A DNA stretch of 64,000 nucleotides, taken from positions 62,001 through 126,000 of the forward strand of contig NZ_JASJOU010000020.1 in the NCBI RefSeq assembly GCF_030068605.1. Direction: 5' to 3'. How positions within the stretch are numbered: position 1 is the first letter of the stretch; the number at the start of each line of letters is the position of its first letter. Made by a program: the position numbers and the translations under genes. Of the stretch, positions 1-64,000 are shown piece by piece. The DNA comes from Xanthocytophaga agilis. GTDB taxonomy: Bacteria; Bacteroidota; Bacteroidia; Cytophagales; 172606-1. A model generated the notes under the pieces. The model worked only from the letters and a program-made list of their open reading frames with translations. It was not told the origin of the DNA and did no database searches.

Positions 1-1
1 G

Positions 2-520
2 GCAGAAGGAATGGCATTTCACTTTTTGTTTATGTGGTTCTTTATACTGAACGGAGCGTTGTATCTGCTCTATACAATTTTCTCTGGTTCATGGAAACAA
101 CTCTTACCCAACCGACATTCCTTTACAGAAGCCTGGCAGGTAGTTTTGTATGATCTGCATCTGAGGAAAACGGCTCCCCTGCAAGGCAAATACAATGCTG
201 CGCAGCGCATTGCTTATACGGCTATCATTGTAATGGGCATAGGTTCTACTGTTACCGGGCTGGCTATTTATAAACCTGTTCAGCTCAACTGGCTCACATG
301 GCTTTGTGGGGGGTATCACCTGGCTCGAATTGAGCATTTCGGTTTAACAATAGGATATGTACTCTTCTTTGTTATTCATCTTGCTCAGGTGATTCGTGCC
401 GGATGGAATAACTTCCGGGCTGTGATAGCTGGATTTGAAGTTGTAGATCAGCCCAACGTGACAACGCCGGTGAATTCAGTGACTGATGAAAATCTTCTTC
501 CCCATGTTTCTCATGAATAA
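2..520 (+). CDS. cytochrome b/b6 family membrane subunit (5' partial)
   Basis: Membrane-bound cytochrome b subunit that would pass electrons between the quinone pool and the periplasmic molybdoenzyme encoded next. The visible part has four hydrophobic segments (about residues 1-20, 65-85, 90-100 and 110-130 counted from the first Met at 11). Histidines around residues 103 and 108 (YHLARIEHFG) and 122 (VIHLAQ) are plausible haem ligands, as in the cytochrome b561/YedZ-like group. The frame is open to the first base of the window and the protein begins inside a helix, so the true start lies upstream. The stop is 20 nt before the oxidoreductase gene, which suggests an operon. Family assignment is inferred from hydrophobicity and histidine pattern. 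Confidence 0.75.
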   Translation, partial: AEGMAFHFLFMWFFILNGALYLLYTIFSGSWKQLLPNRHSFTEAWQVVLYDLHLRKTAPLQGKYNAAQRIAYTAIIVMGIGSTVTGLAIYKPVQLNWLTWLCGGYHLARIEHFGLTIGYVLFFVIHLAQVIRAGWNNFRAVIAGFEVVDQPNVTTPVNSVTDENLLPHVSHE

Positions 521-540
521 AGCTCCCGTTAAATACTCGT

Positions 541-1329
541 ATGGAAAATAAAGAATTAAAGAGACCTTCATTTGAAGCGACTATAGATAGAAAGATCAAA
601 AGACGTACGTTCATTTCTTTTGCAAGCTTTTTTGCACTATCAGGTTTGGGTCTGGGTGCATGGAAATGGTTATATAATTCTCCTGAAGAGATTTCAGGTA
701 TCACTGCTGGTGCACACAAACCTCTACGCGATGCCCTCAATACCTCTGAGCAGGTTTTCAAACAAGTATACAGTAACACCCATCTGGTAAAAACATATCC
801 CAAATCGATGGCTGCAACGAATGTTCGGGTAAATGGAGACATTGGCCTTACAGATGAAACATTTCGTGTTCAGGACTGGCAACTCGAAGTAGAGAAAGAA
901 GCAGGTAAGTTGCTCACAATAGGCATGGAGCAACTCAAAAAATTACCGAAGACAGAAATTATCTATTCGTTCAAATGCATAGAAGGTTGGGATCAGATTC
1001 AGCACTGGGGCGGTTTGCGCTTTAGTGACTTTATCCAGCATTTTAACCTTGAATCTCAATCGAAGAAAGCCTATGTTGGCATGCAAACTCCTGATGAACA
1101 ATATTATGTAGGGATAGATCGGGAAAGTACCCTGCATCCCCAGACTATTCTTGCATACGAGATGAATGGCTATCCCATACCGGTTGAAAATGGAGCCCCT
1201 CTGCGGTTGATTATTCCGGTTAAATATGGTGTGAAGAATCTGAAACGAATTGGAAAAATCACATTTAGCGATACGCGTCCGAGAGACTTCTGGGCTGAAC
1301 AGGGATATGATTACTATTCAGGGTTATAA
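541..1329 (+). CDS. molybdopterin-dependent oxidoreductase, sulfite oxidase/MsrP-like
   Basis: Periplasmic or membrane-anchored molybdenum enzyme of the oxidoreductase molybdopterin-binding (SUOX/YedY-like) fold, 262 aa. A twin-arginine-like start (KRRTFIS, residues 20-26) precedes a hydrophobic stretch at 27-45, suggesting Tat export or an N-terminal anchor. The conserved Mo-ligating cysteine is visible as Cys146 in FKCIEGW, and the C-terminal half keeps the family pattern NGAPLRLIIPVKYGVKN. It follows the cytochrome b gene by 20 nt, so the pair probably forms a YedYZ-like electron-transfer unit. The substrate cannot be deduced. ATG start; a strong terminator follows at 1371-1405. Confidence 0.85.
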   Translation: MENKELKRPSFEATIDRKIKRRTFISFASFFALSGLGLGAWKWLYNSPEEISGITAGAHKPLRDALNTSEQVFKQVYSNTHLVKTYPKSMAATNVRVNGDIGLTDETFRVQDWQLEVEKEAGKLLTIGMEQLKKLPKTEIIYSFKCIEGWDQIQHWGGLRFSDFIQHFNLESQSKKAYVGMQTPDEQYYVGIDRESTLHPQTILAYEMNGYPIPVENGAPLRLIIPVKYGVKNLKRIGKITFSDTRPRDFWAEQGYDYYSGL

Positions 1330-1370
1330 TGGTTCTAACATAACAATTCAAATACTATCTGTATGTATAT

Positions 1371-1405
1371 AAAAGAAGGATGGGTATCGTATCCATCCTT
1401 CTTTT
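1371..1405 (+). terminator. intrinsic terminator after the molybdoenzyme operon
   Basis: A perfect 13-bp inverted repeat (AAAAGAAGGATGG at 1371-1383 and its complement at 1393-1405) encloses a 9-nt loop. It carries A- and T-rich flanks, so it could act in either direction. It lies 41 nt past the stop of the molybdoenzyme gene. Confidence 0.8.
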
Positions 1406-1588
1406 CACCATAAATCATCTGATGTAAATGAAATGTTATGTTTAGTGGATGTGAACCATCGTATTCAGATATAATCTATAGTTTATTCCTCCAGGATTGT
1501 TGTTTACTATTCTGCAAACAATCAGCTTTCCTACCATGTCTGTCAACTATTGCTATCGATCTATCAAATAGTGTGATAACAGTCATTA

Positions 1589-2545
1589 TTATAAAAGATG
1601 GGCTACCTTGCCGATAAAAAGAATATAAAATAACAGAAACAAAGCTCCTTCCCAACGAGAAATGCGCTTATCCTGTGTAATTAAATAAAACAAAACAGCT
1701 CCTGTCAGGTAAATAGGAAGTGGAAAAGAAAGCAATTCAGCAGGTACTTTAATGCCATCTATCAGACCTGTAATTCCTGGAATAGCCATAGCATTGAAAA
1801 TACACGAACCTAGTATATTACCAACTGCAATATCGGCTTTTCCCTGTCTGGAAGCAGTAATGCTGACTACCGCTTCAGGCAAAGTTGTCCCCAGTGATAA
1901 AACTGTGACAGAAACAACCGCCTTACTGATTGAGAGAGCCTCTGCGATAACCTCCAGCGCAGTAATGGTATAGTTAGCTCCAAGGAAAATAAAAACAACA
2001 CTAACAGCGATAATAAGTAAATCTTTTGCCTTGAGTTTGTTTTGTGATTGAGCCTCTTTCACAACCGGGTCCAGCGTAATATCTTTCTCGGTATCGCCTT
2101 CCTTTAACAGATAAATCGTATAAATAATATACCCCGACAATAGCAGCAACGATTCGACAGGAGTAATGAGTCCATCCCACATGATAAACGTTAACATGGC
2201 TGCAGATCCGACCAGATAATGTAAATCAATAAAAATATACTGATCTCCCAATCGGATAGACTTTTTAGAGAACATAGAGGTGAGGCTCATCACAAAAAGC
2301 AGATTGGAAGCACTTGACCCCAGAATGTTTCCTGCCACAATTTCAGAAGATCCTTTGCTAACAGCTATCAGTGAAGAAATCAGTTCAGGTAAAGAAGTCC
2401 CTACAGCGACAATAATTACACCTACAGCAAAAGGAGACATTCCTAAAGCATGTCCTACTACTTCGGCAGACTGTGTAAAGAAACGAGCTGCCAGAATTAA
2501 TACAAGTAAGCTAACAATAAAAACACCAATCCAGAGAGCAATCAT
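1589..2545 (-). CDS. calcium/sodium antiporter (CaCA family, YrbG-like)
   Basis: Inner-membrane Ca2+:cation antiporter, 318 aa, the usual length of bacterial YrbG/K+-dependent exchangers. The two inverted alpha repeats are plain: GTSLPELISS followed by GNILGSSASN (about residues 48-80) and GTTLPEAVVS followed by GNILGSCIFN (about 218-252), carrying the acidic ion-binding residues. About ten hydrophobic segments are separated by a charged loop near residues 150-170. It probably exports Ca2+ using the sodium or proton gradient. It is encoded alone, with NhaA just upstream on the same strand and a 120-nt gap between them. Confidence 0.92.
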   Translation of the reverse strand: MIALWIGVFIVSLLVLILAARFFTQSAEVVGHALGMSPFAVGVIIVAVGTSLPELISSLIAVSKGSSEIVAGNILGSSASNLLFVMSLTSMFSKKSIRLGDQYIFIDLHYLVGSAAMLTFIMWDGLITPVESLLLLSGYIIYTIYLLKEGDTEKDITLDPVVKEAQSQNKLKAKDLLIIAVSVVFIFLGANYTITALEVIAEALSISKAVVSVTVLSLGTTLPEAVVSITASRQGKADIAVGNILGSCIFNAMAIPGITGLIDGIKVPAELLSFPLPIYLTGAVLFYLITQDKRISRWEGALFLLFYILFIGKVAHLL

Positions 2546-2665
2546 ATAAACACAAAAGAAGATAGATAACTATATAATCTGACAAATACCAGATAAAAAC
2601 ATTGAACAACCCAACTAATCTTGCACTACTCCATTGTCATTTTTGCAAAGTCTTATTACTCACTG

Positions 2666-4009
2666 TTAGTGCTCATCCGAAGTGGTTGTTACAACAGGTG
2701 GCAACTTTTGTCCACGCAGCAGAAAATAACCTGTTAGTCCCGCAATCAGGGAAGCCAGCAGAATGGAAACTTTGGCAACGGATTGAAACTCGGGATTATT
2801 TTCAAATGCCAGCAGCGTAATAAAGATAGACATCGTAAAGCCGATTCCACCCAGTATACCTGCACCAATGAGTTGTTTCCAGCTTACACCTGCTGGAAGG
2901 GCAGCCCATCCCAACCGAACGGAAAAATAGGCAAATAAACAAATCCCTAGAGGCTTTCCGGCAACCAGCCCTACCATAATTCCTACTCCAATAGGCGAAA
3001 ACACCTGGTGAAAAACATCGGTATTAATTAGCAAGCTGGTATTGCAGAAAGCAAAGAGGGGAATGATCAGAAAAGCAATCAACGGATGCAGTTGATGTTC
3101 GAGCCTTTGAGCCGGAGAGTTAATCTTTTCATTGAGATCTTCGAGTTCTTCACTGATTGTACGAGGTTGTAACTGTTCAGAATGCAGATTTTCCTTGATC
3201 ACCTGCAAGCGGTCATCAATCATTTCTACCAGTTGGTTTTTCGGATACCGAATGCGAAAAGGAATGCTGATAGCCAGCAATACACCCGCAATGGTAGCAT
3301 GAATACCTGATTGTAATATGAAATACCAAAGGAACAGACCAATAAGCAAATAAATGCTTAAGGTACGTACTCCTGCTTTGTTGAGTGCCAATAAAACACC
3401 CCATGCCAGTGCCGCATAGAGCAGATAGGTAAAGTCAAGGTGGCTGGTATAAAACACAGCAATGACAATCACAGCTCCCAAATCATCTACAATAGCCAGA
3501 GCAGTCAGAAATATTTTCAGTGACAAAGGAATCTTATCACCCAGTAAAAGCAACACTGCCAGGGCAAAGGCAATATCGGTTGCCATCGGAATACCCCAGC
3601 CACTACGGGTAGGTGCATTCCAGTTGATAAGGGCAAACAGGATAGCAGGAACTACCATACCTCCCAGCGCACTAATCATCGGTAATGCCGCTTTTTTTAT
3701 ACTCGATAGCTCTCCTTCCAGAATTTCCCGCTTAATTTCCAATCCTACTACAAGAAAAAACAAGGCCATTAGTCCGTCATTAATCCAATGGGTAAGCGAT
3801 TTGTTCATTTCAAATCCATTGAATGAAATATGAAAATGACTCTCCCAGATGGCAGGGAAATAGCGGGCGATACCCTGATCCATATTTGCCAGAATCAATG
3901 AAAGAACACTGACAATCAAAAGAATAATCCCTCCGGAAGTTTCGCTTTGAATAAAGTCGGAAAAAGGTTTAACCAGAGGGTGGATGCGTTTTTTTACAGA
4001 ATTGCTCAT
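2666..4009 (-). CDS. nhaA: Na+/H+ antiporter NhaA
   Basis: Sodium/proton antiporter of the inner membrane, used in pH and sodium homeostasis. The signature pair of ion-binding aspartates is present in ALAIVDDLGAV, and the segments TSGGIILLIVSVL, GLEIKREILEGEL and GIPMATDIAFALAVL match NhaA helices. Length from this start is 447 aa; a hydrophilic insert (about residues 270-310) is common in Bacteroidota members. The frame opens at a TTG at 4033, but ATG 4009 is preferred: it gives the normal short N-terminus, and a perfect -7 box (TATCTTTG) at 4051-4044 would place the transcript start just upstream of it. Confidence 0.93.
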   Translation of the reverse strand: MSNSVKKRIHPLVKPFSDFIQSETSGGIILLIVSVLSLILANMDQGIARYFPAIWESHFHISFNGFEMNKSLTHWINDGLMALFFLVVGLEIKREILEGELSSIKKAALPMISALGGMVVPAILFALINWNAPTRSGWGIPMATDIAFALAVLLLLGDKIPLSLKIFLTALAIVDDLGAVIVIAVFYTSHLDFTYLLYAALAWGVLLALNKAGVRTLSIYLLIGLFLWYFILQSGIHATIAGVLLAISIPFRIRYPKNQLVEMIDDRLQVIKENLHSEQLQPRTISEELEDLNEKINSPAQRLEHQLHPLIAFLIIPLFAFCNTSLLINTDVFHQVFSPIGVGIMVGLVAGKPLGICLFAYFSVRLGWAALPAGVSWKQLIGAGILGGIGFTMSIFITLLAFENNPEFQSVAKVSILLASLIAGLTGYFLLRGQKLPPVVTTTSDEH

Positions 4010-4043
4010 AAGCCAGTGAATGTATGGTGTCAATCAGTGAGGT

Positions 4044-4051
4044 CAAAGATA
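4044..4051 (-). promoter_or_regulatory. Bacteroidota -7 promoter box for nhaA
   Basis: The minus strand reads TATCTTTG, an exact match to the Bacteroidota primary sigma -7 consensus TAnnTTTG. A start of transcription about 7 nt downstream leaves a leader of roughly 28 nt before ATG 4009. No clear -33 TTTG is visible at the right distance. Confidence 0.5.
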
Positions 4052-4445
4052 GACGTATTTAAAAAATAATGGCAAATAATGCTAACTAAATAGGCTATCA
4101 GGGGATATACTAATTAGCAGGTTACACTCAGCAGTGCCGAATTGTTGAGACTGCATACAACTCTATCAGATAAGTATTTTACTTCTATGCTTATCTTGTT
4201 CCATAACTTTGTCAGAAATGAGGGTTTTAGGGAAGAACGCCTTGTGCTGAATATAGGAAATACACTGAGATTTTATCCAAAACAATTGTCAGTGATGTTG
4301 TACACAGACAAGATTACCAGAGTAATATATACCTATCGTCTATTCTTATCTTGCATCTATACTTCCTGAATATCCTGATAGTATAAATGGAGATTCTGGC
4401 TACACATTTGACAGATTAGGCTAATTTTCAAATGCTGGCTTAGCT

Positions 4446-4453
4446 TACCTTTG
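4446..4453 (+). promoter_or_regulatory. Bacteroidota -7 promoter box upstream of the AraC gene
   Basis: The sequence TACCTTTG matches TAnnTTTG exactly. Transcription from about 4460 would give a leader of about 155 nt before ATG 4617. No convincing -33 element is seen. Confidence 0.4.
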
Positions 4454-4616
4454 TACTATGAAAAACAATAGAAAAGGCAGCCAGGATTTGATTATTCCCA
4501 ATGCCAGGTATAAACTTTGATGTGATGACACATATTATCAGTCAGCCAGAGGTTAGAAAGGCAGAGCAAATTATCTTGTATTTCGATGTAAAACTCTTAT
4601 TTATACAGGCTAAGCG

Positions 4617-5522
4617 ATGAAAGCTATATCACAACCCGTCATTTGCAAAAGTATCTCAGAATTTATGCGAGTACTGGAGATGCCTAAACCATTGCATCCA
4701 CTGATCGCGTTGGTTAACTATAGTACAGAGACTGTCAGCCGTAAAAATGCAGGACGAAGTTTTCTGGTCGATTTTTATAAAGTTTCTTTTAAGAAGGATT
4801 TCAGTGGTCAGATCAAATATGGACAAAGCTATTATGACTTTGAAGAAGGAGGCCTGGCTTTTTTAGCCCCTAATCAACTCATAACAATATCAGGGGATGA
4901 AAGCTGTTATGAGGGGTACAACCTGTTTTTTCATGCCGATCTGCTACGGAATTATCAGTTAGGAAAGAACATTCATCAGTATGGCTTCTTCACCTATTCC
5001 ATAAATGAAGCGTTGTTCCTCTCTGAGAAAGAGAAAAACGTAATTGCTGGCTTGTTTACTAACATTGCGGCTGAGTTGGAAACAAATACAGATGCCTTTA
5101 GCCAGGATGTCCTTGTCTCCCAGATTGAATTATTACTTAATTACAGTAATCGCTTTTATAATCGGCAATTTCTGACCCGAAAGGCTGTTTATCATGACCT
5201 GATCAGTCAAATGGATAGCTATCTGGCAACTCGTTTTGCTGATCAGCAGAGCGGTATACCTACTGTGCTTGAAGTGGCGAATCATCTTCATGTATCACCC
5301 AGATACCTGACAGATATGCTTAAGTCGTTGACAGGACAAAGTGCTCAACAGCATATCCATGACCGATTAATTGAAAGGGCAAAAACAATTCTAAGTACCA
5401 CTCGGCTAACTGTGGCTGAGATTGCATATCAATTGGGTTTTGAACATCCGCAATCTTTTAATAAGTTATTTAAACGTTACACCCATATTTCACCAAACAT
5501 CTTCAGAAAGTCTTTCCACTAA
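4617..5522 (+). CDS. AraC family transcriptional regulator (paralogue 1 of 3)
   Basis: DNA-binding regulator of 301 aa. The C-terminal third (about residues 210-300) is the double helix-turn-helix AraC domain: LEVANHLHVSPRYLTDMLKS, then VAEIAYQLGFEHPQSFNKLF and the closing P-x-x-FRKS. The N-terminal 190 residues form the ligand or cupin-like half, containing the family marker MPKPLHPLI and NEALFLSEKEK. The same marker sequences occur in the proteins at 11988-12905 and 25216-26115, so the three are paralogues. It precedes an NTF2-like protein and a quinone-reductase-like enzyme on the same strand, the probable targets. Effector unknown. Confidence 0.9.
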   Translation: MKAISQPVICKSISEFMRVLEMPKPLHPLIALVNYSTETVSRKNAGRSFLVDFYKVSFKKDFSGQIKYGQSYYDFEEGGLAFLAPNQLITISGDESCYEGYNLFFHADLLRNYQLGKNIHQYGFFTYSINEALFLSEKEKNVIAGLFTNIAAELETNTDAFSQDVLVSQIELLLNYSNRFYNRQFLTRKAVYHDLISQMDSYLATRFADQQSGIPTVLEVANHLHVSPRYLTDMLKSLTGQSAQQHIHDRLIERAKTILSTTRLTVAEIAYQLGFEHPQSFNKLFKRYTHISPNIFRKSFH

Positions 5523-5583
5523 TCCCTCAAACAAGTCTTAAGTAATCTGCACTACACACTGACTTTGAAAGTTGCATAAATAG

Positions 5584-5610
5584 CAAAGAATATCCTCAGG
5601 TTATTCTTTG
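5584..5610 (+). terminator. hairpin between AraC and NTF2-like genes
   Basis: A perfect 9-bp stem (CAAAGAATA / TATTCTTTG) with a 9-nt loop lies 61 nt after the AraC stop. It is followed by a T-rich but interrupted tract. It may terminate the AraC transcript or lie in the leader of the next gene. Confidence 0.4.
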
Positions 5611-5687
5611 TAAGAAGTTATTCCTTTTATATATCCATTTGTATGGATACCGGGTATTGCTATGCCAATTTTTAACAAAAAAACATC

Positions 5688-6128
5688 ATGAACAGTAAAG
5701 AAACAGAAGATAAAATTTCCCTCAGAGAACTGGTAGATAGTATCTCTATCCTGGCAGATAAAAAAGATGTGCATGCTCAGGTGCAGCTTTTTTCTGAAAA
5801 TGCAACCTCAGAAACGTATGTGAACGGCAAGCCATTTTTAAAACTAAAAGGCCGGATAGAAATGGAAAAGGGCTTTGCCAAGTTTCTTAAAAACGTTGAA
5901 ATCGTCTATCATTTCAATGGCCAACAGCAGGTAACTATCCAGGGTAATAGTGCTACTGGGACATGCTATTGCCTGATCACAATGATTGGCACCGAAGATG
6001 GTAAAAAAATACAGACCACCATTGGGGCTGTTTACCAAGACACATATATCCGTGAGAACAACCGCTGGCTGATCAATGAGCGAATAGGGAATTTTGAGTG
6101 GCAGGAAAAACACAAAATCAATCCTTAA
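5688..6128 (+). CDS. nuclear transport factor 2 (SnoaL-like) family protein
   Basis: Small soluble protein of 146 aa with the NTF2-like/SnoaL-like cone fold. It shows an N-terminal helix with LVDSISILADKKDVHAQVQLFSENA, the alternating strands GNSATGTCYCLITM and the end strand NRWLINERIGNFEWQE. Many such proteins in Bacteroidota accompany oxidoreductases of the type encoded 47 nt downstream. Whether it is an enzyme (isomerase or hydratase-like) or a binding protein cannot be read from the sequence. Start ATG; no signal peptide, so cytoplasmic. Confidence 0.75.
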   Translation: MNSKETEDKISLRELVDSISILADKKDVHAQVQLFSENATSETYVNGKPFLKLKGRIEMEKGFAKFLKNVEIVYHFNGQQQVTIQGNSATGTCYCLITMIGTEDGKKIQTTIGAVYQDTYIRENNRWLINERIGNFEWQEKHKINP

Positions 6129-6175
6129 TAGCTTAAGCCAAAAATAAGAATCTATTACATACAAAATACAATACA

Positions 6176-7216
6176 ATGCAATCATTCGAAAACAAAACAG
6201 AAAAGAGTGCAAATACACAAATGATGAAGGCCATTCGGCTCCATGCTTTTGGCGGACCAGAAGTACTACGTTATGAGGATGTGCCACTTCCTGCACTTGA
6301 GCCAGGCGAGGTGCTAATTCGTGTTCACGCAATCGGAATCAATCCTCCTGACTGGTATTTACGTGATGGATTTAAGACGGTTCCAAATTTCAAGCCCTCT
6401 ATAACCTTGCCTGTCATTCCCGGATCGGATGTTTCGGGTGTCATTGAGGCTATAGCTCCAGATGTGAAAGGCTTTGCTGTTGGTGATGCAGTTTTTGGTA
6501 TGATTCGCTTTCCGAGCTTCGGAAAAAGTGCTGCCTATGCTGAATATGTAGCTGCTCCTGCCTCAGATCTTGCACACAAACCAACCGGTATTGATCACAT
6601 ACACGCTGCAGGTGCACCTATGGCGGGACTTACAGCATGGCAGTACCTGATTCGGTTAGGGCATAATGAACCTAACCCATTTCAACCTGAACCACATAGT
6701 CCAGTGCCACTCAATGGTAAGACAGTGCTTATAAATGGGGCTGCAGGCGGTGTGGGACACCTGGCCGTACAGTTGGCAAAATGGCAGGGGGCAGAGGTAA
6801 TTGCAGTAGCCTCAAGCAAGCATGAAGGGTTTCTGCATGAGCTTGGTGCTGATCAGTTTATTGACTATACAACGCGTGCTCCTGAGGAAGTGGTGAAGGA
6901 GGTAGATCTTGTGCTTGATACGCTTGGTGGACCTACTACTGGACGTTTCCTGCGTATACTCAAACGTGGTGGGGCTTTATTCCCAGTGTTCTTGGGTTTC
7001 TCTGACCATGACCAGGCAGCAGAGCGGGGTGTTACGGTTTCGGCAGCCCAGGTGCGCTCAAACGGACTGCAACTGGCAGAGTTAGGAAACCTTCTTGATT
7101 CCGGAACTGTCCGTGTTGCTATTGATAGCACGTTTCCTCTTGCAGATGCCCAAAAGGCCCACGAACGAGCCGCTCTCGGCCACATTCAAGGTAAGATTGT
7201 ACTTACTGCAGTATAA
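6176..7216 (+). CDS. NADP-dependent quinone oxidoreductase-like protein (MDR superfamily)
   Basis: Zinc-independent medium-chain dehydrogenase/reductase, 346 aa. It has the GroES-like N-domain (IRLHAFGGPEVLRYEDVPLP, residues 18-38) and a Rossmann fold with the nucleotide-binding motif INGAAGGVGHLAVQLAKW (about residues 183-200). No structural-zinc cysteine cluster is seen, as in QOR/zeta-crystallin. It probably reduces quinones or enones with NADPH. A second Met pair at 6221 directly precedes the conserved start of the fold and is an equally good initiator. It is a paralogue of the enzyme at 11010-11984, and both lie beside related AraC genes. A terminator follows at 7422-7467. Confidence 0.88.
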   Translation: MQSFENKTEKSANTQMMKAIRLHAFGGPEVLRYEDVPLPALEPGEVLIRVHAIGINPPDWYLRDGFKTVPNFKPSITLPVIPGSDVSGVIEAIAPDVKGFAVGDAVFGMIRFPSFGKSAAYAEYVAAPASDLAHKPTGIDHIHAAGAPMAGLTAWQYLIRLGHNEPNPFQPEPHSPVPLNGKTVLINGAAGGVGHLAVQLAKWQGAEVIAVASSKHEGFLHELGADQFIDYTTRAPEEVVKEVDLVLDTLGGPTTGRFLRILKRGGALFPVFLGFSDHDQAAERGVTVSAAQVRSNGLQLAELGNLLDSGTVRVAIDSTFPLADAQKAHERAALGHIQGKIVLTAV

Positions 7217-7320
7217 TACACCTGCAAATAATGCTTAAAATAGTCTACATCCAGTTGCCAATTGGCTCAAAACACGAATAGAGAAGTTAGAAGAAAGGAT
7301 AATCAGCCTGAAGCATTTCC

Positions 7321-7380
7321 TGGCTCACCAAATTCTCATTTGATGCCCTGTTTTTTTGGTGAGAAAAAATGAAGAGGTCA
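7321..7380 (+). repeat. fragment of the interspersed repeat also found at 53.1 and 58.2 kb
   Basis: Twenty-two bases starting TGGCTCACCAAATTCTCATT are identical to 58173-58194 (right end of the MITE-like element), and looser similarity continues for about 35 nt through a GCCC tract and an A-rich stretch. The opposite-strand version occurs near 53065-53112. The rest of the element is absent, so this is a decayed or partial copy. Confidence 0.6.
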
Positions 7381-7421
7381 GTGGAGGAACAATAAATCAA
7401 CTCAAAAAGAAATGTTTCTCA

Positions 7422-7467
7422 AAAAAACAAGCCTATGTTTTTGAAAAAAAATCTAGGCTTGTTTTTT
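7422..7467. terminator. bidirectional terminator between convergent genes
   Basis: A perfect 14-bp inverted repeat (AAAAAACAAGCCTA and its complement) encloses an 18-nt A-rich loop, with T-runs on both strands. It sits between the plus-strand oxidoreductase (ends 7216) and the minus-strand secreted protein (ends 7515), and can serve both. Confidence 0.8.
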
Positions 7468-7514
7468 AGTTAAATCCTAAATTTGGGATGACTCATGTAT
7501 ATAATATCAGAGAT

Positions 7515-7943
7515 TCATTTCCCTGCAAACTTACTTTTCAGCTCACGTATTAGTTTGTTTACTACTGCTTTGCTCGAATTAAATCCATTGGTGCCATTTG
7601 GGCTTGATTTATAGGCATTGGACTCCCATATCTCTTCTCCTTTCTGATCGACTAGCTTTGCCACCAGCATAATAGAAGTTCCACCCCAGGAGGTTAAGGT
7701 GATGCCTTTTGAGGCTGTAACATCGATTTTGATTTGAAAATCAGCTTCTTCTTTCTTGTTGACTAGCTTCCAGTATCCCCATTCTTTAAGCTCCGTCTCC
7801 AACTGCTCGGCGGTATGGATGGCATTCTCATTTTTAGAGGTATTCTCTACAAAAACCTTGTTACCTGCTTTTAAAGCAGCTTGCTGGGCAATACTATATC
7901 CCAACGAAAAGAATAAACAAATACAGATCAGGTATCTTTTCAT
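7515..7943 (-). CDS. secreted hypothetical protein
   Basis: Protein of 142 aa with a clear Sec signal peptide (MKRYLICICLFFSLGYSIAQQ, cleavage probably after residue 19). The mature part alternates strands and helices: an N-terminal KVFVENTSKNENAIHTAEQLETELKEWGYWKLV segment, a strand DFQIKIDVTAS and a repeated SSK/NSSK motif near the end. The pattern resembles periplasmic proteins that handle a helix-plus-sheet receiver such as DUF4136-like families, but no family is assigned with confidence. It is encoded alone. Confidence 0.6.
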   Translation of the reverse strand: MKRYLICICLFFSLGYSIAQQAALKAGNKVFVENTSKNENAIHTAEQLETELKEWGYWKLVNKKEEADFQIKIDVTASKGITLTSWGGTSIMLVAKLVDQKGEEIWESNAYKSSPNGTNGFNSSKAVVNKLIRELKSKFAGK

Positions 7944-8317
7944 ACTATGTAATAGGTAGGGTCTGTGGAAAAATAATTGAATAAGGCAGGTTAGCTGCCA
8001 CTTTTGAGTAGTAATGAGGTTTTATCAGCTACATTAGCAAAGCTAGGGCAATGGATAGGAAGAGTCAATCCCGGAAAACCAGGATTTTTTACTTTGAGTA
8101 CAAACAGGTTCTACCTTTATCCGTAATCTTCTTTGGGAGAGTTCAGGGAGTTCAGTGACGGGTTCTATTCAAAGCCAAACTGGTTGTGCTACTATCAAAA
8201 AAGTCCTGCATTTATTGGTCAGGTATGTCCTTTACTATTTTTATCCTCTGAAAGGAACTTCTCGCCATAGGTGGACAGGTAGCCACACTGGGTTCTTGAG
8301 AGAAAATTACAGGACAT
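7944..8317. other. intergenic region, no gene seen
   Basis: This 374-nt stretch lies upstream of the secreted protein and downstream of a minus-strand AraC gene. It holds the promoter of the former. A short dyad (GGCAG/CTGCC near 7985) is visible. The 78-codon frame at 8155-8391 overlaps the AraC gene and lacks protein-like composition. No repeat or RNA gene was recognised. Confidence 0.4.
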
Positions 8318-9274
8318 TTAGTGATTCTGACTGCTCCATTTCTTTGGCTTCATACCCTTATGTTCTTCAAACAATCTTCCAAAATGGCTAAGGTTACTAA
8401 ATCCTAAACGATAACCAACCTCCGATACAGATAAGTGTTCCTCTCTCAACAGTCTGGCTGCTTCCTCCATTCGGATATACTGGAAGTAAGCGTATAATCC
8501 CTTACCAAATACCTGTGTAAAAACTTTGCGTAATTTCAGTTCATTCATTCCACTTATTTTTACTAGCTCGCTGATTGATAATGCACGGTCAAGTGAGGCT
8601 GCCATGGCATTGCGTACCTCATATACTTTGTTTATTTCATCACGAGTTACTTGCTGATGTGAGACCGACTCCCTGCGCGAGAGGTTATTAAACAGAAAGT
8701 ATAGCAATTCCAGTGCTTTCATAGAATAAAAAAGGTCAGGAAAGCTAATAGTATTACTACTGTTCAACATTTGATCTATACAAGAAGCTATCTCCGGGGA
8801 CATAAATTCTTCTATCCAGAAGGTACTTTCCGCATCAAACAGATAACCGAATGGTTGCCGATCTTTACCAAGAAACCTAATCAGATAGGCCATTTCTATA
8901 ATAATTGTGATCTGTTTGATATGTGCCTGTTTGGCAAAACGTACCTCACTTGTCATATGCAGGGGGGTGATCCGTACATGTGAACGTTCTTGTTGTAAGT
9001 TGCTGGCCAGGTCTGCTACATTTTCCTGACCATCATTGAATACGTTCTGAAAAGAAAACAGCAGTCCGTTTTTGATCACAGTGATCGGCTCCCTGCGAAA
9101 CGAGAAAGCTTCTTTTGCCACCAGTGAACGCATCATAATTATCATTTCCGGCAGTAAGTCTATGGTCCTTAGGTAATTAAACTGTAAAGCGTTTAGGGGA
9201 GATATCTGTTCGAAGACAGGCACTCCAAGTTTCTCTGCGAGTTCCAACATCTGATCTTTAACCTTCTTTCTCAT
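8318..9274 (-). CDS. AraC family transcriptional regulator, divergent from an FAD monooxygenase
   Basis: Regulator of 318 aa with a C-terminal AraC domain (about residues 220-316): ALSISELVKISGMNELKLRKVFTQVFG, then LSVSEVGYRLGFSNLSHFGRLFEEHKGMKPKKW. The N-terminal domain differs from the three AraC paralogues elsewhere in this window and matches the Bacteroidota type with a long helical sensor half. It starts 90 nt from the divergently transcribed FAD monooxygenase, the usual layout for a regulator and its target. ATG start. Effector unknown, possibly an aromatic or toxic substrate of the monooxygenase (inference). Confidence 0.88.
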   Translation of the reverse strand: MRKKVKDQMLELAEKLGVPVFEQISPLNALQFNYLRTIDLLPEMIIMMRSLVAKEAFSFRREPITVIKNGLLFSFQNVFNDGQENVADLASNLQQERSHVRITPLHMTSEVRFAKQAHIKQITIIIEMAYLIRFLGKDRQPFGYLFDAESTFWIEEFMSPEIASCIDQMLNSSNTISFPDLFYSMKALELLYFLFNNLSRRESVSHQQVTRDEINKVYEVRNAMAASLDRALSISELVKISGMNELKLRKVFTQVFGKGLYAYFQYIRMEEAARLLREEHLSVSEVGYRLGFSNLSHFGRLFEEHKGMKPKKWSSQNH

Positions 9275-9329
9275 TTTTTTTGGACTATTAATAGTAGGTA
9301 ATCGGCTATTTTATACCTAAACCTACAAA

Positions 9330-9337
9330 TATTTTTG
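9330..9337 (+). promoter_or_regulatory. -7 box for the FAD monooxygenase gene
   Basis: TATTTTTG matches the consensus TAnnTTTG exactly, and a transcript starting near 9343 gives a leader of about 20 nt to ATG 9364. This rules out the longer frame that opens at a GTG at 9337. Confidence 0.5.
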
Positions 9338-9363
9338 TGTTTGTAAATCAACATAGAAATACA

Positions 9364-10539
9364 ATGAAAAAACGGATCATCATTTCAGGAGGTGGCATTG
9401 CTGGTCTCACCGTTGCAAAATTATTGCTTGAGCAAGGACATGAAATTATAGTCATCAATAAAGCCAGAGCTTTTACTAAGGCCGGCTTCTTTGTATCACT
9501 CAAAAGCTTTGGTGTGGAGATTATGGATCAGCTGGGGCTTAAGGAAGAACTAATTCAGGAGGCGACGCCTTCGTTGTTTATGCATTGGCTAGATGCTGAA
9601 GGACATATGATCCGGAATATAAGTTATGAAAAGGTAAATCAGAATACCACTCAGTCAATTCTGATCACCAGAGGTGGTCTTCATCAGGTATTGTACAAGA
9701 GTGTTGTAAATGAGGTAAACATCTTGTTTGAGACAACCATCGAACACATGCAGCAGAATGGTCAAAAGGTCAACATTACACTGTCCAATGGAGCTCTACT
9801 GGAAGCCGACCTGCTGATCGTTTCGGAAGGGTTGCGTTCTTCTACCAGAGCTAACTATTTCCAGGACAGCCAGCTGGAAGATTTTAATCTTCTGTATATG
9901 GGTGGCAGGTTAAAAGGAAATTATCCGTATACTATAGGCACAGTCAGTACCTACCTGGATGTAAACAAGATGTTTGCTATTTATCCGGTCAGCAAGGAAG
10001 AGATTGCTATTCAGTGCTATATCCATACTACGGACAACTTACCTGCAGTACAGGAAAATGCCCACAATCTGCTGAAGGATACATTCAAAACGTATCCCAG
10101 CGAAGTACAACATGTAATCAACGACTTTCTCAAAAACGGCCTGATGTTCGTTGATAAAATGGGTATGGTACATGCTCCTAACCTAGTCAATGGAAACGTA
10201 GTTTTGCTCGGTGATGCAGGATATTGCCCTACTGCCTTATCAGGTATGGGGGCTTCCTTATCTATCTATGGTGCGAAGGCTCTGGCTTACTTCCTGGCAA
10301 CGTATGCAGATGATCTTGCCTTATCACTTCAAAGCTATAATTCATTGCTGCAACCGATTAGTAAAAAGTTTCAGGGCAATGCCAGAGACAATGCAAAATC
10401 ATTTATACCCAAAAATGAAGCTGACCTTGCCCGCTTTACACACTTGTTCAGCAATGCAACGGATGAGCAGGTAAGCAAACTAATGACTGATCAGCTTATA
10501 CTTACTCAGGAACAACTCCAATTCACCCTGCCAGCGTAA
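9364..10539 (+). CDS. FAD-dependent monooxygenase (TetX/PHBH-like)
   Basis: Flavoprotein hydroxylase of 391 aa. The N-terminal dinucleotide-binding motif is IISGGGIAGLTVAKLL (residues 5-20) and the second FAD-contact motif is VVLLGDAGYCPTALSGMGASLSIYGA (about residues 287-312), with GD in the expected position. This is the class that hydroxylates aromatic compounds or inactivates tetracyclines; the substrate is not readable. The start at 9364 is chosen from the -7 box at 9330-9337. The stop overlaps the start of the next gene by one base (TAATG), showing translational coupling. The divergent AraC gene probably controls both. Confidence 0.88.
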   Translation: MKKRIIISGGGIAGLTVAKLLLEQGHEIIVINKARAFTKAGFFVSLKSFGVEIMDQLGLKEELIQEATPSLFMHWLDAEGHMIRNISYEKVNQNTTQSILITRGGLHQVLYKSVVNEVNILFETTIEHMQQNGQKVNITLSNGALLEADLLIVSEGLRSSTRANYFQDSQLEDFNLLYMGGRLKGNYPYTIGTVSTYLDVNKMFAIYPVSKEEIAIQCYIHTTDNLPAVQENAHNLLKDTFKTYPSEVQHVINDFLKNGLMFVDKMGMVHAPNLVNGNVVLLGDAGYCPTALSGMGASLSIYGAKALAYFLATYADDLALSLQSYNSLLQPISKKFQGNARDNAKSFIPKNEADLARFTHLFSNATDEQVSKLMTDQLILTQEQLQFTLPA

Positions 10540-10931
10540 TGATGATGAAAGCTAAACAGATCATTTCTATCCTGGCTGGATTCGGAGCAATTGGGTTGTT
10601 GAGTTCACTAGCAGCACATATTCAAGGCATTATTTATCCTGAATCAGTAAAACTATTCGATCATATCGTGGTAAGTAAAGCGAATAGTATTCAACTTCTG
10701 ATAAAATTAAGTTGTGTTTCCACCAGTTGCTTTATGGGTGGTATATTGGTAGCCTGGTTGGGTGGGAATAAAAATGCGGCTACTATAACAGGCATATCTA
10801 TTGTAATGGTCGTTGCCTGGCTGTGGATACATACCATTTATCCTATCTGGTTTTGGACACTCTTGTTAACGATTGTAATTCCAATAGTTAGATTGGGTTA
10901 TCACTTTATTCATAAACAGACTTTTGGCTGA
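10539..10931 (+). CDS. small integral membrane protein, unknown function
   Basis: Protein of 130 aa with four predicted membrane helices (about residues 8-26, 47-72, 80-97 and 101-120). Its ATG overlaps the stop of the monooxygenase gene, so the two are translated together. No known domain is recognised. The coupling suggests a role with the monooxygenase, perhaps in substrate uptake or export, but that is inference only. Confidence 0.65.
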   Translation: MMMKAKQIISILAGFGAIGLLSSLAAHIQGIIYPESVKLFDHIVVSKANSIQLLIKLSCVSTSCFMGGILVAWLGGNKNAATITGISIVMVVAWLWIHTIYPIWFWTLLLTIVIPIVRLGYHFIHKQTFG

Positions 10932-11009
10932 AACAAAGCGTAATTTGGCTAAAAGAGATTGCACATAGACTCTGACCTTTGTGAAAGATAAAAACAAAAA
11001 TAAAGAGTT

Positions 11010-11984
11010 ATGAAAGCAATTAGAATTCATGAATTTGGTGGACCAGAAGTAATGCGTCTGGAAGAGCTGCCATGTCCGGTTCCCACAGCAGATGAGATTT
11101 TAGTGAAAGTATATGCTAGTAGTGTTAATCCTGCAGATTATATTATCCGTCAGGGTGGAAATGATATCTTACGGCCATACCTGAAATTGCCTCTGGGATT
11201 GGGGTTGGATGCAGCAGGTATGGTTGAGGAAGTGGGTAATGAGGTAAAAGGCTTCAAAAAAGGGGATAAAGTATATGGCGTACCAAACTTTCCGGGCGAT
11301 GGTAGTTACACAGAATACCTTGTTGCAAGTGCAAACAGGTTTGCATGCATGCCGCAAACCATCAGCTTCAACGAGGCGGCGGCTCTTCCATCGTGTGCGT
11401 TGATCGCATGGAGCGGTATATATGATTTAGGCAAGCTTCAGACAGGTCAGCGGGTTTTTATTCATGGTGCTGCTGGTGGCGTAGGTAACCTGGCTGTGCA
11501 GTTTGCAAAAGCAAAGGGTGCCTATGTGATTGGCACAGCGTCGCCTCATAATTTTGATTTTTTGAAAGGACTTGGTGCTGACGAGACCATTGACTACAAA
11601 AACCAGCCGTTTGAACGTTTATTTGGCAGCATTGACCTTGTATTTAATGCCTCACCCGTTCGGGATGATCAGACTCGTTTGAAATCAGCTGAACTCTTAA
11701 AAAAAGGTGGTATTTTTGTTTGTACACAGCTAGACAGTCCGTTTACGGATGAATTGAAAGAAGCACTTGTCGCAAAGAATGCAACAGGTACACATGTTGG
11801 CGAAGTCAGTATGGGGTATGTTTCGTTGTTAAGTGAAATAACAAAACTTGTAGACGAAGGAAAAGTGAAAGCTGTTGTGAGTAAGGTTTTTCCATTGGAG
11901 CAGGTTGCAGAAGCCCACCAGGAAAGCGAAACGAAGCATGTTAGGGGTAAAATCGTACTGGAAGTCAAAAAAGAAACCAGATAA
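11010..11984 (+). CDS. NADP-dependent quinone oxidoreductase-like protein (MDR superfamily)
   Basis: Medium-chain reductase of 324 aa and paralogue of the enzyme at 6176-7216. It starts with the fold marker IRIHEFGGPEVMRLEELPCP and carries the NADPH motif IHGAAGGVGNLAVQFAKAKG (about residues 150-169). No zinc-ligand cluster is present, so a quinone or alkenal reductase is most likely. A degenerate -7 box (GACCTTTG at 10974-10981) lies just upstream. The next gene, an AraC regulator, begins 3 nt after the stop, so enzyme and regulator form one operon. Confidence 0.88.
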   Translation: MKAIRIHEFGGPEVMRLEELPCPVPTADEILVKVYASSVNPADYIIRQGGNDILRPYLKLPLGLGLDAAGMVEEVGNEVKGFKKGDKVYGVPNFPGDGSYTEYLVASANRFACMPQTISFNEAAALPSCALIAWSGIYDLGKLQTGQRVFIHGAAGGVGNLAVQFAKAKGAYVIGTASPHNFDFLKGLGADETIDYKNQPFERLFGSIDLVFNASPVRDDQTRLKSAELLKKGGIFVCTQLDSPFTDELKEALVAKNATGTHVGEVSMGYVSLLSEITKLVDEGKVKAVVSKVFPLEQVAEAHQESETKHVRGKIVLEVKKETR

Positions 11985-11987
11985 AGA

Positions 11988-12905
11988 ATGAAACGTTTTG
12001 CTACAATCAACGAATTTCTACAGTTCAGGCACTTACCCAAACCAGAACACCCACTCATCTGCGTATTTGAGATAAAATCTGTTGAACGTTTACGTTTAGA
12101 AGAGCCTGCAAGCTGGTTGTATGATTTTTATGCTATTGCCTTAAAGAGAGTTTCCAACGTGGAGGATGCAAAATTGAAATACGGGCAGCAGCAATTTGAC
12201 TTTGACAATGGGATCATGTCGTTTGTCGCACCGGGACAGATTTTGAGTTTGTCGCTTGAGGACCATGTGGAAGCAATCCAACAATCCGGATGGATGTTAC
12301 TCATCCATCCGGATTTCCTCTGGAACACACCACTGGCACAAACTATCAAGCGGTATGATTTTTGGGATTATTCGGTAAATGAAGCCTTGTTTCTCTCTGA
12401 AAAGGAAGAGACGACCTTAGTTCATATTCTGGTAAACATTCAGCAGGAGTGTCATTTAAACATCGATAAGTTCACCAAAAGTATTGTCATATCACATCTT
12501 GAGACTTTGCTCAATTATGCGGATCGCTTCTATCACCGCCAGTTTATCACGCGTGAAAAAACCAATCATTATTTATTGGAACGTCTGGAAAAATTGCTCA
12601 ATGACTACTTCGCTAATGACGATCTCATGACAAAGGGATTACCCACAGTAAGTTATATTGCTGAATCCCTAAACTTATCGCCCAAATACCTGAGTAGTCT
12701 CCTTAAAGTGCTGACCGGGCAGAACACCCAACAGCACATACATAACATGCTAATTGAAAAAGCCAAAGAAAAACTTTCAGCCACTGACTTATCTGTTGGT
12801 GAAATTGCCTACGCGTTAGGCTTTGAACACATCCAGTCATTCAGCAAATTATTTAAAGCCAAGACCCAACTATCACCTATCGAGTTCAGAGCTTCTTTTA
12901 AGTAA
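11988..12905 (+). CDS. AraC family transcriptional regulator (paralogue 2 of 3)
   Basis: Regulator of 305 aa, close in design to the proteins at 4617-5522 and 25216-26115: N-terminal LPKPEHPLICVF, then NEALFLSEKEE, then a C-terminal AraC domain with LSPKYLSSLLKVLTGQNTQQHIHNMLIEKAKEKLS and VGEIAYALGFEHIQSFSKLFKAK. It lies 3 nt after the quinone-reductase-like gene and is presumably co-transcribed, probably controlling its own operon. A hairpin at 12981-13039 may end the transcript. Confidence 0.9.
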   Translation: MKRFATINEFLQFRHLPKPEHPLICVFEIKSVERLRLEEPASWLYDFYAIALKRVSNVEDAKLKYGQQQFDFDNGIMSFVAPGQILSLSLEDHVEAIQQSGWMLLIHPDFLWNTPLAQTIKRYDFWDYSVNEALFLSEKEETTLVHILVNIQQECHLNIDKFTKSIVISHLETLLNYADRFYHRQFITREKTNHYLLERLEKLLNDYFANDDLMTKGLPTVSYIAESLNLSPKYLSSLLKVLTGQNTQQHIHNMLIEKAKEKLSATDLSVGEIAYALGFEHIQSFSKLFKAKTQLSPIEFRASFK

Positions 12906-12980
12906 GAACAGACAACATAGCATTTGAAACATGGGTGAGGCTCTACCATAATTACTATCCAGGCCGAACAAAAAGTAGCT

Positions 12981-13039
12981 AAAGACTGTCTTTTCTCTGA
13001 TGGAAAGATTGTTTTATTGATTCCATGCAGTCCTTTTTT
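12981..13039 (+). terminator. possible terminator after the AraC gene
   Basis: AAAGACTG at 12981-12988 pairs with CAGTCCTT at 13028-13035 (one mismatch), with an inner imperfect stem and a T-run following. It is 75 nt past the AraC stop. The loop is long, so confidence is low. Confidence 0.35.
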
Positions 13040-13178
13040 CAGCTATGCCCTCCACACACCATTGTATTAGAATCTGTATAGGTAGTATTGATAACGTAAC
13101 ATCTGAGTATACACACTGTGGATAAAACCATATCGTACTATACGCATACACGTACAGGATATTTACAAAAAAACACTA

Positions 13179-13210
13179 TTTTACCAGTTGTATTATACAA
13201 CCTGGTAAAA
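13179..13210 (+). promoter_or_regulatory. near-perfect palindrome in the leader of the TraB/GumN gene
   Basis: TTTTACCAGTTGTAT (13179-13193) and ATACAACCTGGTAAAA (13195-13210) form an inverted repeat with one unpaired G. The palindrome ends 9 nt before ATG 13220, so it covers the region where a ribosome would bind. It could be an operator or an RNA hairpin that masks translation. No T-run follows, so it is not a terminator. Confidence 0.55.
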
Positions 13211-13219
13211 TAAACCCTG

Positions 13220-14089
13220 ATGCTAAAAAAGGCTTTAGTGACACTGCTGATTTTTTGTTCCTCTACTGTATTCAGTCAGGATCATCCAAATACTATTTTA
13301 TGGGAAGTAAGTAAGGCAGGGCTAAAACACAAGTCTTATGTATTTGGTACTTTCCACGAGGTATATCCTTCTTTCTTTTTATCCCAGAAAAACGCTGTTC
13401 AAAAGCTTTCCAGTTCCTCGATGCTGTATGTTGAGCAAGCCAGAAAAGATTTTTATGATTCAGGCACCACAAATGCTAACATCGTCACCTGGGATGTAGA
13501 CAAATGGAAAGCGGCTACAAATCCTGAACAACGAAAAGTATTTGAGTCGTTTGTGCAAAAAGCAGAAAATACCGATTACTATAACCTTCCGCCATTACTT
13601 CTTAGCCTTACTCTTTTTCGCGTGTATGCACAAAACTTCTGTGATACAGCAAACCGTGACTCTGATGAGTCATTGGATCATTATATTGAAAGACTGGCTG
13701 AAACAAAAAATATTCCGGTAGAGTCTTTAGATGATAAGGACAAGATGGATGAAGTGTTTTCTTCTAATTCACTGGCTGATTCGGTATTGGTTGAGGCCTG
13801 TGTTGGTATTATGCGAAGTATGTTAGAAGAAGATTTCAAACCATGCCAGATTTTTGATACGTATAAAAATCTGACCATTAACTATGAGCTTTCAAAAGAT
13901 CTGACTGATAAAAATAACCATTTAGCCTTGCTTGAGCGGAACAGGAAATGGGTTAAAAGGCTTGACAAAGCGTTTCAGAAGAATAGTTGTTTTGTCGCGG
14001 TTGGTTTTAGACATCTTATGTACAGGCAAGGGTTGATTCAGCAATTACGAGATGTAGGATATAGTGTAAAACCTGTTCCCAGTACATAA
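13220..14089 (+). CDS. TraB/GumN family protein
   Basis: Secreted protein of 289 aa with a signal peptide (MLKKALVTLLIFCSSTVFSQ). The TraB/GumN marks are the first motif SYVFGTFHEVYPSFF (about residues 39-53, GTxH type) and the closing motif FVAVGFRHLMYRQGLIQQLRDVGYSVKPV (about 256-284). The family resembles Tiki-like metalloproteases, so it may be a periplasmic or surface peptidase, but activity in bacteria is mostly untested. It is preceded by a strong palindrome at 13179-13210 and followed by the periodic array at 14254. Confidence 0.85.
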   Translation: MLKKALVTLLIFCSSTVFSQDHPNTILWEVSKAGLKHKSYVFGTFHEVYPSFFLSQKNAVQKLSSSSMLYVEQARKDFYDSGTTNANIVTWDVDKWKAATNPEQRKVFESFVQKAENTDYYNLPPLLLSLTLFRVYAQNFCDTANRDSDESLDHYIERLAETKNIPVESLDDKDKMDEVFSSNSLADSVLVEACVGIMRSMLEEDFKPCQIFDTYKNLTINYELSKDLTDKNNHLALLERNRKWVKRLDKAFQKNSCFVAVGFRHLMYRQGLIQQLRDVGYSVKPVPST

Positions 14090-14253
14090 TGCATGATGAT
14101 TTATCTCACTGAGAGGAATACATTGTTTCCATCATTCAAAAGTTATCCATTGAAATTTTTTATAAAATCTCTATGACTAAAAGCAGTTAGAATTACAAAA
14201 TATATTATATAGCTCATGCTGAGGTACACCTCCCTGTGTTGATGTTTTTATCC

Positions 14254-14618
14254 ATAGAGAACTATGGTCAGCCAATAATCTAACTGGTATTCGAATAGTT
14301 GTCGAGTTTGACCATACTTACAGTCAAAATTGAAAGTGAACAGAGATCGAATATTTCTAAAAAGCGACTGGTATTCCAGTCAAAACAAAAAGCGACCAGA
14401 ACTCCAGTCATTCTTAAAAGTGAACAGAATTATGGTCAAAACAAAAACTGATTCGAACTATCGTCACATCCCTTGCTGAACAGTTGTCCGTTTACTCCGC
14501 TATCAATTACTTAGAGTGACCATACTTACAGTCAATCACCCTTGCTGACTATAGTTCGGATATTTCTTCCATGTGACCAGAGTTATAGTCACTGGTGAGA
14601 GCAACTGTACTTACGAGC
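14254..14618. repeat. array of 13 degenerate 16-bp dyads on a 28-bp period
   Basis: Units begin at 14254, 14282, 14310, 14338, 14366, 14394, 14422, 14450, 14478, 14518, 14547, 14575 and 14603. Each has a 16-bp conserved part close to GACCAGAATTACAGTC, mostly preceded by AGT or AGC, and a variable 12-bp spacer. Ten of twelve steps are exactly 28 bp; the others are 40 (28+12) and 29. Several units are dyads, for example GACTGGTATTCCAGTC at 14366, a perfect palindrome. A 28-bp step shifts the reading frame and stops occur throughout, so it is not coding. The repeats are too short and variable for CRISPR. Function unknown; binding-site cluster or structured RNA are the options. Confidence 0.75.
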
Positions 14619-14645
14619 AGCATGTGCTGCTCTCACTCTTTTTGT
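14615..14645 (+). terminator. terminator-like hairpin at the end of the array
   Basis: GAGCAGCA and TGCTGCTC (14615-14632) pair with a 2-nt centre, followed by TCACTCTTTTTG. A wider pairing of GTGAGAGCA (from 14595) with TGCTCTCAC is also possible. It overlaps the last array unit, so a plus-strand transcript of the array would end here. Confidence 0.5.
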
Positions 14646-14819
14646 ACTTTCTCCTTACAGGAGGAGTGAGAGCGAAAAAAGAGACTTTCCTTTACAGTCA
14701 TCATCTCAGAAAAAGATAGGGAACAAGAAGAATAATCTCACCCAACCTCTCATAAACAAAACAAGTCCTGGTATACTAAAGGTTAGTAATGCAACCCGTC
14801 AAATCAGCCTTTTGGGTTT

Positions 14820-15026
14820 TCAAAACCACAAGCAAGCCCTATCCAGCAGAAATTGAATTTTCGTTTTTTCCATTTCCAGAAAGGCTTCTTTCCCGATGCT
14901 AATTATTTTCTCTTCGTTTGTGTATTTCATTTCTTGCACTAGCCGGAGTTGTTGTGTCAGTTTGCTTATTTCCTGATCCAATAGGTCGAGCCGATTTTCG
15001 AATTGTAATCGCAGTTGCGGAGTCAT
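14820..15026 (-). CDS. small coiled-coil protein
   Basis: Protein of 68 aa, almost wholly helical with a heptad-like pattern (LRLQFENRLDLLDQEISKLTQQLRLVQEM) and no signal peptide or membrane segment. Similar short coiled-coil proteins are encoded at 21298-21498, 40165-40362 and 44477-44716, although this one is the least like the others. It is transcribed divergently from the large histidine kinase 215 nt away, so the two may share a control region. Function unknown. Confidence 0.55.
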   Translation of the reverse strand: MTPQLRLQFENRLDLLDQEISKLTQQLRLVQEMKYTNEEKIISIGKEAFLEMEKTKIQFLLDRACLWF

Positions 15027-15241
15027 CGGAGTAAAGGATTAAAGTTGGAATAAGTCACAATAATCACACCTGAAAAGAGCCATTATGTAGAAAGTAAGAA
15101 AGGTAGTGCGTTGTAATATTCTAATTATCAGTCTTTTATTTTAGTGTTGTTGTCTCTTTTTCATAATATTTACTACTTTTAGAACAACAATCCTTTCACG
15201 AAAAGGCACAGCACTTACATGTATAACCAGTATGCCTTAGT

Positions 15242-18200
15242 ATGAAATCTTTAGCTCCATTTTCCGGAGAAGCCTTAAAAATCTTCCAAACCCTTCCGGA
15301 CTTATATCTCATACTATCCGCAGATCTGGTGATTCTGACCGCTTCGGATACCTATCTGAAAGCCACCTTAACTAAACGAGAAACTATAGCAGGAATACCT
15401 GTTTTTGATGTATTTCCCAGGAATCCGTCTGTCAAACAAGCCTATACAGCCAAACGGCTATTGGCATCATTACAGCATGTGCTGTCCAGTAAAGAACCAC
15501 ATAAGATGGCCTTACAGCAATATTCAATTTCCAATACGGGAAGTCCTCACTCTGCAGAGAAGGAAGATAACTCTGATAAAGAGTACTGGTATATGCTAAA
15601 TACACCTGTATTGGATGAGACAGGAGAAATACAATACATCATTCATAAAATAGAAGATTTAACCAAGCAAACCCTCCAGGAAATCCAGACACAGGAAGCC
15701 CTTCAGCAAAGCAAAGATGTACTACAAGCTACTTTAGATTGCTCACTGTATATTGTTCAAGCCTTTAAAGCAGTCAGAGATCAAACAGGAAAGATTATTG
15801 ACTTTATCTGGGTATTTACCAATCAGAGGTGGAATGAACGATATGGGGATGTGATTGGAAAAAGTTTACTTACAGAGAATCCTGCAGTAATAGAATCCGG
15901 TTTATTTGATGCCTTTGTCCATGTAACTGAAACAGGTATTCCCACGGATCAGGAGCACTATTATCCCTATGAACAATTTGATGGATGGTTTCATCAAACA
16001 TTGGTAAAAATGGGGGATGGATTTGTGATGAGTACAGAAGAAATTACCCAGCGCAAACAGATGGAGCAGGCTCTACGTAAGTCAGAAGAACAACTACGCC
16101 TGTTCACAGTCGCTTCCAGTCAAAAGGTATACCGCATGAGTGCCGACTGGACCCGGAAGGAAAACCTGTCCGGACAGCAGATGCTCCCCGATACGGATAA
16201 ACGCATACATGACTGGAAAGAGGCCTATTTGCCGGCTGAAGATCAGCCTGTCTTCCTGGCTGCCATCCAAGAGGCGATAGACAATAAATCTGTTTTTGAT
16301 CTGGAACATAGGGTATTCAACACAGAGGGGAAGATAGGCTGGGTGCATTCACGTGTAGTTCCCATGCTGGATAGCCAGGGGGAAATTACCTACTGGTTTG
16401 GCACTGATTCCGATATTACCCAACACCGCAAGATAGAAGAAGCTTTACAAAAGAGCGAGGAAAAGTACCGGACACTTTTCAATTCGATAGATGAAGGTTT
16501 TTGCATTATTAAAGTTTTGTTTGAGGAAGATGAATCAGCCTATGATTATCTTTTTCTGGAAGCTAACCAGTCTTTTGAAAAGCAAACTGGCCTGACTAAT
16601 GCTGTTGGAAAAACAATGAAGGAAATAGCTCCTGCTCATGAGCAATATTGGTTTGATATATATGGCAGGATTGCGAAAACGGGTGTGCCTGCACATTTTG
16701 AGAATGAGGCAAAAGCAATTGGACATTATTATGAAGTATATGCCTTCCGCATAGATGCAGCGGAAGAGCATCATGTTGCCATATTATTTAATGACATTAC
16801 TGAACGAAAGAGCCGTGAAGAACAACAGCAATATCTGCTCAAATTAAGCGATGCACTTCGTCCGCTTGCTGACCCTTTGCAAATCCAGATTGTTGCAGCA
16901 GATCTGCTAGGAGCACACCTGAAAGCTAATCGAGCACACTACAGTGAAGTAGAAGACGATTATGTACATATTTCACATAGTTATGGAGATGGACTACCAC
17001 CTATAACAGGACAGTTGCACCATCAGGATATTGGCAAACGACCGGTAGAGGGATACCATACAGAAAAAACCCAGGTATGTTACAATACAATGACAGATTC
17101 TGGTCTTTCTGAAGTGGAAAGGAAAGGGTTCCAATCAACTTATATTGGTGCATATATAGAGGTGCCTTTAGTAAAAGAGAGAGAATGGGTGGCAACTTTA
17201 GTTGTGCATAGCATAGAGCCAAGGCAATGGAAACAATATGAGATTGAATTAGTAGAAGAAACCGCTGATCGTATCTGGGCTGCTGTGGAAAGAGCGAGAG
17301 CGGAAGCTGCACTACGGGAAAGTGAGAAGTGGCAGACTTTTTTGTTGCAACTCAGTGATACACTCAAACCGATAGCAGATCCAGCCGAAATCCAGCGAAC
17401 GGCTTCACGCCTGCTGGTTGAGCAAGTTGGCGCTAACCGGGCAATGTATCTTGAAATTGAGGGAAACGGTAACTCTGCCACATCCGTCATCCACGGCCAG
17501 TATGCACGCCAGGTACCTTTATTCCCAAGCCGTGTACCGTATGCCGACTTTGCAAAAGGCTTTCCACTAGAAGTATTACAAAGCAATGAAACACTAGTCG
17601 TTGACAATACGGCTACTGATTCCCGACTTGAAGAGGGTGTGCGGTCGGCCTGGCTGGGGGCGAATGTTGCTGCAGCTATTACTGTATCGTTTAGTAAGCA
17701 AGGACGGATAGTAGCTAATTTCGGCCTGCACAATGCACAACCACGCAAATGGACACCATTTGAAGTTCGGTTAGTGAAAGAAGTCGCTGATCGCACCTGG
17801 GCAGCGGTGGAAAGAGCAAGAGCGGAAGAGTCCTTGCGTAAATCGGAAGAACGGCTACGCCTTGCAACAGAGGCCTCAGGTATGTATTGGTGGGAATTCG
17901 ATTTTAAAACAAATACACTAAGCTATTCCCCCAATACAGAAGAAGTTATTGGAGTTCCGCCGGCAAAAACAATGGACGAAAATCTGTTATTACTTCATCC
18001 GGCTGACAGAGAGCTGACATACAAAATTTTTGAGAAAGCAATACAAAGTGGTATAGATCATTTCAGCTATATTGTCCGTTCTATTGCTATTCCTTCTGAA
18101 ACAAGATGGCTACAGGCAGCGGGTAAGCTCATTCGTGATATACAAGGTATTCCGGTACTTGCAATAGGTATCACGCAGGATGTTACAAAAACGAAGTTAG

Positions 18201-20554
18201 CCGAAGACAGACAGGCTTTTCTATTGAGGCTAAACGATGCGCTTCGTACATTATCTAACCCTGTAGCCATACACAATTTGATTGCACAGGAGACGATGGC
18301 TTTTTTCGGAACGGACAGATGTTACTATTGTGAGATTGCCGGAGATAATGCTGTTATTCATCGTGACGCTTTTCATGGTGATCTTCCGTCTGTTTCCGGG
18401 ACATACCCACTAAGCAGTTTTGCCATTTTTACTGCTGTAATAGAGTCAGGAAAACCATTTGCTGTACAGGATGTACACACTACCGACCTCGTTGACGAAC
18501 CACTCAGACAGCTTTGTATACAGTTACAGGTTATTTCGTTTATAGATGTTCCTGTTATCAAGAATAAGAAAGCCATCGGCATTTTATGTATTGTACAAAG
18601 CACCCCCAGAACCTGGACAAAAGAAGAGATTGAGTTGGCTACAGAGATCGCAGAACGCACCTGGGCAACAGTAGAAAATGCACGCATTGAAGAAACCCTC
18701 CGTCAGAGTGAGTCTCAACTGGCAGCCATCTTTGCAGAAGCAGAAGTAGGCCTTTCTGAAATCTCTGTCGAAGGACGTTTTTTACGTGTTAATAATACAC
18801 TGTGCCACATTCTGGGGCGCACCAGAGAAGAACTGCTCACCTTGAGCATTGTCGATGTAACCTTACCTGATGACTTGCCTTTGAGCCTTAATAGGGTACA
18901 ATATCTGATTGAAACCGAAGAGGTGGTCTCTATAGATAAACGTTATCTGCGACCTGATGGTACCATTGTCTGGGCTAACAGTACGCTGTCACTTTTAAAA
19001 ACGAATAAAACCCAATCACCTGTTATTCTGGCTGTAACCGCTGACATTACTCAGCGAAAGCTGGCTAGTGAGCAAATGGAAGAGTTTGCTACACTGCTTG
19101 AACACCAGGTAACCGAACGCACACAGGAACTGGCAGAAAGCCGGGATCTGCTACAATCCGTGTTTGACACCAATCTGATGGGGATGTCGGTGATGAAAGC
19201 TGTTCGGGATGAAAATGGCACTATTCTTGATTTTCGGATTCAGATAGCCAACAAAGAAATCAAACGGGAAACAGGGCGTACAGATCTGGAAGGTAGTTTG
19301 TATGCACAGGCCTTTCCGGGCATTAAACAAATTGGAATATTTGATATAATGCTTCGTGTTATGGAAACAGGTAAAGCCGAAGGCATGGAGTATTACTACC
19401 AGTATGAAGGATTTAACAAATGGTTTTCGTGTATGTTTGTCAAACTCGACGATGGGGTGGTAGCTACCAATCTGGATATAACTGAACGCAAACAGGTGGA
19501 GTTGGAATTGTATAAACGGTTAATGATCTTACAACAAGCTGAACAGGTCGCAGCAATGGGAAGCTGGGAATATGATCTGGATACAAGATCCTTTTACTGG
19601 TCAGAGGGTATGTATCGTTTGTTTGGTTTGCCACTGGGTAGTCAGATCCATCTGGAAGTGTATCTGGACTATGTTAACAGACAGGATCGCCCTGTTGCCC
19701 AAACAATGGTAGACAAGATCCGGAATGGTGAAGGCCCTTTTGAGGAAACATTGCATATGATAGTGGATCAGAAACCTGTAACGGTTAAAGTCAAAAGTGC
19801 AGTTATGTATGATACAGAGGCAAAGCCCATGCGGGTAGTGGGCGTAGATCTGGATATCAGTGAACTCAAACGGCTGGAAGAAGAGAATATCAAAATACAG
19901 ATTGAGCAACAGAAACAACTTTTGTTAGCCATTCTGGAAGCTCAGGAAGAAGAACGCCGACGCATCTCTGAATCACTGCACAATGGAGTTGGACAGCTCT
20001 TATATGCTACCAAACTCAATCTGAATCAACTGGAGATGTACCTGCAGTCTAATGATCAACCGATGATCCAAAAGTCACTTCGGGCAACAGAAGCTGTGTT
20101 AGTCGATGCTATTGCAGAGACTCGCAGAGCTTCTCACGAACTGGTTCCTATTTTGCTAAAGGAATATGGCCTGGATAAGGCTATCAGCGATTTCTGTACA
20201 CGGTTTTCGGGTACAGGTATTGAGTTTGTCTGTCATGGATTGGAGGAACGGTTCGCCGACTATCTGGAGGCAGCTATCTATCGTATCGCGCAGGAACTAG
20301 CCAATAATATTGTGAAGCATTCGGGTGCCAGCCGTGCCCGTATCGAAGTCACCCATGACGATCAGTTTATCTATGTAGAAGCCCAGGATAATGGTACCGG
20401 CATGAAAACCTCCAAACCCGATAGTAGCAAATCAGGGAAAGGCATTGGCATGAAAACGATTGAAGACAGGGTAAAGTTGCTGGAAGGAACGATAGAAATA
20501 GAATCTACGTCTGGGAAAGGTACACTTATTACCATCATTTTGCCTCTTAGATAA
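15242..20554 (+). CDS. multi-PAS/GAF sensor histidine kinase (HisKA_3 type)
   Basis: Very large cytoplasmic sensor kinase, 1770 aa, without membrane segments. Approximate domain order: PAS at 10-135, 155-275, 280-400 and 405-520; GAF at 530-685 and 690-855; PAS 860-985; GAF 990-1150; PAS 1155-1290; a short coiled coil; PAS 1300-1415 and 1420-1540; then the kinase core. The H-box is RRRISESLHNGVGQLL with His1580, the type that pairs with NarL/FixJ response regulators. The ATPase domain shows ELANNIVKHSG, DNGTGM and GKGIGMKTI. No response regulator is encoded nearby, so it is an orphan. The three GAF domains are mutually similar (VADRTWAAVERARAEESL and variants), suggesting internal duplication. 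Confidence 0.93.
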   Translation: MKSLAPFSGEALKIFQTLPDLYLILSADLVILTASDTYLKATLTKRETIAGIPVFDVFPRNPSVKQAYTAKRLLASLQHVLSSKEPHKMALQQYSISNTGSPHSAEKEDNSDKEYWYMLNTPVLDETGEIQYIIHKIEDLTKQTLQEIQTQEALQQSKDVLQATLDCSLYIVQAFKAVRDQTGKIIDFIWVFTNQRWNERYGDVIGKSLLTENPAVIESGLFDAFVHVTETGIPTDQEHYYPYEQFDGWFHQTLVKMGDGFVMSTEEITQRKQMEQALRKSEEQLRLFTVASSQKVYRMSADWTRKENLSGQQMLPDTDKRIHDWKEAYLPAEDQPVFLAAIQEAIDNKSVFDLEHRVFNTEGKIGWVHSRVVPMLDSQGEITYWFGTDSDITQHRKIEEALQKSEEKYRTLFNSIDEGFCIIKVLFEEDESAYDYLFLEANQSFEKQTGLTNAVGKTMKEIAPAHEQYWFDIYGRIAKTGVPAHFENEAKAIGHYYEVYAFRIDAAEEHHVAILFNDITERKSREEQQQYLLKLSDALRPLADPLQIQIVAADLLGAHLKANRAHYSEVEDDYVHISHSYGDGLPPITGQLHHQDIGKRPVEGYHTEKTQVCYNTMTDSGLSEVERKGFQSTYIGAYIEVPLVKEREWVATLVVHSIEPRQWKQYEIELVEETADRIWAAVERARAEAALRESEKWQTFLLQLSDTLKPIADPAEIQRTASRLLVEQVGANRAMYLEIEGNGNSATSVIHGQYARQVPLFPSRVPYADFAKGFPLEVLQSNETLVVDNTATDSRLEEGVRSAWLGANVAAAITVSFSKQGRIVANFGLHNAQPRKWTPFEVRLVKEVADRTWAAVERARAEESLRKSEERLRLATEASGMYWWEFDFKTNTLSYSPNTEEVIGVPPAKTMDENLLLLHPADRELTYKIFEKAIQSGIDHFSYIVRSIAIPSETRWLQAAGKLIRDIQGIPVLAIGITQDVTKTKLAEDRQAFLLRLNDALRTLSNPVAIHNLIAQETMAFFGTDRCYYCEIAGDNAVIHRDAFHGDLPSVSGTYPLSSFAIFTAVIESGKPFAVQDVHTTDLVDEPLRQLCIQLQVISFIDVPVIKNKKAIGILCIVQSTPRTWTKEEIELATEIAERTWATVENARIEETLRQSESQLAAIFAEAEVGLSEISVEGRFLRVNNTLCHILGRTREELLTLSIVDVTLPDDLPLSLNRVQYLIETEEVVSIDKRYLRPDGTIVWANSTLSLLKTNKTQSPVILAVTADITQRKLASEQMEEFATLLEHQVTERTQELAESRDLLQSVFDTNLMGMSVMKAVRDENGTILDFRIQIANKEIKRETGRTDLEGSLYAQAFPGIKQIGIFDIMLRVMETGKAEGMEYYYQYEGFNKWFSCMFVKLDDGVVATNLDITERKQVELELYKRLMILQQAEQVAAMGSWEYDLDTRSFYWSEGMYRLFGLPLGSQIHLEVYLDYVNRQDRPVAQTMVDKIRNGEGPFEETLHMIVDQKPVTVKVKSAVMYDTEAKPMRVVGVDLDISELKRLEEENIKIQIEQQKQLLLAILEAQEEERRRISESLHNGVGQLLYATKLNLNQLEMYLQSNDQPMIQKSLRATEAVLVDAIAETRRASHELVPILLKEYGLDKAISDFCTRFSGTGIEFVCHGLEERFADYLEAAIYRIAQELANNIVKHSGASRARIEVTHDDQFIYVEAQDNGTGMKTSKPDSSKSGKGIGMKTIEDRVKLLEGTIEIESTSGKGTLITIILPLR

Positions 20555-20779
20555 AACAAGCATTTGAGAAAAACATACACATCGTTTACAGAGTTAATCC
20601 GAACTAAATTATTGTCTTATACTAAACAGATGTTTTGTAAATAAAGAAAAAATTTCTTGTCCTTCTGTAAGAAACTTCCCGCCCACGCCTTGGCGTGGCA
20701 GGCTGTTGTCGGAACAGGCGTGACAAGATAGACCAACTTTCCTTTTGCAATGTATTTTTCTCAGAAAGTAAACAGAGTT

Positions 20780-21156
20780 CTATTTGTCAAAAGCTTTTTT
20801 TAGAAGGAAAGCAGTAGGGTGTGATTATTTACAGGAGGGCAGGGGAGATGTCTTTACAGGAGGATGGAGAGAGTTTGTGAGCGCTTTTCCTTATGTTGAC
20901 AGCATTGAGATCTTTGCGTCACAAATGTATTTATTACTAACCCGTTCATCTACATATGAATAAATTACTTAGTTAGTTAACTAAGTCGGTTCATACAAAA
21001 GTCGCATAGTGTAGATAAGATGTGACAGAAAAATATATTTGTAGAATTGGGGCTACCAGCTAAAAAGCATGCCTGTCAGCAAAAGAATTTTTTGTGTTAT
21101 CGTTCAATGTATGCAATAGAGAGGGTTTTTCTAAAACGGATAGGTAGTAACCTATC
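20780..21156 (+). repeat. duplicated non-coding element, copy 1
   Basis: About 375 nt aligning at high identity with 53365-53804, orientation the same. The best block runs from GTGATTATTTACAGGAGGG at 20821 to the GTAGTAACCT motif at 21143-21153. Internal landmarks shared by both copies are a 20-bp dyad ACTTAGTTA-GT-TAACTAAGT (20967-20986) and CCAGCTAAAAAGCATGCCTG. Single-base indels between the copies break any shared reading frame, so it is non-coding. Copy 1 alone has a TATATTTG (-7-like) near 21034 and a terminator directly after it. Confidence 0.75.
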
Positions 21157-21195
21157 TACGACAAAAAAGCCTTTCTGATTCAGAAAGGCTTTTTT
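21042..21195 (+). ncRNA. candidate small RNA at the end of duplicated element copy 1
   Basis: A perfect -7 match (TATATTTG) lies about 10 nt before the conserved GGGGCTACCAGCTAAAAAGC block. A small hairpin (GATAGGT-AGTA-ACCTATC, 21139-21156) and a perfect 15-bp terminator (21163-21195) follow, with no gene between. The arrangement would give an RNA of about 150 nt. No known RNA family was recognised. Confidence 0.35.
21163..21195 (+). terminator. strong intrinsic terminator, identical to one at 46645
   Basis: A perfect 15-bp stem (AAAAAAGCCTTTCTG and complement) with loop ATT and T-run. The 33-nt sequence is identical to 46645-46677, with related versions at 40853-40884 and 54281-54314. It is symmetric, so it can also act on the minus-strand gene ending at 21298. 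Confidence 0.9.
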
Positions 21196-21297
21196 ACATT
21201 ACATACAAAAAAGCGAGTACACTTGAACTATTCACTAAAAACTATGTCGTAACTAACGATAAAATTCAAAATAATTCGATCTTTACCTTCCGGAAGC

Positions 21298-21498
21298 TTA
21301 TTGCCAACGATTATAGTTGGTGTCTGAACAATCATCTGGCTTTTTATGAATACAGTCTGTTTTACCCTCTATCAGACGCTGTATTTCAATCCGGCTTTTG
21401 TTTTGTTGGGCAAGTAATTGATGTACTCTCTCCATTATGATGTTCACATGGGTTTTTAAATCTTCAATTCTGGCTTGTGTGTAAAGATCATCTCTCAT
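21298..21498 (-). CDS. small coiled-coil protein under the palindromic promoter
   Basis: Protein of 66 aa, helical, with the stretch MERVHQLLAQQNKSRIEIQRLIEGK (about residues 25-49). The core Q-N-x-x-R-x-x-[IL]-Q-R-L-[IL]-E recurs in the protein at 40165-40362 and more loosely at 44477-44716, so the three probably form a family. The C-terminus is short, polar and contains two cysteines. A palindromic operator/promoter unit at 21566-21634 points at it, with its -7-like box 68 nt from the ATG. Function unknown; a stress-induced role is inferred from the shared promoter. Confidence 0.7.
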   Translation of the reverse strand: MRDDLYTQARIEDLKTHVNIIMERVHQLLAQQNKSRIEIQRLIEGKTDCIHKKPDDCSDTNYNRWQ

Positions 21499-21565
21499 AT
21501 TTCGGCAGTTTTAGTTTGAATGTTTCTTTAACTTAACATCATATTTAATTAAAAACTGACTGTTT

Positions 21566-21634
21566 TTACAAAGTTTACTAATAATGAAAATCTACAAAAG
21601 AGTGTAAATACTTATTTGTAAAAACACGTATTTA
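21566..21634 (-). promoter_or_regulatory. palindromic operator plus promoter, site A
   Basis: On the minus strand: 30-bp palindrome TAAATAC-n16-GTATTTA (21634-21605), CTCTTTT (21602-21596), 22 nt, then CTTTGTAA (21573-21566). The layout is identical in spacing to four other sites at 40428, 40660, 43261 and 46217. CTCTTTT lies 19 nt before AAACTTTG, the distance expected between Bacteroidota -33 and -7 elements. It drives the 66-aa gene. Confidence 0.75.
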
Positions 21635-21903
21635 GCGTACTTGCAACGGTGAAATGAAGTTTTTAAGTATTGGAAGGTAGCTTTTATTCTTTTTTCGATG
21701 AATTAGTTTACTCTCAGTAGCACATAATACATTTTTCCACAAAGGTATTCCTGTCGATACAATACTTGCTCTGGTTATAGTATTGTTCTGGTTCTCTTCT
21801 CTGATTCAGAGGATTGAGTGGGGTAGTTCAATAATTACACAATAAATCCCAACATCTTTTTGTCTAATCATTCGTACATCTTTTTGGCTCCTGCCCTTTG
21901 TGA

Positions 21904-21933
21904 TAAATACTCATTTTAAAAAATAGGTGTTTC
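21904..21933 (+). promoter_or_regulatory. palindromic operator, site G
   Basis: TAAATAC-n16-GTGTTTC, the same 30-bp design with AT-rich centre (ATTTTAAAAAA). A box reading GGTTGTAA lies at 21968-21975, 3 nt further than in the five best sites. It is about 260 nt upstream of the sugar dehydrogenase gene, the likely target. Confidence 0.5.
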
Positions 21934-22190
21934 GCGCAACAGCTTGACGCTTGCCAATAATCTTAAAGGTTGTAAATTGATGTAATTTACTGATATACAG
22001 GCTTTTATGGCGGATGTTTAATTTTAGTGTATACCAACTTCATACTCATCATAGGTGTATTCCTACTTGCTATAAGCATAAACGGGTATAGTTTTTACCA
22101 TCTTCTAGCAAAGCCTTTCTGTAGAAGCATTTTATGTATTCAATGCAGATAATACTTTTTAACTTATTTCTTTTCAAATCGCTTATAATC

Positions 22191-23393
22191 ATGCAATTCA
22201 ATTTTCTACACCCGGTAAAAATGGTTTTTGTGGCAACACTAATGGGCATCATGCTTACAGGTTGCGATTCAAATGATGAGGATGATCCTGATGGCCTTAC
22301 AAAAGTAGAAGGTCATGTTTTCCATCCGGTACAGGAGCAGGCCACAGATCAGAATGTCGCTCAGCTCAAGGTACCTGCAAACTTCACAGTCAGCAAGTTT
22401 GCAGAAAATCTTGGTAAGCCTCGTATGCTGGCAGTAGGCTCTGGCGGGCAGGTATATTTTACAGACAGAGATGCCGGCACCGTAACATTACTGCGAGATA
22501 CTGATTCGGATGGAAAATCAGATCAGTCACAGGTTGTAGCCAATAAACCCAATATGCATGGAATCACTATTTACAATAATCAGATGTATCTGGTTACGGT
22601 TCATGAGGTGTTCTCTGCTGCTATTAACAATGATGGGACACTGGGAACATTAAAAATGCTTATTTCAGATTTGCCCGACGCAGGTCAGCATCCCAATCGC
22701 ACCATTGCATTTGGGCCAGATGGTAAAATGTACATCACTGTAGGTAGTACCTGTAATGCCTGTGAAGAACCGAATGCAGAAAATGCTACCATTTTGCAAG
22801 CCAACGCAGATGGTTCTAACCGAAAGATATTTGCCTCCGGACTACGTAACACAATTGGATTTGGCTGGCATCCTCAAACTCAGAAGATGTATGGCATGGA
22901 TCATGGGATTGACTGGCTAGGAGACAGAGAACAGCAGGAAGAAGTGAATCTTTTGGAACAAGGTAAATTTTATGGCTGGCCTTATATCTACGGCGATGGA
23001 AAATTTAATCCGCAGCCTCCGCCTGAAGATTCTACCTATGAGCAATACCTGGCCAAAACTACACTACCTCTCTTACAGTATGAAGCACATAGTGCCCCAT
23101 TGGCAATGGTATTTTATACTGGCTCACAATTTCCATCTGAGTATCAAACGGATGCTTTTGTTGCCATGAGAGGTTCCTGGAATCGCCGGGACCCTGTAGG
23201 CTATAAAGTAGTACGATTGCGTTTTGAAAATGGACAACCTACCCGTTTTGAGGACTTCCTGACAGGATTTTTGATCAATAATAATACGAGTCATTTTGGA
23301 CGTTTAGCCGGACTGACTGTGCATACCGATGGATCACTATTAGTCTCAGATGATACCAATGGAGTTATTTACCGGGTTTCGTATACTCCGTAA
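22191..23393 (+). CDS. PQQ-dependent sugar (sorbosone) dehydrogenase-like lipoprotein
   Basis: Secreted beta-propeller dehydrogenase of 400 aa from this start. A lipoprotein signal (FVATLMGIMLTGC, Cys about residue 25) predicts an outer- or periplasmic-facing lipid anchor. The family marks are LKVPANFTVSKFAENLGKPRMLAVGSGGQVYFTD, GLRNTIGFGWHPQTQKMYGMDHG and the closing DGSLLVSDDTNGVIYRV. It resembles soluble glucose/sorbosone dehydrogenases that oxidise sugars with PQQ; whether this organism makes PQQ is not visible here. ATG 22191 gives the normal signal peptide; the frame also opens at 22134. The next gene, an SDR, starts 75 nt downstream. Confidence 0.85.
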   Translation: MQFNFLHPVKMVFVATLMGIMLTGCDSNDEDDPDGLTKVEGHVFHPVQEQATDQNVAQLKVPANFTVSKFAENLGKPRMLAVGSGGQVYFTDRDAGTVTLLRDTDSDGKSDQSQVVANKPNMHGITIYNNQMYLVTVHEVFSAAINNDGTLGTLKMLISDLPDAGQHPNRTIAFGPDGKMYITVGSTCNACEEPNAENATILQANADGSNRKIFASGLRNTIGFGWHPQTQKMYGMDHGIDWLGDREQQEEVNLLEQGKFYGWPYIYGDGKFNPQPPPEDSTYEQYLAKTTLPLLQYEAHSAPLAMVFYTGSQFPSEYQTDAFVAMRGSWNRRDPVGYKVVRLRFENGQPTRFEDFLTGFLINNNTSHFGRLAGLTVHTDGSLLVSDDTNGVIYRVSYTP

Positions 23394-23468
23394 ATGCATA
23401 CTTTGAACACAGACATACCAACAAAACATTTTTTGATTTCTATTCTTTTACCTTAACAATCTAATGCT

Positions 23469-24335
23469 ATGCCAACTGATCAATATCCAAATAATTTCCC
23501 TGCGCAAACACAAGACGGCCAACCGGGGATGGAAACTGAAATGACGCCACAACCGGAAGTTATTCGAGAAGACTACCGTGGAAGCGGTAAACTAGAAGGT
23601 AAAGTCGCCCTGATTACAGGCGGTGACAGTGGCATTGGACGTGCAGTAGCTGTACATTTTGCCAGAGAAGGAGCCAATGTTGCCATTGTATATCTAAATG
23701 AAAATGAAGATGCACAGATAACAAAACAACTGATTGAAGACGAAGGTCGGCAGTGTCTGTTGATCCAGGGCGATATTCGGGATGAAAGCTTCTGCCAGAA
23801 TGCTGTACAGCAAACCAAGCAGCGTCTGGGACGGTTTGATGTACTGGTTAATAATGCGGCTGAACAACATCCTCAAGATGATATTCAGACCATTAGCAAA
23901 GAACAGCTGGAAGCAACTTTTGAGACCAATATTTTTTCCATGTTCTATTTCGCCAAAGCTGCATTGAGTCTGTTGCCTGAAGATGGAGTAATTATAAACA
24001 CCAGCTCTGTAACTGCTTATAAAGGCAATCCTACGCTGCTGGATTATTCTTCTACCAAAGGTGCCATTGTTGCTTTTACCAGAGCTTTATCACAGAATCT
24101 GGCTTCCAAAGGAATTCGGGTCAATGCGGTAGCGCCAGGACCTATCTGGACACCCCTCATTCCTGCTACCTTTGAAGCTGAGAAGGTGAGTAAATTTGGT
24201 AAAGATACTCCATTAGGCAGAGCAGGTCAACCATCCGAAGTAGCACCAGCTTATGTATTTCTGGCATCCAAAGATAGCAGTTATATTACCGGACAGGTTA
24301 TCCATGTCAATGGTGGCTCTGTGGTCAATGGGTAA
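23469..24335 (+). CDS. SDR family oxidoreductase (YghA/YdaD-like, general stress type)
   Basis: Short-chain dehydrogenase of 288 aa. It has the N-terminal extension typical of YghA and Bacillus general stress protein 39 (MTPQPEVIREDYRGSGKLEGK), the cofactor motif TGGDSGIGRA (about residues 50-59), NNAAEQHP, and the active site S-x12-Y-x3-K (SSVTAYKGNPTLLDYSSTKG). The C-terminal ITGQVIHVNGG is also conserved. Substrate unknown. It follows the sugar dehydrogenase in the same direction and may share the site G promoter. A hairpin follows at 24388-24434. Confidence 0.92.
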   Translation: MPTDQYPNNFPAQTQDGQPGMETEMTPQPEVIREDYRGSGKLEGKVALITGGDSGIGRAVAVHFAREGANVAIVYLNENEDAQITKQLIEDEGRQCLLIQGDIRDESFCQNAVQQTKQRLGRFDVLVNNAAEQHPQDDIQTISKEQLEATFETNIFSMFYFAKAALSLLPEDGVIINTSSVTAYKGNPTLLDYSSTKGAIVAFTRALSQNLASKGIRVNAVAPGPIWTPLIPATFEAEKVSKFGKDTPLGRAGQPSEVAPAYVFLASKDSSYITGQVIHVNGGSVVNG

Positions 24336-24387
24336 GATCAGGTTTGAAAAGTTTACTGAATACTAGCAGTTTTTACAGCGTACTTAG

Positions 24388-24434
24388 TTGGTTCTGAATA
24401 AGTTAATGCATCTGTCAACTTATTTCAGAACCAA
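24388..24434 (+). terminator. hairpin after the SDR gene
   Basis: A 17-bp stem with one bulged T (TTGGTTCTGAATAAGTT and its partner) and a 12-nt loop. The T-run after it is weak, so efficiency is uncertain. Confidence 0.55.
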
Positions 24435-24597
24435 TTAGTTATATGCTCATAGAAAACTTATACTACCTGTATAGTCTCTGGCTATCCGTACTACCAACAA
24501 TATGAAATCTTTTATCTGATTCAGTCTGATAGCGGAACTACTGTTTTTATGGTATAAAAGAAAGACAATGCTTTATTGTTCACTAAAAAAGATAATC

Positions 24598-25029
24598 ATG
24601 TCAACAGATACATTGAGCAGATTTCTGGATGCACAAAACCAGGTGTATTTGAAAGCACTACAGGAAATTAAAAGTGGCCGCAAAACTTCTCATTGGATGT
24701 GGTACATCTTTCCTCAGATTAAGGGGTTAGGGCAAAGTGACACCGCAAAATTTTATGCTATTGAGGATATTGATCAAGCCACAGCTTATCTTCTTCACCC
24801 TGTGCTAGGTAAAAATCTGATTGAAATTTCACAGGCGGTTTTACAACTGGAAGGAAAAACAGCCAATCAGATATTTGGCTCTCCGGATGATTTGAAGTTA
24901 TGTTCCTGCATGACCTTATTTGCCAATGTAAAAGATGCCGATCCCGTTTTTAAGAATGTTATTAATACTTTTTTTAAAGGAATACAGGATCAGAAGACCT
25001 TAGATATCCTGCAACAAGAGCTGCGATAG
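24598..25029 (+). CDS. DUF1810 family protein
   Basis: Cytoplasmic protein of 143 aa matching DUF1810: the conserved block SGRKTSHWMWYIFPQIKGLGQSD (about residues 27-49), then YAIEDIDQATAYLLHPVLGKNLIEI and LKLCSCMTLFANV. Function unproven; some family members are calpastatin-like in annotation only. ATG 24598 is preferred to the ATG at 24568, because the family begins just before the LSRFLDAQNQVY helix. It is encoded alone, convergent with a minus-strand AraC gene. Confidence 0.88.
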   Translation: MSTDTLSRFLDAQNQVYLKALQEIKSGRKTSHWMWYIFPQIKGLGQSDTAKFYAIEDIDQATAYLLHPVLGKNLIEISQAVLQLEGKTANQIFGSPDDLKLCSCMTLFANVKDADPVFKNVINTFFKGIQDQKTLDILQQELR

Positions 25030-25215
25030 CTCGTTTGTATTTATTTTGGTCATTAGCTAGCCTGATAGTTATCCTATAATTCAATTTTGAAGGTTAGTTA
25101 TACTAATTAAGTTGGGTTGCTTATCTATTTATATGCCTTTATTTATCTTCATGTATCCTTTTCCAAAGGGTAGGAGAGTATAAAATAAGAGGAGAGAAGA
25201 TGTCAGTTGAAACAA

Positions 25216-26115
25216 TTAATTAAACGATTGCCTGAATTCCAAAGGAGAGAGATTAGTTTTTGCTTTGAATAATTTACTAAATGACTGAGGATGCTCAAAA
25301 CCCAGTCCGTAGGCGATTTCACTTACGGATAATTCAGTGGTAGATAGTTTCTCCTTTGCTTTGTCAATTAGTTTTTCATGAATGATCTGCTGGGTAGTTT
25401 GCCCGGTTAGTTGTTTTAATAAACTACTCAGATATTTGGTTGAAATATTCAGTTTGTCGGCAATGTATTGAACGCTGGGTAATCCTTTTATCATCAAGTC
25501 TTCATTACCAAAATAGTCTGCCAATACATCTTCCATCCGTTCTAGAATTTTGTGATTGGTGATTTTGCGGGTAATGAACTGGCGTTCGTAAAACCGTTGA
25601 GAATAAGTAAACAACAATTCCAGTTGTGCAATGATTACATCCTGACTGAATTTATCAATGTTTGAATGGTACTCCTGTTTGATATTGTCAATAATCCCAT
25701 TGATAAGGGTTTCTTCTTTGTCGGAAAGAAACAGAGCTTCATTGGCAGCATACCCAAAATATTCATACTGCTTTATCTTTTTTGCAAGAGAGGTATTCCA
25801 TAAAAAATCAGGATGAATGAACAACATCCAGCCTTCCAGATTTGCAGGTACACCATTTTCTTCACCACGCAAAACCTGTCCGGGCGACAAAAACGCCATT
25901 AAACCTTCATCAAAATCGTATTTCTGTTGCCCATATAACAGATTGTTACAACCTCTCTTGAGCGATACTACATAAAAGTCAAAAATAACGGCAGTGATGT
26001 TTGGGTCATTTTTTAGTCCCTTTAAATCTATTATACCAATCAGCGGATGATGTGGTTTGGGAAGATTCATCAACCGATGTATTTCCGATATGGATTGTAT
26101 CCTGTAGGGTTTCAT
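25216..26115 (-). CDS. AraC family transcriptional regulator (paralogue 3 of 3)
   Basis: Regulator of 299 aa and close paralogue of the proteins at 4617-5522 and 11988-12905. It shares LPKPHHPLIGII, FDEGLMAFLSPGQVL, NEALFLSDKEE and the C-terminal AraC domain (LNISTKYLSSLLKQLTGQTTQQ, VSEIAYGLGFEHPQSFSKLFKAKTNLSP). It is the last gene of a minus-strand group with a DoxX-like protein, a DUF2147 protein and an SDR. The gap to the DoxX-like gene is 23 nt, so the two are probably co-transcribed. Confidence 0.9.
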   Translation of the reverse strand: MKPYRIQSISEIHRLMNLPKPHHPLIGIIDLKGLKNDPNITAVIFDFYVVSLKRGCNNLLYGQQKYDFDEGLMAFLSPGQVLRGEENGVPANLEGWMLFIHPDFLWNTSLAKKIKQYEYFGYAANEALFLSDKEETLINGIIDNIKQEYHSNIDKFSQDVIIAQLELLFTYSQRFYERQFITRKITNHKILERMEDVLADYFGNEDLMIKGLPSVQYIADKLNISTKYLSSLLKQLTGQTTQQIIHEKLIDKAKEKLSTTELSVSEIAYGLGFEHPQSFSKLFKAKTNLSPLEFRQSFN

Positions 26116-26138
26116 ATTTGCTATTATACAGAAGTAGT

Positions 26139-26492
26139 TTACTTTTTAAATGGATATTTTAGCCATATCAAGAGCAATGGCATTACCAGAAACGGAATCT
26201 CTATCAACGCCATTCGACCATTTCCGGCTCGTAATGCCAATCCCATAATAAAAAGAATTGAGATAGCATTGAGCATATTGCCGAGGAAAAATGTCTTGGG
26301 AATCAGCAACAGAACTCCCACAGCTATAGTTAAAAAGCCAAGGAATGGAATAATCGATTCACTGATACCTAAGTCATTCATCATTTTGACTGATTCGGGA
26401 TTGTTTTTATAGTGAAATGTATCCCAGCCGTGCTTGAAACTTAGTGATACGCTAACGATCAATAATACTAAGGAAAGAATGTTTTTTATCAT
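26139..26492 (-). CDS. DoxX-like small membrane protein
   Basis: Membrane protein of 117 aa with four hydrophobic segments, the DoxX/DoxD-like layout: an N-terminal helix, then KHGWDTFHYKNNPESVKMMNDLGIS in the first loop, FLGFLTIAVGVLLLIPKTFFLGNMLNAISILFIMGLA and a last helix. The frame opens further upstream at 26531, but ATG 26492 gives the expected short N-terminus (MIKNILSLVLL). Such proteins often accompany redox-stress genes. It is 23 nt upstream of the AraC gene. Confidence 0.65.
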   Translation of the reverse strand: MIKNILSLVLLIVSVSLSFKHGWDTFHYKNNPESVKMMNDLGISESIIPFLGFLTIAVGVLLLIPKTFFLGNMLNAISILFIMGLALRAGNGRMALIEIPFLVMPLLLIWLKYPFKK

Positions 26493-26679
26493 TTTAGGTA
26501 AGAATCTACTTTTGATTATATAACTGGCCAAGAATGAGATCTGAACAATAATGATCGACCTTGTTAACCCTTTTTTGGATTTGTTGAGGTATTGTTGCCT
26601 ATGCTTGAACTACAGAAAAAACAGATAGAATAACCTAGGGAAGCCACATTGGAAAGAAAAACAAAATGTTGCCTGAATC

Positions 26680-27117
26680 TCAATTTTGAACACGTTTCCA
26701 TATGAACGTTTTACCTATCATTGGAATACCTTTATACCCTCTGGTTTCAAGGTTGTCCGCATTTTTAAGTACACCTTTTAGACTATAGGTATTTCCATCC
26801 TGCACACTATATAGCTTTCCATCTCTATACTCGCCGTCTTTGTAAGCGAGTTCTGTAATATGTACAATACCCTGTCTGGATCGGTTTCTTAGTTTTTCGC
26901 TGGGGTTATTACTATCCTTCTTAGGCGTTTTTCCGTCAGCTTCAAATATGTCTTTTGCCCATAGTAGTTTACCAGAGTAAGTAGTACCTGATTTGAAGAT
27001 CTCTATTTTAAAATCCTCACATTGCCATATCCCTACTATCTGGTCTGGTGATAATTTCTGTGCAAAAGTGCCTATTGATACAAACAGCATGATGACTACT
27101 AAAAGTGATTTTTTCAT
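26680..27117 (-). CDS. DUF2147 family secreted protein
   Basis: Protein of 145 aa with a signal peptide (MKKSLLVVIMLFVSIGTFAQ) and the DUF2147 pattern: DQIVGIWQCEDFKIEIFKSGTTYSGKLLWAK (about residues 25-55), then DGEYRDGKLYSVQDGNTYSLKGVLKNADNLETRGYKG and GKTFIWKRV. The fold is a lipocalin-like barrel in related families, acting in the periplasm; ligand unknown. A second ATG 9 nt upstream (27126) is possible. It follows the SDR gene by 2-11 nt, so the two are co-transcribed. Confidence 0.82.
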   Translation of the reverse strand: MKKSLLVVIMLFVSIGTFAQKLSPDQIVGIWQCEDFKIEIFKSGTTYSGKLLWAKDIFEADGKTPKKDSNNPSEKLRNRSRQGIVHITELAYKDGEYRDGKLYSVQDGNTYSLKGVLKNADNLETRGYKGIPMIGKTFIWKRVQN

Positions 27118-27128
27118 CTCTACCATAT

Positions 27129-27911
27129 TTAGTAGTTAGCAGTCAGTTGTTTAAATTTTTTAAATTCACCATGTCCGAACCTGAGCAGGAGATTGGGCAT
27201 AAGTCTGCTCACCGTTTTTATTATACTAATGAGGAAAGGTTTAATCTCTGGTTTGTCATTCAAGAGTCCTTTAATGGCAATGTTTACCATTTTGTCTACA
27301 TCCATCATCATTGAGGGGTTTGGTTGTAGCACCCAATCATTTTGAAGATTGGTATTCACACCCGGAGGCACTACTTCGAATACTTTTACGTTTGTTTCTT
27401 CCAGTTGCAAGCGCAATGCCTGTGTATAGGCGTGAACTCCTGCTTTTGATGCACTATACACAGGTGCAGAAGAATAGGCCGTAAAGGCAATTGCCGATGA
27501 AACGTTGACAATTGCAGCCGACTTTTTTGTTCGTAAATGCGGTAAAAACTGATGCACCATCTGGATAGTACCCGAAAGATTGGTGACAATTTCACGGTTA
27601 ATATTTTCCAGATCCAATCGAGTATCCTCTACATCAATCAAACGCATAATGCCAGCGTTGTTGATGATGATATTCAACTCAGGAAATTGTCGGGTAACAT
27701 CTTTGTACAACTTTTCAATGTCCTGTGGTTTGCTCACATCGCTTTGGAAGGGGTGAATTTTTGGAAACGCCGTTTTTGTTTTCTCCAATGCCTCCAGGTT
27801 ACGTCCTGTAACGATGATTGTAGCTCCTTGTTGGGTAAGTTGTCTGACAAACTCTAAGCCAATCCCGCTTGTTCCGCCGGTGATTAGAATGGTGCTGTTT
27901 TTTAATTCCAT
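27129..27911 (-). CDS. SDR family NAD(P)-dependent oxidoreductase (DltE-like)
   Basis: Short-chain dehydrogenase of 260 aa. The cofactor motif is ILITGGTSGIGLEFVRQL (residues 7-24), followed by NNAGIMRL, and the active site Ser...Tyr-x3-Lys (VSSAIAFTAYSSAPVYSASKAG). The C-terminus lacks the usual GG-end and has PPGVNTNLQNDW, typical of the DltE-like group in Bacteroidota. Substrate unknown. ATG 27911 places the fold start at residue 5; the frame extends to 27935. It leads the operon with the DUF2147 gene. Confidence 0.88.
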   Translation of the reverse strand: MELKNSTILITGGTSGIGLEFVRQLTQQGATIIVTGRNLEALEKTKTAFPKIHPFQSDVSKPQDIEKLYKDVTRQFPELNIIINNAGIMRLIDVEDTRLDLENINREIVTNLSGTIQMVHQFLPHLRTKKSAAIVNVSSAIAFTAYSSAPVYSASKAGVHAYTQALRLQLEETNVKVFEVVPPGVNTNLQNDWVLQPNPSMMMDVDKMVNIAIKGLLNDKPEIKPFLISIIKTVSRLMPNLLLRFGHGEFKKFKQLTANY

Positions 27912-28025
27912 TTTTCTGATTTTTTGTTTAAGCAAAGGTAAACAGAGGCCAGAAAACGGAATTAGTCAAAAGTCGTATTGTTGTAGTTGAAAGGGAGTAT
28001 TGGATAAAAAGTTTATGACAGGTAG

Positions 28026-28058
28026 TCGCGTTTAAAAGTGTTAACTTTCTTAACGCGA
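28026..28058 (-). terminator. possible terminator downstream of the GH2 gene
   Basis: TCGCGTT and AACGCGA form a 7-bp GC-rich stem with a 19-nt loop. There is no strong T-run on the minus strand. It lies about 50 nt after the GH2 stop. Confidence 0.3.
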
Positions 28059-28105
28059 TACTATCCTGGTAACCTGTTCCATATACTAGATATTCGTTCG
28101 GTATT

Positions 28106-29944
28106 TTATAGTTGTATATCTTTGGAAGATAACACATTGGCAGGAACCTGTAATTCTCCGGTATGTGCATCGATAATGCCATTTCGTTCATCTTCGATAT
28201 TAATGGCCTGTGTATACACATCTCCCGCTATAGGATGTTTTCGCAATTCCTGTTTGAACAGTCGGATTTGCTCTGTCCGGCTTTCTGCATCATTGGGCCC
28301 TCCATAATCTACAAAGCCAAAACCACCCCATTCACTCACCAGCAATGGTTTTTGTTTGCGATAAAAGAACGGATCACCTACCACTAGGGGAAACGCAGCT
28401 ACCCCTTCCATTTCACCAGCTACTAATCGGTTCAGCAACAGTTTCCATCGGTCCAGATCAGGTGTATACAAATGGGCAGTCAGTAAATCGGATTTCAAAC
28501 GTCCCTCTGAGGAAACGTGGTGCCATCCATCATTATCAACAACCAAAAACTGAGGATGGTTAATCTGCATATAATGATACATATCCATGATGTATTGACG
28601 GGTTTCCGGATTTATAGCAATATCCTGAGCGCCCCAGTCTTCATTGTACAGACTCCAGATTATGATGGACGGATGGGTTTCAATGAGTGTGAGCATTCGG
28701 AGCAATTCGGTCCGGTGATTCTGACGACTTACCTGGCTGGAACTATGCGGACTGGGTACCTCAACCCATAAAAGCATACCCATTTCGTCCGCTAAATTAT
28801 AAATCCTTGGATCAACGCCTGTAATATGAATCCGCACCAGGTTGCAACCCAACTCCTTCATCGCCTGCATATGACGCTGCATTTCTTCATAGGTAGCCGT
28901 ACCGGGTTGATAAAGGATACCATCCAGATAGACTGGGGTATGGTTCAAATATATTTTAGAACTGCGGGACTCTATTTTACGCAAACCGAATAACGTCTCG
29001 ATTTCGGCTGCGTAGCCACTGGGATCAATCAGTTGTGCCACCAGCCGATACAAATGAGGAGATTCCGGTGACCAAAGCTCAGCTCCGGGAACTTCAATAG
29101 CTACCCGTTGCCGTTTCTGACCAACTTCCAGACGTAACGGGAAATCAGATGTTGCCAGGGGTTCGTTTGACTTGCGACTTCGTTCGTAGACTTTTAATCG
29201 TAAGATATAACAACCAGGATCATGAATCCGGGTGGTAAGGTTAAATTGAACAAGCTTGTCTTCTATTATACTAATCACCCCAACTCGTGAACGAAGCCGA
29301 TTGCGTTCTACAGTTTCCAGCCAGATACTGCGTACTGCACCGGTATAGGTCTGATACCAGATACCTCCCCGTTTGTACACATGCGATTCCTGCTTGCCTC
29401 TTGGAATTTCGGCATCCATTGTATCTGCAATCCGGACAGTAAGCCGATTGACAGGCCGCAGCATTTCCTGGTTTAATTCGTATGAGAAAGAAGTATACTC
29501 CCCATAATGGATCTCTTCCCCATCAATGGTTTGCAGAGGCAGTCCATTCAGCCAGACTCTGGTCTCATACCCACAGGCACCAAATGTGATCTGTAGCATA
29601 GAGTGAATAGATTCTTCGATGGTAGCATGAAAGGAAAATTCCCGTTCATACCACACAATCACCTTATCCTGCCAGGAAGAGGAAGGGTGGGAATCTTTTG
29701 CTTCTGCCATGTGAGATTCTACTGCACCTGGCCAGTGAGCGGTATGTTGATAGGTATGTGCCAGATACCACTTGTTGGCCAACCCCTGATCTTCATTGTC
29801 CAATGAAAATTTCCATTCGCCATCCAGAAGAGCAAATCGGGTGTGCCGAAGTACTGCCCGTGGCAAAGGGTTCACAAAGTGTACCTCCTCTGCTGAATCT
29901 TCCTGAATTTCTGTAAGTCCGTAGTTTGGGTGATTGGGTTCCAT
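28106..29944 (-). CDS. glycoside hydrolase family 2 protein (beta-galactosidase/glucuronidase-like)
   Basis: Glycosidase of 612 aa with the GH2 order: a jelly-roll sugar-binding domain (about 30-200, with GEWKFSLD and FGACGYETRVWLNG), an immunoglobulin-like domain (about 210-315) and a TIM barrel from about 320. The catalytic acid/base is Glu435 in WSLYNEDWG and the nucleophile Glu538 in LLVSEWGGFG. No signal peptide is present, so it acts in the cytoplasm. It is shorter than LacZ-type enzymes, lacking their C-terminal domains. Substrate not determined; it stands alone rather than in a polysaccharide utilisation locus. Confidence 0.9.
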   Translation of the reverse strand: MEPNHPNYGLTEIQEDSAEEVHFVNPLPRAVLRHTRFALLDGEWKFSLDNEDQGLANKWYLAHTYQHTAHWPGAVESHMAEAKDSHPSSSWQDKVIVWYEREFSFHATIEESIHSMLQITFGACGYETRVWLNGLPLQTIDGEEIHYGEYTSFSYELNQEMLRPVNRLTVRIADTMDAEIPRGKQESHVYKRGGIWYQTYTGAVRSIWLETVERNRLRSRVGVISIIEDKLVQFNLTTRIHDPGCYILRLKVYERSRKSNEPLATSDFPLRLEVGQKRQRVAIEVPGAELWSPESPHLYRLVAQLIDPSGYAAEIETLFGLRKIESRSSKIYLNHTPVYLDGILYQPGTATYEEMQRHMQAMKELGCNLVRIHITGVDPRIYNLADEMGMLLWVEVPSPHSSSQVSRQNHRTELLRMLTLIETHPSIIIWSLYNEDWGAQDIAINPETRQYIMDMYHYMQINHPQFLVVDNDGWHHVSSEGRLKSDLLTAHLYTPDLDRWKLLLNRLVAGEMEGVAAFPLVVGDPFFYRKQKPLLVSEWGGFGFVDYGGPNDAESRTEQIRLFKQELRKHPIAGDVYTQAINIEDERNGIIDAHTGELQVPANVLSSKDIQL

Positions 29945-31038
29945 GAGTTGATGGGGTAAAAGCTATATTGATTTTAGTAGGATATTGTCCTTATTACTAT
30001 TCAGATGCTCACATGTTGTGAATTCCGGTTTAAAAAAGTGTCTTTACAGGTTTGTAAAGGTATGGCTGGTATACATGTTCTGAGTAAATACAATTCAGAC
30101 CAGACATTTACTGAACAAACAAAAAAGGAAAGCCAAACGAGCTATGTATAGGATTTCCAAATGAATATCCACTAATGAACATCCTCATAAGAGATAGCTT
30201 GATATCCGTAAAAAAAACATTCCTGTCCGGATGTTTTGTTTTTCGTCCGGGACAAGTTTACCTGGTGGTAAACGACTACTTTTATGTACACCTAGGATAG
30301 ATTAGTGAGGAGCAACACAGCATGTTCTTCCTGAATGTCCAGACTGTTGTTATTGGCTGCTGTTTTATCAGAAGGTACTCAGCTTCTATTTCTAACATAC
30401 AAAATAGCCGCATTGTAAACAGATATGTGGGGCTTGTCTAAGCCTGTACAAACTAGTACGACAGGATCTGATAAAGTTTGGTAATATATCACAAAATGGC
30501 AGAGTTTCTGGTGTGCTTATAGGGAATATATCTTAAATCCTATTCCGGGCTTTCCATCATTTATGTAGACTCCTTATCTCAGCTGGCCCGGCTTTGTACA
30601 GATTGGGGAGGGCTGATAAAAATCATGCCTTGCTATGCTAGCTCTTATCCTGTCTGGCAGTTTAATTGCAACTACATACTGTAAAATATTGAAAACAAGT
30701 ATTTTACACAGTTGGCCCAAGCCATAGCCTGGTATACAAAAGCCAAGCTTATGCCTATTAGAACACACTATTTCATTTCATAAACTTCACACCTGGGTAT
30801 CTGCCACCACTCCAATGTGCGTCAAATACTCCTTTTTAAAAACAGGTATTTAACGCATCCTATATCAATCTACTCTCCAGACAAGGCACTGTTTTGTATA
30901 AGTATTCCTGCAGATAATATAAAATTCTGTTCATACCCAGGTCCGGATAAACGGATCGTCAGATGGTGTACACTTACATCCGGCAGAAATTCTCTGCTAT
31001 GTGAGATCCATAAAAATCACTTAATTAAAACAACCCTT
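29945..31038. other. gene-free region upstream of the DUF4142 gene
   Basis: 1.1 kb without a convincing gene. It contains palindromic site F (30823-30852), an AACAT/ATGTT hairpin near 30209-30228, and a short CTTTACA/TGTAAAG dyad near 30043. A 64-codon minus-strand frame at 30574-30768 lacks protein-like character. Confidence 0.5.
30823..30852 (+). promoter_or_regulatory. palindromic operator, site F
   Basis: CAAATAC-n16-GTATTTA with centre CTTTTTAAAAA. The symmetry extends outward (TGCGT left, ACGCA right), making this the most complete palindrome of the nine. A TTTTGTAT box lies at 30892-30899, 8 nt further than in the best sites. It is about 190 nt upstream of the DUF4142 gene. Confidence 0.55.
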
Positions 31039-31722
31039 ATGACAACCTACAATATCAAACTACGTTGCATCCTTGCTGGTGCTATATTACTGGCAGTCAC
31101 ATCACTGGTCCCTCTGACAAGCTTTGCTCAGCAATCAGGAAATCAAGCATCTGGTAATAAGGCAGACGCCTCTGCTATGATAGGCGGAATGAGCCGAACA
31201 GAGCTAGAGCGTATCAACAAGGAAGGCGCTGCCAAAGTAGCTGCTGTTACGGCAGATAAGAAAGCACTTTCTCAGAAAGATCAGACCTTATTTATGGAGG
31301 TAGCCAAAGGGGGCATGCAACAATTAATGCTTAGCCAGATGGCCGTTCAAAAAGCTAGTAATGATCAGATACGTCAAATAGCACAGGCTGAGGTCGAAGA
31401 GCAAAACGGTCTGGCGGCCAAACTAACGGAAATAGCTTCAGCCAAAGGGGTTAGCCTTCCCAGAGAAATAGATTCTCAAACGCAGGAAATGCTTACTCAG
31501 CTTAGCAAACTCACAGGTAATGAAGTAGACCGCTTTTATATACAAGAGAGTGGCGTAAATGATCATGAAAAGCTGGACAAGGTAATGAGTATGGTTGAGT
31601 CTGAGGCCAGTGATTCGAATTTGAAGAGTCTGGCAGCTGCAGCCCATCCGCTTGTACGCACCCATTTGAAAGTATCCCGGGAAGTACTCAATTCTATGAG
31701 TAATCCGGTAGGCAATAAATAA
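31039..31722 (+). CDS. DUF4142 family secreted protein
   Basis: Protein of 227 aa with a signal peptide (IKLRCILAGAILLAVTSLVPLTSFAQQ). The mature part is a DUF4142 ferritin-like four-helix bundle: KDQTLFMEVAKGGMQQLMLSQMAVQKASNDQIRQIAQAEVEEQNG (about residues 80-124), ESGVNDHEKLDKVMSMVES and the last helix LAAAAHPLVRTHLKVSREVL. It keeps acidic and His residues, but metal binding in this family is unproven. The frame continues upstream to 30817; ATG 31039 is chosen because the signal peptide starts there. Site F lies upstream, placing it in the proposed regulon. Confidence 0.87.
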   Translation: MTTYNIKLRCILAGAILLAVTSLVPLTSFAQQSGNQASGNKADASAMIGGMSRTELERINKEGAAKVAAVTADKKALSQKDQTLFMEVAKGGMQQLMLSQMAVQKASNDQIRQIAQAEVEEQNGLAAKLTEIASAKGVSLPREIDSQTQEMLTQLSKLTGNEVDRFYIQESGVNDHEKLDKVMSMVESEASDSNLKSLAAAAHPLVRTHLKVSREVLNSMSNPVGNK

Positions 31723-31823
31723 AGGAATCAGGAAAAAGATCTGCCTTTCATATCAGTAGCAGATAGATATAAGCTCAAAGGAAATAGTGATACAGAGAGA
31801 GTCTATCTGATTTGTCAGATCTG

Positions 31824-31870
31824 CTAACCTTAGTGTATATGCAAGCAATCAACTTCTATACTAAGGTTAG
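31824..31870 (+). terminator. long hairpin between DUF4142 and glycosyltransferase genes
   Basis: CTAACCTTAGTGTATA pairs with TATACTAAGGTTAG, one bulged base, around a 17-nt loop. The tail is not T-rich, so it may be a weak terminator or a leader structure of the next operon. Confidence 0.45.
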
Positions 31871-31937
31871 TATACCCTGCGTCTGATTTAACCTTATTTC
31901 TTTTCAGCATACCTCACTTAATCTCCCATTACATAGT

Positions 31938-33212
31938 ATGAAGACCGTTTCGAAAGATCAATCTAATCTATTAGCCTCTACTGTTGTACAAATTACAGAT
32001 CCATTGCAAGGCACAACCTCTATACAAGGTAATATTGGTAATATGTCTGATACTCAGCTAACTGAAGACGCTATAGACACACCAGCAGAAATATCTGTTC
32101 AAAATCTGATCTGTTTCTCACATTTGCGCTGGGACTTTGTTTTTCAACGTCCTCAACATTTGATGACACGGGCAGCAAGGCAATGGCGGGTTTTCTTTGT
32201 AGAAGAGCCTGTATTTTCTGATACACAGGAGATTGTCAGTTTTAATGAACGAAACGAAAATAATCTCTGGGTAATCACTCCACAGTTTCCAGCTACCCTT
32301 TCACATACAGAAGCCAGACAGGAACAAGAAAATATACTGAAGACCCTGATAGAAAAATACCGGATTGAAGACTATGTAGCCTGGTATTATACCCCAATGG
32401 CATTGGCATTCGGTCAAAATCTAACACCGAAAGTGACTATCTATGATTGTATGGATGAACTTTCTGCTTTTAAAGGGGCTCCTCCTGAACTGCTGGAATG
32501 GGAACAGCAATTGCTTCAAAAAGCAGATATTGTCTATACAGGAGGGTTGAGTTTGTATGAAGCCAAAAGAGATCGGCATCCGTTTGTTCGTGCGTTCCCC
32601 AGCAGCATTGATAAAGATCATTTTGCTAAAGCACATAGGGCTGTTGAACCAGCAGACCAGGCAACCATTGAAGCACCAAAATTTGGGTTTTATGGAGTGA
32701 TTGATGAACGTTTTGATATTGATCTGCTGCGCGATCTGGCTGAACGTCGCCCGGACTGGCATTTTATTATCATAGGACCGGTTGTAAAAATTGATCCGGC
32801 TACCTTACCTCAGAATCCGAATATCCACTATCTAGGCATGAAATCGTATGAACAGTTGCCTGCCTATCTGGCAGGGTGGGATGTGGCCCTGCTGCTTTTT
32901 GCCCGCAATGAATCTACCCGTTTTATTAGTCCAACCAAAACACCAGAATACCTGGCGGCTCACAGACCGGTTGTCTCTACTCCCATTACAGATGTGATTC
33001 GTCCCTATGGAGAAGTGGGTCTGGTTCATATTGCTGAATCAGCAGAGGAGTTTGAACAGGCGATAGAGAAGGCACTTAACGAAGCAGGAAATACACAATG
33101 GCAACAAAGAGTAGATGAGTTCCTTGCAAATAATTCATGGGATTATACCTGGCAACAAATGCAGCAATTGATAACAAAGCTGGCTGAAACGAAAACAAGG
33201 CATATGGCTTAG
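31938..33212 (+). CDS. glycosyltransferase (group 1-like)
   Basis: Cytoplasmic or membrane-associated glycosyltransferase of 424 aa with a GT-B plan. The N-terminal half carries LICFSHLRWDFVFQRPQHLMTRAA (about residues 57-80), typical of the GT group that acts with UDP-galactopyranose mutase. The C-terminal donor site shows FISPTKTPEYLAAHRPVVSTPITDV. It leads an operon with glf and a GH1-RmlD fusion, so it probably transfers galactofuranose or a related sugar to a surface glycan. Acceptor unknown. Confidence 0.85.
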   Translation: MKTVSKDQSNLLASTVVQITDPLQGTTSIQGNIGNMSDTQLTEDAIDTPAEISVQNLICFSHLRWDFVFQRPQHLMTRAARQWRVFFVEEPVFSDTQEIVSFNERNENNLWVITPQFPATLSHTEARQEQENILKTLIEKYRIEDYVAWYYTPMALAFGQNLTPKVTIYDCMDELSAFKGAPPELLEWEQQLLQKADIVYTGGLSLYEAKRDRHPFVRAFPSSIDKDHFAKAHRAVEPADQATIEAPKFGFYGVIDERFDIDLLRDLAERRPDWHFIIIGPVVKIDPATLPQNPNIHYLGMKSYEQLPAYLAGWDVALLLFARNESTRFISPTKTPEYLAAHRPVVSTPITDVIRPYGEVGLVHIAESAEEFEQAIEKALNEAGNTQWQQRVDEFLANNSWDYTWQQMQQLITKLAETKTRHMA

Positions 33213-33320
33213 TATGTGACCTGGTAGTAACTAGCCCTCCTGCATTACCCTAATTCTATTGCCAATCATTTGTAATTCCCTGACATATACCTATTGATCA
33301 CTTTTTAACTATACCTGTAT

Positions 33321-34511
33321 ATGTTTGATTACCTTATTGTAGGTGCTGGCTTTGCTGGCGCTGTACTAGCAGAACGCTTAGCGAAAAAGAGCAACAAAAA
33401 AGTCCTTATTATTGATAAACGTAAGCATATAGGCGGTAATGCCTATGATTACTATAACGAATCGGGTATACTGATTCATAAATACGGACCCCATATCTTT
33501 CATACCAATTCACCAAAGGTATTTGCCTATTTGTCTGAATTTACGCTATGGAGGCCTTATGAACACAAAGTACTGGCTTCTGTCAGGAACAAATTGCTAC
33601 CCATCCCTATTAACCTGAATACGGTGAATGGGTTATATGGACATAATTTTGATTCCGCACAACTTGCTGCTTATTTTGATCAGATTAAAGAGCCTATAGA
33701 AACTATTCGTACATCTGAAGATGTAGTGTTGAGCCAGGTAGGAAGAGATTTGTATGAAACCTTTTTCAGAGGGTATACCCGTAAACAATGGGGAATGGAC
33801 CCTTCGGAGCTGGATAAAATGGTAACCTCCCGTATTCCGACGCGCACTGACTGTGATGACCGGTATTTTACAGATACATTCCAGTATATGCCTTTGCATG
33901 GCTATACCCGTATGTTTGAAAATATGCTGGATCATCCCAACATTCACATTGCACTCAACACATCCTATACAGAAATCAAGAAGTATGTTGGGTTTAAAAA
34001 TCTAATCTTTACCGGGCCGGTGGATGAGTATTTCGATTATTGTTACGGACATCTTCCCTACCGCTCTCTGCAATTTGTCCATAAGACAGTAGATCAGCCT
34101 CAGTTCCAGTCGGTGGCGGTGGTAAACTACCCCAACGACCAAGACTATACGCGTATCACAGAATACAAGCATTTAACCGGACAGGAACATGCCAAAACCA
34201 GTATTACCTACGAGTATCCAAGCTGGAACGGCGATCCGTATTATCCGGTACCCAAGCTTGAAAATGCAGCATTATATCAACAGTACAAGTTGTTAACAGA
34301 AACGCTGCCCAACGTGCATTTTGTAGGTCGTCTGGGTACATACCGGTATTACAACATGGATCAGGTGGTTGCTCAGGCACTGACACTCTATGACAAACTA
34401 TCCGGTAAAAAATCTGTTAACGAAGTTCTTGATCCACAAATTGTAAAAAAACATGTTCCGAGCCCCGGAGTTTACTCACCCAATGCCATTCCTGCCGCTC
34501 CCGAATCCTGA
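33321..34511 (+). CDS. glf: UDP-galactopyranose mutase
   Basis: Flavoenzyme of 396 aa converting UDP-galactopyranose to UDP-galactofuranose. FAD motif DYLIVGAGFAGAVLAERLA (residues 3-21), then IDKRKHIGGNAYD, YGPHIFHT (substrate-site histidines), FFRGYTRKQWG and RIPTRTDCDDRYF, all characteristic of bacterial Glf. The protein acts in the cytoplasm. Its last 29-59 nt overlap the following gene. Together with the glycosyltransferase upstream it points to galactofuranose-containing exopolysaccharide or lipopolysaccharide. Confidence 0.95.
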   Translation: MFDYLIVGAGFAGAVLAERLAKKSNKKVLIIDKRKHIGGNAYDYYNESGILIHKYGPHIFHTNSPKVFAYLSEFTLWRPYEHKVLASVRNKLLPIPINLNTVNGLYGHNFDSAQLAAYFDQIKEPIETIRTSEDVVLSQVGRDLYETFFRGYTRKQWGMDPSELDKMVTSRIPTRTDCDDRYFTDTFQYMPLHGYTRMFENMLDHPNIHIALNTSYTEIKKYVGFKNLIFTGPVDEYFDYCYGHLPYRSLQFVHKTVDQPQFQSVAVVNYPNDQDYTRITEYKHLTGQEHAKTSITYEYPSWNGDPYYPVPKLENAALYQQYKLLTETLPNVHFVGRLGTYRYYNMDQVVAQALTLYDKLSGKKSVNEVLDPQIVKKHVPSPGVYSPNAIPAAPES

Positions 34512-36627
34512 GATTTGGGGAGGAATCGAATGTTCTGTGAATCGCATTGACGACCAGTATTTTGATCAGTTACTCAAAAATGGGCATCAAACGCGTATTC
34601 AGGATCTGGAAAAGATTGCTCAACTGGGTATTCAGACCATTCGCTATCCGGTACTATGGGAGCGAATTGCTCCTACCGATCCTGGTCAACAGGACTGGTC
34701 GTGGACTGATGAACGATTGCAGTTTTTAAAGGATATTGGGATGAACCCGATTGTCGGACTGCTTCATCATGGAAGTGGTCCGGCCTACTGTACATTTGAT
34801 CAGCTTCACTTTCCGGAACAGTTTGCACGTTTTGCCAGAAATGTAGCCGAACGCTATCCGTGGTTGACTCTCTATAATCCCATCAACGAACCGCTTACAA
34901 CCGCTCGTTTTGCGGGTTTGTATGGACATTGGTATCCACACCGACGCGATGATGCAGGATTCTGTCGTATCCTGATCAATCAATGCAAAGGGATAGTATT
35001 GGCTATGCAACAAATCCGGCAGATACAACCTGCAGCGAAGCTGGTACAAACTGAAGATTTAGGCATTACATACAGCACAAAAGAACTCCAGTACCAGGCT
35101 GACTTTGATAATGCACGCAGGTGGTTGGGATATGATTTACTTTGTGGGTTTGTAGATGATAAACACCCGCTTTGGAATTATTTACTTGACTCTGAGATTC
35201 CTCCGGAGGAGTTATATTTCTTTCTTGAAAATGCGTGTCCTCCGGATATCTTAGGCCTTGATTATTACCTTACCAGTGAGCGATATCTGGACCATGAGAT
35301 CACTAAATATCCTTCTTTTCTGGTCGGAGGCAACGGCAGACACCAGTATGTGGACATAGAAGCTGTACGAGCGCCTATAGAGATGGCGGGGGCTGAGAAG
35401 TTACTGCTGCAAGCTTGGGAACGATATACTATTCCTTTGGCTGTAACAGAAGTGCACCTGGGATGTACCCGTGAAGAACAAATGCGCTGGTTTTATCAGG
35501 CCTGGCAAACCGGACAGAAGCTTATTGCAAAAGGTGTAGACTTCAGAGCCATTACTGCCTGGGCTTCTCTGGGCTCTTTTGACTGGAACACTTTGCTTAC
35601 CAGAGAGGTAGGGTATTATGAACCGGGACTATTTGATGTACGTTCGTCAGAACCACGTCCAACGGCACTTTCGTTTCTGGTCAAGCAGTTACTAACAGAC
35701 CAGACTGCTGTACCTTCCGTTGTTCATGAGCCAGGCTGGTGGCAAAGGTCACCGGCTGCTCTATCACATTCGGTGACTCGTAAGCCCTTGCTTATATTTA
35801 CCAATAGCCAGGCCATGCAGGTTGCTTTTGCAACCATATGTGAGGAACGTGGACTCGCCAATCATATCCTGTCTTCGCAATTGGTTATGGATAGTAACCA
35901 GCTTTGGGAGTTGTTTCAGCTTTATAAACCCTGGGGAGTTATTCTTGCTACAGAAGAAAAAAGCCAAACTCACCTGAATTTGCTCTCATCAGGTACCAAC
36001 TTCCATTTACATGATATTTCGCTTCTGGTAAAAGCCTGTCAGGAGAATGCGGTTCCTTTACTGGCGTTTTCAAATGATTTTGTCTTTGATGGCACCAAAG
36101 GGGCTCCTTACCATGAACAGGACCCTGTATCACCTGCCTGTGATAGTGGTATTAGTAAGGTAGCTGCTGAAAACCTGATCCTGCAAAATCTCTCTCAGGC
36201 CTTAGTTGTGCGTACAGGTGCCTTGTTAAATCCCTGGCATGCGAAGGACTTTATTCAACTCACATTTGAGAAGTTTACCCGTCAGGAAAGTTTTTCTATC
36301 CCTGATCACCTACGTTTCTCGCCTTCTTATCTGCCAGAGCTTATACACCAGAGCCTCGACTTATTTCTGGATCAGGCATATGGTATCTGGCATCTGTCAA
36401 ACAGGGGTGAAGTTAGCTGGGCTGAGTTTACCAAAGGCATTGCTTTTCAGGCTGGTTTTGATAAAACGTCGATTGACTACTGGTATTTACGGCAAAAAGA
36501 AAAGTCATCCGATTTGCCTGTCCGCTCTACTGCTTTAACCAGTAACAAAGCATCTTTAATGACTGACTTTGACCAGGCTCTTGCTTCTTTCTGGCAGGCT
36601 TCGTCTCATCGTTACTTATCAGTTTAA
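34483..36627 (+). CDS. GH1-like glycosidase fused to an RmlD-like sugar-nucleotide reductase domain
   Basis: Fusion of 714 aa. Residues 1-400 form a family 1 glycosidase-like barrel: WERIAPTDPGQQDWSWTDERL, the acid/base motif NPINEPLTTARF and a later VTEVHLG. From about residue 435 a Rossmann-type domain like dTDP-4-dehydrorhamnose reductase follows, with FSNDFVFDGTKGAPYHEQD and SGISKVAAENLILQN. This two-part protein next to glf occurs in surface-glycan loci. ATG 34483 overlaps glf by 29 nt; ATG 34453 is also in frame (59-nt overlap). The order of action, cleavage versus sugar-nucleotide reduction, is unknown. A terminator follows at 36789. Confidence 0.85.
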   Translation: MPFLPLPNPEIWGGIECSVNRIDDQYFDQLLKNGHQTRIQDLEKIAQLGIQTIRYPVLWERIAPTDPGQQDWSWTDERLQFLKDIGMNPIVGLLHHGSGPAYCTFDQLHFPEQFARFARNVAERYPWLTLYNPINEPLTTARFAGLYGHWYPHRRDDAGFCRILINQCKGIVLAMQQIRQIQPAAKLVQTEDLGITYSTKELQYQADFDNARRWLGYDLLCGFVDDKHPLWNYLLDSEIPPEELYFFLENACPPDILGLDYYLTSERYLDHEITKYPSFLVGGNGRHQYVDIEAVRAPIEMAGAEKLLLQAWERYTIPLAVTEVHLGCTREEQMRWFYQAWQTGQKLIAKGVDFRAITAWASLGSFDWNTLLTREVGYYEPGLFDVRSSEPRPTALSFLVKQLLTDQTAVPSVVHEPGWWQRSPAALSHSVTRKPLLIFTNSQAMQVAFATICEERGLANHILSSQLVMDSNQLWELFQLYKPWGVILATEEKSQTHLNLLSSGTNFHLHDISLLVKACQENAVPLLAFSNDFVFDGTKGAPYHEQDPVSPACDSGISKVAAENLILQNLSQALVVRTGALLNPWHAKDFIQLTFEKFTRQESFSIPDHLRFSPSYLPELIHQSLDLFLDQAYGIWHLSNRGEVSWAEFTKGIAFQAGFDKTSIDYWYLRQKEKSSDLPVRSTALTSNKASLMTDFDQALASFWQASSHRYLSV

Positions 36628-37030
36628 TATACGTTTTTCTCAACATAAATTTAGTTGCCTTCTCAGAATACATACTCTGGTGGAAGTACTATAACCCTAT
36701 AGCCACAAGATCTTTCACTCTCAGCTTTTTGTTCAATATTGGCCTCTGGTCTGGATATAGTATAAGTACTTTTTTGAAAAGTAATAAGAAAGGTCTGGTT
36801 AATATAACCAGACCTTTCGGCATTTTTCTCAAAGATGTATTATGAAAAGATCACAAATAGGCACATAGTATAATTATGATGGATGAGTCAATGAATGTGT
36901 TCGAATACTTTCGTAACGGATATTTTGAGTGTCTTCGATAAAAGTGAAATATGATTATGACGTTGTCTGCTGCAATTTTAAAGAGCGAATGATTGTTTGT
37001 ACCAGTTGTTGATGTTCTAGTCCTCCTGTA
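36628..37030. other. intergenic region with the glycan-operon terminator
   Basis: 403 nt between the fusion gene and the convergent DUF305 gene. Apart from the terminator at 36789-36817 nothing recognisable is present. Confidence 0.45.
36789..36817 (+). terminator. intrinsic terminator of the glf operon
   Basis: A perfect 12-bp stem (AAAGGTCTGGTT / AACCAGACCTTT), 5-nt loop, followed by CGGCATTTTT. It lies 162 nt past the stop of the fusion gene. Confidence 0.8.
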
Positions 37031-37477
37031 CTATTGCTGCATTTCCTTGAGGAGTTTTTTCATCTGGTCTAATTGGTCTTCCTGCGAATGAAGAATCTGT
37101 TGTGAGAGCTTTATGACTCTGGGATCTTTGATAGTTACAGTCTTGCTTGTCATTATAGCCGCTGAGTGGTGTGGAATCATGGCCTTCAGGTATTGGGTAT
37201 CTTTCATGAATGTCTGATTCTGTAAAAAGATCAGCGACACAAGAAATACCACTCCGCTTGCTCCCATGATTATATTGTTCATTTTCATGCTGGTATATGT
37301 CTTTGGTACCATCAGCAATATCAGAATTGCCATAGGAGATACTATCAAAAGTGTCCTATAAAAATGAGGCATACTCAGAAAAATATGATCTGTATTGTCT
37401 ACGTCTAAATACAGTACCATGTATACAACACAAAAGGCTATTGCCAGCATCAATAAAAATCTCTGATAGGTATTCAT
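37031..37477 (-). CDS. DUF305 domain membrane protein
   Basis: Protein of 148 aa with three membrane helices (about residues 5-24, 41-58 and 66-85) and a C-terminal DUF305 part containing YLKAMIPHHSAAIMTSKTVTIKDPRVIKLSQQIL, where the paired histidines HH are the family mark. In relatives this domain binds copper or other metals; here it would face the periplasm. Related Bacteroidota genes often accompany metal or stress functions. It is encoded alone, 190 nt from the next minus-strand gene. Confidence 0.85.
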   Translation of the reverse strand: MNTYQRFLLMLAIAFCVVYMVLYLDVDNTDHIFLSMPHFYRTLLIVSPMAILILLMVPKTYTSMKMNNIIMGASGVVFLVSLIFLQNQTFMKDTQYLKAMIPHHSAAIMTSKTVTIKDPRVIKLSQQILHSQEDQLDQMKKLLKEMQQ

Positions 37478-37668
37478 CGTATTTGTCGGTTTGTTGATTG
37501 ATATTGATACATTTTAGGTTATCTCTAAACGTTTTTATACTTAGTCTCAAGACTTGATTCGAATTGAATTGTAGTAGTCTTATCCGGTTATTTTGTCATA
37601 GTCAATGTCAATCAAAAGAGGCGCAAATGTCTTACAATCTACTGACGTGTGTATTATATAAATAGGTA

Positions 37669-38172
37669 TCAATAGCTTTCTATCTCAGTATCGACTAAAC
37701 AAATAGTCTCAGTCACTCTTTCAAACTGCCATCCAAACAGGGGATAGTACTGATATTCTATCTTCTTACCAATGGGTAAACCATCTATAGATTTGGATTC
37801 CGGATCTGGAAATAGTTTTCTAACAACTAACGGAATGTCAGTAACTGGTCTTTCATATATCTGGGTGGCCCTTAGCTGTACCAGTCCTCTGTCAATAAAT
37901 TCCTTCTCCGTCAGATACTTTTTCTGTTTTTCAACCATTTCATACAGGTTATCTGAAGGTCCCATTTCACAGACCCGAACAATTTGTTTTTTGCTCCATT
38001 CTACCAAAACATAATACAGTGGCTCGTTTTTATATAGCTTAAGCCCATATCTATAGTGTATTCCACCTGCTGAAAATACATCAGCAGAAAGCAAAGACTT
38101 CATTCTTTTTCCCAAATCCCATGGCAGCCTGTCAGACGGCTCGATGAGTATAAAATCTGTGAATTGCTGCAT
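37669..38172 (-). CDS. hypothetical protein, paralogue of 39587-40078
   Basis: Soluble protein of 167 aa with no signal peptide. It is clearly related to the protein at 39587-40078: RYGLKLYKNEPLYYVLVEWSKK against KFGFKFYQDTPIYYALIDWKLK, YEMVEKQKKY against YQMVEKERKY, and YQYYPLFGWQFE against FMYYPYYGWQSE. The N-terminal 45 residues differ more. No known domain is recognised. Its neighbourhood (small coiled-coil, HMA-like and DUF421 genes) suggests a stress-associated lineage-specific family. Confidence 0.7.
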   Translation of the reverse strand: MQQFTDFILIEPSDRLPWDLGKRMKSLLSADVFSAGGIHYRYGLKLYKNEPLYYVLVEWSKKQIVRVCEMGPSDNLYEMVEKQKKYLTEKEFIDRGLVQLRATQIYERPVTDIPLVVRKLFPDPESKSIDGLPIGKKIEYQYYPLFGWQFERVTETICLVDTEIESY

Positions 38173-38701
38173 AACAATGAGTTTGGTATTTGGATTAAAT
38201 CAGTTTGTGCAACCTTTTTTGGGAAGAAAAGAATATAAAAAGAGTATTGCACAGTAAGTCTTCTTTGTATTTATCAGCTTTAGTGTGTATGTAGTACGTT
38301 TATTCTTCTCGAATAACAAATTCGATAAAGCAGCAAAGTCAGATATTGGTTAAAGTGCTATAAGAGTTGAAAAAATGGGTTTTGTAATCTATTGTGTTAC
38401 TTAACCACTATAAATAAAATAGCCTCACTCCACTATCTGACCTCTGAACTGCTTTACAATTGCTTAAATCACTTCATCATCTATTCTTATAGTCTACAGT
38501 CTTTCTGATTCTTGACTTCTATCGCTCCAGGGTTCATGAGAGAGCCGTAGTCAAAAGAATATATTCTGATAAAGAACAAGCAAAAAAATGTGAGGTTGTT
38601 AGTTGTTTTTCTGAAAACTCTCTCCCTCAGTTTTGATCATACATATGATAAAATAATGCCATCTTCTTAACTTTGTTTGGCAGGTGTTACTATCTATGTG
38701 T

Positions 38702-38731
38702 CAACTACTTAATTTCAAAATAAGGTGTTTA
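38702..38731 (+). promoter_or_regulatory. palindromic operator, site H (diverged)
   Basis: CAACTAC-n16-GTGTTTA, with the centre TTAATTTCAAAATAAG. The left arm has one change from CAAATAC. Its centre is nearly the same as that of site I at 52767. No CTTTGTAA box occurs at the standard distance, so activity is uncertain. Confidence 0.4.
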
Positions 38732-39121
38732 ACACAAATCAGCACTCTTTCAGATATAGGTGTAGAAAGTGTATACACTGATTTTTTTATACAAATCTGT
38801 AGAAATCAATAGGTAGCAGGTGACTGTGGTAAATACGTGTTTGGTTTAGCATTCTCCTGCGATACCTTGTTTTGAATACCGTCCATTGTAACTTTCTTAT
38901 TTTGAGGTACGAATTTTATGGTATAGAGATGGCGAAAAGTGTTGATTTATAGTAAGGAATTAATTCCTCAGCAAAAGCAGAAAGCTACAATGGCAGCCAG
39001 TAAACAGAGCTTTTTAACCTGGCAAGGTATGGCATAGTGTTTTAAAATATAAGCGTATTAGTCTGCGAAAGGAGTGATAAACTCGAAAATAACTGGTTTA
39101 AGGTAATTCATCTAAACCAGA

Positions 39122-39160
39122 GAATGAATCCGGATGTATCCATTCATTTTCAGTTGGATG
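39122..39160 (+). terminator. imperfect hairpin followed by T-run
   Basis: AATGAA/TTCATT and GGAT/ATCC pair around a 2-nt centre; GGTTTTTTATT follows. It could end a transcript from the site H region. Confidence 0.4.
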
Positions 39161-39245
39161 GTTTTTTATTGTCTTAAGTCAGACCGCAGAGATTTAGCTC
39201 ACTGACTGATCTGGACAAAACCAGCAGCAGAATCAAAGACTAACA

Positions 39246-39270
39246 AGAGGCTACCATGCAGGTAGCCTCT
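39246..39270 (+). terminator. hairpin directly upstream of the HMA-like gene
   Basis: A perfect 10-bp stem (AGAGGCTACC / GGTAGCCTCT) with a 5-nt loop and an ATTTTATTT tail. It lies 36 nt before ATG 39307, so it either ends an upstream transcript or is a leader attenuator. Confidence 0.6.
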
Positions 39271-39306
39271 ATTTTATTTATCTTCTCATTCCCAACTAAA
39301 TTCAAC

Positions 39307-39540
39307 ATGGAGATATTCAAATTTAAAACCGATATCTATTCCATAGAAAGTCAGGCAGGTATTACCCCTTTGCTCAATGAAGATGCAAAAATCGCGCACT
39401 GGCATATTAACAGTGATGATCAGACGCTTACCGTTTCGGGTAATGAGCTTGATCCGGAGCATGTAAAAAAGCTGGTGGCACAGGCTGGTTTCCAGGCAAA
39501 ACTAATTGAAGTATTTGGCGTCAGTGGAAGTAGCTTGTGA
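39307..39540 (+). CDS. HMA-like (metal chaperone fold) protein lacking the CxxC motif
   Basis: Protein of 77 aa with the beta-alpha-beta-beta-alpha-beta plan of heavy-metal-associated domains: FKTDIYSIESQAGITPLLNEDAKIAHWHIN, then DQTLTVSGNELDPEHVKKLVAQAGFQAKLI. Bacteroidota relatives have CxxC in the first loop; here the spot reads S-I-E-S, so the usual copper ligands are gone. It cannot bind Cu(I) in the normal way and may instead sense or bridge proteins. ATG 39307 is chosen because the frame opening at 39256 would start inside a hairpin (39246-39270). Confidence 0.7.
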   Translation: MEIFKFKTDIYSIESQAGITPLLNEDAKIAHWHINSDDQTLTVSGNELDPEHVKKLVAQAGFQAKLIEVFGVSGSSL

Positions 39541-39586
39541 AAAAAAACAAGTGTACTTTCTGTTTTTACTTGTCAGATAGATTTTT

Positions 39587-40078
39587 TTAGAGGGGTATGA
39601 GCTGATCAATGGATTCTGACTGCCATCCGTAATACGGATAGTACATAAATTCAACACAAAGCGAAGAAGGGAGAGTTGAACTTTCACAAATGCGGGAATA
39701 GGCAATAACACGGTTCACTGTGATATACACATCTTCAGAAAACCGGGTCTCTATCTTGTCCGCTTTTATCTCTTCCAGTGCTTTCGCAACAGCTGATTGA
39801 TAGCGCCTATATTTTCTTTCTTTTTCTACCATCTGATAAAGCTCATCTACTTGTCCAATAGGAGATACCCGTGCAATTTTCTTGAGTTTCCAGTCAATTA
39901 GCGCATAGTATATAGGAGTATCCTGATAGAATTTAAATCCAAACTTATAGTCTCGTCCGGCTGCCGGAAATGCAGTTGCATATAATAAAGAAACAACGCT
40001 GGAACAAAGATTCCAGCGAGTTGCAAGGTCTCCGGGACTGAAAATGGTAAATTCTTCAAAGTCTCTCATAATTTTCAT
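39587..40078 (-). CDS. hypothetical protein, paralogue of 37669-38172
   Basis: Soluble protein of 163 aa, related to 37669-38172 over the central and C-terminal parts (see that entry). It has a conserved core with KFGFKFYQDTPIYYALIDWKLKKIARVSPIG and ends in a YYPYYGW motif. No catalytic pattern is recognised. It follows the 65-aa coiled-coil gene by 86 nt in the same direction, so it is probably transcribed from palindromic promoter B (40428-40496). A second ATG lies at 40069. Confidence 0.7.
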   Translation of the reverse strand: MKIMRDFEEFTIFSPGDLATRWNLCSSVVSLLYATAFPAAGRDYKFGFKFYQDTPIYYALIDWKLKKIARVSPIGQVDELYQMVEKERKYRRYQSAVAKALEEIKADKIETRFSEDVYITVNRVIAYSRICESSTLPSSLCVEFMYYPYYGWQSESIDQLIPL

Positions 40079-40164
40079 ATCAGGGCAGGAAAGTATTTGG
40101 TTTGTAGTAGTAAGTTGCTCGTACTACTGGTAGTTATACTATAAAGTTGTCCAGGATGGTATAG

Positions 40165-40362
40165 TCAGGACCTTCTTTTTATATACCCATACTTTTCTTC
40201 TTCCAGTAATCGCTGTAGTTTGACCCGGATCTGATTCTGTTCTATGCGAAGCTGATGGATAAGGTCTTGTTGTCTATCCAAAAGAGCACGTAATACAGTT
40301 ATCGTATGCTTTCGTTCTGTAGACATTTGGAGTACGGCTGAATGATTAGCTGTCTTTTTCAT
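40165..40362 (-). CDS. small coiled-coil protein under palindromic promoter B
   Basis: Protein of 65 aa, one long amphipathic helix from about residue 13 to 55 (VLRALLDRQQDLIHQLRIEQNQIRVKLQRLLEEEK). The core E-Q-N-Q-I-R-V-K-L-Q-R-L-L-E-E matches the protein at 21298-21498 (Q-Q-N-K-S-R-I-E-I-Q-R-L-I-E). Both genes have the same palindrome-promoter unit at nearly the same distance (66 and 68 nt from box to ATG). Cytoplasmic; function unknown. Confidence 0.7.
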   Translation of the reverse strand: MKKTANHSAVLQMSTERKHTITVLRALLDRQQDLIHQLRIEQNQIRVKLQRLLEEEKYGYIKRRS

Positions 40363-40427
40363 TGATTGAAGGAGTTAAGTAAATCTGGAGACGGACTTAC
40401 TTTGCTTGTGAATAAAGTGTCAATGGA

Positions 40428-40496
40428 ATACAAAGATTGCCAATCTGATTGCGCTGCAAAAGAGAGTTAATACCCAATTTTTAAAATAAGTGTTTA
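40428..40496 (-). promoter_or_regulatory. palindromic operator plus promoter, site B
   Basis: On the minus strand: TAAACAC-n16-GTATTAA (40496-40467), CTCTTTT (40464-40458), 22 nt, CTTTGTAT (40435-40428). Spacing is identical to sites A, C, D and E. It drives the 65-aa gene and probably the 163-aa gene behind it. Confidence 0.75.
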
Positions 40497-40659
40497 GTGC
40501 AATTTGTTGATATTCAATCTATTGTGTAGGTATTAATCCTTCTGTTTCTCTAATATGGTAGCTTCTTGATCGGAAGCTGCACTAAGCAGTGGCGCTAAAT
40601 GGCTAAAAAATGGGTGTTTCTCTTCTATTTTTGAGAATATTGTATTTACCTGTATGCGT

Positions 40660-40728
40660 CAAATACGTGATTGTCAAATTGCGTATTAACCCTCTTTTAT
40701 AAGAATATTCTGTTGACAAACTTTGTAA
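40660..40728 (+). promoter_or_regulatory. palindromic operator plus promoter, site C
   Basis: CAAATAC-n16-GTATTAA (40660-40689), CTCTTTT (40692-40698), 22 nt, CTTTGTAA (40721-40728). Transcription would start near 40735 and meet the terminator at 40853-40884 before any gene. Confidence 0.75.
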
Positions 40729-40734
40729 CATCTT

Positions 40735-40884
40735 ACTTCATAACCCTAGAGAGTAATCCAATGTAGAATAACTCCTTGGGAAAAAATATATATGGTCTTC
40801 ATATATTGGCTGTTTCATATTACTGGCTTTGCCGAGCCGAGAACTTAGGAGCAAAAAACCTTTCTGTTTCAGGAAGGTTTTTTT
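40735..40884 (+). ncRNA. candidate small RNA from promoter C
   Basis: A well-formed promoter unit (site C) is followed 125 nt later by a strong terminator and no protein gene, predicting an RNA of about 150 nt. It contains a TTACTGGCTTTGCCGAGCCG segment able to form a small GGCTT/GAGCC stem. An 18-codon hydrophobic frame at 40792 is the alternative explanation. No known RNA family is recognised. Confidence 0.45.
40853..40884 (+). terminator. strong intrinsic terminator
   Basis: AAAAAACCTTTCTG pairs with CAGGAAGGTTTTTT (one mismatch) around TTT, followed by a T-run. It is a variant of the terminator at 21163 and 46645. Confidence 0.85.
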
Positions 40885-40970
40885 GTAAGTCTGAAAACGA
40901 ACCGGCAGAAAGCAATGCGGTTGTCTAAAGAGTAACAAAAGCAGATCCTGGTATAAAATAGACGAAAAGT

Positions 40971-41414
40971 ATGATTAATCACTTTCAGCTTGCTTGCGGC
41001 AGAATGTATGAACACTTTATTCATTGTGCCTTTGCTGATAAACCATATCAGCTACATAACTATAATCCGGGTCGGATGATGGAACTGATTGTGGTAGAGG
41101 ACTGGAAAGAGGATAGAGAGCTATTTGACAAGTTGCTGACTATTATCAAATCTGATACAGAGAATGCCTGGGATGAATTGTCTGGGAACTATTCCTATAC
41201 TATGCGTCACCACAACACGGACATATCCGATACAGACTTGTTGATTCTGGACGTTGAGAGTAGAGATACTGCAGTTCAGTTTTTGCAAGACCAATGGGTT
41301 TATCTTCGATCTCAGATAGGTCAGGCTTCTTGCTGTAATGACATTATTCAAATCATTTTGTTGGGGTTAACACTGGTTTGTGCTGAACAAAAACTGAATG
41401 AGGATAGTAAGTAA
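40971..41414 (+). CDS. hypothetical protein
   Basis: Soluble, mostly helical protein of 147 aa with no signal peptide or membrane segment. It has a His/Asp-rich middle (MRHHNTDISDTD, about residues 76-87) and two adjacent cysteines near residue 120. I do not recognise a family. It is preceded by the candidate small RNA and its terminator, so it needs its own promoter or read-through. It lies between the small stress-like genes and the DUF421 pair. Confidence 0.6.
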   Translation: MINHFQLACGRMYEHFIHCAFADKPYQLHNYNPGRMMELIVVEDWKEDRELFDKLLTIIKSDTENAWDELSGNYSYTMRHHNTDISDTDLLILDVESRDTAVQFLQDQWVYLRSQIGQASCCNDIIQIILLGLTLVCAEQKLNEDSK

Positions 41415-41708
41415 CTACTTTTTTCCCGCCATGACTAGGAGGTTGGCTTTTTCGATTCGATACGATTACTATGTGCTAGTACATTGCCATGTATCATTCT
41501 GACTGAAAGTGTAAATCAGGAACTGCTACTGGATTCAATTTTTTACAACTAAGAGGATAGAGCAAGATCAGTGTCTAAAATTAATCATTTGTTCGATCCA
41601 TTGTGGCATCCTATACTACCGTACCCTTCTATAAACAGTAATTATCAATAGAAAGAAGTTGACTTACAACCAAATCATTCTGCAACTAAACTCCAATACA
41701 AGAACTAT

Positions 41709-42491
41709 ATGAAAAAAGAAGATATTCATCTCTGGGATATACAGCGCATCCTGCTGGGTGACGCACCGGTAGTGTTTCTGGTAGAGGTCTTTTTACGGTC
41801 GGTATTTATTTTTCTGTTTCTGCTGGTGATTGTCCGATTGCTTGGAAAGAGGATGAACGCCCAGTTAAGTCTCACCGAGATGTCGATTATGATCATGCTG
41901 GGTGCTATTGTTTCCGCTCCAATGCAAGATCCGATACGAGGTCTTTTGCCAGGAGTTGTGATTTTACTTTGTGTGCTTGTTGCGTTAAGAGGAGTGAACC
42001 GACTTTCTGTTGCCTATGCAAAAGTGGAACGGCTGGTACAAGGAGATGTCCGTCTGTTTGTAAAAGATGGTGTTCTCCAGCTCAATCAGATACGTCAGGA
42101 AGGCTTTGAACGGGAGCAGATCTTTTCACATCTGCGTTCAAAAAAAATAACTCATCTGGGGCAGCTTTCACGGGTGTATCTGGAAGCGTGTGGAATAGTG
42201 AGTATTTATCACAGTGACAATCCCAAGCCTGGACTTTCTCTCTTACCCTTCACTGATCAAGTAATTGTTGATCGGCAATACAGTTCAAATGCGCTATTGG
42301 CATGTCATAGTTGCGGCTGGGTAATCAGAGAAAAGAACATGGATCAACAGGTATCTTGTCCCAATTGTCAGGCTAATAGTTGGACAAAGGCCTTAATTAC
42401 TGAAGTTCCACCATCTAAGGATGGAAGTCCTGTCTTTGAAGAAGCCAAAGAGGATTCTCAGAAAATTATTTTTTCATCGTATAAACACTAA
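41709..42491 (+). CDS. DUF421 (YetF-like) membrane protein with C-terminal zinc ribbon
   Basis: Membrane protein of 260 aa. It has three N-terminal helices (about 25-45, 60-78 and 85-103) and the cytoplasmic DUF421/YetF domain with VRLFVKDGVLQLNQIRQEGFEREQIFSHLR and YLEACGIVSIYHSDNPKPG. An added C-terminal zinc-ribbon-like part has two CxxC pairs (CHSCGW and CPNCQ, about residues 200-225). The family occurs among general-stress genes in Bacillus, but the mechanism is unknown. A paralogue begins 6 nt after its stop. Confidence 0.88.
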   Translation: MKKEDIHLWDIQRILLGDAPVVFLVEVFLRSVFIFLFLLVIVRLLGKRMNAQLSLTEMSIMIMLGAIVSAPMQDPIRGLLPGVVILLCVLVALRGVNRLSVAYAKVERLVQGDVRLFVKDGVLQLNQIRQEGFEREQIFSHLRSKKITHLGQLSRVYLEACGIVSIYHSDNPKPGLSLLPFTDQVIVDRQYSSNALLACHSCGWVIREKNMDQQVSCPNCQANSWTKALITEVPPSKDGSPVFEEAKEDSQKIIFSSYKH

Positions 42492-42497
42492 GCTAGT

Positions 42498-43181
42498 ATG
42501 AAAGCTGAAGATATTAAAATCGACGACTTTACCCGGATCTTTTTTGGCGATGCACCTCCTGTTTTTCTGATAGAGGTGATCATTCGCTTCCTGATTATCT
42601 TTATTATTCTGGTTGTGGCTTTGCGTTTATCGGGTAAGTCGCAGGTGTTGTCTCGCAATCGTTCAGAACTGGCAGCCCTGGTATCGCTGGCAGCTGCCAT
42701 TGGGGTTCCGTTGCAACAACCTTCCCGTGGACTTATACCTGCCTTGATAGTGGCAATTGTCATTGTAGGTATTCAACGACTGGTATCTCTCTGGGCTTTT
42801 TCCAATGAAAAGTTTTCTAATGTAGTGAATGGTAAGTATTCTACGCTGGTCGAAGATGGTGTATTGCAGTTGAAAGCTTTACGTAAAATCGGACTTCCCA
42901 AAGAACGGATTGTGGCGTCTATTCGTCAGAGTGGGATTGCACATCTGGGTACGATTGAACGACTCTATATGGAAGCCGATGGCACTTTTACCATTATAGA
43001 AAACAAACAGGCTAAGCCTGGCCTGTCGATGATACCTATATGGGATCGAGAGTTTCGGGATCAGCAAAAAAAAGCACCCAATGTACAAGTCTGCTCTCAG
43101 TGCGGAAGTCCACAACCAGCGGGCAAACAGACTTGTCCGGTTTGTAATCATAACAAGTGGGAGGAAGCGATAGTTTCGTAA
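42498..43181 (+). CDS. DUF421 (YetF-like) membrane protein, second copy
   Basis: Protein of 227 aa and tandem paralogue of the preceding gene: IDDFTRIFFGDAPPVFLIEVIIRFLIIF matches LWDIQRILLGDAPVVFLVEVFLRSVFIF, and STLVEDGVLQLKALRKIGLPKERIVASIR matches the YetF core. The end is again a zinc ribbon (CSQCGSPQPAGKQTCPVC). With 6 nt between the genes they form an operon and may make a hetero-oligomer. A 9-bp dyad at 43192-43231 follows. Confidence 0.87.
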   Translation: MKAEDIKIDDFTRIFFGDAPPVFLIEVIIRFLIIFIILVVALRLSGKSQVLSRNRSELAALVSLAAAIGVPLQQPSRGLIPALIVAIVIVGIQRLVSLWAFSNEKFSNVVNGKYSTLVEDGVLQLKALRKIGLPKERIVASIRQSGIAHLGTIERLYMEADGTFTIIENKQAKPGLSMIPIWDREFRDQQKKAPNVQVCSQCGSPQPAGKQTCPVCNHNKWEEAIVS

Positions 43182-43191
43182 AGACTAATAA

Positions 43192-43231
43192 GAACCGAAC
43201 GGAGGGAAGAAGTGGGTCATGGGTTCGGTTC
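43192..43231 (+). terminator. hairpin after the DUF421 pair
   Basis: GAACCGAAC (43192-43200) pairs perfectly with GTTCGGTTC (43223-43231), 22-nt loop, no T-run. A weak terminator or mRNA-end structure. Confidence 0.45.
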
Positions 43232-43260
43232 AAACAATGACTCTCATACCTTTTATGTGG

Positions 43261-43329
43261 CAAACACCTATTTTTAAAATTGGGTATTTACTCTCTTTTA
43301 TGGCCGGATTCTGATAACCAATTTTGTAA
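43261..43329 (+). promoter_or_regulatory. palindromic operator plus promoter, site D (catalase)
   Basis: CAAACAC-n16-GTATTTA (43261-43290), CTCTTTT (43293-43299), 22 nt, TTTTGTAA (43322-43329). Same geometry as sites A, B, C and E. The catalase ATG is 115 nt past the box. Confidence 0.78.
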
Positions 43330-43443
43330 CATGTTGATTTGCACGGGCAAGCCAGTTTGAGAAGTGAAAGAGTAGAGATAGTATACTTCAAAAGCTGGCT
43401 GCTACAGTGCTTTTTTTGTTCACTTCCCTAAACCCTTACAGCT

Positions 43444-44337
43444 ATGTTTTATCATGATAAAAAGCTCCAGTTTACCGTTCGGGTAGAAAAGCCCAATCCT
43501 TTGTTTGCCAGAATGCTTCAACAGGCAATTGGAGGAATCGAAGGTGAGATTCGTGTATGTTTGCAATATTTATTTCAGGCATGGGGGGCACGTGGACCAG
43601 CCAAATACAGAGATATGCTTTTAGAAACTGGCACAGAAGAGATCTCCCATATTGAAATGCTTTGCACTGCAGTAGCGATGAATCTGGATACAGCATCCAA
43701 TGAACTGAAAGATCAGATTGCACGCGATAATCCACTGGTAGGCGCGGCTATGGGTGGTATGGATGTTCGTCACATACTTTCGTCAGGTATGGCAGCCATG
43801 GCAACAGATGCCAATGGTGTACCTTTCAATGGTTCCTGGGTGGTAGGCAGCGGTAATCTGGCTGCAGATATGTATGCCAATGTAATGGCTGAATCAACAG
43901 GACGATTGTTGGCTACCCGTCTTTGGGAATTAACCGACGATCCAGGTATGAAAGATATGTTATCATTTCTGATTGCCCGTGATACAATGCACCAGAATCA
44001 GTGGCTGGCAGTATTAGAGGATTTGGGAGGAGTACAGAATGTACATCCGATTCCAAACAGCTTCCCGCAAACTCAGGAAAAACAGGAGTTCAGCTATACG
44101 TTTGTTTCAACAAACATTGCGGACGGAGCTTCACAGCAAGGACAACGTTGGTCTTCAGGAACCTCCATAGATGGTAAAGGCCAGTTTATCTTTGAAAAGG
44201 CACAACCGTATGGAGAAGAACCTGTATTAAATCCACCCAAACCGGAAGGCCATGCTCAGATGGAGCAAATGGAAGGATCAACGGGAATAGGTGGAAAGAT
44301 CAGTGAATTTATTAGTGAGGTAGGTAAAAAGCTTTAG
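43444..44337 (+). CDS. manganese catalase
   Basis: Non-haem catalase of 297 aa that breaks down H2O2 with a di-manganese centre in the cytoplasm. The ferritin-like ligands are visible: Glu35 (GGIEGEIR), Glu66 and His69 (TEEISHIEM), Glu150 (NVMAEST) and His183 (DTMHQNQW), close to the numbering of the Lactobacillus enzyme. The C-terminal arm (PLFEKAQPYGEEPVLNPP-type) is also present. It is the best known member of the proposed palindrome regulon (site D). A 17-bp hairpin follows at 44356. Confidence 0.95.
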   Translation: MFYHDKKLQFTVRVEKPNPLFARMLQQAIGGIEGEIRVCLQYLFQAWGARGPAKYRDMLLETGTEEISHIEMLCTAVAMNLDTASNELKDQIARDNPLVGAAMGGMDVRHILSSGMAAMATDANGVPFNGSWVVGSGNLAADMYANVMAESTGRLLATRLWELTDDPGMKDMLSFLIARDTMHQNQWLAVLEDLGGVQNVHPIPNSFPQTQEKQEFSYTFVSTNIADGASQQGQRWSSGTSIDGKGQFIFEKAQPYGEEPVLNPPKPEGHAQMEQMEGSTGIGGKISEFISEVGKKL

Positions 44338-44355
44338 AGCTTTAAGAACTGATAG

Positions 44356-44408
44356 ATAGCCATGAATTAAAAGCGTTCCAATCCAGAAGGTTTTTAATTC
44401 ATGGCTAT
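44356..44408 (+). terminator. long hairpin after the catalase gene
   Basis: ATAGCCATGAATTAAAA pairs with TTTTAATTCATGGCTAT around an 18-nt loop. The stem is long but the tail is not a clean T-run. Confidence 0.6.
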
Positions 44409-44412
44409 ATAG

Positions 44413-44431
44413 GTTGTATATACTATACAAC
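44413..44431. promoter_or_regulatory. dyad GTTGTATA-n3-TATACAAC
   Basis: A perfect 8-bp inverted repeat upstream of the small protein gene at 44477. The half-site GTTGTAT is the same as in the palindrome at 13179-13210. A possible operator. Confidence 0.4.
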
Positions 44432-44476
44432 TTCACCAATTACCAGGTGCCCTTTCACGTTTTTATTGAAATTATC

Positions 44477-44716
44477 ATGATCTCAAAAACCACTATCAAG
44501 CCAATCCGTATGCGGATTCAGGAAAAGCGAAAACAAATTGCAGCTCAGAGCAATGTTATCAGTGAACTGATTCAGATTCAAGGTCAGTGCCGCAAAGAAC
44601 TGGACATATTACTGGAGGAGGAGAGGCTACAAAAACGTTCTTTCAGTCTGTTAATCAATAACTCAAAGCAAACAGAACCGCAGCCTGCTGTTTTGCTTGC
44701 AGATACTAGTAAATAA
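44477..44716 (+). CDS. small coiled-coil protein
   Basis: Protein of 79 aa: basic N-terminus, then a helix SNVISELIQIQGQCRKELDILLEEERLQKRSF (about residues 28-59). The core Q-G-Q-C-R-K-E-L-D-I-L-L-E-E resembles the proteins at 40165-40362 and 21298-21498. ATG 44477 is chosen; the frame runs to 44414 but that would start inside an inverted repeat. It follows the catalase and may be read from site D through the hairpin. Function unknown. Confidence 0.6.
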   Translation: MISKTTIKPIRMRIQEKRKQIAAQSNVISELIQIQGQCRKELDILLEEERLQKRSFSLLINNSKQTEPQPAVLLADTSK

Positions 44717-44786
44717 TATAACTGCTAACAAATGAAAGGTCTTGTAAAACCTGATGTAAGTTCTCTTTAATTCCGGCTATATAGAT

Positions 44787-45191
44787 ATGAAAATTTTTAG
44801 ATCACTCCTATGGATACAAGGCCTGTATATACTAATCATAGCCATATGGCCATTAGTGCATATAGATAGCTTTATGGAGGTAACTGGCTACAAAACAGAT
44901 ATATGGCTAGTCAAAACGGTGGGGGCGCTGGGAATACCTGTTGGCTTAACTCTATTGAGTTATCTGTTTATACGTACCGATTCCAGACCTGCTTTTGTAC
45001 TTGGAGGAATTACAGCTTTGGCGTTTGCCTTTGTGGACTTCTATTATCCGTTACGTGACGTCATTTCGGATATCTATATAGTAGATGGATGGGTACAGGT
45101 ACTGTTTCTGTTGACGTGGATCTATATTTTTGTCCGGGAGTATCACAAGTTCAAAGCCCCCTCGCCGACACCCTATATTCATATACAATAA
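44787..45191 (+). CDS. four-helix membrane protein, unknown function
   Basis: Protein of 134 aa with four hydrophobic helices (about residues 5-24, 40-61, 69-85 and 99-117), short loops and a polar C-terminus. Bacteroidota relatives are annotated only as membrane proteins. It follows the small coiled-coil gene by 70 nt. A bidirectional terminator at 45264-45295 lies downstream. Confidence 0.65.
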   Translation: MKIFRSLLWIQGLYILIIAIWPLVHIDSFMEVTGYKTDIWLVKTVGALGIPVGLTLLSYLFIRTDSRPAFVLGGITALAFAFVDFYYPLRDVISDIYIVDGWVQVLFLLTWIYIFVREYHKFKAPSPTPYIHIQ

Positions 45192-45254
45192 AATAGGTTT
45201 AAGATCTTCTTCATAAAAGAAGGAATGATAGGATTTAGTATACTAATTAACTCG

Positions 45255-45644
45255 TTATGTATTAAAAGCCATTCTTTTTAAGAGTGGCTTTTTTTGTGAG
45301 AACGGTCTTGGCTCGGATAAGTATATGCTTAAGCCTGACAGTTCAAGAATGTATCTTACTTTTCTCCTGATGTATTGCAATTCTGAACGAACTTTAACTG
45401 GAAACAATTGAAAGATCCACACAGGGCTTGTCTCCAAAGGATGTAAACTGAAATAGAGATTATATACATACGCTGTTGCTAAATCCATTTGTCGAGTTGC
45501 TTCCGGTATATTGAGTTGATCTTTTGGAATACTAACAGAAACCATAGCCTGTACAAATGTATATGCAGGCCATAAAGGTTGGACAAGACTTTTACCCGAA
45601 AAAGAGACAAAATACTCGTTATTATAGATGAGTATTTTACACAT
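45255..45644 (-). CDS. hypothetical protein
   Basis: Protein of 129 aa, soluble, with FVQAMVSVSIPKDQLNIPEATRQMDLATAYVYNLYFSLHPL in the middle and a basic C-terminal third. It may be a distant relative of the next minus-strand protein (45740-46060), which has a similar helix-rich order. The last 13 codons (KKPLLKRMAFNT) lie inside the terminator hairpin at 45264-45295, so its 3' end and the terminator of the convergent gene share sequence. No family recognised. Confidence 0.5.
   Translation of the reverse strand: MCKILIYNNEYFVSFSGKSLVQPLWPAYTFVQAMVSVSIPKDQLNIPEATRQMDLATAYVYNLYFSLHPLETSPVWIFQLFPVKVRSELQYIRRKVRYILELSGLSIYLSEPRPFSQKKPLLKRMAFNT
45264..45295. terminator. bidirectional terminator between convergent genes
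   Basis: AAAAGCCA (45264-45271) pairs with TGGCTTTT (45285-45292), 13-nt loop, with T-runs outside. It ends the plus-strand gene at 45191 and overlaps the end of the minus-strand coding region. Confidence 0.75.
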
Positions 45645-45739
45645 AATCGTTTGAACGACAGGTGTCTATACTATAGGTGTCAGACTATGTATATTTATTA
45701 TGATACTTGTCTAAAAAACAATGTCAGCAATCAAAAAAA

Positions 45740-46060
45740 TTATCGGGTCGTGTCAAAAATGTCCAGAAGCTTTTCAATTTCTGAAACAGGGAGTCGGGTC
45801 AGTTTCCGAATGAATACCCCCTGTGATCTAAGCTTCGAATACAGTTTCAGATGGAGGCGCAGTATATATCGGCTTATCATCAAATCCTCTTTTGCGTTCT
45901 CAAGATCTGCTATCCGGCTTGCAGGTACTGGGAAAAAGAAAAATTGCTTATAGGTAACAACGTGTCGCAAATAATCGCAAAACAAAAAATGCACTTCCGG
46001 GTCCTGAACAATTAGTTTTACGGATTGGAATAAAGTGCGGTCTATTAATCTTTGATACAT
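45740..46060 (-). CDS. hypothetical protein
   Basis: Protein of 106 aa, with RIADLENAKEDLMISRYILRLHLKLYSKLRSQ (about residues 50-80) and an acidic C-terminal helix. No family is recognised. The upstream extension to 46099 begins at TTG, so ATG 46060 is taken. It may be expressed from the minus-strand face of palindrome E: at the standard distance the minus strand reads TTTTGTTG (46185-46178), with CTATTCT in place of CTCTTTT. It precedes the 129-aa gene with a 95-nt gap. Confidence 0.55.
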   Translation of the reverse strand: MYQRLIDRTLFQSVKLIVQDPEVHFLFCDYLRHVVTYKQFFFFPVPASRIADLENAKEDLMISRYILRLHLKLYSKLRSQGVFIRKLTRLPVSEIEKLLDIFDTTR

Positions 46061-46216
46061 AATAAAGGTGAAAAAATGTATAAAAACAGGAAAAATCAAT
46101 TAGCACATCTAAACTGAGTGGATTTAGATGGTATGAGGTTCTATTTTTCTCTTGTTTTCGTGTGGTTTCCTGATTTACAACAAAAATCTGAAATGAATAC
46201 TTTTTAAAGAATAGAA

Positions 46217-46285
46217 TAAATACGCAATTTACAAAACAGGTATTTATCCTCTTTCAGAATTTCATTTTCTAATGCAACTTTATAT
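46217..46285 (+). promoter_or_regulatory. palindromic operator plus promoter, site E (possibly divergent)
   Basis: TAAATAC-n16-GTATTTA (46217-46246), CTCTTTC (46249-46255), 22 nt, CTTTATAT (46278-46285). The palindrome also faces a weaker match on the minus strand (TTTTGTTG at 46185-46178). It may therefore serve both a plus-strand transcript and the 106-aa gene. Confidence 0.65.
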
Positions 46286-46289
46286 CATC

Positions 46290-46677
46290 CTGATTAACAG
46301 ATAAATACAAATAACTTACGAGCAACCTTTTAAAGTTTTATGAAAAAACCGGAACATATTTCGCATAGATAACCGAGTTGCAGTTGCTGATTCTGCTTCT
46401 TAGACAATAAATCTGCTACTAGCTAACAGACTTACAAAATCAGGTCCGGAGTATGTATCAACAACAAATTGAAGGTAGGTTATCCAAACCAGATACTAAA
46501 AATTTTCAGGAATAAACTGTAATTATTTTTCGCAGGAATACGATAACTACCCCACTTATTACTGATTTATTCCTGAAACGCATACTAGACGATTACGTTG
46601 GCTTTCTTAAGCTATTATTTTAAGTTGATAATACATTCTACCGTAAAAAAGCCTTTCTGATTCAGAAAGGCTTTTTT
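46290..46677 (+). ncRNA. candidate non-coding transcript from promoter E
   Basis: Promoter unit E is followed by about 390 nt without a gene and then a perfect terminator. The two tiny frames have no support. Start position is estimated from the CTTTATAT box. Could instead be a small-peptide mRNA. Confidence 0.35.
46645..46677 (+). terminator. strong intrinsic terminator, identical to one at 21163
   Basis: The 33-nt sequence is base-for-base the same as 21163-21195 (15-bp perfect stem, loop ATT, T-run). It may also serve the minus-strand LEA-type gene ending at 46754. Confidence 0.9.
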
Positions 46678-46753
46678 ATAAAGGGCAGCTAGTAAATCTT
46701 CTATAAAAAAGAATACCCTTAGTCATATTAGGAGCATTCATTCTAAATCTTTG

Positions 46754-47683
46754 CTATTTTTTTTTATTCTCTTTTATAACCTCACGGGTATTTTTTATTA
46801 GTTCACGCAGATCACCCGAACTCTCCATTTTTAATTTGCTATTGTCAAACATCTTATTGTCCTCTTTGTCTACCAGGGTGGCTTCAAAGACAAACAGATA
46901 GGTATTCTTTTTGCCTTTCTTCAACAAGTCTATTCCAGTTTCCATCAACTGATTGGGTTTTATACTCATTGGTACTTCTATTGTTGCCTTACCCTTAGCT
47001 GGAATATTAACTACTTCTGGCATAGTTCCTTCGGTAAATTTTTCCCCATTCAGATTCATCTGAAAGCGGGCATTGCGTAGTACGAAGGGAAATACGTTTT
47101 TATTGGTAATTTCCGTACGGACAGAATATTTAGTCTGTTTGAATCCAAGCTTATCCAGATCTGCGTCAACAAGTTTAAGCTCCGGAAGCCGTAGAAGAGG
47201 AAGCTTTTTTGAGACTTTCAGCTCAACAGGTTTCTTTTTTAGAAAGGGTAAGTCTGTATAAATGTTTGCTTTGGCCGTGTATTCTGTGCTATCCAGCCCC
47301 TTCTGTTCCAGTTGTTTCAATGTCTGGATCAGTTCCTCATTTTTAATAGTCACCGGCAGAATTATCAGGCTACTGTCATTGCTATTGATATCGACATGTT
47401 TGGGATAGGAGCTCTGCACTACTTTTACGCCTGCAATGTACAACTGATAAGCCAAGCTATCAGCTTCAAAGCCCACCGGGGCTGGATTGTCAATCAGTAT
47501 TTTCATATTTCCTTTCGTATAGTCTTTGTCTATATGAAGGATTTGCATACCAGCCATTTCGATCCTAGGCTTAATAAATGTTGCCTCAGGATCTTTCTGA
47601 GATCGCTGTTGCCAGCGGAAAACCAGATAGCCTCCTGCCAGTACCAGTATCAATACCAGTACTATCCAACCTGTTCTTTTCAT
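46754..47683 (-). CDS. LEA type 2 (WHy domain) family protein
   Basis: Protein of 309 aa with one N-terminal membrane anchor (TGWIVLVLILVLAGGYLVF, residues 3-21) and two LEA_2/WHy-like beta-sandwich domains. The first includes MKILIDNPAPVGFEADSLAYQLYIAGVKV (about 58-86) and the second YSVRTEITNKNVFPFVLRNARFQMNLNGEKF (about 186-216). Such domains occur in desiccation- and stress-related proteins. It probably faces the periplasm. It lies downstream of the cyanophycin genes (187-nt gap), not necessarily in the same transcript. Confidence 0.8.
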   Translation of the reverse strand: MKRTGWIVLVLILVLAGGYLVFRWQQRSQKDPEATFIKPRIEMAGMQILHIDKDYTKGNMKILIDNPAPVGFEADSLAYQLYIAGVKVVQSSYPKHVDINSNDSSLIILPVTIKNEELIQTLKQLEQKGLDSTEYTAKANIYTDLPFLKKKPVELKVSKKLPLLRLPELKLVDADLDKLGFKQTKYSVRTEITNKNVFPFVLRNARFQMNLNGEKFTEGTMPEVVNIPAKGKATIEVPMSIKPNQLMETGIDLLKKGKKNTYLFVFEATLVDKEDNKMFDNSKLKMESSGDLRELIKNTREVIKENKKK

Positions 47684-47870
47684 ATAAAATATAGTTAAAT
47701 TTTTCTTTTAAATGGATCAATATATACCTACACAGATGGCAACAGACCACCTATACCTGCCCGTTATCACATTGAAGAGTGATAGATCAGGCACGCACCA
47801 GCGTTAAAGAAATAAGGATTGGATGTAAGCAGATAGGGAAGGAGAAATGCTTCCGGATTGCAAAAAATAG

Positions 47871-48782
47871 TTATTTGGTAATAGCAACCTGTGTAAAGTC
47901 CAGATCACTACTTATCCATCCCCGAAACATACATTCTGTATTAAAGGAGAAGACCACTTTGCCACAAGCATCCATCGAGATAAGGCCTATGTCTCCCAGG
48001 ACATGTTTATCTTTCTTAAATACTACAAAATCACACGCTTCCTGCAGTTCTTTTCCGGAAAATTCCATCAATGCAGAAACAGAATAGCCAGCTACCTTGC
48101 GCATCAAACACTCTCCATCACCTGTCCCGGAAACTGCACAGGTTATATTGTTGGCATAGCAACCTGCTCCAATCATACAACTATCACCAATACGCCCCTT
48201 CATCTGATTAGTAAGGCCTCCGGTAGACGTCCCCGCTGCTAGATTGCCTTCCTGATCCAGCGCTACGGCTCCAACCGTGTCATTTAATATAACATCCGGC
48301 TTATTTTGCGTTTGCATCTGCATCTCTGCCAGTGCATTGTACTGACTTTCGGAAATGAAGTACGACTCTGGCATAAACGGCATCTGCAGGCTTCTGCCCA
48401 ATTCCATTGCACCTTCGGCACCAATCAGAACATGTGGTGTTTGTTCCATAACAGCACGAGCTAATGAAATAGGATGTTGGATCTGGCGTACCAGCGCGAC
48501 TGCTCCAGCCTGAAGATCTTTCCCATTCATAATAGAAGCATCCATGGCCACTTCTCCTTGCTGATTCAACGCTGCCCCTCGGCCTGCATTAAACAAAGGA
48601 TTTAACTCCATTTGTTGTATGGCTGCCTCTACTGCATCCACTGCCGAACCACCCTGACGCAAGATCCGATATCCTGCCTCCAGGGCATGGTGAAGCCCCG
48701 CTTCATAGGCTTGTTGATTTTGTTTGATACGGGGAGATAAGGATTCTGCTCCTCCGTGAATGGCTAAGGCTACTATAGACAT
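47871..48782 (-). CDS. iaaA: isoaspartyl peptidase / type III L-asparaginase
   Basis: Ntn-hydrolase of 303 aa that cleaves beta-aspartyl dipeptides. The nucleophile is the Thr of NDTVGAVALD (Thr169 from this start), exposed by self-cleavage, and the C-terminal GTSTGG loop is present. The N-terminal IAIHGGAESL-type strand and GGSAVDAVEAAIQQME are conserved. It is the last gene of the cyanophycin operon, so it probably splits beta-Asp-Arg released by cyanophycinase. ATG 48782 is preferred; the longer frame to 48815 begins with GTG and has no extra conserved residues. Confidence 0.93.
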   Translation of the reverse strand: MSIVALAIHGGAESLSPRIKQNQQAYEAGLHHALEAGYRILRQGGSAVDAVEAAIQQMELNPLFNAGRGAALNQQGEVAMDASIMNGKDLQAGAVALVRQIQHPISLARAVMEQTPHVLIGAEGAMELGRSLQMPFMPESYFISESQYNALAEMQMQTQNKPDVILNDTVGAVALDQEGNLAAGTSTGGLTNQMKGRIGDSCMIGAGCYANNITCAVSGTGDGECLMRKVAGYSVSALMEFSGKELQEACDFVVFKKDKHVLGDIGLISMDACGKVVFSFNTECMFRGWISSDLDFTQVAITK

Positions 48783-48862
48783 AGATAAAAAGTAAAAAGA
48801 TGAGAAATAAGGCACTGTTCACTCCACAGGTGTGACAGTGCCCATCGAACAGACACATTCAC

Positions 48863-49759
48863 CTAATGAGATCGAATACTTTCTTCAAGGTCTATATCCT
48901 TCTTGGCCGGGATAAATTTCCGTTCTTTGAGGGTAAACCCATTTCCTTTGGTCAGCAGATGTACTGTCAGATTTTCGGCACTTACAGGTGTGCCCTCTTC
49001 CACATAAGCTATATTCGAATGTCCCAACCCCTTACAGTCAATCACTACAACCATCCCGGAACCACGGCATTCGGCATCATTGCCATTGTGAATGACCAGA
49101 GCTGTATCTTCTCCCAATCCCAGTCCTATACAGGAAGGATTCATGATAACAGCTTCTGCCAGTCGTCCGAACCGCCCGCGGTTGATAAAATGGGTATCTA
49201 TGATGCAATGATCTATGAGTCCCAAACCAGAACTGATTTTTACAGTTCCTTTCAACAAACCCTTGCTGCTATCTCCTCCATAAATCATAATAGCAGACAT
49301 CGCCATAGCACCCGCACTGGTACCTCCTACAATAAATCCAGGTTCCTGGATATACTTCCGGTTAATGACATCTGCTACCTGTGAGCAGCCTAATATGGTA
49401 GAGAGGCGAAACTGATCACCTCCACTAAAGAAGACCGCACTAGCCTTCTCAATACGTTTGACTGTGGCTGGAACTTTTGCCTCTTCCCGATTACCAATAT
49501 GGATAATACCTACATTGGAGATGTTGGCTCGTTCAAAAGCCTTCTGATACTTTTTACCCATCTCATGGGGTTCTTCAGAAGCGGTAGTAATTACCTCAAT
49601 GCGGTGATCAGCTTTGGCATCAGGAGGAAGCAGTTCCTGCAAGACCTCAAAATTTCGAAAGTTTCGGCTTTCCTCCTGAGCTTCTGATAGCTTTTCCGGA
49701 TCTCCCACATCCTCGGCTCCTCCTATAATTAATAATTTTCCTTTAGGAACTTCCTGCAT
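48863..49759 (-). CDS. cphB: cyanophycinase
   Basis: Peptidase of family S51, 298 aa, which degrades cyanophycin to beta-Asp-Arg dipeptides. The nucleophile Ser148 lies in GGTSAGAMAMS, and IIGGAEDVGD, FFSGGDQFRL and DTHFINRGRFGRL are family signatures. No signal peptide is present, so it is an intracellular enzyme acting on stored polymer. The ATG follows the cphA stop by 2 nt, indicating translational coupling; the isoaspartyl peptidase gene follows. Confidence 0.95.
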   Translation of the reverse strand: MQEVPKGKLLIIGGAEDVGDPEKLSEAQEESRNFRNFEVLQELLPPDAKADHRIEVITTASEEPHEMGKKYQKAFERANISNVGIIHIGNREEAKVPATVKRIEKASAVFFSGGDQFRLSTILGCSQVADVINRKYIQEPGFIVGGTSAGAMAMSAIMIYGGDSSKGLLKGTVKISSGLGLIDHCIIDTHFINRGRFGRLAEAVIMNPSCIGLGLGEDTALVIHNGNDAECRGSGMVVVIDCKGLGHSNIAYVEEGTPVSAENLTVHLLTKGNGFTLKERKFIPAKKDIDLEESIRSH

Positions 49760-49761
49760 GA

Positions 49762-52482
49762 TTAGGATGCTTTAGATAAAACAAATGGATGATAGGTTTT
49801 ACCCTGTGTTTGTTGACTAGCTCTGGTTGCAGAAGAGTCCTCTGCAACCAGAGCATCTGGTATATCCAGCGATTGTTCTTTTTGTTGACTTAGTTGTTTT
49901 AAATGAGCAGTCAATTCTTCAATTTCTTCAGCAAGCACAGTGATAAACGCCTTTGAAGGCGCCATATCAAGGGCATAGTTTACTGCATCTTTTTCGTCTG
50001 GAATTACTTTGACCCAGGTTTGAGCATTGTGCTCACCAATTCCTTCTTCAAGCAGACTAATGATTTCCTCAGGATCACGTCCACGCAGATCTTTGTCAAG
50101 CCGGATGATGATCTGATCGAAGATCTGTGCTGCAAGTTTGCCCATAGTCCGGATATCATCAGCCCGTCGATCTCCCACACCTGCAATGATTCCGATCTTT
50201 ACAGATGCTTCTACTTTTCCCATAAAGTGTTGCAACTCCTGCATTCCTCCTTTATTGTGCGCATAGTCAATCATAACTGTGCTATCTGGAAAGGTGAACA
50301 AATTCATCCGGCCAGGTGTATTGTCGGGAGAGGGTACAAAAGAATGCAGTGCCTGCTGAAGCGCCAAAGGTGAAAGTCCCTGTATAAATCCGGCCAGGGT
50401 AGCAGGCAGTATATTTTTGATCATACAGGACGCCTTTCCATCCAGCGTAAGAGGGATAGAAGCAACGTTTGCTATGCGTGTTTTCCATTGCCCCTGGCAA
50501 ATAGTCAGATACCCCTCTTCAATAATAGCCGCCAGTCCTCCCTCTGCACAATGGCGAATGATTCGTTGATTAGTAGGGTTAATGCTAAAAAAAGCTACAT
50601 CACAGTCTACATCGCTGGCCATCTCATATACCAGATCATCATCTGCATTCAGTATGGAGTAGCCATCATTCGCAGTACTACGGGCTACCACACTTTTTAC
50701 CCTTGCCATTTCTTCCAGTGTCTCTATGCCATTCAGACCCAGATGATCCTCTGACACATTGGTAATGATACTGATAGTACACCGATCGAATCCAAGACCA
50801 GAGCGTAGTATGCCTCCCCGGGCACATTCCAGTACTGCTACGTCTACTGAGGGGTCTGTTAGTATCATGCGGGCACTTTTAGGACCCGTACAGTCTCCCT
50901 TTTGAATCAGATGGCCCTGAATATAAATTCCCTCAGTTGTTGTATATCCTACCGTTTGTCCGGTCTGACTTATCATATGGGCAATTAACCGAGTAGTGGT
51001 TGTTTTTCCATTGGTACCTGTGACAGCAATGATGGGAATGCGTGCCTGTATATTCTTTGGAAACAGCATATTTATAACCGGTGCAGCAACATTTCGGGGC
51101 AGTCCTTCGGTAGGAGATAAATGCATCCGGAACCCCGGTGCTGCATTTACTTCAATTACAGCGCCGGTAGCGGTTGTAATGGGTTGTTCAATGCTTTGCG
51201 TAACAATGTCAATTCCACAAATATCAAGACCCATCAGACGGGCTATCCGCTCAGCCATAAATACATTGTGTGGATGCACCTGATCTGTGACATCTGTCGC
51301 CGTGCCTCCGGTACTCAGGTTTGCAGTCCGTTTCAGAAAAAGTGTCTCTCCTGAAGGAAGGATTGTTTCCAGTGTATATCCTTTTTCGTTCAATATAGAT
51401 ACAGTGGCCTGGTCAATCTTGACACTCGTAAGAACCTTTTCATGTCCTTCTCCCCGGCGTGGGTCCGTATTGAGTTCATCTATCAGTTGCAGAATGCTTT
51501 GTATTCCATTTCCGATAATGAATGGGGGAGTACGTCGGGCAACAGCTACCAGCTTATAGTTGATAACCAGAAACCGATAATCTTCACCCTGTATAAATCT
51601 TTCGACAATGACTGTATCCGATATGCGTTTGGCCAGTGAAAATGCCTCCCAGGCCTGCTCCAGCAAACGAATTCCTGTAGTTACTCCACGTCCGTGATTT
51701 CCATCGAGAGGCTTGATCACAAGCGGAAATCCCATTTCTTCAATGGCAGCCTGTAGCTGGGGTTCTTTTCGTATAGTTACTCCATACGCAACAGGGATAC
51801 CTGCTTTGTCGAGCACCTGTTTTGTCTGCTCTTTATCAGCAGCCAGTTCTACACCCATATTGCTTGTAGTCTGAGCAATGGTAGCCTGGATTCTTTTCTG
51901 GCGGCTTCCCTGACCAAAAATGATTTCACTACCATCGTCCAGTACCTGATAAGGAATCTTTCTTGTTTCAGCTTCTTGCACAATAGATAAGGTACTTGGT
52001 CCGAGTTGATGATCTTGTTTGATACGAACAAGCTCCCTGATATCATCCTCAAGGGTAAAAGCCGTATTTTTTGCCAGTGCTTCTGCTATGCGCACAGCAG
52101 CTGTAGCTGCATATAAGCCCGCTTCTTCTATTTCATAGGAAAAAACGACATAGTATACACCTATCTTTCCTGTGCCACGGGTTCTTCCAAAGCCACATGG
52201 CATACCTGCCAGATTTTGTAGTTCCAGGGCTATGTGTTCTATTACATGTCCCATCCAGGTTCCATCATAGACACGTTTAAAAAAACCACCACGATGATTT
52301 TCAGAACAGCGGTGTTCAATTAAAGACGGAATCTGTGTTTCTATTCGTTCGGAAAATCCATCAATGGTGTGGGTCGGATAATATTCCAATTCTTCCAGGT
52401 CAAGCTTCATGACAATAAGCTTCTGACGGTAGGCAGACCAGTAGTTAGGGCCTCGCATTACCTTTGTTTCAAGTACTTTCAT
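49762..52482 (-). CDS. cphA: cyanophycin synthetase
   Basis: Enzyme of 906 aa that builds the aspartate-arginine storage polymer multi-L-arginyl-poly-L-aspartate. Three parts are seen: the N-terminal domain (1-160, LEELEYYPTHTIDGFSERI and GTWMGHVIEHIALELQ), an ATP-grasp ligase (about 205-480, with FPLVIKPLDGNHGRGVTTG and VIEVNAAPGFRMHLSPTEG) and a C-terminal Mur-ligase-like domain with the P-loop VTGTNGKTTTTRLIAHM (about 490-506). Length fits the family. It heads the operon cphA-cphB-iaaA. Palindromic site I (52767) is about 290 nt upstream but points the other way. Confidence 0.95.
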   Translation of the reverse strand: MKVLETKVMRGPNYWSAYRQKLIVMKLDLEELEYYPTHTIDGFSERIETQIPSLIEHRCSENHRGGFFKRVYDGTWMGHVIEHIALELQNLAGMPCGFGRTRGTGKIGVYYVVFSYEIEEAGLYAATAAVRIAEALAKNTAFTLEDDIRELVRIKQDHQLGPSTLSIVQEAETRKIPYQVLDDGSEIIFGQGSRQKRIQATIAQTTSNMGVELAADKEQTKQVLDKAGIPVAYGVTIRKEPQLQAAIEEMGFPLVIKPLDGNHGRGVTTGIRLLEQAWEAFSLAKRISDTVIVERFIQGEDYRFLVINYKLVAVARRTPPFIIGNGIQSILQLIDELNTDPRRGEGHEKVLTSVKIDQATVSILNEKGYTLETILPSGETLFLKRTANLSTGGTATDVTDQVHPHNVFMAERIARLMGLDICGIDIVTQSIEQPITTATGAVIEVNAAPGFRMHLSPTEGLPRNVAAPVINMLFPKNIQARIPIIAVTGTNGKTTTTRLIAHMISQTGQTVGYTTTEGIYIQGHLIQKGDCTGPKSARMILTDPSVDVAVLECARGGILRSGLGFDRCTISIITNVSEDHLGLNGIETLEEMARVKSVVARSTANDGYSILNADDDLVYEMASDVDCDVAFFSINPTNQRIIRHCAEGGLAAIIEEGYLTICQGQWKTRIANVASIPLTLDGKASCMIKNILPATLAGFIQGLSPLALQQALHSFVPSPDNTPGRMNLFTFPDSTVMIDYAHNKGGMQELQHFMGKVEASVKIGIIAGVGDRRADDIRTMGKLAAQIFDQIIIRLDKDLRGRDPEEIISLLEEGIGEHNAQTWVKVIPDEKDAVNYALDMAPSKAFITVLAEEIEELTAHLKQLSQQKEQSLDIPDALVAEDSSATRASQQTQGKTYHPFVLSKAS

Positions 52483-52766
52483 TGGTAGGTCTTTAGGTTT
52501 GCCATACCATCGGTAAAAAATATGCCCGTATTTAGACTTTTTACAGGCAAAATGGGATTATACTTATTTGAAAAGCAGAGCAGGCTAATGCTCTGGCGTA
52601 TAACTACCTAGTTCAGTAAAAGTTCTCTGCTTTACTGTAAGGTTAGCACATATATACTTTTTTATAGATCTATTTTTCAGAAAATGCATTTTTGCAAATG
52701 GAAGGTTTTGAGGGGCGAAAACAGGACAGCTTACGTATTTTTATCTCTCATATACTATATATGTGG

Positions 52767-52796
52767 TTGTTACTTAATTTCTAAAATGAGTGTTTG
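52767..52796 (+). promoter_or_regulatory. palindromic operator, site I (diverged)
   Basis: TTGTTAC-n16-GTGTTTG with centre TTAATTTCTAAAATGA, close to site H. A CTTTATGT box at 52831 lies 3 nt beyond the standard place, the same offset as at site G. No gene follows for 1.8 kb on the plus strand. Confidence 0.4.
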
Positions 52797-52954
52797 TACG
52801 TATAATCAGCGTTTTGTATTTCGTTCCCCACTTTATGTAAGCAAGGAAAAGTTGTGGAAAAGCAGGTGAGAAGATGTAGAATTCTGTTTTGGAACAATAG
52901 TCAAACCTGAGCCATTCCGAAGTTTGGAGGTAAGTTTATTTTTCAAAACCAGCA

Positions 52955-53300
52955 TTTGTGCTTTTGAAAAGAGTATAGGCTAGGCGCTAGTTAATTTTTG
53001 AGAAATCTCTCTCCCTTTGCCTGTTTATAGTTTTAATATTCCTTCTCCTTGCGGCTCCTTCGTTTTTTGTTTGTCCAAAATAGGGGCACTAGACGAGAGT
53101 TTGGTGAGCCAGGCTGTGTGTTAGCCAAAAAGGATACTTTTCTCCGATCCTTCCCCCGCAAGGCCAAAGGCCAACCTCACAGAGAAAAGATCCCCTACAC
53201 ACTACATACATTATCACTCATGATTGAAGTGACCATAATTCTCTTTGTATCATGTATTCAGTGTTGTCAAGATAGAGACGATATCCTTTTCGTGTCCTCC
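52955..53300 (-). repeat. diverged copy of the MITE-like repeat
   Basis: Similar to 57715-58229 in rearranged form. An inverted right-end segment (GTGAGCCAG end, 53065-53112, complement of 58171-58215) is joined to a left-inner segment with CCGATCCTTC and CGCAAGGCCAAAGGC (53145-53172), which matches 57896-57930. TGATTGAAGT then recurs at 53221 and 57969. It is decayed, with no perfect terminal repeats. Confidence 0.6.
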
Positions 53301-53364
53301 TGAAAGAATCATGTGGCAAGGTTAGTAGCCTTTGGATCTTGAGTATATTCTTTCATAAGCCAAA

Positions 53365-53804
53365 CAATGCTCTATTTTCAAAAGATTCTTTCAGAAGGAC
53401 TGGATCACTCTTTCAGGAAACAATTAAGAGCAATGCTCAGGAGTGTTGCTTACAGAAAGAAATAGAATGTGATACTTTCAGGAGGGTAGGGGAGAAGCTT
53501 TGCAGAAGGACAGAGAGATATTTTCTGAGTGCCTTTCCTTATGTGATAGTATGGAGGTTTTTGCTTCATAAATGTATCTATTACTTACAAGTTCACTTAC
53601 ATATGAATAGATAACTTAGTCAGTTAACTAAGTGCAGTTTATACAACAGTTGCATAGTGTGGATACGATATGACAGAAAAATGCAATTTGTGGAATTGGG
53701 GTTACCAGCTAAAAAGCATGCCTGTCAGCAAAGGAATTTTGTGTGCTATTGTTGAATACATGCAACAGAGAGTATTTTTTCCAAAATACGTAAGTAGTAA
53801 CCTG
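53365..53804 (+). repeat. duplicated non-coding element, copy 2
   Basis: Diverged copy of 20780-21156; the match is continuous from GTGATACTTTCAGGAGGG at 53469 to GTAGTAACCTG near 53794. It keeps the dyad as ACTTAGTCA-GT-TAACTAAGT (53614-53633, one mismatch) and the AGCTAAAAAGCATGCCTG block. It has an extra segment of about 60 nt near 53400-53460 and lacks the terminator that follows copy 1. Confidence 0.7.
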
Positions 53805-54050
53805 TTTTTAAAAAATGGCTTAAGACCAGTAAAAGTGCAGATTTTGCAGATACAAGGGAGTACTGTCTCAAGTACCAGATGACAACTACTCATTTTGCAA
53901 ATTAAGTAGTTATACTGGCTGGTAATGCTTTATTTATCAGAGCTTTACGATTGGCACTGTTTTTACAACATATCAATAGGAAAGACGGAATAGCCGTTTT
54001 CCAAAAGGATGATACAGAGTGAGATCTTTACCTGGTGTAGTTTGTGTTAG

Positions 54051-54096
54051 GAAGATACATCTTTCTCTTTTCTGCTGAAAATAGGGATGTATCTTC
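54051..54096 (+). terminator. hairpin GAAGATACATC / GATGTATCTTC
   Basis: A perfect 11-bp stem with a 24-nt loop, then TTTCT. It may end a transcript from the repeat-rich region. Confidence 0.5.
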
Positions 54097-54280
54097 TTTC
54101 TAGCCGCTATCCGTTTAGTATGTATGGAAGTTGGCTACAAATTAGTGGAAAGATATAAAAGATATAGGAATACATTACTCAGCATAAACAAACAAGGGAT
54201 TCTAAGCGGATGCTTATACCCTGATTCAGATACTTTACATTTTACCGTTTCATCTTTGCTTCTTTATTCATACGTATAGC

Positions 54281-54314
54281 AAAAAAGCTTCTCTGGATCA
54301 GAGAAGCTTTTTTT
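54281..54314 (+). terminator. strong intrinsic terminator
   Basis: A 15-bp stem (AAAAAAGCTTCTCTG and complement), loop GAT, with a T-run. It is related to the terminators at 21163, 40853 and 46645. The transcript it ends is unknown. Confidence 0.8.
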
Positions 54315-54655
54315 ATAGAAGTTGCCCCGTCCTGAATATAGTAGTTTAGATTGGAGCTTACCTAAACAAAATGCACTTTTTATAGATGAACAATAAGAAC
54401 TTACACCTGGTAATGAATTAGGTAATTGAATGCAGCTCTCTACCAGATAACTTAGGAACCAGCTATATACTATTCGGATGGTATTTGTGCTATATCAGCA
54501 AAGTCACCTATGACGACTGACTTATCTGTATAGAAGTCCAAAATAATCTGAATCAAAGAGGTGTTTGTTCAACTTTTGGCATACTTTGTTAAAAAAGTAG
54601 TATCTTTTCGTGCAAAATATTTCTTGCATCTTTGTGAGCTACCTTCCACTTAAAG

Positions 54656-55228
54656 TTGAAACGACTTGTTTCCATATGTCTGCTATTCCTTTTACTCTAT
54701 CATTCAATAGGGTATTTTCTATTATTTGAGTGGAAAAAAACGGAAGCCAGAACAGCCTTGCATGAATCTGTACAAGATCAGTCTATACAAGGAAACACTT
54801 TACCTCAAAAGGACTGGCTTATATTCAAAGTGCCTATAGGATGGTATCATCAGACGAACCGTGGATTTGAAAAGGTGAATGGTGAACTTACCCATCGGGG
54901 GAAGATTTATGAAAAGGTTATTCAGCGAATTGTGAATGATACACTGTTTGTGTATTGTGTCAATAATATCAAACAAGAAAAAGTACTGGACGATTTACAG
55001 ACGCATTTAAAGACACATGTACTGGATCTAAGTAAGAAAGACACTAAGCAATCATCTTCTCCTATAAAATCTTTTTTTAAACAGGTTTATTTACCTTATC
55101 TACCTGTTTGTTTTAGACTCATATCAGAAGCTGGAGATAATCAGAATACCTGTTTTTTCTGGGATTGTTCGTATACTTCCGGTATACCTACTATACTGAC
55201 TCCCCCTCCGGAGTTCTCTCTTTCATAG
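54656..55228 (+). CDS. hypothetical anchored protein upstream of a TonB receptor (TTG start)
   Basis: Protein of 190 aa with an N-terminal hydrophobic segment (LVSICLLFLLLYHSIGYFLLF, residues 4-24). The extracytoplasmic part has NGELTHRGKIYEKVIQRIVNDTLFVYCVNNIKQEKVLDDLQTHL, a pattern common in small proteins found just before TonB-dependent metal receptors in Bacteroidota. No ATG occurs in frame, so TTG at 54656 is taken, which places the basic residues KR right before the anchor. Two cysteines and a proline-rich end occur at the C-terminus. Function unknown. Confidence 0.65.
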   Translation: MKRLVSICLLFLLLYHSIGYFLLFEWKKTEARTALHESVQDQSIQGNTLPQKDWLIFKVPIGWYHQTNRGFEKVNGELTHRGKIYEKVIQRIVNDTLFVYCVNNIKQEKVLDDLQTHLKTHVLDLSKKDTKQSSSPIKSFFKQVYLPYLPVCFRLISEAGDNQNTCFFWDCSYTSGIPTILTPPPEFSLS

Positions 55229-55399
55229 TTGATAGAACTACCAATAGGATAACTTTTCTCTCATTCTATTTTGAGAGCGTATTCTTTGTTTGCTTATACG
55301 ACTGTATTCTAAGTTGTCTAAGTAACAGATAGGCTAGGCTATGGGTATACCTGTCTGCTTCCGTTATCTTTTCAATTTGCCATTTGTCACCTTATTCTC

Positions 55400-57658
55400 A
55401 TGAAGAAATATAGTACTACTTATATAAAACAATTCGTTGCCTGTTGTATACCTGTTAAAATATCAGTCATTGTATTGGGATTTGTGCTATGTGTTTCGGT
55501 TAATGCACAGACAGAAGCGCAGGATAGTGTAAAAGCCCGACAAAAAGATTCATTACGCACCTACCAGTTGCAACAGGTGGATGTCTATGGAAAACAGGAT
55601 CAGGTTGAGCATCTGAAACCTGTTCATAATACCTATCTGATTGGTGGTGCTAAAAATGAAGTCATCAATATTTCAACTTTGAACGCCAATATTGCTGAAA
55701 AGACAGGTCGTCAGTTGTTCGCCAAGATTCCGGGAATATTTGTCTATGATATGGATGGATCTGGCAATCAGATGAACATAGCTACACGTGGATTGGACCC
55801 ACACCGGAGCTGGGAGTATAACATTCGTCAGAACTTTATTATGACTAACTCGGATATTTATGGATATCCTGCCAGTCACTATAGTCCGCCAATGGAGTCT
55901 ATTCAGAAAGTAGAGTTAATACGCGGCACAGCCTCCCTTCAATACGGTTCGCAGTTTGGTGGCATGATCAACTATATAACCAAACAGGCAGACTCTACCC
56001 GTAAAGTTAGTTTTGAAAGCGTCAACTCGGCAGGTTCATATGGTCTTTTTAGTTCATACAATGCCATTGGAGGAAGAATTGGTAAGCTAACCTATTATGC
56101 TTATTATCATAAACGTGTGTCCGAAGGCTATCGTAAAAACAGCGAATCCAATGCCGAAGCTCAGTTTTTCAGTTTGTCCTATCGTTTTTCCAGAAAGGTA
56201 AATCTGAAGGCTGAATTAGGCAGAGGTACATACCTGTACCATATCCCCGGTCCGTTGACAGATGCTATGTTTAAGGAAGACCCGCGACAATCTACCCGTT
56301 CACGAAACTACTTTAATCCGGATATCTATATTCCTTCGCTGACACTGGACTGGCATTTGAACGAAACTACTCAGTTGAGTTTTATCACTTCTGCTGTATT
56401 GGGTTCCCGTAACAGTGTGCAGATTGATGCCTTCGCAACTGTTGGAGATACAATCAATCCTGCTACCAACAGCTACAAAGCCCGTCAGGTGGATATTGAT
56501 AACTTCAATAGCTATACTTCCGAAATTCGTTTGCTGAAAACGTACACCTTAGGTGGATTACCAAGTAGTCTATCTGCAGGGATACGTTATATCAACAATG
56601 ACTTGCATCGCCGTCAATTGGGTAAAGGTACTACTGCCTCTGATTTTGATCTGACATTAACCGATCCAAACTGGGGGAGGGATCTACATTTCAAAACACA
56701 AAATATTGCTGTTTTTGTAGAAAACCTGTTTCGGATTACACCTAAGCTGTCTGTTACACCTGGTATTCGCTATGAAAATGGGGTAACAGACCTTTCCGGA
56801 AAAATCAGCTACTATGATGCTCAGGATGTTCCGAACAAAATCAAACATCATTTTCCTCTGGCAGGTCTCAATGCTCAGTATCAGATCAACCCCAGCCATA
56901 CTATCTATGGAGGCTGGGCTCAGTCATATCGTCCGGTTATTCTGAAAGATATCATTCCAGGTTCTGTATTGGAACGTGCCAACAAGGATCTGAAAGATGC
57001 CTTTGGTTACAATGCTGAAGTGGGAGTACGCGGCAACTTTGCCAACTGGCTCTATTATGATGTAACAGCCTTTCAGCTTTTGTACAGAAACCGCCTGGGA
57101 AACTTGATTCTGACAGATCCTGATGGGGCCTCTTATATCTATAAAACCAATGTAGGAGATAGTCGTACCAGAGGTGTAGAGACTTACATAGAAGGCAAGC
57201 TGATCAAGAGAACTACACTTCAATTCTCTGTTTTCACTTCTACTTCGTATTTCGATGCTCAGTACATAAAAGGAGCTGTATCAACAGGAACAGAGAATCA
57301 GGATATCACAGGGAACTATGTAGAATCTGCTCCCAAATGGACTACCCGGAATGGGGCAAACTTCTGGTACAAACACTTTAGTGCTACCTTACAATACAGT
57401 TATGTGAGCAAAACATTCTCAGATGCACTCAATACCTCAACTCCGTCTGCAAACGGAGCCAAAGGTCCGGTACCTGGGTATGGCATCTGGGATTTGAATA
57501 TGAGTATGCATTTTGGTGGCAATTATGTATTCCGTTTGGGCATTAACAATCTTACCAATACACAATACTTTACCAAACGACCTACTTTCTATCCAGGACC
57601 AGGAATATGGAGTTCAGATGGACGAAGCCTTGTCGCTTCATTTGGGGTGAGATTGTAA
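55400..57658 (+). CDS. TonB-dependent receptor, FecA-like
   Basis: Outer-membrane receptor of 752 aa for iron chelates. Signal peptide at about 1-36, ending VNAQ; plug domain about 65-190 (GRQLFAKIPGIFVYDMDGSGNQMNIATRGLDPHRSWEYN and ELIRGTASLQYGSQFGGMINYI); a 22-strand barrel follows and ends FGVRL with the terminal aromatic/hydrophobic pattern. The plug and KTNVGDSRTRGVETYIEG and FTKRPTFYPGPGIWSSDGR segments are typical of FecA-type ferric citrate receptors. Substrate is inferred. The small anchored protein upstream is probably its partner. Confidence 0.92.
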   Translation: MKKYSTTYIKQFVACCIPVKISVIVLGFVLCVSVNAQTEAQDSVKARQKDSLRTYQLQQVDVYGKQDQVEHLKPVHNTYLIGGAKNEVINISTLNANIAEKTGRQLFAKIPGIFVYDMDGSGNQMNIATRGLDPHRSWEYNIRQNFIMTNSDIYGYPASHYSPPMESIQKVELIRGTASLQYGSQFGGMINYITKQADSTRKVSFESVNSAGSYGLFSSYNAIGGRIGKLTYYAYYHKRVSEGYRKNSESNAEAQFFSLSYRFSRKVNLKAELGRGTYLYHIPGPLTDAMFKEDPRQSTRSRNYFNPDIYIPSLTLDWHLNETTQLSFITSAVLGSRNSVQIDAFATVGDTINPATNSYKARQVDIDNFNSYTSEIRLLKTYTLGGLPSSLSAGIRYINNDLHRRQLGKGTTASDFDLTLTDPNWGRDLHFKTQNIAVFVENLFRITPKLSVTPGIRYENGVTDLSGKISYYDAQDVPNKIKHHFPLAGLNAQYQINPSHTIYGGWAQSYRPVILKDIIPGSVLERANKDLKDAFGYNAEVGVRGNFANWLYYDVTAFQLLYRNRLGNLILTDPDGASYIYKTNVGDSRTRGVETYIEGKLIKRTTLQFSVFTSTSYFDAQYIKGAVSTGTENQDITGNYVESAPKWTTRNGANFWYKHFSATLQYSYVSKTFSDALNTSTPSANGAKGPVPGYGIWDLNMSMHFGGNYVFRLGINNLTNTQYFTKRPTFYPGPGIWSSDGRSLVASFGVRL

Positions 57659-57695
57659 TGACATACTTGTCTCATTTGAATCTGAAATAGTACAA

Positions 57696-57739
57696 ACCAA
57701 GAGTCTATACTTTTTGAAAAGAGTATAGGTTCTTGGTTT
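57696..57739 (+). terminator. terminator of the FecA-like receptor gene
   Basis: A nested stem (ACCAAGA/TCTTGGT outside, CTATACTTTT/AAAGAGTATAG inside) followed by TTATTTTT. It lies 38 nt after the stop codon. Confidence 0.7.
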
Positions 57740-57845
57740 ATTTTTACAGATCTCTCTTCTATCGTTTGTTTATATTCTCTTTCTTCATTTTTTGCTTATT
57801 TCCTGAGTTGGTTTGTTGTCCAATGCTTATGCGTGCCACACACTG

Positions 57846-58229
57846 TGTCACTTTTTTGCTTGCCCAAAAAAGTAACCAAAAAAGGCACCTTTTCCCGATC
57901 CTTCTGCCCGCAAGGCCAAAGGCTAACCTCGCGGGAAAAGGAAACCCTACGCACCTACACCACCACACACGATTGAAGTATCCATCGTTCTATTTGTACC
58001 ATATGCTAACTGACAGCATAAGATTATCTTTTAGATGCTACAAAGAGAGTTGCGATGCCTTTAAACACGAAAGGTTGTAGCGGTGCGCTGGCCTTCTTTC
58101 TGCCGCGAGGAGAGCCCATGGCCTGAGGGCTGGAGATTCGGCAGCAAGGGCCCTTTTTTTGCTAACACACAGACTGGCTCACCAAATTCTCATTTGGTGC
58201 CCCTATTTTGGGCAAGCAAAAAAGTGACA
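57846..58229. mobile_element. MITE-like element with 24-bp perfect terminal inverted repeats
   Basis: Left end 57846-57869 begins TGTCACTTTTTTGCTTGCCC; right end 58206-58229 is its exact complement. The 384-bp interior has no transposase and includes a GC-rich part (CGCAAGGCCAAAGGC, then CCGCGAGGAGAGCCCATGG) and the CCAAAAAAGGCACC stretch common in Bacteroidota intergenic repeats. Related fragments lie at 52955-53300 and 7321-7380. No clear target-site duplication was found. It could also be an abundant structured repeat rather than a transposable element. Confidence 0.6.
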
Positions 58230-58725
58230 AGGTGATAAGAAGAGTGATGTTCTGGACTTTAAACTAACTTTAGATACAAACATGCATAAAAATGAAGAGA
58301 GATTAGAATCTATAAATTGAAAAGCGATCAAGAAAATAGATTTTACGCTTTTAAAGAGTATAGAATTTACTCTTCTTAGATTATTCCAGATCAAATAAAC
58401 TGTATCTGAATTGATGTTATAAACTTGAAAATATGTTGCGATTGACTTATACTTGTATCATCATTCCCGATTACAATGTATACCTACGGATTTTTCTCTA
58501 ATGTTCTTCCTCCTCCAGTAGCTTGCTAAGCTAAGCAACTGGAATAACAATTCGTTATCTTCTTAGATTGTAAGAGGCATAACTGCTATTGCCTGTTTTA
58601 TTTTCTGCAAGGTTGTTTAGCTGAGCCCTCTATGGGTATTCTCTAACTCTTTATTTTCGGGATTTGTCGTGTGTACATATCAGAACAAGGAGAGCTTATT
58701 TCAAATCTGTTTAAACAATCATTGT

Positions 58726-59616
58726 ATGAAAAAGGCTTTTATAAAACTTCATATTTCTATCGTACTTGCTGGTTTTACCGGACTTTTTGGAAAACTTATT
58801 ACACTCAATGAAGGCTTGCTGGCTTGGTACAGAATATTGCTGGCCGGAATACTGATGCTGGGCATTTTAGGTATTACACGACGTTTAACTTCTGTGTCTT
58901 TGAAAGATTTTCTGCGAATTTCTGTGTCGGGATTCCTTATAGGTTTACACTGGCTGTTTTTCTATGGAAGTATCAAATATGCCAATATCTCAGTCGGAGT
59001 TGTGTGTTTCTCCCTAACCAGTTTTTTTACTGCACTATTTTCACCTATCCTGAACAAACACCGAATCATAGTCGCAGAATTATTGCTGAGTATATTAACA
59101 CTGGCAGGCATTGCTCTGATATTTAGCTTTGACTCCCAATACAGGATAGGAATAGGCTTAGGAGTGATATCCTCCGTATTAGGATCGTTATACACAATCA
59201 CCAACGAACGTTTGGCAAAGTTATATGCAAGCGAAGTTATCATTACCTACTCAATGTTAGGAGGTGCACTGGGACTTGCTGCATTCATGCCTTTGTATCT
59301 GTATTTCTTTCCTGTAGGTTCTATTATTCCTTCCTGGGCAGATTTTGGCTATTTGCTGGTGTTATCATTGTTTTGTACGGTGCTTCTGTACCTGCTTCAA
59401 ACCCAGGCATTGCGCAAAATATCCGCGTTTACAATCAATCTGAGCTTAAACCTGGAGCCTGTGTACACGATTATACTGGCTATTATAATCTATCATGAGA
59501 ATAAGGAATTAACACCTGTATTTTATCTTGGATTAGGATTGATTGTTCTTTCTGTGATACTGCAAATGGTAAGGGTGTTCCTTAAAAATAAGGAGCAGAA
59601 AGCTGTGGAGGTATGA
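58726..59616 (+). CDS. EamA/DMT family transporter
   Basis: Inner-membrane exporter of 296 aa with ten hydrophobic segments and two EamA repeats: FTGLFGKLITLNEGLLAWYRILLAGILML (about 15-43) and NERLAKLYASEVIITYSMLGGALG (about 164-187), ending with LEPVYTIILAIIIYHENKELTPVFYLGLGLI. Members export amino acids, metabolites or drugs; the substrate is not readable. ATG 58726 is chosen (MKKAFIKLHISI); the frame is open to 58669. A perfect terminator follows at 59754. Confidence 0.9.
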   Translation: MKKAFIKLHISIVLAGFTGLFGKLITLNEGLLAWYRILLAGILMLGILGITRRLTSVSLKDFLRISVSGFLIGLHWLFFYGSIKYANISVGVVCFSLTSFFTALFSPILNKHRIIVAELLLSILTLAGIALIFSFDSQYRIGIGLGVISSVLGSLYTITNERLAKLYASEVIITYSMLGGALGLAAFMPLYLYFFPVGSIIPSWADFGYLLVLSLFCTVLLYLLQTQALRKISAFTINLSLNLEPVYTIILAIIIYHENKELTPVFYLGLGLIVLSVILQMVRVFLKNKEQKAVEV

Positions 59617-59753
59617 TGGTTGGATGTATTGCTTAATAGTGTTAATAGAAGGGAAATACTTCTAAAACTTCCTCTCTGTCTTCTTGAAAGGATTGCTTCC
59701 CGTTCCTTGAAAAGAACATATTTTATCCTTTCATAAGGAGTCTTTTCAGTTTT

Positions 59754-59792
59754 CAAGAGCTTTTAAGAGATTTTATCTCTTAAAAGCTCTTG
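59754..59792. terminator. perfect bidirectional terminator between convergent genes
   Basis: An 18-bp perfect stem (CAAGAGCTTTTAAGAGAT and complement) with a TTT loop, between the plus-strand exporter and the minus-strand SCO gene. The longest perfect hairpin in the window. Confidence 0.85.
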
Positions 59793-59821
59793 TATTGATG
59801 ATTGTTCGTTTATAGTGTATT

Positions 59822-60442
59822 CTATTCCTTCTCTTTTAACAATGTTGGAATATCATAAAGCAGATTGGTGACATCACTAGGCACGGTACCATCATAAAAA
59901 CCACGAATACGTCCCTGACGGTCAATCAGTACCAGGGCTCCACTGTGAACAATGCCTCCTGGTTCGCTTTTGTCTTCCAGAGCTGTTACCATCAAACCCT
60001 TCTGAGCAAGCTGATACGTTGCTGCTTTATCACCTGTCAGGAAATGCCATTTCTTACTATCAAGACCAAAATTTTCTGCATATTCTTTCAGAAAGGAAAC
60101 ATTATCATGTTTGGGGTCTAAGGTAATAGAAACGAAAATAACATCCGGATTGTCTTTAAACTTCTCATACACCCGCATCGATTCCTTTTTTACTTTGGGA
60201 CAAATGGTAGGGCAGTAGGAATAAAAGAAATCGGCAATGTATATTTTGCCTTTTAGCGTTTCATTGGTGATAAGTGTACTGTCCTGATCACGATAGGAAA
60301 ATGCTGGGATTGTATGATATACAGTTTTCCCGTTTTCCTCGTGGGTTGGACCTAATATAGGTAAGCCTTTCTCCTGGTTACAACCCATAAGGCTTACTAC
60401 ACATAAGATAAATAAGGTATAAAAAAGATTAGTTGTTTTCAT
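59822..60442 (-). CDS. SCO family lipoprotein (copper chaperone)
   Basis: Thioredoxin-fold protein of 206 aa that delivers copper, usually to cytochrome oxidase or related cupro-enzymes. A lipoprotein signal ends LMGC (Cys about residue 21). The copper site is YSYCPTICPK (CxxxC, about residues 75-84) with the later His in IVHSGALVLIDRQG. All three ligands are present. It is the last gene of a minus-strand group with a Met/His-rich lipoprotein, a PepSY protein and a TonB receptor, suggesting copper uptake and delivery. Confidence 0.93.
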   Translation of the reverse strand: MKTTNLFYTLFILCVVSLMGCNQEKGLPILGPTHEENGKTVYHTIPAFSYRDQDSTLITNETLKGKIYIADFFYSYCPTICPKVKKESMRVYEKFKDNPDVIFVSITLDPKHDNVSFLKEYAENFGLDSKKWHFLTGDKAATYQLAQKGLMVTALEDKSEPGGIVHSGALVLIDRQGRIRGFYDGTVPSDVTNLLYDIPTLLKEKE

Positions 60443-60447
60443 GTAAT

Positions 60448-60942
60448 TTACTTTTTAAGAAGTTCTTTCCCTTTGTTTATACTGCCCAGCATCTGATCAC
60501 GAACGGCATCAATCTTATCTTTCTCATTTTTCAGATAGGTGATTTTTTCTTCGTCTGTTTTGGATTTCATCTGACCATCAAATTCCTGCATCCAGTGTGT
60601 CATAGCATCATCTGCATTATTTAACTGTATTACAAGGGAATCTAATTGTTGTTTTTGAGTTGAGTTAGCCTGTTTTGGATTGATTCTAGTCAAACTATCC
60701 AGTTGCTTGATTTGCTGCTGTGCTTCTAATTCCAATGCCATAATTTCTTCCATTTTAGGCATCACTTCATCATGTACAGCCATTACCTGATTCTTTAGCG
60801 AATCTACTGCTGCATTGCCACTGGTTTCTGCCTGATGATGGTGATCATGTTCTCCATTGTGTTTTTTTTCGGAACAGGCATAGAAAAACACAGCGAATGC
60901 CAGTAGTAAGAGAATATATTTGCTTTGAGCTAAATGATGCAT
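60448..60942 (-). CDS. Met/His-rich lipoprotein, possible metal-binding
   Basis: Protein of 164 aa with a lipoprotein signal (ILLLLAFAVFFYAC, Cys about 23). The start of the mature part is histidine-rich (EKKHNGEHDHHHQ). The rest is a helical hairpin with Met/His motifs (MAVHDEVMPKMEEIMALE and DDAMTHWMQEFDGQMKS). Homologues in Bacteroidota carry the misleading label viral A-type inclusion protein. The ligands and the neighbours (SCO, 5 nt downstream) suggest copper binding in the periplasm; this is inference. Confidence 0.75.
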   Translation of the reverse strand: MHHLAQSKYILLLLAFAVFFYACSEKKHNGEHDHHHQAETSGNAAVDSLKNQVMAVHDEVMPKMEEIMALELEAQQQIKQLDSLTRINPKQANSTQKQQLDSLVIQLNNADDAMTHWMQEFDGQMKSKTDEEKITYLKNEKDKIDAVRDQMLGSINKGKELLKK

Positions 60943-60990
60943 GGGATATATAAGTAGTTAGGTTTAACATACTAGAAACAAAAATACAGG

Positions 60991-62550
60991 TTATCGTTTT
61001 CTGACAAATAATACCAGCCCAAAGATACTTGTTACCAGCACACCTGTAGCTGAAAGAAGGGTGACAAAATCTCTCACATTTTTGCCAGCCCATTCCAGTA
61101 GCAGGTATTTATGCAATATGGCAAATGACCATCCTTCTGCCCGGTCCGCATTTTCGATCTTAGCGGCTAGCCGGGAAGTGGCTGGCTCTATATAATAACT
61201 GGTCTTTTCGGGTGTATTGTAATCAAGTTTTACCACTGGCAATCGTTTATTAACAAACCCGTATTCTCTGTCAAACCGTGTTAGTATGTCAGCATGAAGC
61301 AGATTGTCATTGGAAATGTCTGCATTAGCGACATCTGATATCAGATCACAACAGGCAGATTGTAAACTTCCATTGACGTTTGCCAGATTGGCAAACTTAT
61401 TAGCCAGGTATTTGGCATATAATACAGAACCCTCTTTTAAAATCTTATGTGTATAGGTATGCTGGTAAATTACTTCAGCAGACTCTAACTCTGTTTTATC
61501 ATAGAAGAGCTGGAAATAATTGGTTCGACCTATTTTTACTATCTGTATATTCAGCAAACGATCCCACTGAATATCCGGCATCAGAGAAGCTACTTCCATT
61601 TCAGTTGTTTTGAAAACAGGCTCATAGACAAACTTATTCCGTTCGTCAGGTGTCAGTTTGCGAGCCAGATGCCAGGCTCCACTTCCTGCAAACGCAAAGG
61701 TAACCAGTGATACGGCTATACCAATCTGACGATGGTATTTTTTAAGGATACCTTTTGTATTACCTGCGGTTGGTTTTTTAAACCGTTTCCATAGAAAGCC
61801 ATAGACAACGATACCGCTGCCAGTCGAAAATGAGATGATTATCAATAATGTGAGCATGATTGTAATCTGAAGACCTTTATTGGATATCATTTCCAGAAAT
61901 GACCAGTTATGGAATAGATCAAAGATCCGGATAAAGGTTTTGCGTGCCTGTGTATTGAAAGTTGCTATCCGGCTTTGCTCTGTTTCAATCATCACATCCA
62001 TTCTGTCTGATCTGTCAAAGCTTACTTTCCATACAGGTAACAGGCGGTTGATATACTTATATTCATGATCAAATTCTGTGATCTGAGTGATAGCAAGGAT
62101 TGGTGATGTATAATCATCAATCAGATAGCGGGCTAGCGACTCGGCATACCGGATATCTCCGTTGGGAAGAGGCTTTCCATTCTGTGTACTAAAATATAAC
62201 AAATGGTTAGTTGTATCCTTTATCTGATAGTAGGTCTGCTTATCTAACGTGATGAAACGGAAGTTCTTAAACTTTGTGATTTTATTTTGCTTCAGCACCT
62301 CTGCAACAGATAGTTTAATCTGATCCTTTTGTATTGGATATTGAGGAATAAAATCGTGAGCAATAGTGGGTTTAAACCAATGTGACATAAAGGGGTGCAT
62401 CAAACCGGATAATGTCCAGAAGATGACCGGAATCACAGTGATAATACCCAGAACACGATGCCACTGATACATATTGCGCCTAATAAGTCTTAACACTCTA
62501 TCTTTGAGTGATAGGGGTTGGCTCTCAAGGGTTGATGTTACTTGTTTCAT
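60991..62550 (-). CDS. PepSY-associated membrane protein
   Basis: Membrane protein of 519 aa with the PepSY-TM layout. The first helix is WHRVLGIITVIPVIFWTLSGLMHPFM (about residues 30-55), a second membrane pair lies near 235-265 (MLTLLIIISFSTGSGIVVYGFLWK) and HRQIGIAVSLVTFAFAGSGAWHLARK near 275-300, and the last helix is near 495-516. Two PepSY-like periplasmic parts lie between. These proteins act with TonB receptors, often as ferric or cupric reductases (haem-binding histidines are visible in the helices). It lies between the receptor and the metal-binding lipoprotein. Confidence 0.88.
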   Translation of the reverse strand: MKQVTSTLESQPLSLKDRVLRLIRRNMYQWHRVLGIITVIPVIFWTLSGLMHPFMSHWFKPTIAHDFIPQYPIQKDQIKLSVAEVLKQNKITKFKNFRFITLDKQTYYQIKDTTNHLLYFSTQNGKPLPNGDIRYAESLARYLIDDYTSPILAITQITEFDHEYKYINRLLPVWKVSFDRSDRMDVMIETEQSRIATFNTQARKTFIRIFDLFHNWSFLEMISNKGLQITIMLTLLIIISFSTGSGIVVYGFLWKRFKKPTAGNTKGILKKYHRQIGIAVSLVTFAFAGSGAWHLARKLTPDERNKFVYEPVFKTTEMEVASLMPDIQWDRLLNIQIVKIGRTNYFQLFYDKTELESAEVIYQHTYTHKILKEGSVLYAKYLANKFANLANVNGSLQSACCDLISDVANADISNDNLLHADILTRFDREYGFVNKRLPVVKLDYNTPEKTSYYIEPATSRLAAKIENADRAEGWSFAILHKYLLLEWAGKNVRDFVTLLSATGVLVTSIFGLVLFVRKR

Positions 62551-62601
62551 ACAATAAGGTTATAGAGACACAGACTGAGAGTATCTCGCACTGTGAGTGA
62601 A

Positions 62602-64000
62602 TTATTTCTTTCCTGTGAAATTGTATTGAATGCCCATTACAAATGTACGGGGAGCTCCGGCAGTATAGGTTGCCCGGTCTGATGCTCCATTGCCAAGACT
62701 GGTAGAGTTGGCGTATAATTCATTGGTCAGGTTCATGACATTGACAAATACTTCGACTCCTTTCCAGGTATATCCTGTCCGGAAGTTAAACAGACTGATT
62801 CCTTTAAGGCCCAGAGCTGTATGGTCGTCATATTTAACTGTATTTACCTGATTCATGTACCATGAACTCATACGTTGCCACTCCAGAGAGGCGCGAAAAC
62901 CTCTAAGCCAGTTTGGTTTGTAAGTAACTTCTGTGTTGGCTGTCCAGGAAGGCGACTGAGGCATGACCTTATCATTGATATTCTTAACCTGATCTGTTTC
63001 CCGTTGGCTTAACTCAAACTCTATGAATTTATGCAGTGCATTGGTACCTCCAAACCGGAAAAACCATTCAGTAGTCGGCTTCCAGGTGAGTCCATATTCA
63101 ATACCGCGATGCAGGGTTTTACCTGCAGACTGATAGTCATAACTATTGTTGGATTGCCGTATGCTTAATAACTCATTATATCCATTCATTTGGTAAACTG
63201 CCCAGTCCAGATACACCTTATTCTGGAAGAACGCTGCCCAACCTCCAATCTCGAAATTATCAAACCGTGCAGGTTTCAGATTATAATAGAATAGATCCTG
63301 ACTTTCTGTGGCATTGGTGTTTTTTCGGAAAATAGCTGTAAGGGCAGGAGGAGAGAAACCTTTGGAATAGTTTGCATACAGGCCTTTGTCCTTACCCAGA
63401 TCATAGGTTAAGCCAAGCTTAAGCGTAAACTGGCTATACGACTTTGAACCCGTAGCATTGTTGTCAAGATAGTTGACATAATCGAACGCTATTCGATCAT
63501 AACGGGCTCCAAGGGAAATACGTAGTTTTTGTATGAGTTCAAAATCCCATTGGGTAAAGAGTGCAGAGTTATAAATATCTGCTTTGTATCTGGACAAATA
63601 GTCATTCGGTAATTCTTGTGTGAGCGTGTATTTCTCAACAGACTTTCCATCTGCACGTAATTGGGCTGCTAATTGAGTGGTATAGGCATAGTATGGATTT
63701 TTTGAGTAATCATACATGCCACCTACCAGCAGCTTTGATTGAAGGAAGTCAAACCGTTGTGAATGTTGCGCTACCACTCCATAGGAAGTAAAGGCATTTT
63801 CGTTGATCTGTCCGGTTGCTGTAGTACTGCCTGCTGTCCAGATAATAGAGTAGTTTGGATTCTGTTTCAGGGAGTTGTCTCTGAAATAAGACGTAATAGT
63901 TGTGGTAGCTTGTGTATTCCAGGTATGTTCTAATGATAATCTGGCACGGATAGCATTTGCAGCCCTATAGGTGAAATCATTATTGGATTTATAGGAACGA
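62602..64000 (-). CDS. TonB-dependent receptor (N-terminal part beyond the window)
   Basis: C-terminal two-thirds of a barrel: at least 466 residues with the repeated strand pattern, NYSKGFSPPALTAIFRKN, YGLTWKPTTEWFFRFGGTNALHKF and the C-terminal GIQYNFTGKK. The frame stays open to the window edge, so the plug and signal peptide lie outside. It leads the operon with PepSY, Met/His-rich and SCO genes, 51 nt before the PepSY gene. Its substrate is probably a copper or iron complex (inference from neighbours). Confidence 0.88.
   Translation of the reverse strand, partial: RSYKSNNDFTYRAANAIRARLSLEHTWNTQATTTITSYFRDNSLKQNPNYSIIWTAGSTTATGQINENAFTSYGVVAQHSQRFDFLQSKLLVGGMYDYSKNPYYAYTTQLAAQLRADGKSVEKYTLTQELPNDYLSRYKADIYNSALFTQWDFELIQKLRISLGARYDRIAFDYVNYLDNNATGSKSYSQFTLKLGLTYDLGKDKGLYANYSKGFSPPALTAIFRKNTNATESQDLFYYNLKPARFDNFEIGGWAAFFQNKVYLDWAVYQMNGYNELLSIRQSNNSYDYQSAGKTLHRGIEYGLTWKPTTEWFFRFGGTNALHKFIEFELSQRETDQVKNINDKVMPQSPSWTANTEVTYKPNWLRGFRASLEWQRMSSWYMNQVNTVKYDDHTALGLKGISLFNFRTGYTWKGVEVFVNVMNLTNELYANSTSLGNGASDRATYTAGAPRTFVMGIQYNFTGKK

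Follow-up and report, generated by a model that had tools for sequence, protein, structure and literature searches.

A 30-bp palindrome, often at a fixed distance from primary-sigma-like promoters, and a putative stress-survival regulon in Xanthocytophaga agilis

Palindromic sites and genes in the window

The window (the whole 64-kb stretch of Xanthocytophaga agilis DNA that was analysed) contains eleven related palindromes, distributed among genes encoding a large sensor kinase, a manganese catalase, small coiled-coil proteins, YetF proteins and a cyanophycin synthetase. A sequence-only reading had proposed nine 30-bp palindromes with 7-bp arms and a 16-bp centre, and all nine lie exactly where it placed them. 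A position weight matrix trained on these nine scores each of them at 26.7 or above, the maximum in 1 Mb of first-order Markov background sequence being 10.1, and it identifies two more in the window, at 53883–53912 (22.5) and 45609–45638 (21.0), with the next-best score at 8.0. In the list below, type A denotes sites with TTTG starting exactly 39 bases from the outer GTA of the palindrome, and type B those with only a GGCANNNTTTT element at a variable offset of 39–50.

15242–20554, plus strand: 1770-residue PAS/GAF sensor kinase with HisKA_3 and HATPase_c domains, ending 1.05 kb before the 21605 site
21605–21634, minus strand: palindrome, type A; TTTG box at 21569–21572 (minus strand); precedes coiled-coil gene 21298–21498
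21904–21933, no strand assigned: palindrome without either promoter element
30823–30852, plus strand: type B palindrome with GGCACTGTTTT beginning near 30885; about 193 nt separate the outer G from the start of a DUF4142 gene
38702–38731, minus strand: palindrome with a minus-strand type B element at offset 48
40165–40362, minus strand: small A5-family protein (coiled coil by eye); relatives at 21298–21498 and 44414–44716
40467–40496, minus strand: palindrome, type A; precedes coiled-coil gene 40165–40362 and gene 39587–40078
40660–40689, plus strand: palindrome, type A; TTTG at 40722–40725; precedes gene 40971–41414 and two YetF/DUF421 genes
41709–43181, plus strand: two YetF/DUF421 proteins behind the 40660 promoter
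43261–43290, plus strand: palindrome, type A; TTTG at 43323–43326; precedes the manganese catalase gene
43444–44337, plus strand: manganese catalase (PF05067), predicted type A target
45609–45638, minus strand: additional palindrome, absent from the earlier list; the minus strand has CTCTTTT and, at offset 39, a TTTA box
46217–46246, no strand assigned: palindrome flanked by two boxes at offset 39, a rightward TTTA and a leftward TTTG
46754–52482, minus strand: LEA_2 protein, asparaginase_2, S51 peptidase (cyanophycinase-like) and cyanophycin synthetase
52767–52796, no strand assigned: palindrome, weakest of the nine and without a type A or B element; 285 bp upstream of the cyanophycin synthetase gene
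53883–53912, plus strand: additional palindrome, absent from the earlier list; type B element at offset 47

The six query proteins used for the A5 family were chosen for their proximity to sites. No ORF of 45 or more codons was found behind the rightward TTTA box of site 46217, and the window as a whole has no Rfam match at gathering thresholds and no tRNA. An RNA hairpin or terminator reading of the palindrome was rejected by argument only, the palindrome lying upstream of its linked box.

Distribution and conservation of the palindrome

A search of the 9.77-Mb genome with a model built from the 11 window sites, each taken in both orientations, returns 33 distinct sites at E≤0.01, or 34 counting one that is weaker, and 21 of the 33 are on just two contigs (11 within the window and 10 on contig C18). 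The spaced pattern with the correct 16-bp gap has 102 matches compared to 50 for a reversed control; a gap of 18 gives chance levels (53 versus 54). Many sites have an additional outer pair: 30 of the 68 site sides show CGCA or CACA at offset 8. Of the 34 sites, 32 fall outside ORFs of at least 100 residues in the loci retrieved, where the coding fraction is 0.711; the other two, 30823 and 45609, overlap ORFs whose starts we judge to be over-called.

In the congener G001, 25 of 27 sites are paired with X. agilis sites, and it is the arms that are best conserved, with 9 differences in 350 positions (2.6%), compared to 27 in 400 in the inner 16 bp and 520 in 3407 (15%) in the flanks. Sites C33:238868 and C44:410007, with similarity over only 33 and 75 bp, were left out of this comparison; C44:253472 (108 bp) and C44:253843 (73 bp) were kept in spite of their short matches, as they are in syntenic order. 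We give almost no credence to the idea of a mobile or REP-like repeat that brings a promoter with it, for which the many copies and their two-contig clustering could be cited; sites at different genes have only the palindrome and promoter in common, the pairing and the arm conservation in G001 are both against it, and the homology beyond the palindrome and shifted positions between close species that would mark a REP or MITE element are not seen.

Promoter geometry

In 16 of the 68 site sides the distance from the outer GTA to the start of TTTG is exactly 39 bases, compared to a mean of 0.44 at other offsets (binomial tail 1e-20), and all 16 of these sides have A at offset 36, three bases before TTTG. 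The same position is occupied by TTTG in 13 of 54 site sides in G001. The fixed activator-promoter geometry that had been proposed is thus supported both genome-wide and in the congener, but is absent from many sites: 16 of the 34 are type A, two more have only TTTA or TTCG at 39, seven are type B, and in the remaining nine neither type of element was recognised. These nine include the site before the C3 kinase, and the kinase-facing side of C18:126092 also lacks an element. Within the window, an order of palindrome, 2 nt, CTCTTTT, 22 nt and box had been described for five sites, and it is gap-free in all five, with CTCTTT(T/C) as the element after the palindrome; the forward box at 46.2 kb is CTTTATA, however, and not TTTG.

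The type A box resembles the TAnnTTTG box of the Bacteroidota primary sigma factor, judging from sequence: A and TTTG are present in 16 of 16 (which were selected on TTTG), and the leading T in 3 of 16. Twelve of the 16 type A sides have CTC at offset 9, compared to 3 of the other 52; TTT comes next, but it is not in every case TTTG. Primary-sigma promoters in Bacteroides are reported to have TAnnTTTG at −7 and TTTG near −33 (PMC7366714, PMC12632263); type A sites resemble them in the AnnTTTG box and, for the most part, in a −33-like CTCTTT element, and differ in the scarcity of the full TAnnTTTG and in the fixed spacing to an upstream operator. A second point of comparison is promoter motif 2 of B. 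thetaiotaomicron, also a stress-associated promoter class in Bacteroidota (enriched for oxidative stress), with its core at −10/−30; the search there extended only to −50, and no upstream palindrome is described in the available parts of that report (PMC7366714).

Two nearly identical outer-membrane protein genes each have a type B site, an observation that is a further point for the repeat explanation discussed above. A role for sigma-54 at the type B element TGGCAYTRTTTTAT was dismissed on visual inspection, as it lacks the GC of the −12 element.

Activation, rather than repression, is inferred from these positions. That the sites are repressor operators seems distinctly improbable to us: nine sites without a recognised promoter element and the varying type B distances would be compatible with it, but a fixed site upstream of −33, with 39 bases to TTTG, is where an activator usually sits, and it leaves the promoter free.

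A candidate response regulator and its kinases

In the absence of binding data, the likely regulator, from its sequence and genomic associations, is a NarL/FixJ-type response regulator encoded at C18:171948–172682. It has a receiver domain (PF00072, 7.4e-31) followed by a GerE/LuxR-type HTH (PF00196, 2.9e-16), and D8, D9, D55 and K105 (acidic pocket, phospho-acceptor Asp and Lys) are invariant across three aligned response regulators. The gene is an orphan that lies among the clustered sites of C18, the nearest one noted being about 390 bp downstream of it, an arrangement that is kept in G001. In two other genomes of the same family, G004 and G006, the best match to palindrome model R1 is no more than 162 bp from a LuxR-type relative, and among 21 X. 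agilis response regulators compared (of 37 GerE matches) the C18 protein is the best match to both, at 49% and 41%. Loci were available for 30 of the 37, and three of the 24 that entered the comparison yielded no usable frame. Moreover, in 80 loci of its relatives (1.26 Mb) the three top core scores are all 326–559 bp downstream of the response regulator gene.

Order-wide, at least 8 of 89 sites have one of the 148 response regulators listed no more than 1 kb away, with 0.03 expected, and at least 5 (0.029 expected) remain when the two genomes supplying model sequences are removed; strand duplicates were merged by hand, and the response regulators listed reach E of about 3e-48. Among the matches listed, the response regulator is present in 14 of 15 genomes with model R2 matches at E<1e-4, compared to 122 of 291, without correction for kinship.

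We consider it unlikely that another regulator binds the palindrome, with the response regulator merely its target or neighbour, although a response regulator adjoining an operator could indeed be target rather than binder. Among the response regulators listed, the other 81 of the 89 sites have none within 1 kb, and the promoter faces away from the response regulator gene in G004, G006 (contig C138), G227 and G239. Against this, the adjacency is seen in several families, both upstream and downstream of the gene, and the TACYYAT-like half-sites resemble the NarL heptamer, TACYYMT.

The candidate is similar to NarL, VraR, RcsB and DesR in its receiver and GerE domains, in the TAC-containing inverted half-sites and in the presumed pairing with HisKA_3 kinases. 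There are also differences: the best solved match, VraR, aligns only over residues 1–148, and the half-sites are 16 bp apart, wider than the 10 bp of the NarL 7-2-7 site (TAC-N10-GTA), so that the palindrome does not qualify as a NarL operator. None of the 25 NCBIfam models among the matches listed reaches its cut-off for the C18 protein.

The three X. agilis kinases with the most similar transmitters all lie near palindromes, and one of them is the window kinase (15242–20554), which is a candidate kinase for the regulator; phosphorylation by these kinases is inferred only.

Genes near the sites

Genes neighbouring the sites encode manganese catalase, YetF, DUF4142, DUF892 and LEA_2 proteins, cyanophycin and GH13 enzymes, an RsbRST-like module and sensor proteins. 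The LEA_2, asparaginase_2, S51 peptidase and cyanophycin synthetase block is a probable part of the regulon, on neighbourhood alone. On contig C7, an RsbRST-like row of genes (RsbRD_N with STAS, STAS, HATPase_c, and HATPase_c_2 with SpoIIE) sits behind a type A promoter and therefore looks like a target. The earlier suggestion of a stress regulon draws support from these families but not from expression data, protection against more than one stress being indicated by family names only, and the inducing stress is an inference.

That the regulon is real and driven by the response regulator, but has its role in development, nutrition or storage and not in stress, is a possibility to be kept in mind, if a rather doubtful one. 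Cyanophycin and GH13 genes are among the neighbours, as are CheB, several receivers and proteins that match no Pfam family, and sites in other families precede different genes, by eye those of YceI-like, STAS-like and unannotated proteins. However, manganese catalase, LEA_2, DUF892, DUF4142, YetF and RsbRST-like proteins co-occur in stress regulons of other bacteria, which argues for the stress reading.

In its target families the proposed stress regulon is similar to those of SigB (Bacillus), RpoS (E. coli) and EcfG-PhyR (Alphaproteobacteria). Those systems use a dedicated sigma factor, whereas the box here is primary-sigma-like, and selectivity would lie in the activator. In PhyR systems several kinases are reported to feed one response regulator (PMC5898713), a feature that the circuit proposed below resembles. 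Vibrio vulnificus is reported to have a stressosome with a two-component system (PMC9237108, PMC10014275), and is likewise a Gram-negative bacterium with an RsbRST-type module, but the module here looks like a target, with no kinase link shown.

A proposed regulatory circuit

We propose that the palindrome is the operator of one response regulator, the C18 orphan, which would be phosphorylated, most likely by multi-PAS HisKA_3 kinases that are themselves encoded near palindromes. Its phosphorylated dimer would bind both half-sites of TAC-N16-GTA, and at type A sites would be positioned just upstream of the −33 region, centred about 47 bp before the TTTG of the −7-like box, where it could recruit the primary-sigma form of RNA polymerase. 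About 34 sites would make up the resulting stress-survival regulon, which is predicted to include small coiled-coil and sensor proteins. Binding remains inferred, and we hold the scheme as a whole with reasonable but by no means firm confidence. Against it count the 81 order-wide sites without a listed response regulator within 1 kb, the nine sites lacking a recognised promoter element, the rarity of the full TAnnTTTG, and the sparse results in the more distant relatives described below.

Bacteroidota are not known to have any of the established general-stress sigma factors. In the open-licence papers listed, preprints excluded, titles and opening lines of abstracts offer no account of this operator, of a Bacteroidota general stress regulator, or of how these bacteria respond to general stress or enter stationary phase in the absence of RpoS, SigB or EcfG; the regulon is apparently undescribed. 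What can be offered is a testable circuit, in which the operator consensus and the promoter geometry are defined, a regulator and its kinases are proposed, and about 34 sites can be named along with the genes next to them. It comes with a rule for predicting activated promoters in the order (palindrome, 39 bases, TTTG). More tentatively, and as something that may well prove wrong, we speculate that the general stress response of Bacteroidota is a phosphorelay in which several PAS kinases act on one NarL-type response regulator whose TAC-N16-GTA operator is exactly spaced relative to primary-sigma promoters. On this view the pairing is old, being shared by several families within the order and now and then by genomes beyond it, and the target sets have been rewired between families.

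Regarding more distant relatives, a palindrome scan of 24 loci of the nearest response regulator relatives in family f12 (L275–L298) gave no consistent operator, with possible half-sites AATACTGATTT at a few of them; in G227 and G239, both of f12, an R2 site is about 150 bp from another response regulator of the family. Phylum-wide at 5e-4, R2 matches 12 of 395 genomes including X. agilis, and none of the 11 (of 394) others strongly. Among the 10 new loci from this search, one (L370) has a site directly downstream of a LuxR-type response regulator gene.

Palindromic sites in the window and the genome

All nine 30-bp palindromes that a sequence-only reading had placed in the window, each with 7-bp arms around a 16-bp centre, were recovered at their positions, and a window scan with a PWM built from them adds two more, at 53883-53912 and 45609-45638; the highest remaining window score is 8.0, and the maximum in 1 Mb of Markov sequence is 10.1. 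The core reads AAATAC-N16-GTATTT and contains TTT and AAA in its centre; at many sites (e.g. C18:126092, on contig C18) it extends outwards as TGYG...CRCA. The palindrome also recurs genome-wide. R1, a model built from sequence alone on the 11 window sites, each taken in both orientations, matches 33 distinct sites at E<=0.01 in the 9.77 Mb and 66 contigs of the genome (C20 11, C18 10, C4 3, C1, C3, C7 and C19 2 each, C8 1), the next match being C1:516398 (E 0.06); the C20 sites all lie inside the window (C20:62001-126000), which is 0.65% of the genome. For further analysis a set of 34 sites scoring >15 was taken from fetched neighbourhoods, and 32 of these lie outside ORFs of >=100 aa, the coding fraction being 0.711.

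Promoter elements at the sites

With offsets counted outwards and the G of the outer GTA as their origin, 16 of the 68 sides have a TTTG beginning at 39 (type A), compared to a mean of 0.44 for the other offsets from 8 to 69 (binomial tail 1e-20). A further three sides, two of which belong to sites lacking TTTG, have TTTA or TTCG at this position. All 16 TTTG sides have A at offset 36, with the full TAnnTTTG in only three; the Bacteroides promoter consensus is TAnnTTTG at -7 and TTTG near -33 (PMC7366714, PMC12632263). At type A sites the outer TGYG/CRCA extension gives way to CTCTTT on the side facing the promoter, and CTC is found at offset 9 on 12 of the 16 type A sides, compared to 3 of the 52 others. 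TTTG lies about 47 bp from the centre of the palindrome, in agreement with the proposal of an activator dimer centred near -55.

A second element (type B), GGCANNNTTTT, also written TGGCAYTRTTTTAT, is present on eight of the 68 sides, none of them a TTTG side, at variable offsets of 39-50; given 43 occurrences, these eight among them, in 603 kb of strand, about 0.8 sides are expected.

Sides with the type B element
Window: 30885, 38660, 53953
Contig C18: 126092, 176352, 178643
Contig C19: 7339
Contig C1: 516398

This element is unexplained, and possibly reflects another sigma factor or a cofactor. Nine of the 34 sites have neither element.

In the congener G001, 27 such sites occur in the stretches fetched around matches, with TTTG at offset 39 on 13 of 54 sides. 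Across 25 site pairs between the two genomes, mismatches affect 9/350 arm positions, 27/400 of the inner 16 bp and 520/3407 positions in flanks 10-80 bp away; a second congener assembly (72% complete) gave no R1 match at E<=0.01. We regard the reality of the sites, the selection on them and their coupling to promoters as nearly certain.

Genes next to the sites

Small proteins, judged by eye to form coiled coils, stand behind type A promoters, four of them directly. They are roughly 65-100 aa long with a stretch like QNxxRxELQRLLE.

Members of the coiled-coil family (C, contig; L, fetched locus)
Window: 21298-21498, 40165-40362, 44414-44716
L080: 7684-7890, 8870-9091
L081: 4444-4671
C4: 587439

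Searching five genomes with six queries, all taken from site loci, gave one extra copy in the genome itself (C4:587439, 6 kb from a site), five copies in G001 and none at E<=0.01 in G003, G004 and G006, such that the family is genus-only among the genomes searched. Type A promoters also precede a Mn catalase, receivers, a gene followed by two YetF genes, and an RsbRD-RsbS-RsbT-like operon whose last gene has a SpoIIE domain; one protein stands behind two of them (window 44787 and L081:14926). For two variants of type A, C18:173077 (leftward) and 46217 (rightward), no ORF of >=45 codons starts within 500 nt; these correspond to the gene-free transcripts suggested previously. Type B elements lie upstream of DUF4142, YetF, a PAS protein and a CBM48/alpha-amylase protein that we read as TreZ-like. 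Genes for LEA_2, cyanophycin synthetase, S51 peptidase, asparaginase_2, DUF892, alcohol dehydrogenase and CheB also neighbour sites. We favour only slightly the reading of the regulon as a general stress response.

L082:6008-6691 and L086:5074-5757, which lie on separate contigs, are almost identical outer-membrane-like genes, and each has a palindrome and type B element upstream. On C19 (L082:3273-4998) a short ORF resembling the beginning of the window cyanophycin synthetase is followed by a second cyanophycinase-like gene (by eye), with its own palindrome at C19:2937; by eye, the 48.8-52.8 kb region may have been partly duplicated here.

A candidate regulator and its possible kinases

Among 59 genomes (including its own) R1 has matches at E<=0.01 in 11, strong only in the source genome and G001. 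In two genomes of the same family the best match is next to a gene for a LuxR-type response regulator (RR), 158 bp upstream of it in G004 and 162 bp downstream in G006, where a second such gene has a weaker site (E 0.055 with R1) 288 bp upstream. Of the 21 own RRs included in the comparison, the one most similar to both the G004 (49%) and G006 (41%) RRs is C18:171948-172682, which has receiver and GerE domains and the phosphorylation residues, and falls below the cut-off of every one of the 25 NCBIfam models listed. It sits within the C18 site cluster, and a type A variant follows it at about 390 bp, an arrangement kept in G001.

Scanning named genomes with these three RRs gave a best 80 loci (1.26 Mb), in which the top three core scores (21.1, 21.0 and 20.5; best elsewhere 17.6) belong to sites 326, 559 and 521 bp downstream of the RR, in L214 (Cyclobacteriaceae), L191 and L193 (Bacteroidetes and Bacteroidales MAGs). 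By eye, the TTTG offset is 39 in L191, L193, G004 and the G006 C138 site, 38 in L214 and 40 at a weak L197 site. A model with the promoter added (R2) was built with the L191, L193, G004 and G006 sequences, so its matches are biased towards spacing 39. In 291 genomes of the order it finds 89 distinct sites outside the genus at E<=0.005, of which at least eight are within 1 kb of one of at least 148 RRs (0.03 expected), or at least five without G004 and G006 (0.029 expected); further adjacent cases are L316 and, from the same phylum only, L370. The RR is present in 14 of 15 genomes with R2 E<1e-4, compared to 122 of 291 overall (hypergeometric 3e-5, without correction for kinship). However, 81 of the 89 sites are not near any RR among the matches listed, phylum-wide R2 matches at 5e-4 occur in only 12 of 395 genomes (own included), and 24 loci of the nearest RR relatives (family f12) have no convincing operator. 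That the C18 RR binds the palindrome and activates is, on balance, probable.

In G006 the RR gene is preceded by that of a PAS kinase, whose N-terminal 200 residues resemble the window kinase (15242-20554; 41%, 2e-35) and whose transmitter is 48-50% identical to those of three own kinases. The own transmitters closest to that of the window kinase are C18:128573 (79%), C3:656389 (65%) and C18:194340 (42%), the rest being <=38%. The window kinase and the first two all have HisKA_3, with a palindrome about 1.05 kb after the window kinase gene and about 0.3 kb before the other two, where the sides facing the genes have neither a type A nor a type B element. Several sensor kinases may thus feed one regulator, an inference that includes the phosphotransfer.

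NarL-type RRs, HisKA_3 PAS kinases and RsbRST-like modules are known in kind, as is an activator site upstream of a primary-sigma-like promoter. The titles and abstract openings returned by a literature search describe no wide TAC-N16-GTA operator at a base-exact distance, no Bacteroidota stress regulon under such an operator, and no such combination of parts.

Operators in other families

In L321 and L331 (genomes G227 and G239) the operator lies between the RR gene and a divergently oriented gene and is directed towards proteins that are STAS-like by eye, which on that basis would be another link to partner switching. Seven loci of family f18 (L305, L306, L308, L314, L319, L332 and L333) have near-alike operator-promoter units, GAGTATAAATACTC... 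with ATTTGTAATG at 39, ahead of genes for unannotated proteins; these units may form a distinct regulon of this type. R2 sites in L096, L105 and L312 lie upstream of a small unannotated gene cluster kept in two f10 genomes (G016 and G167), one gene of which is papain-type-protease-like by eye.
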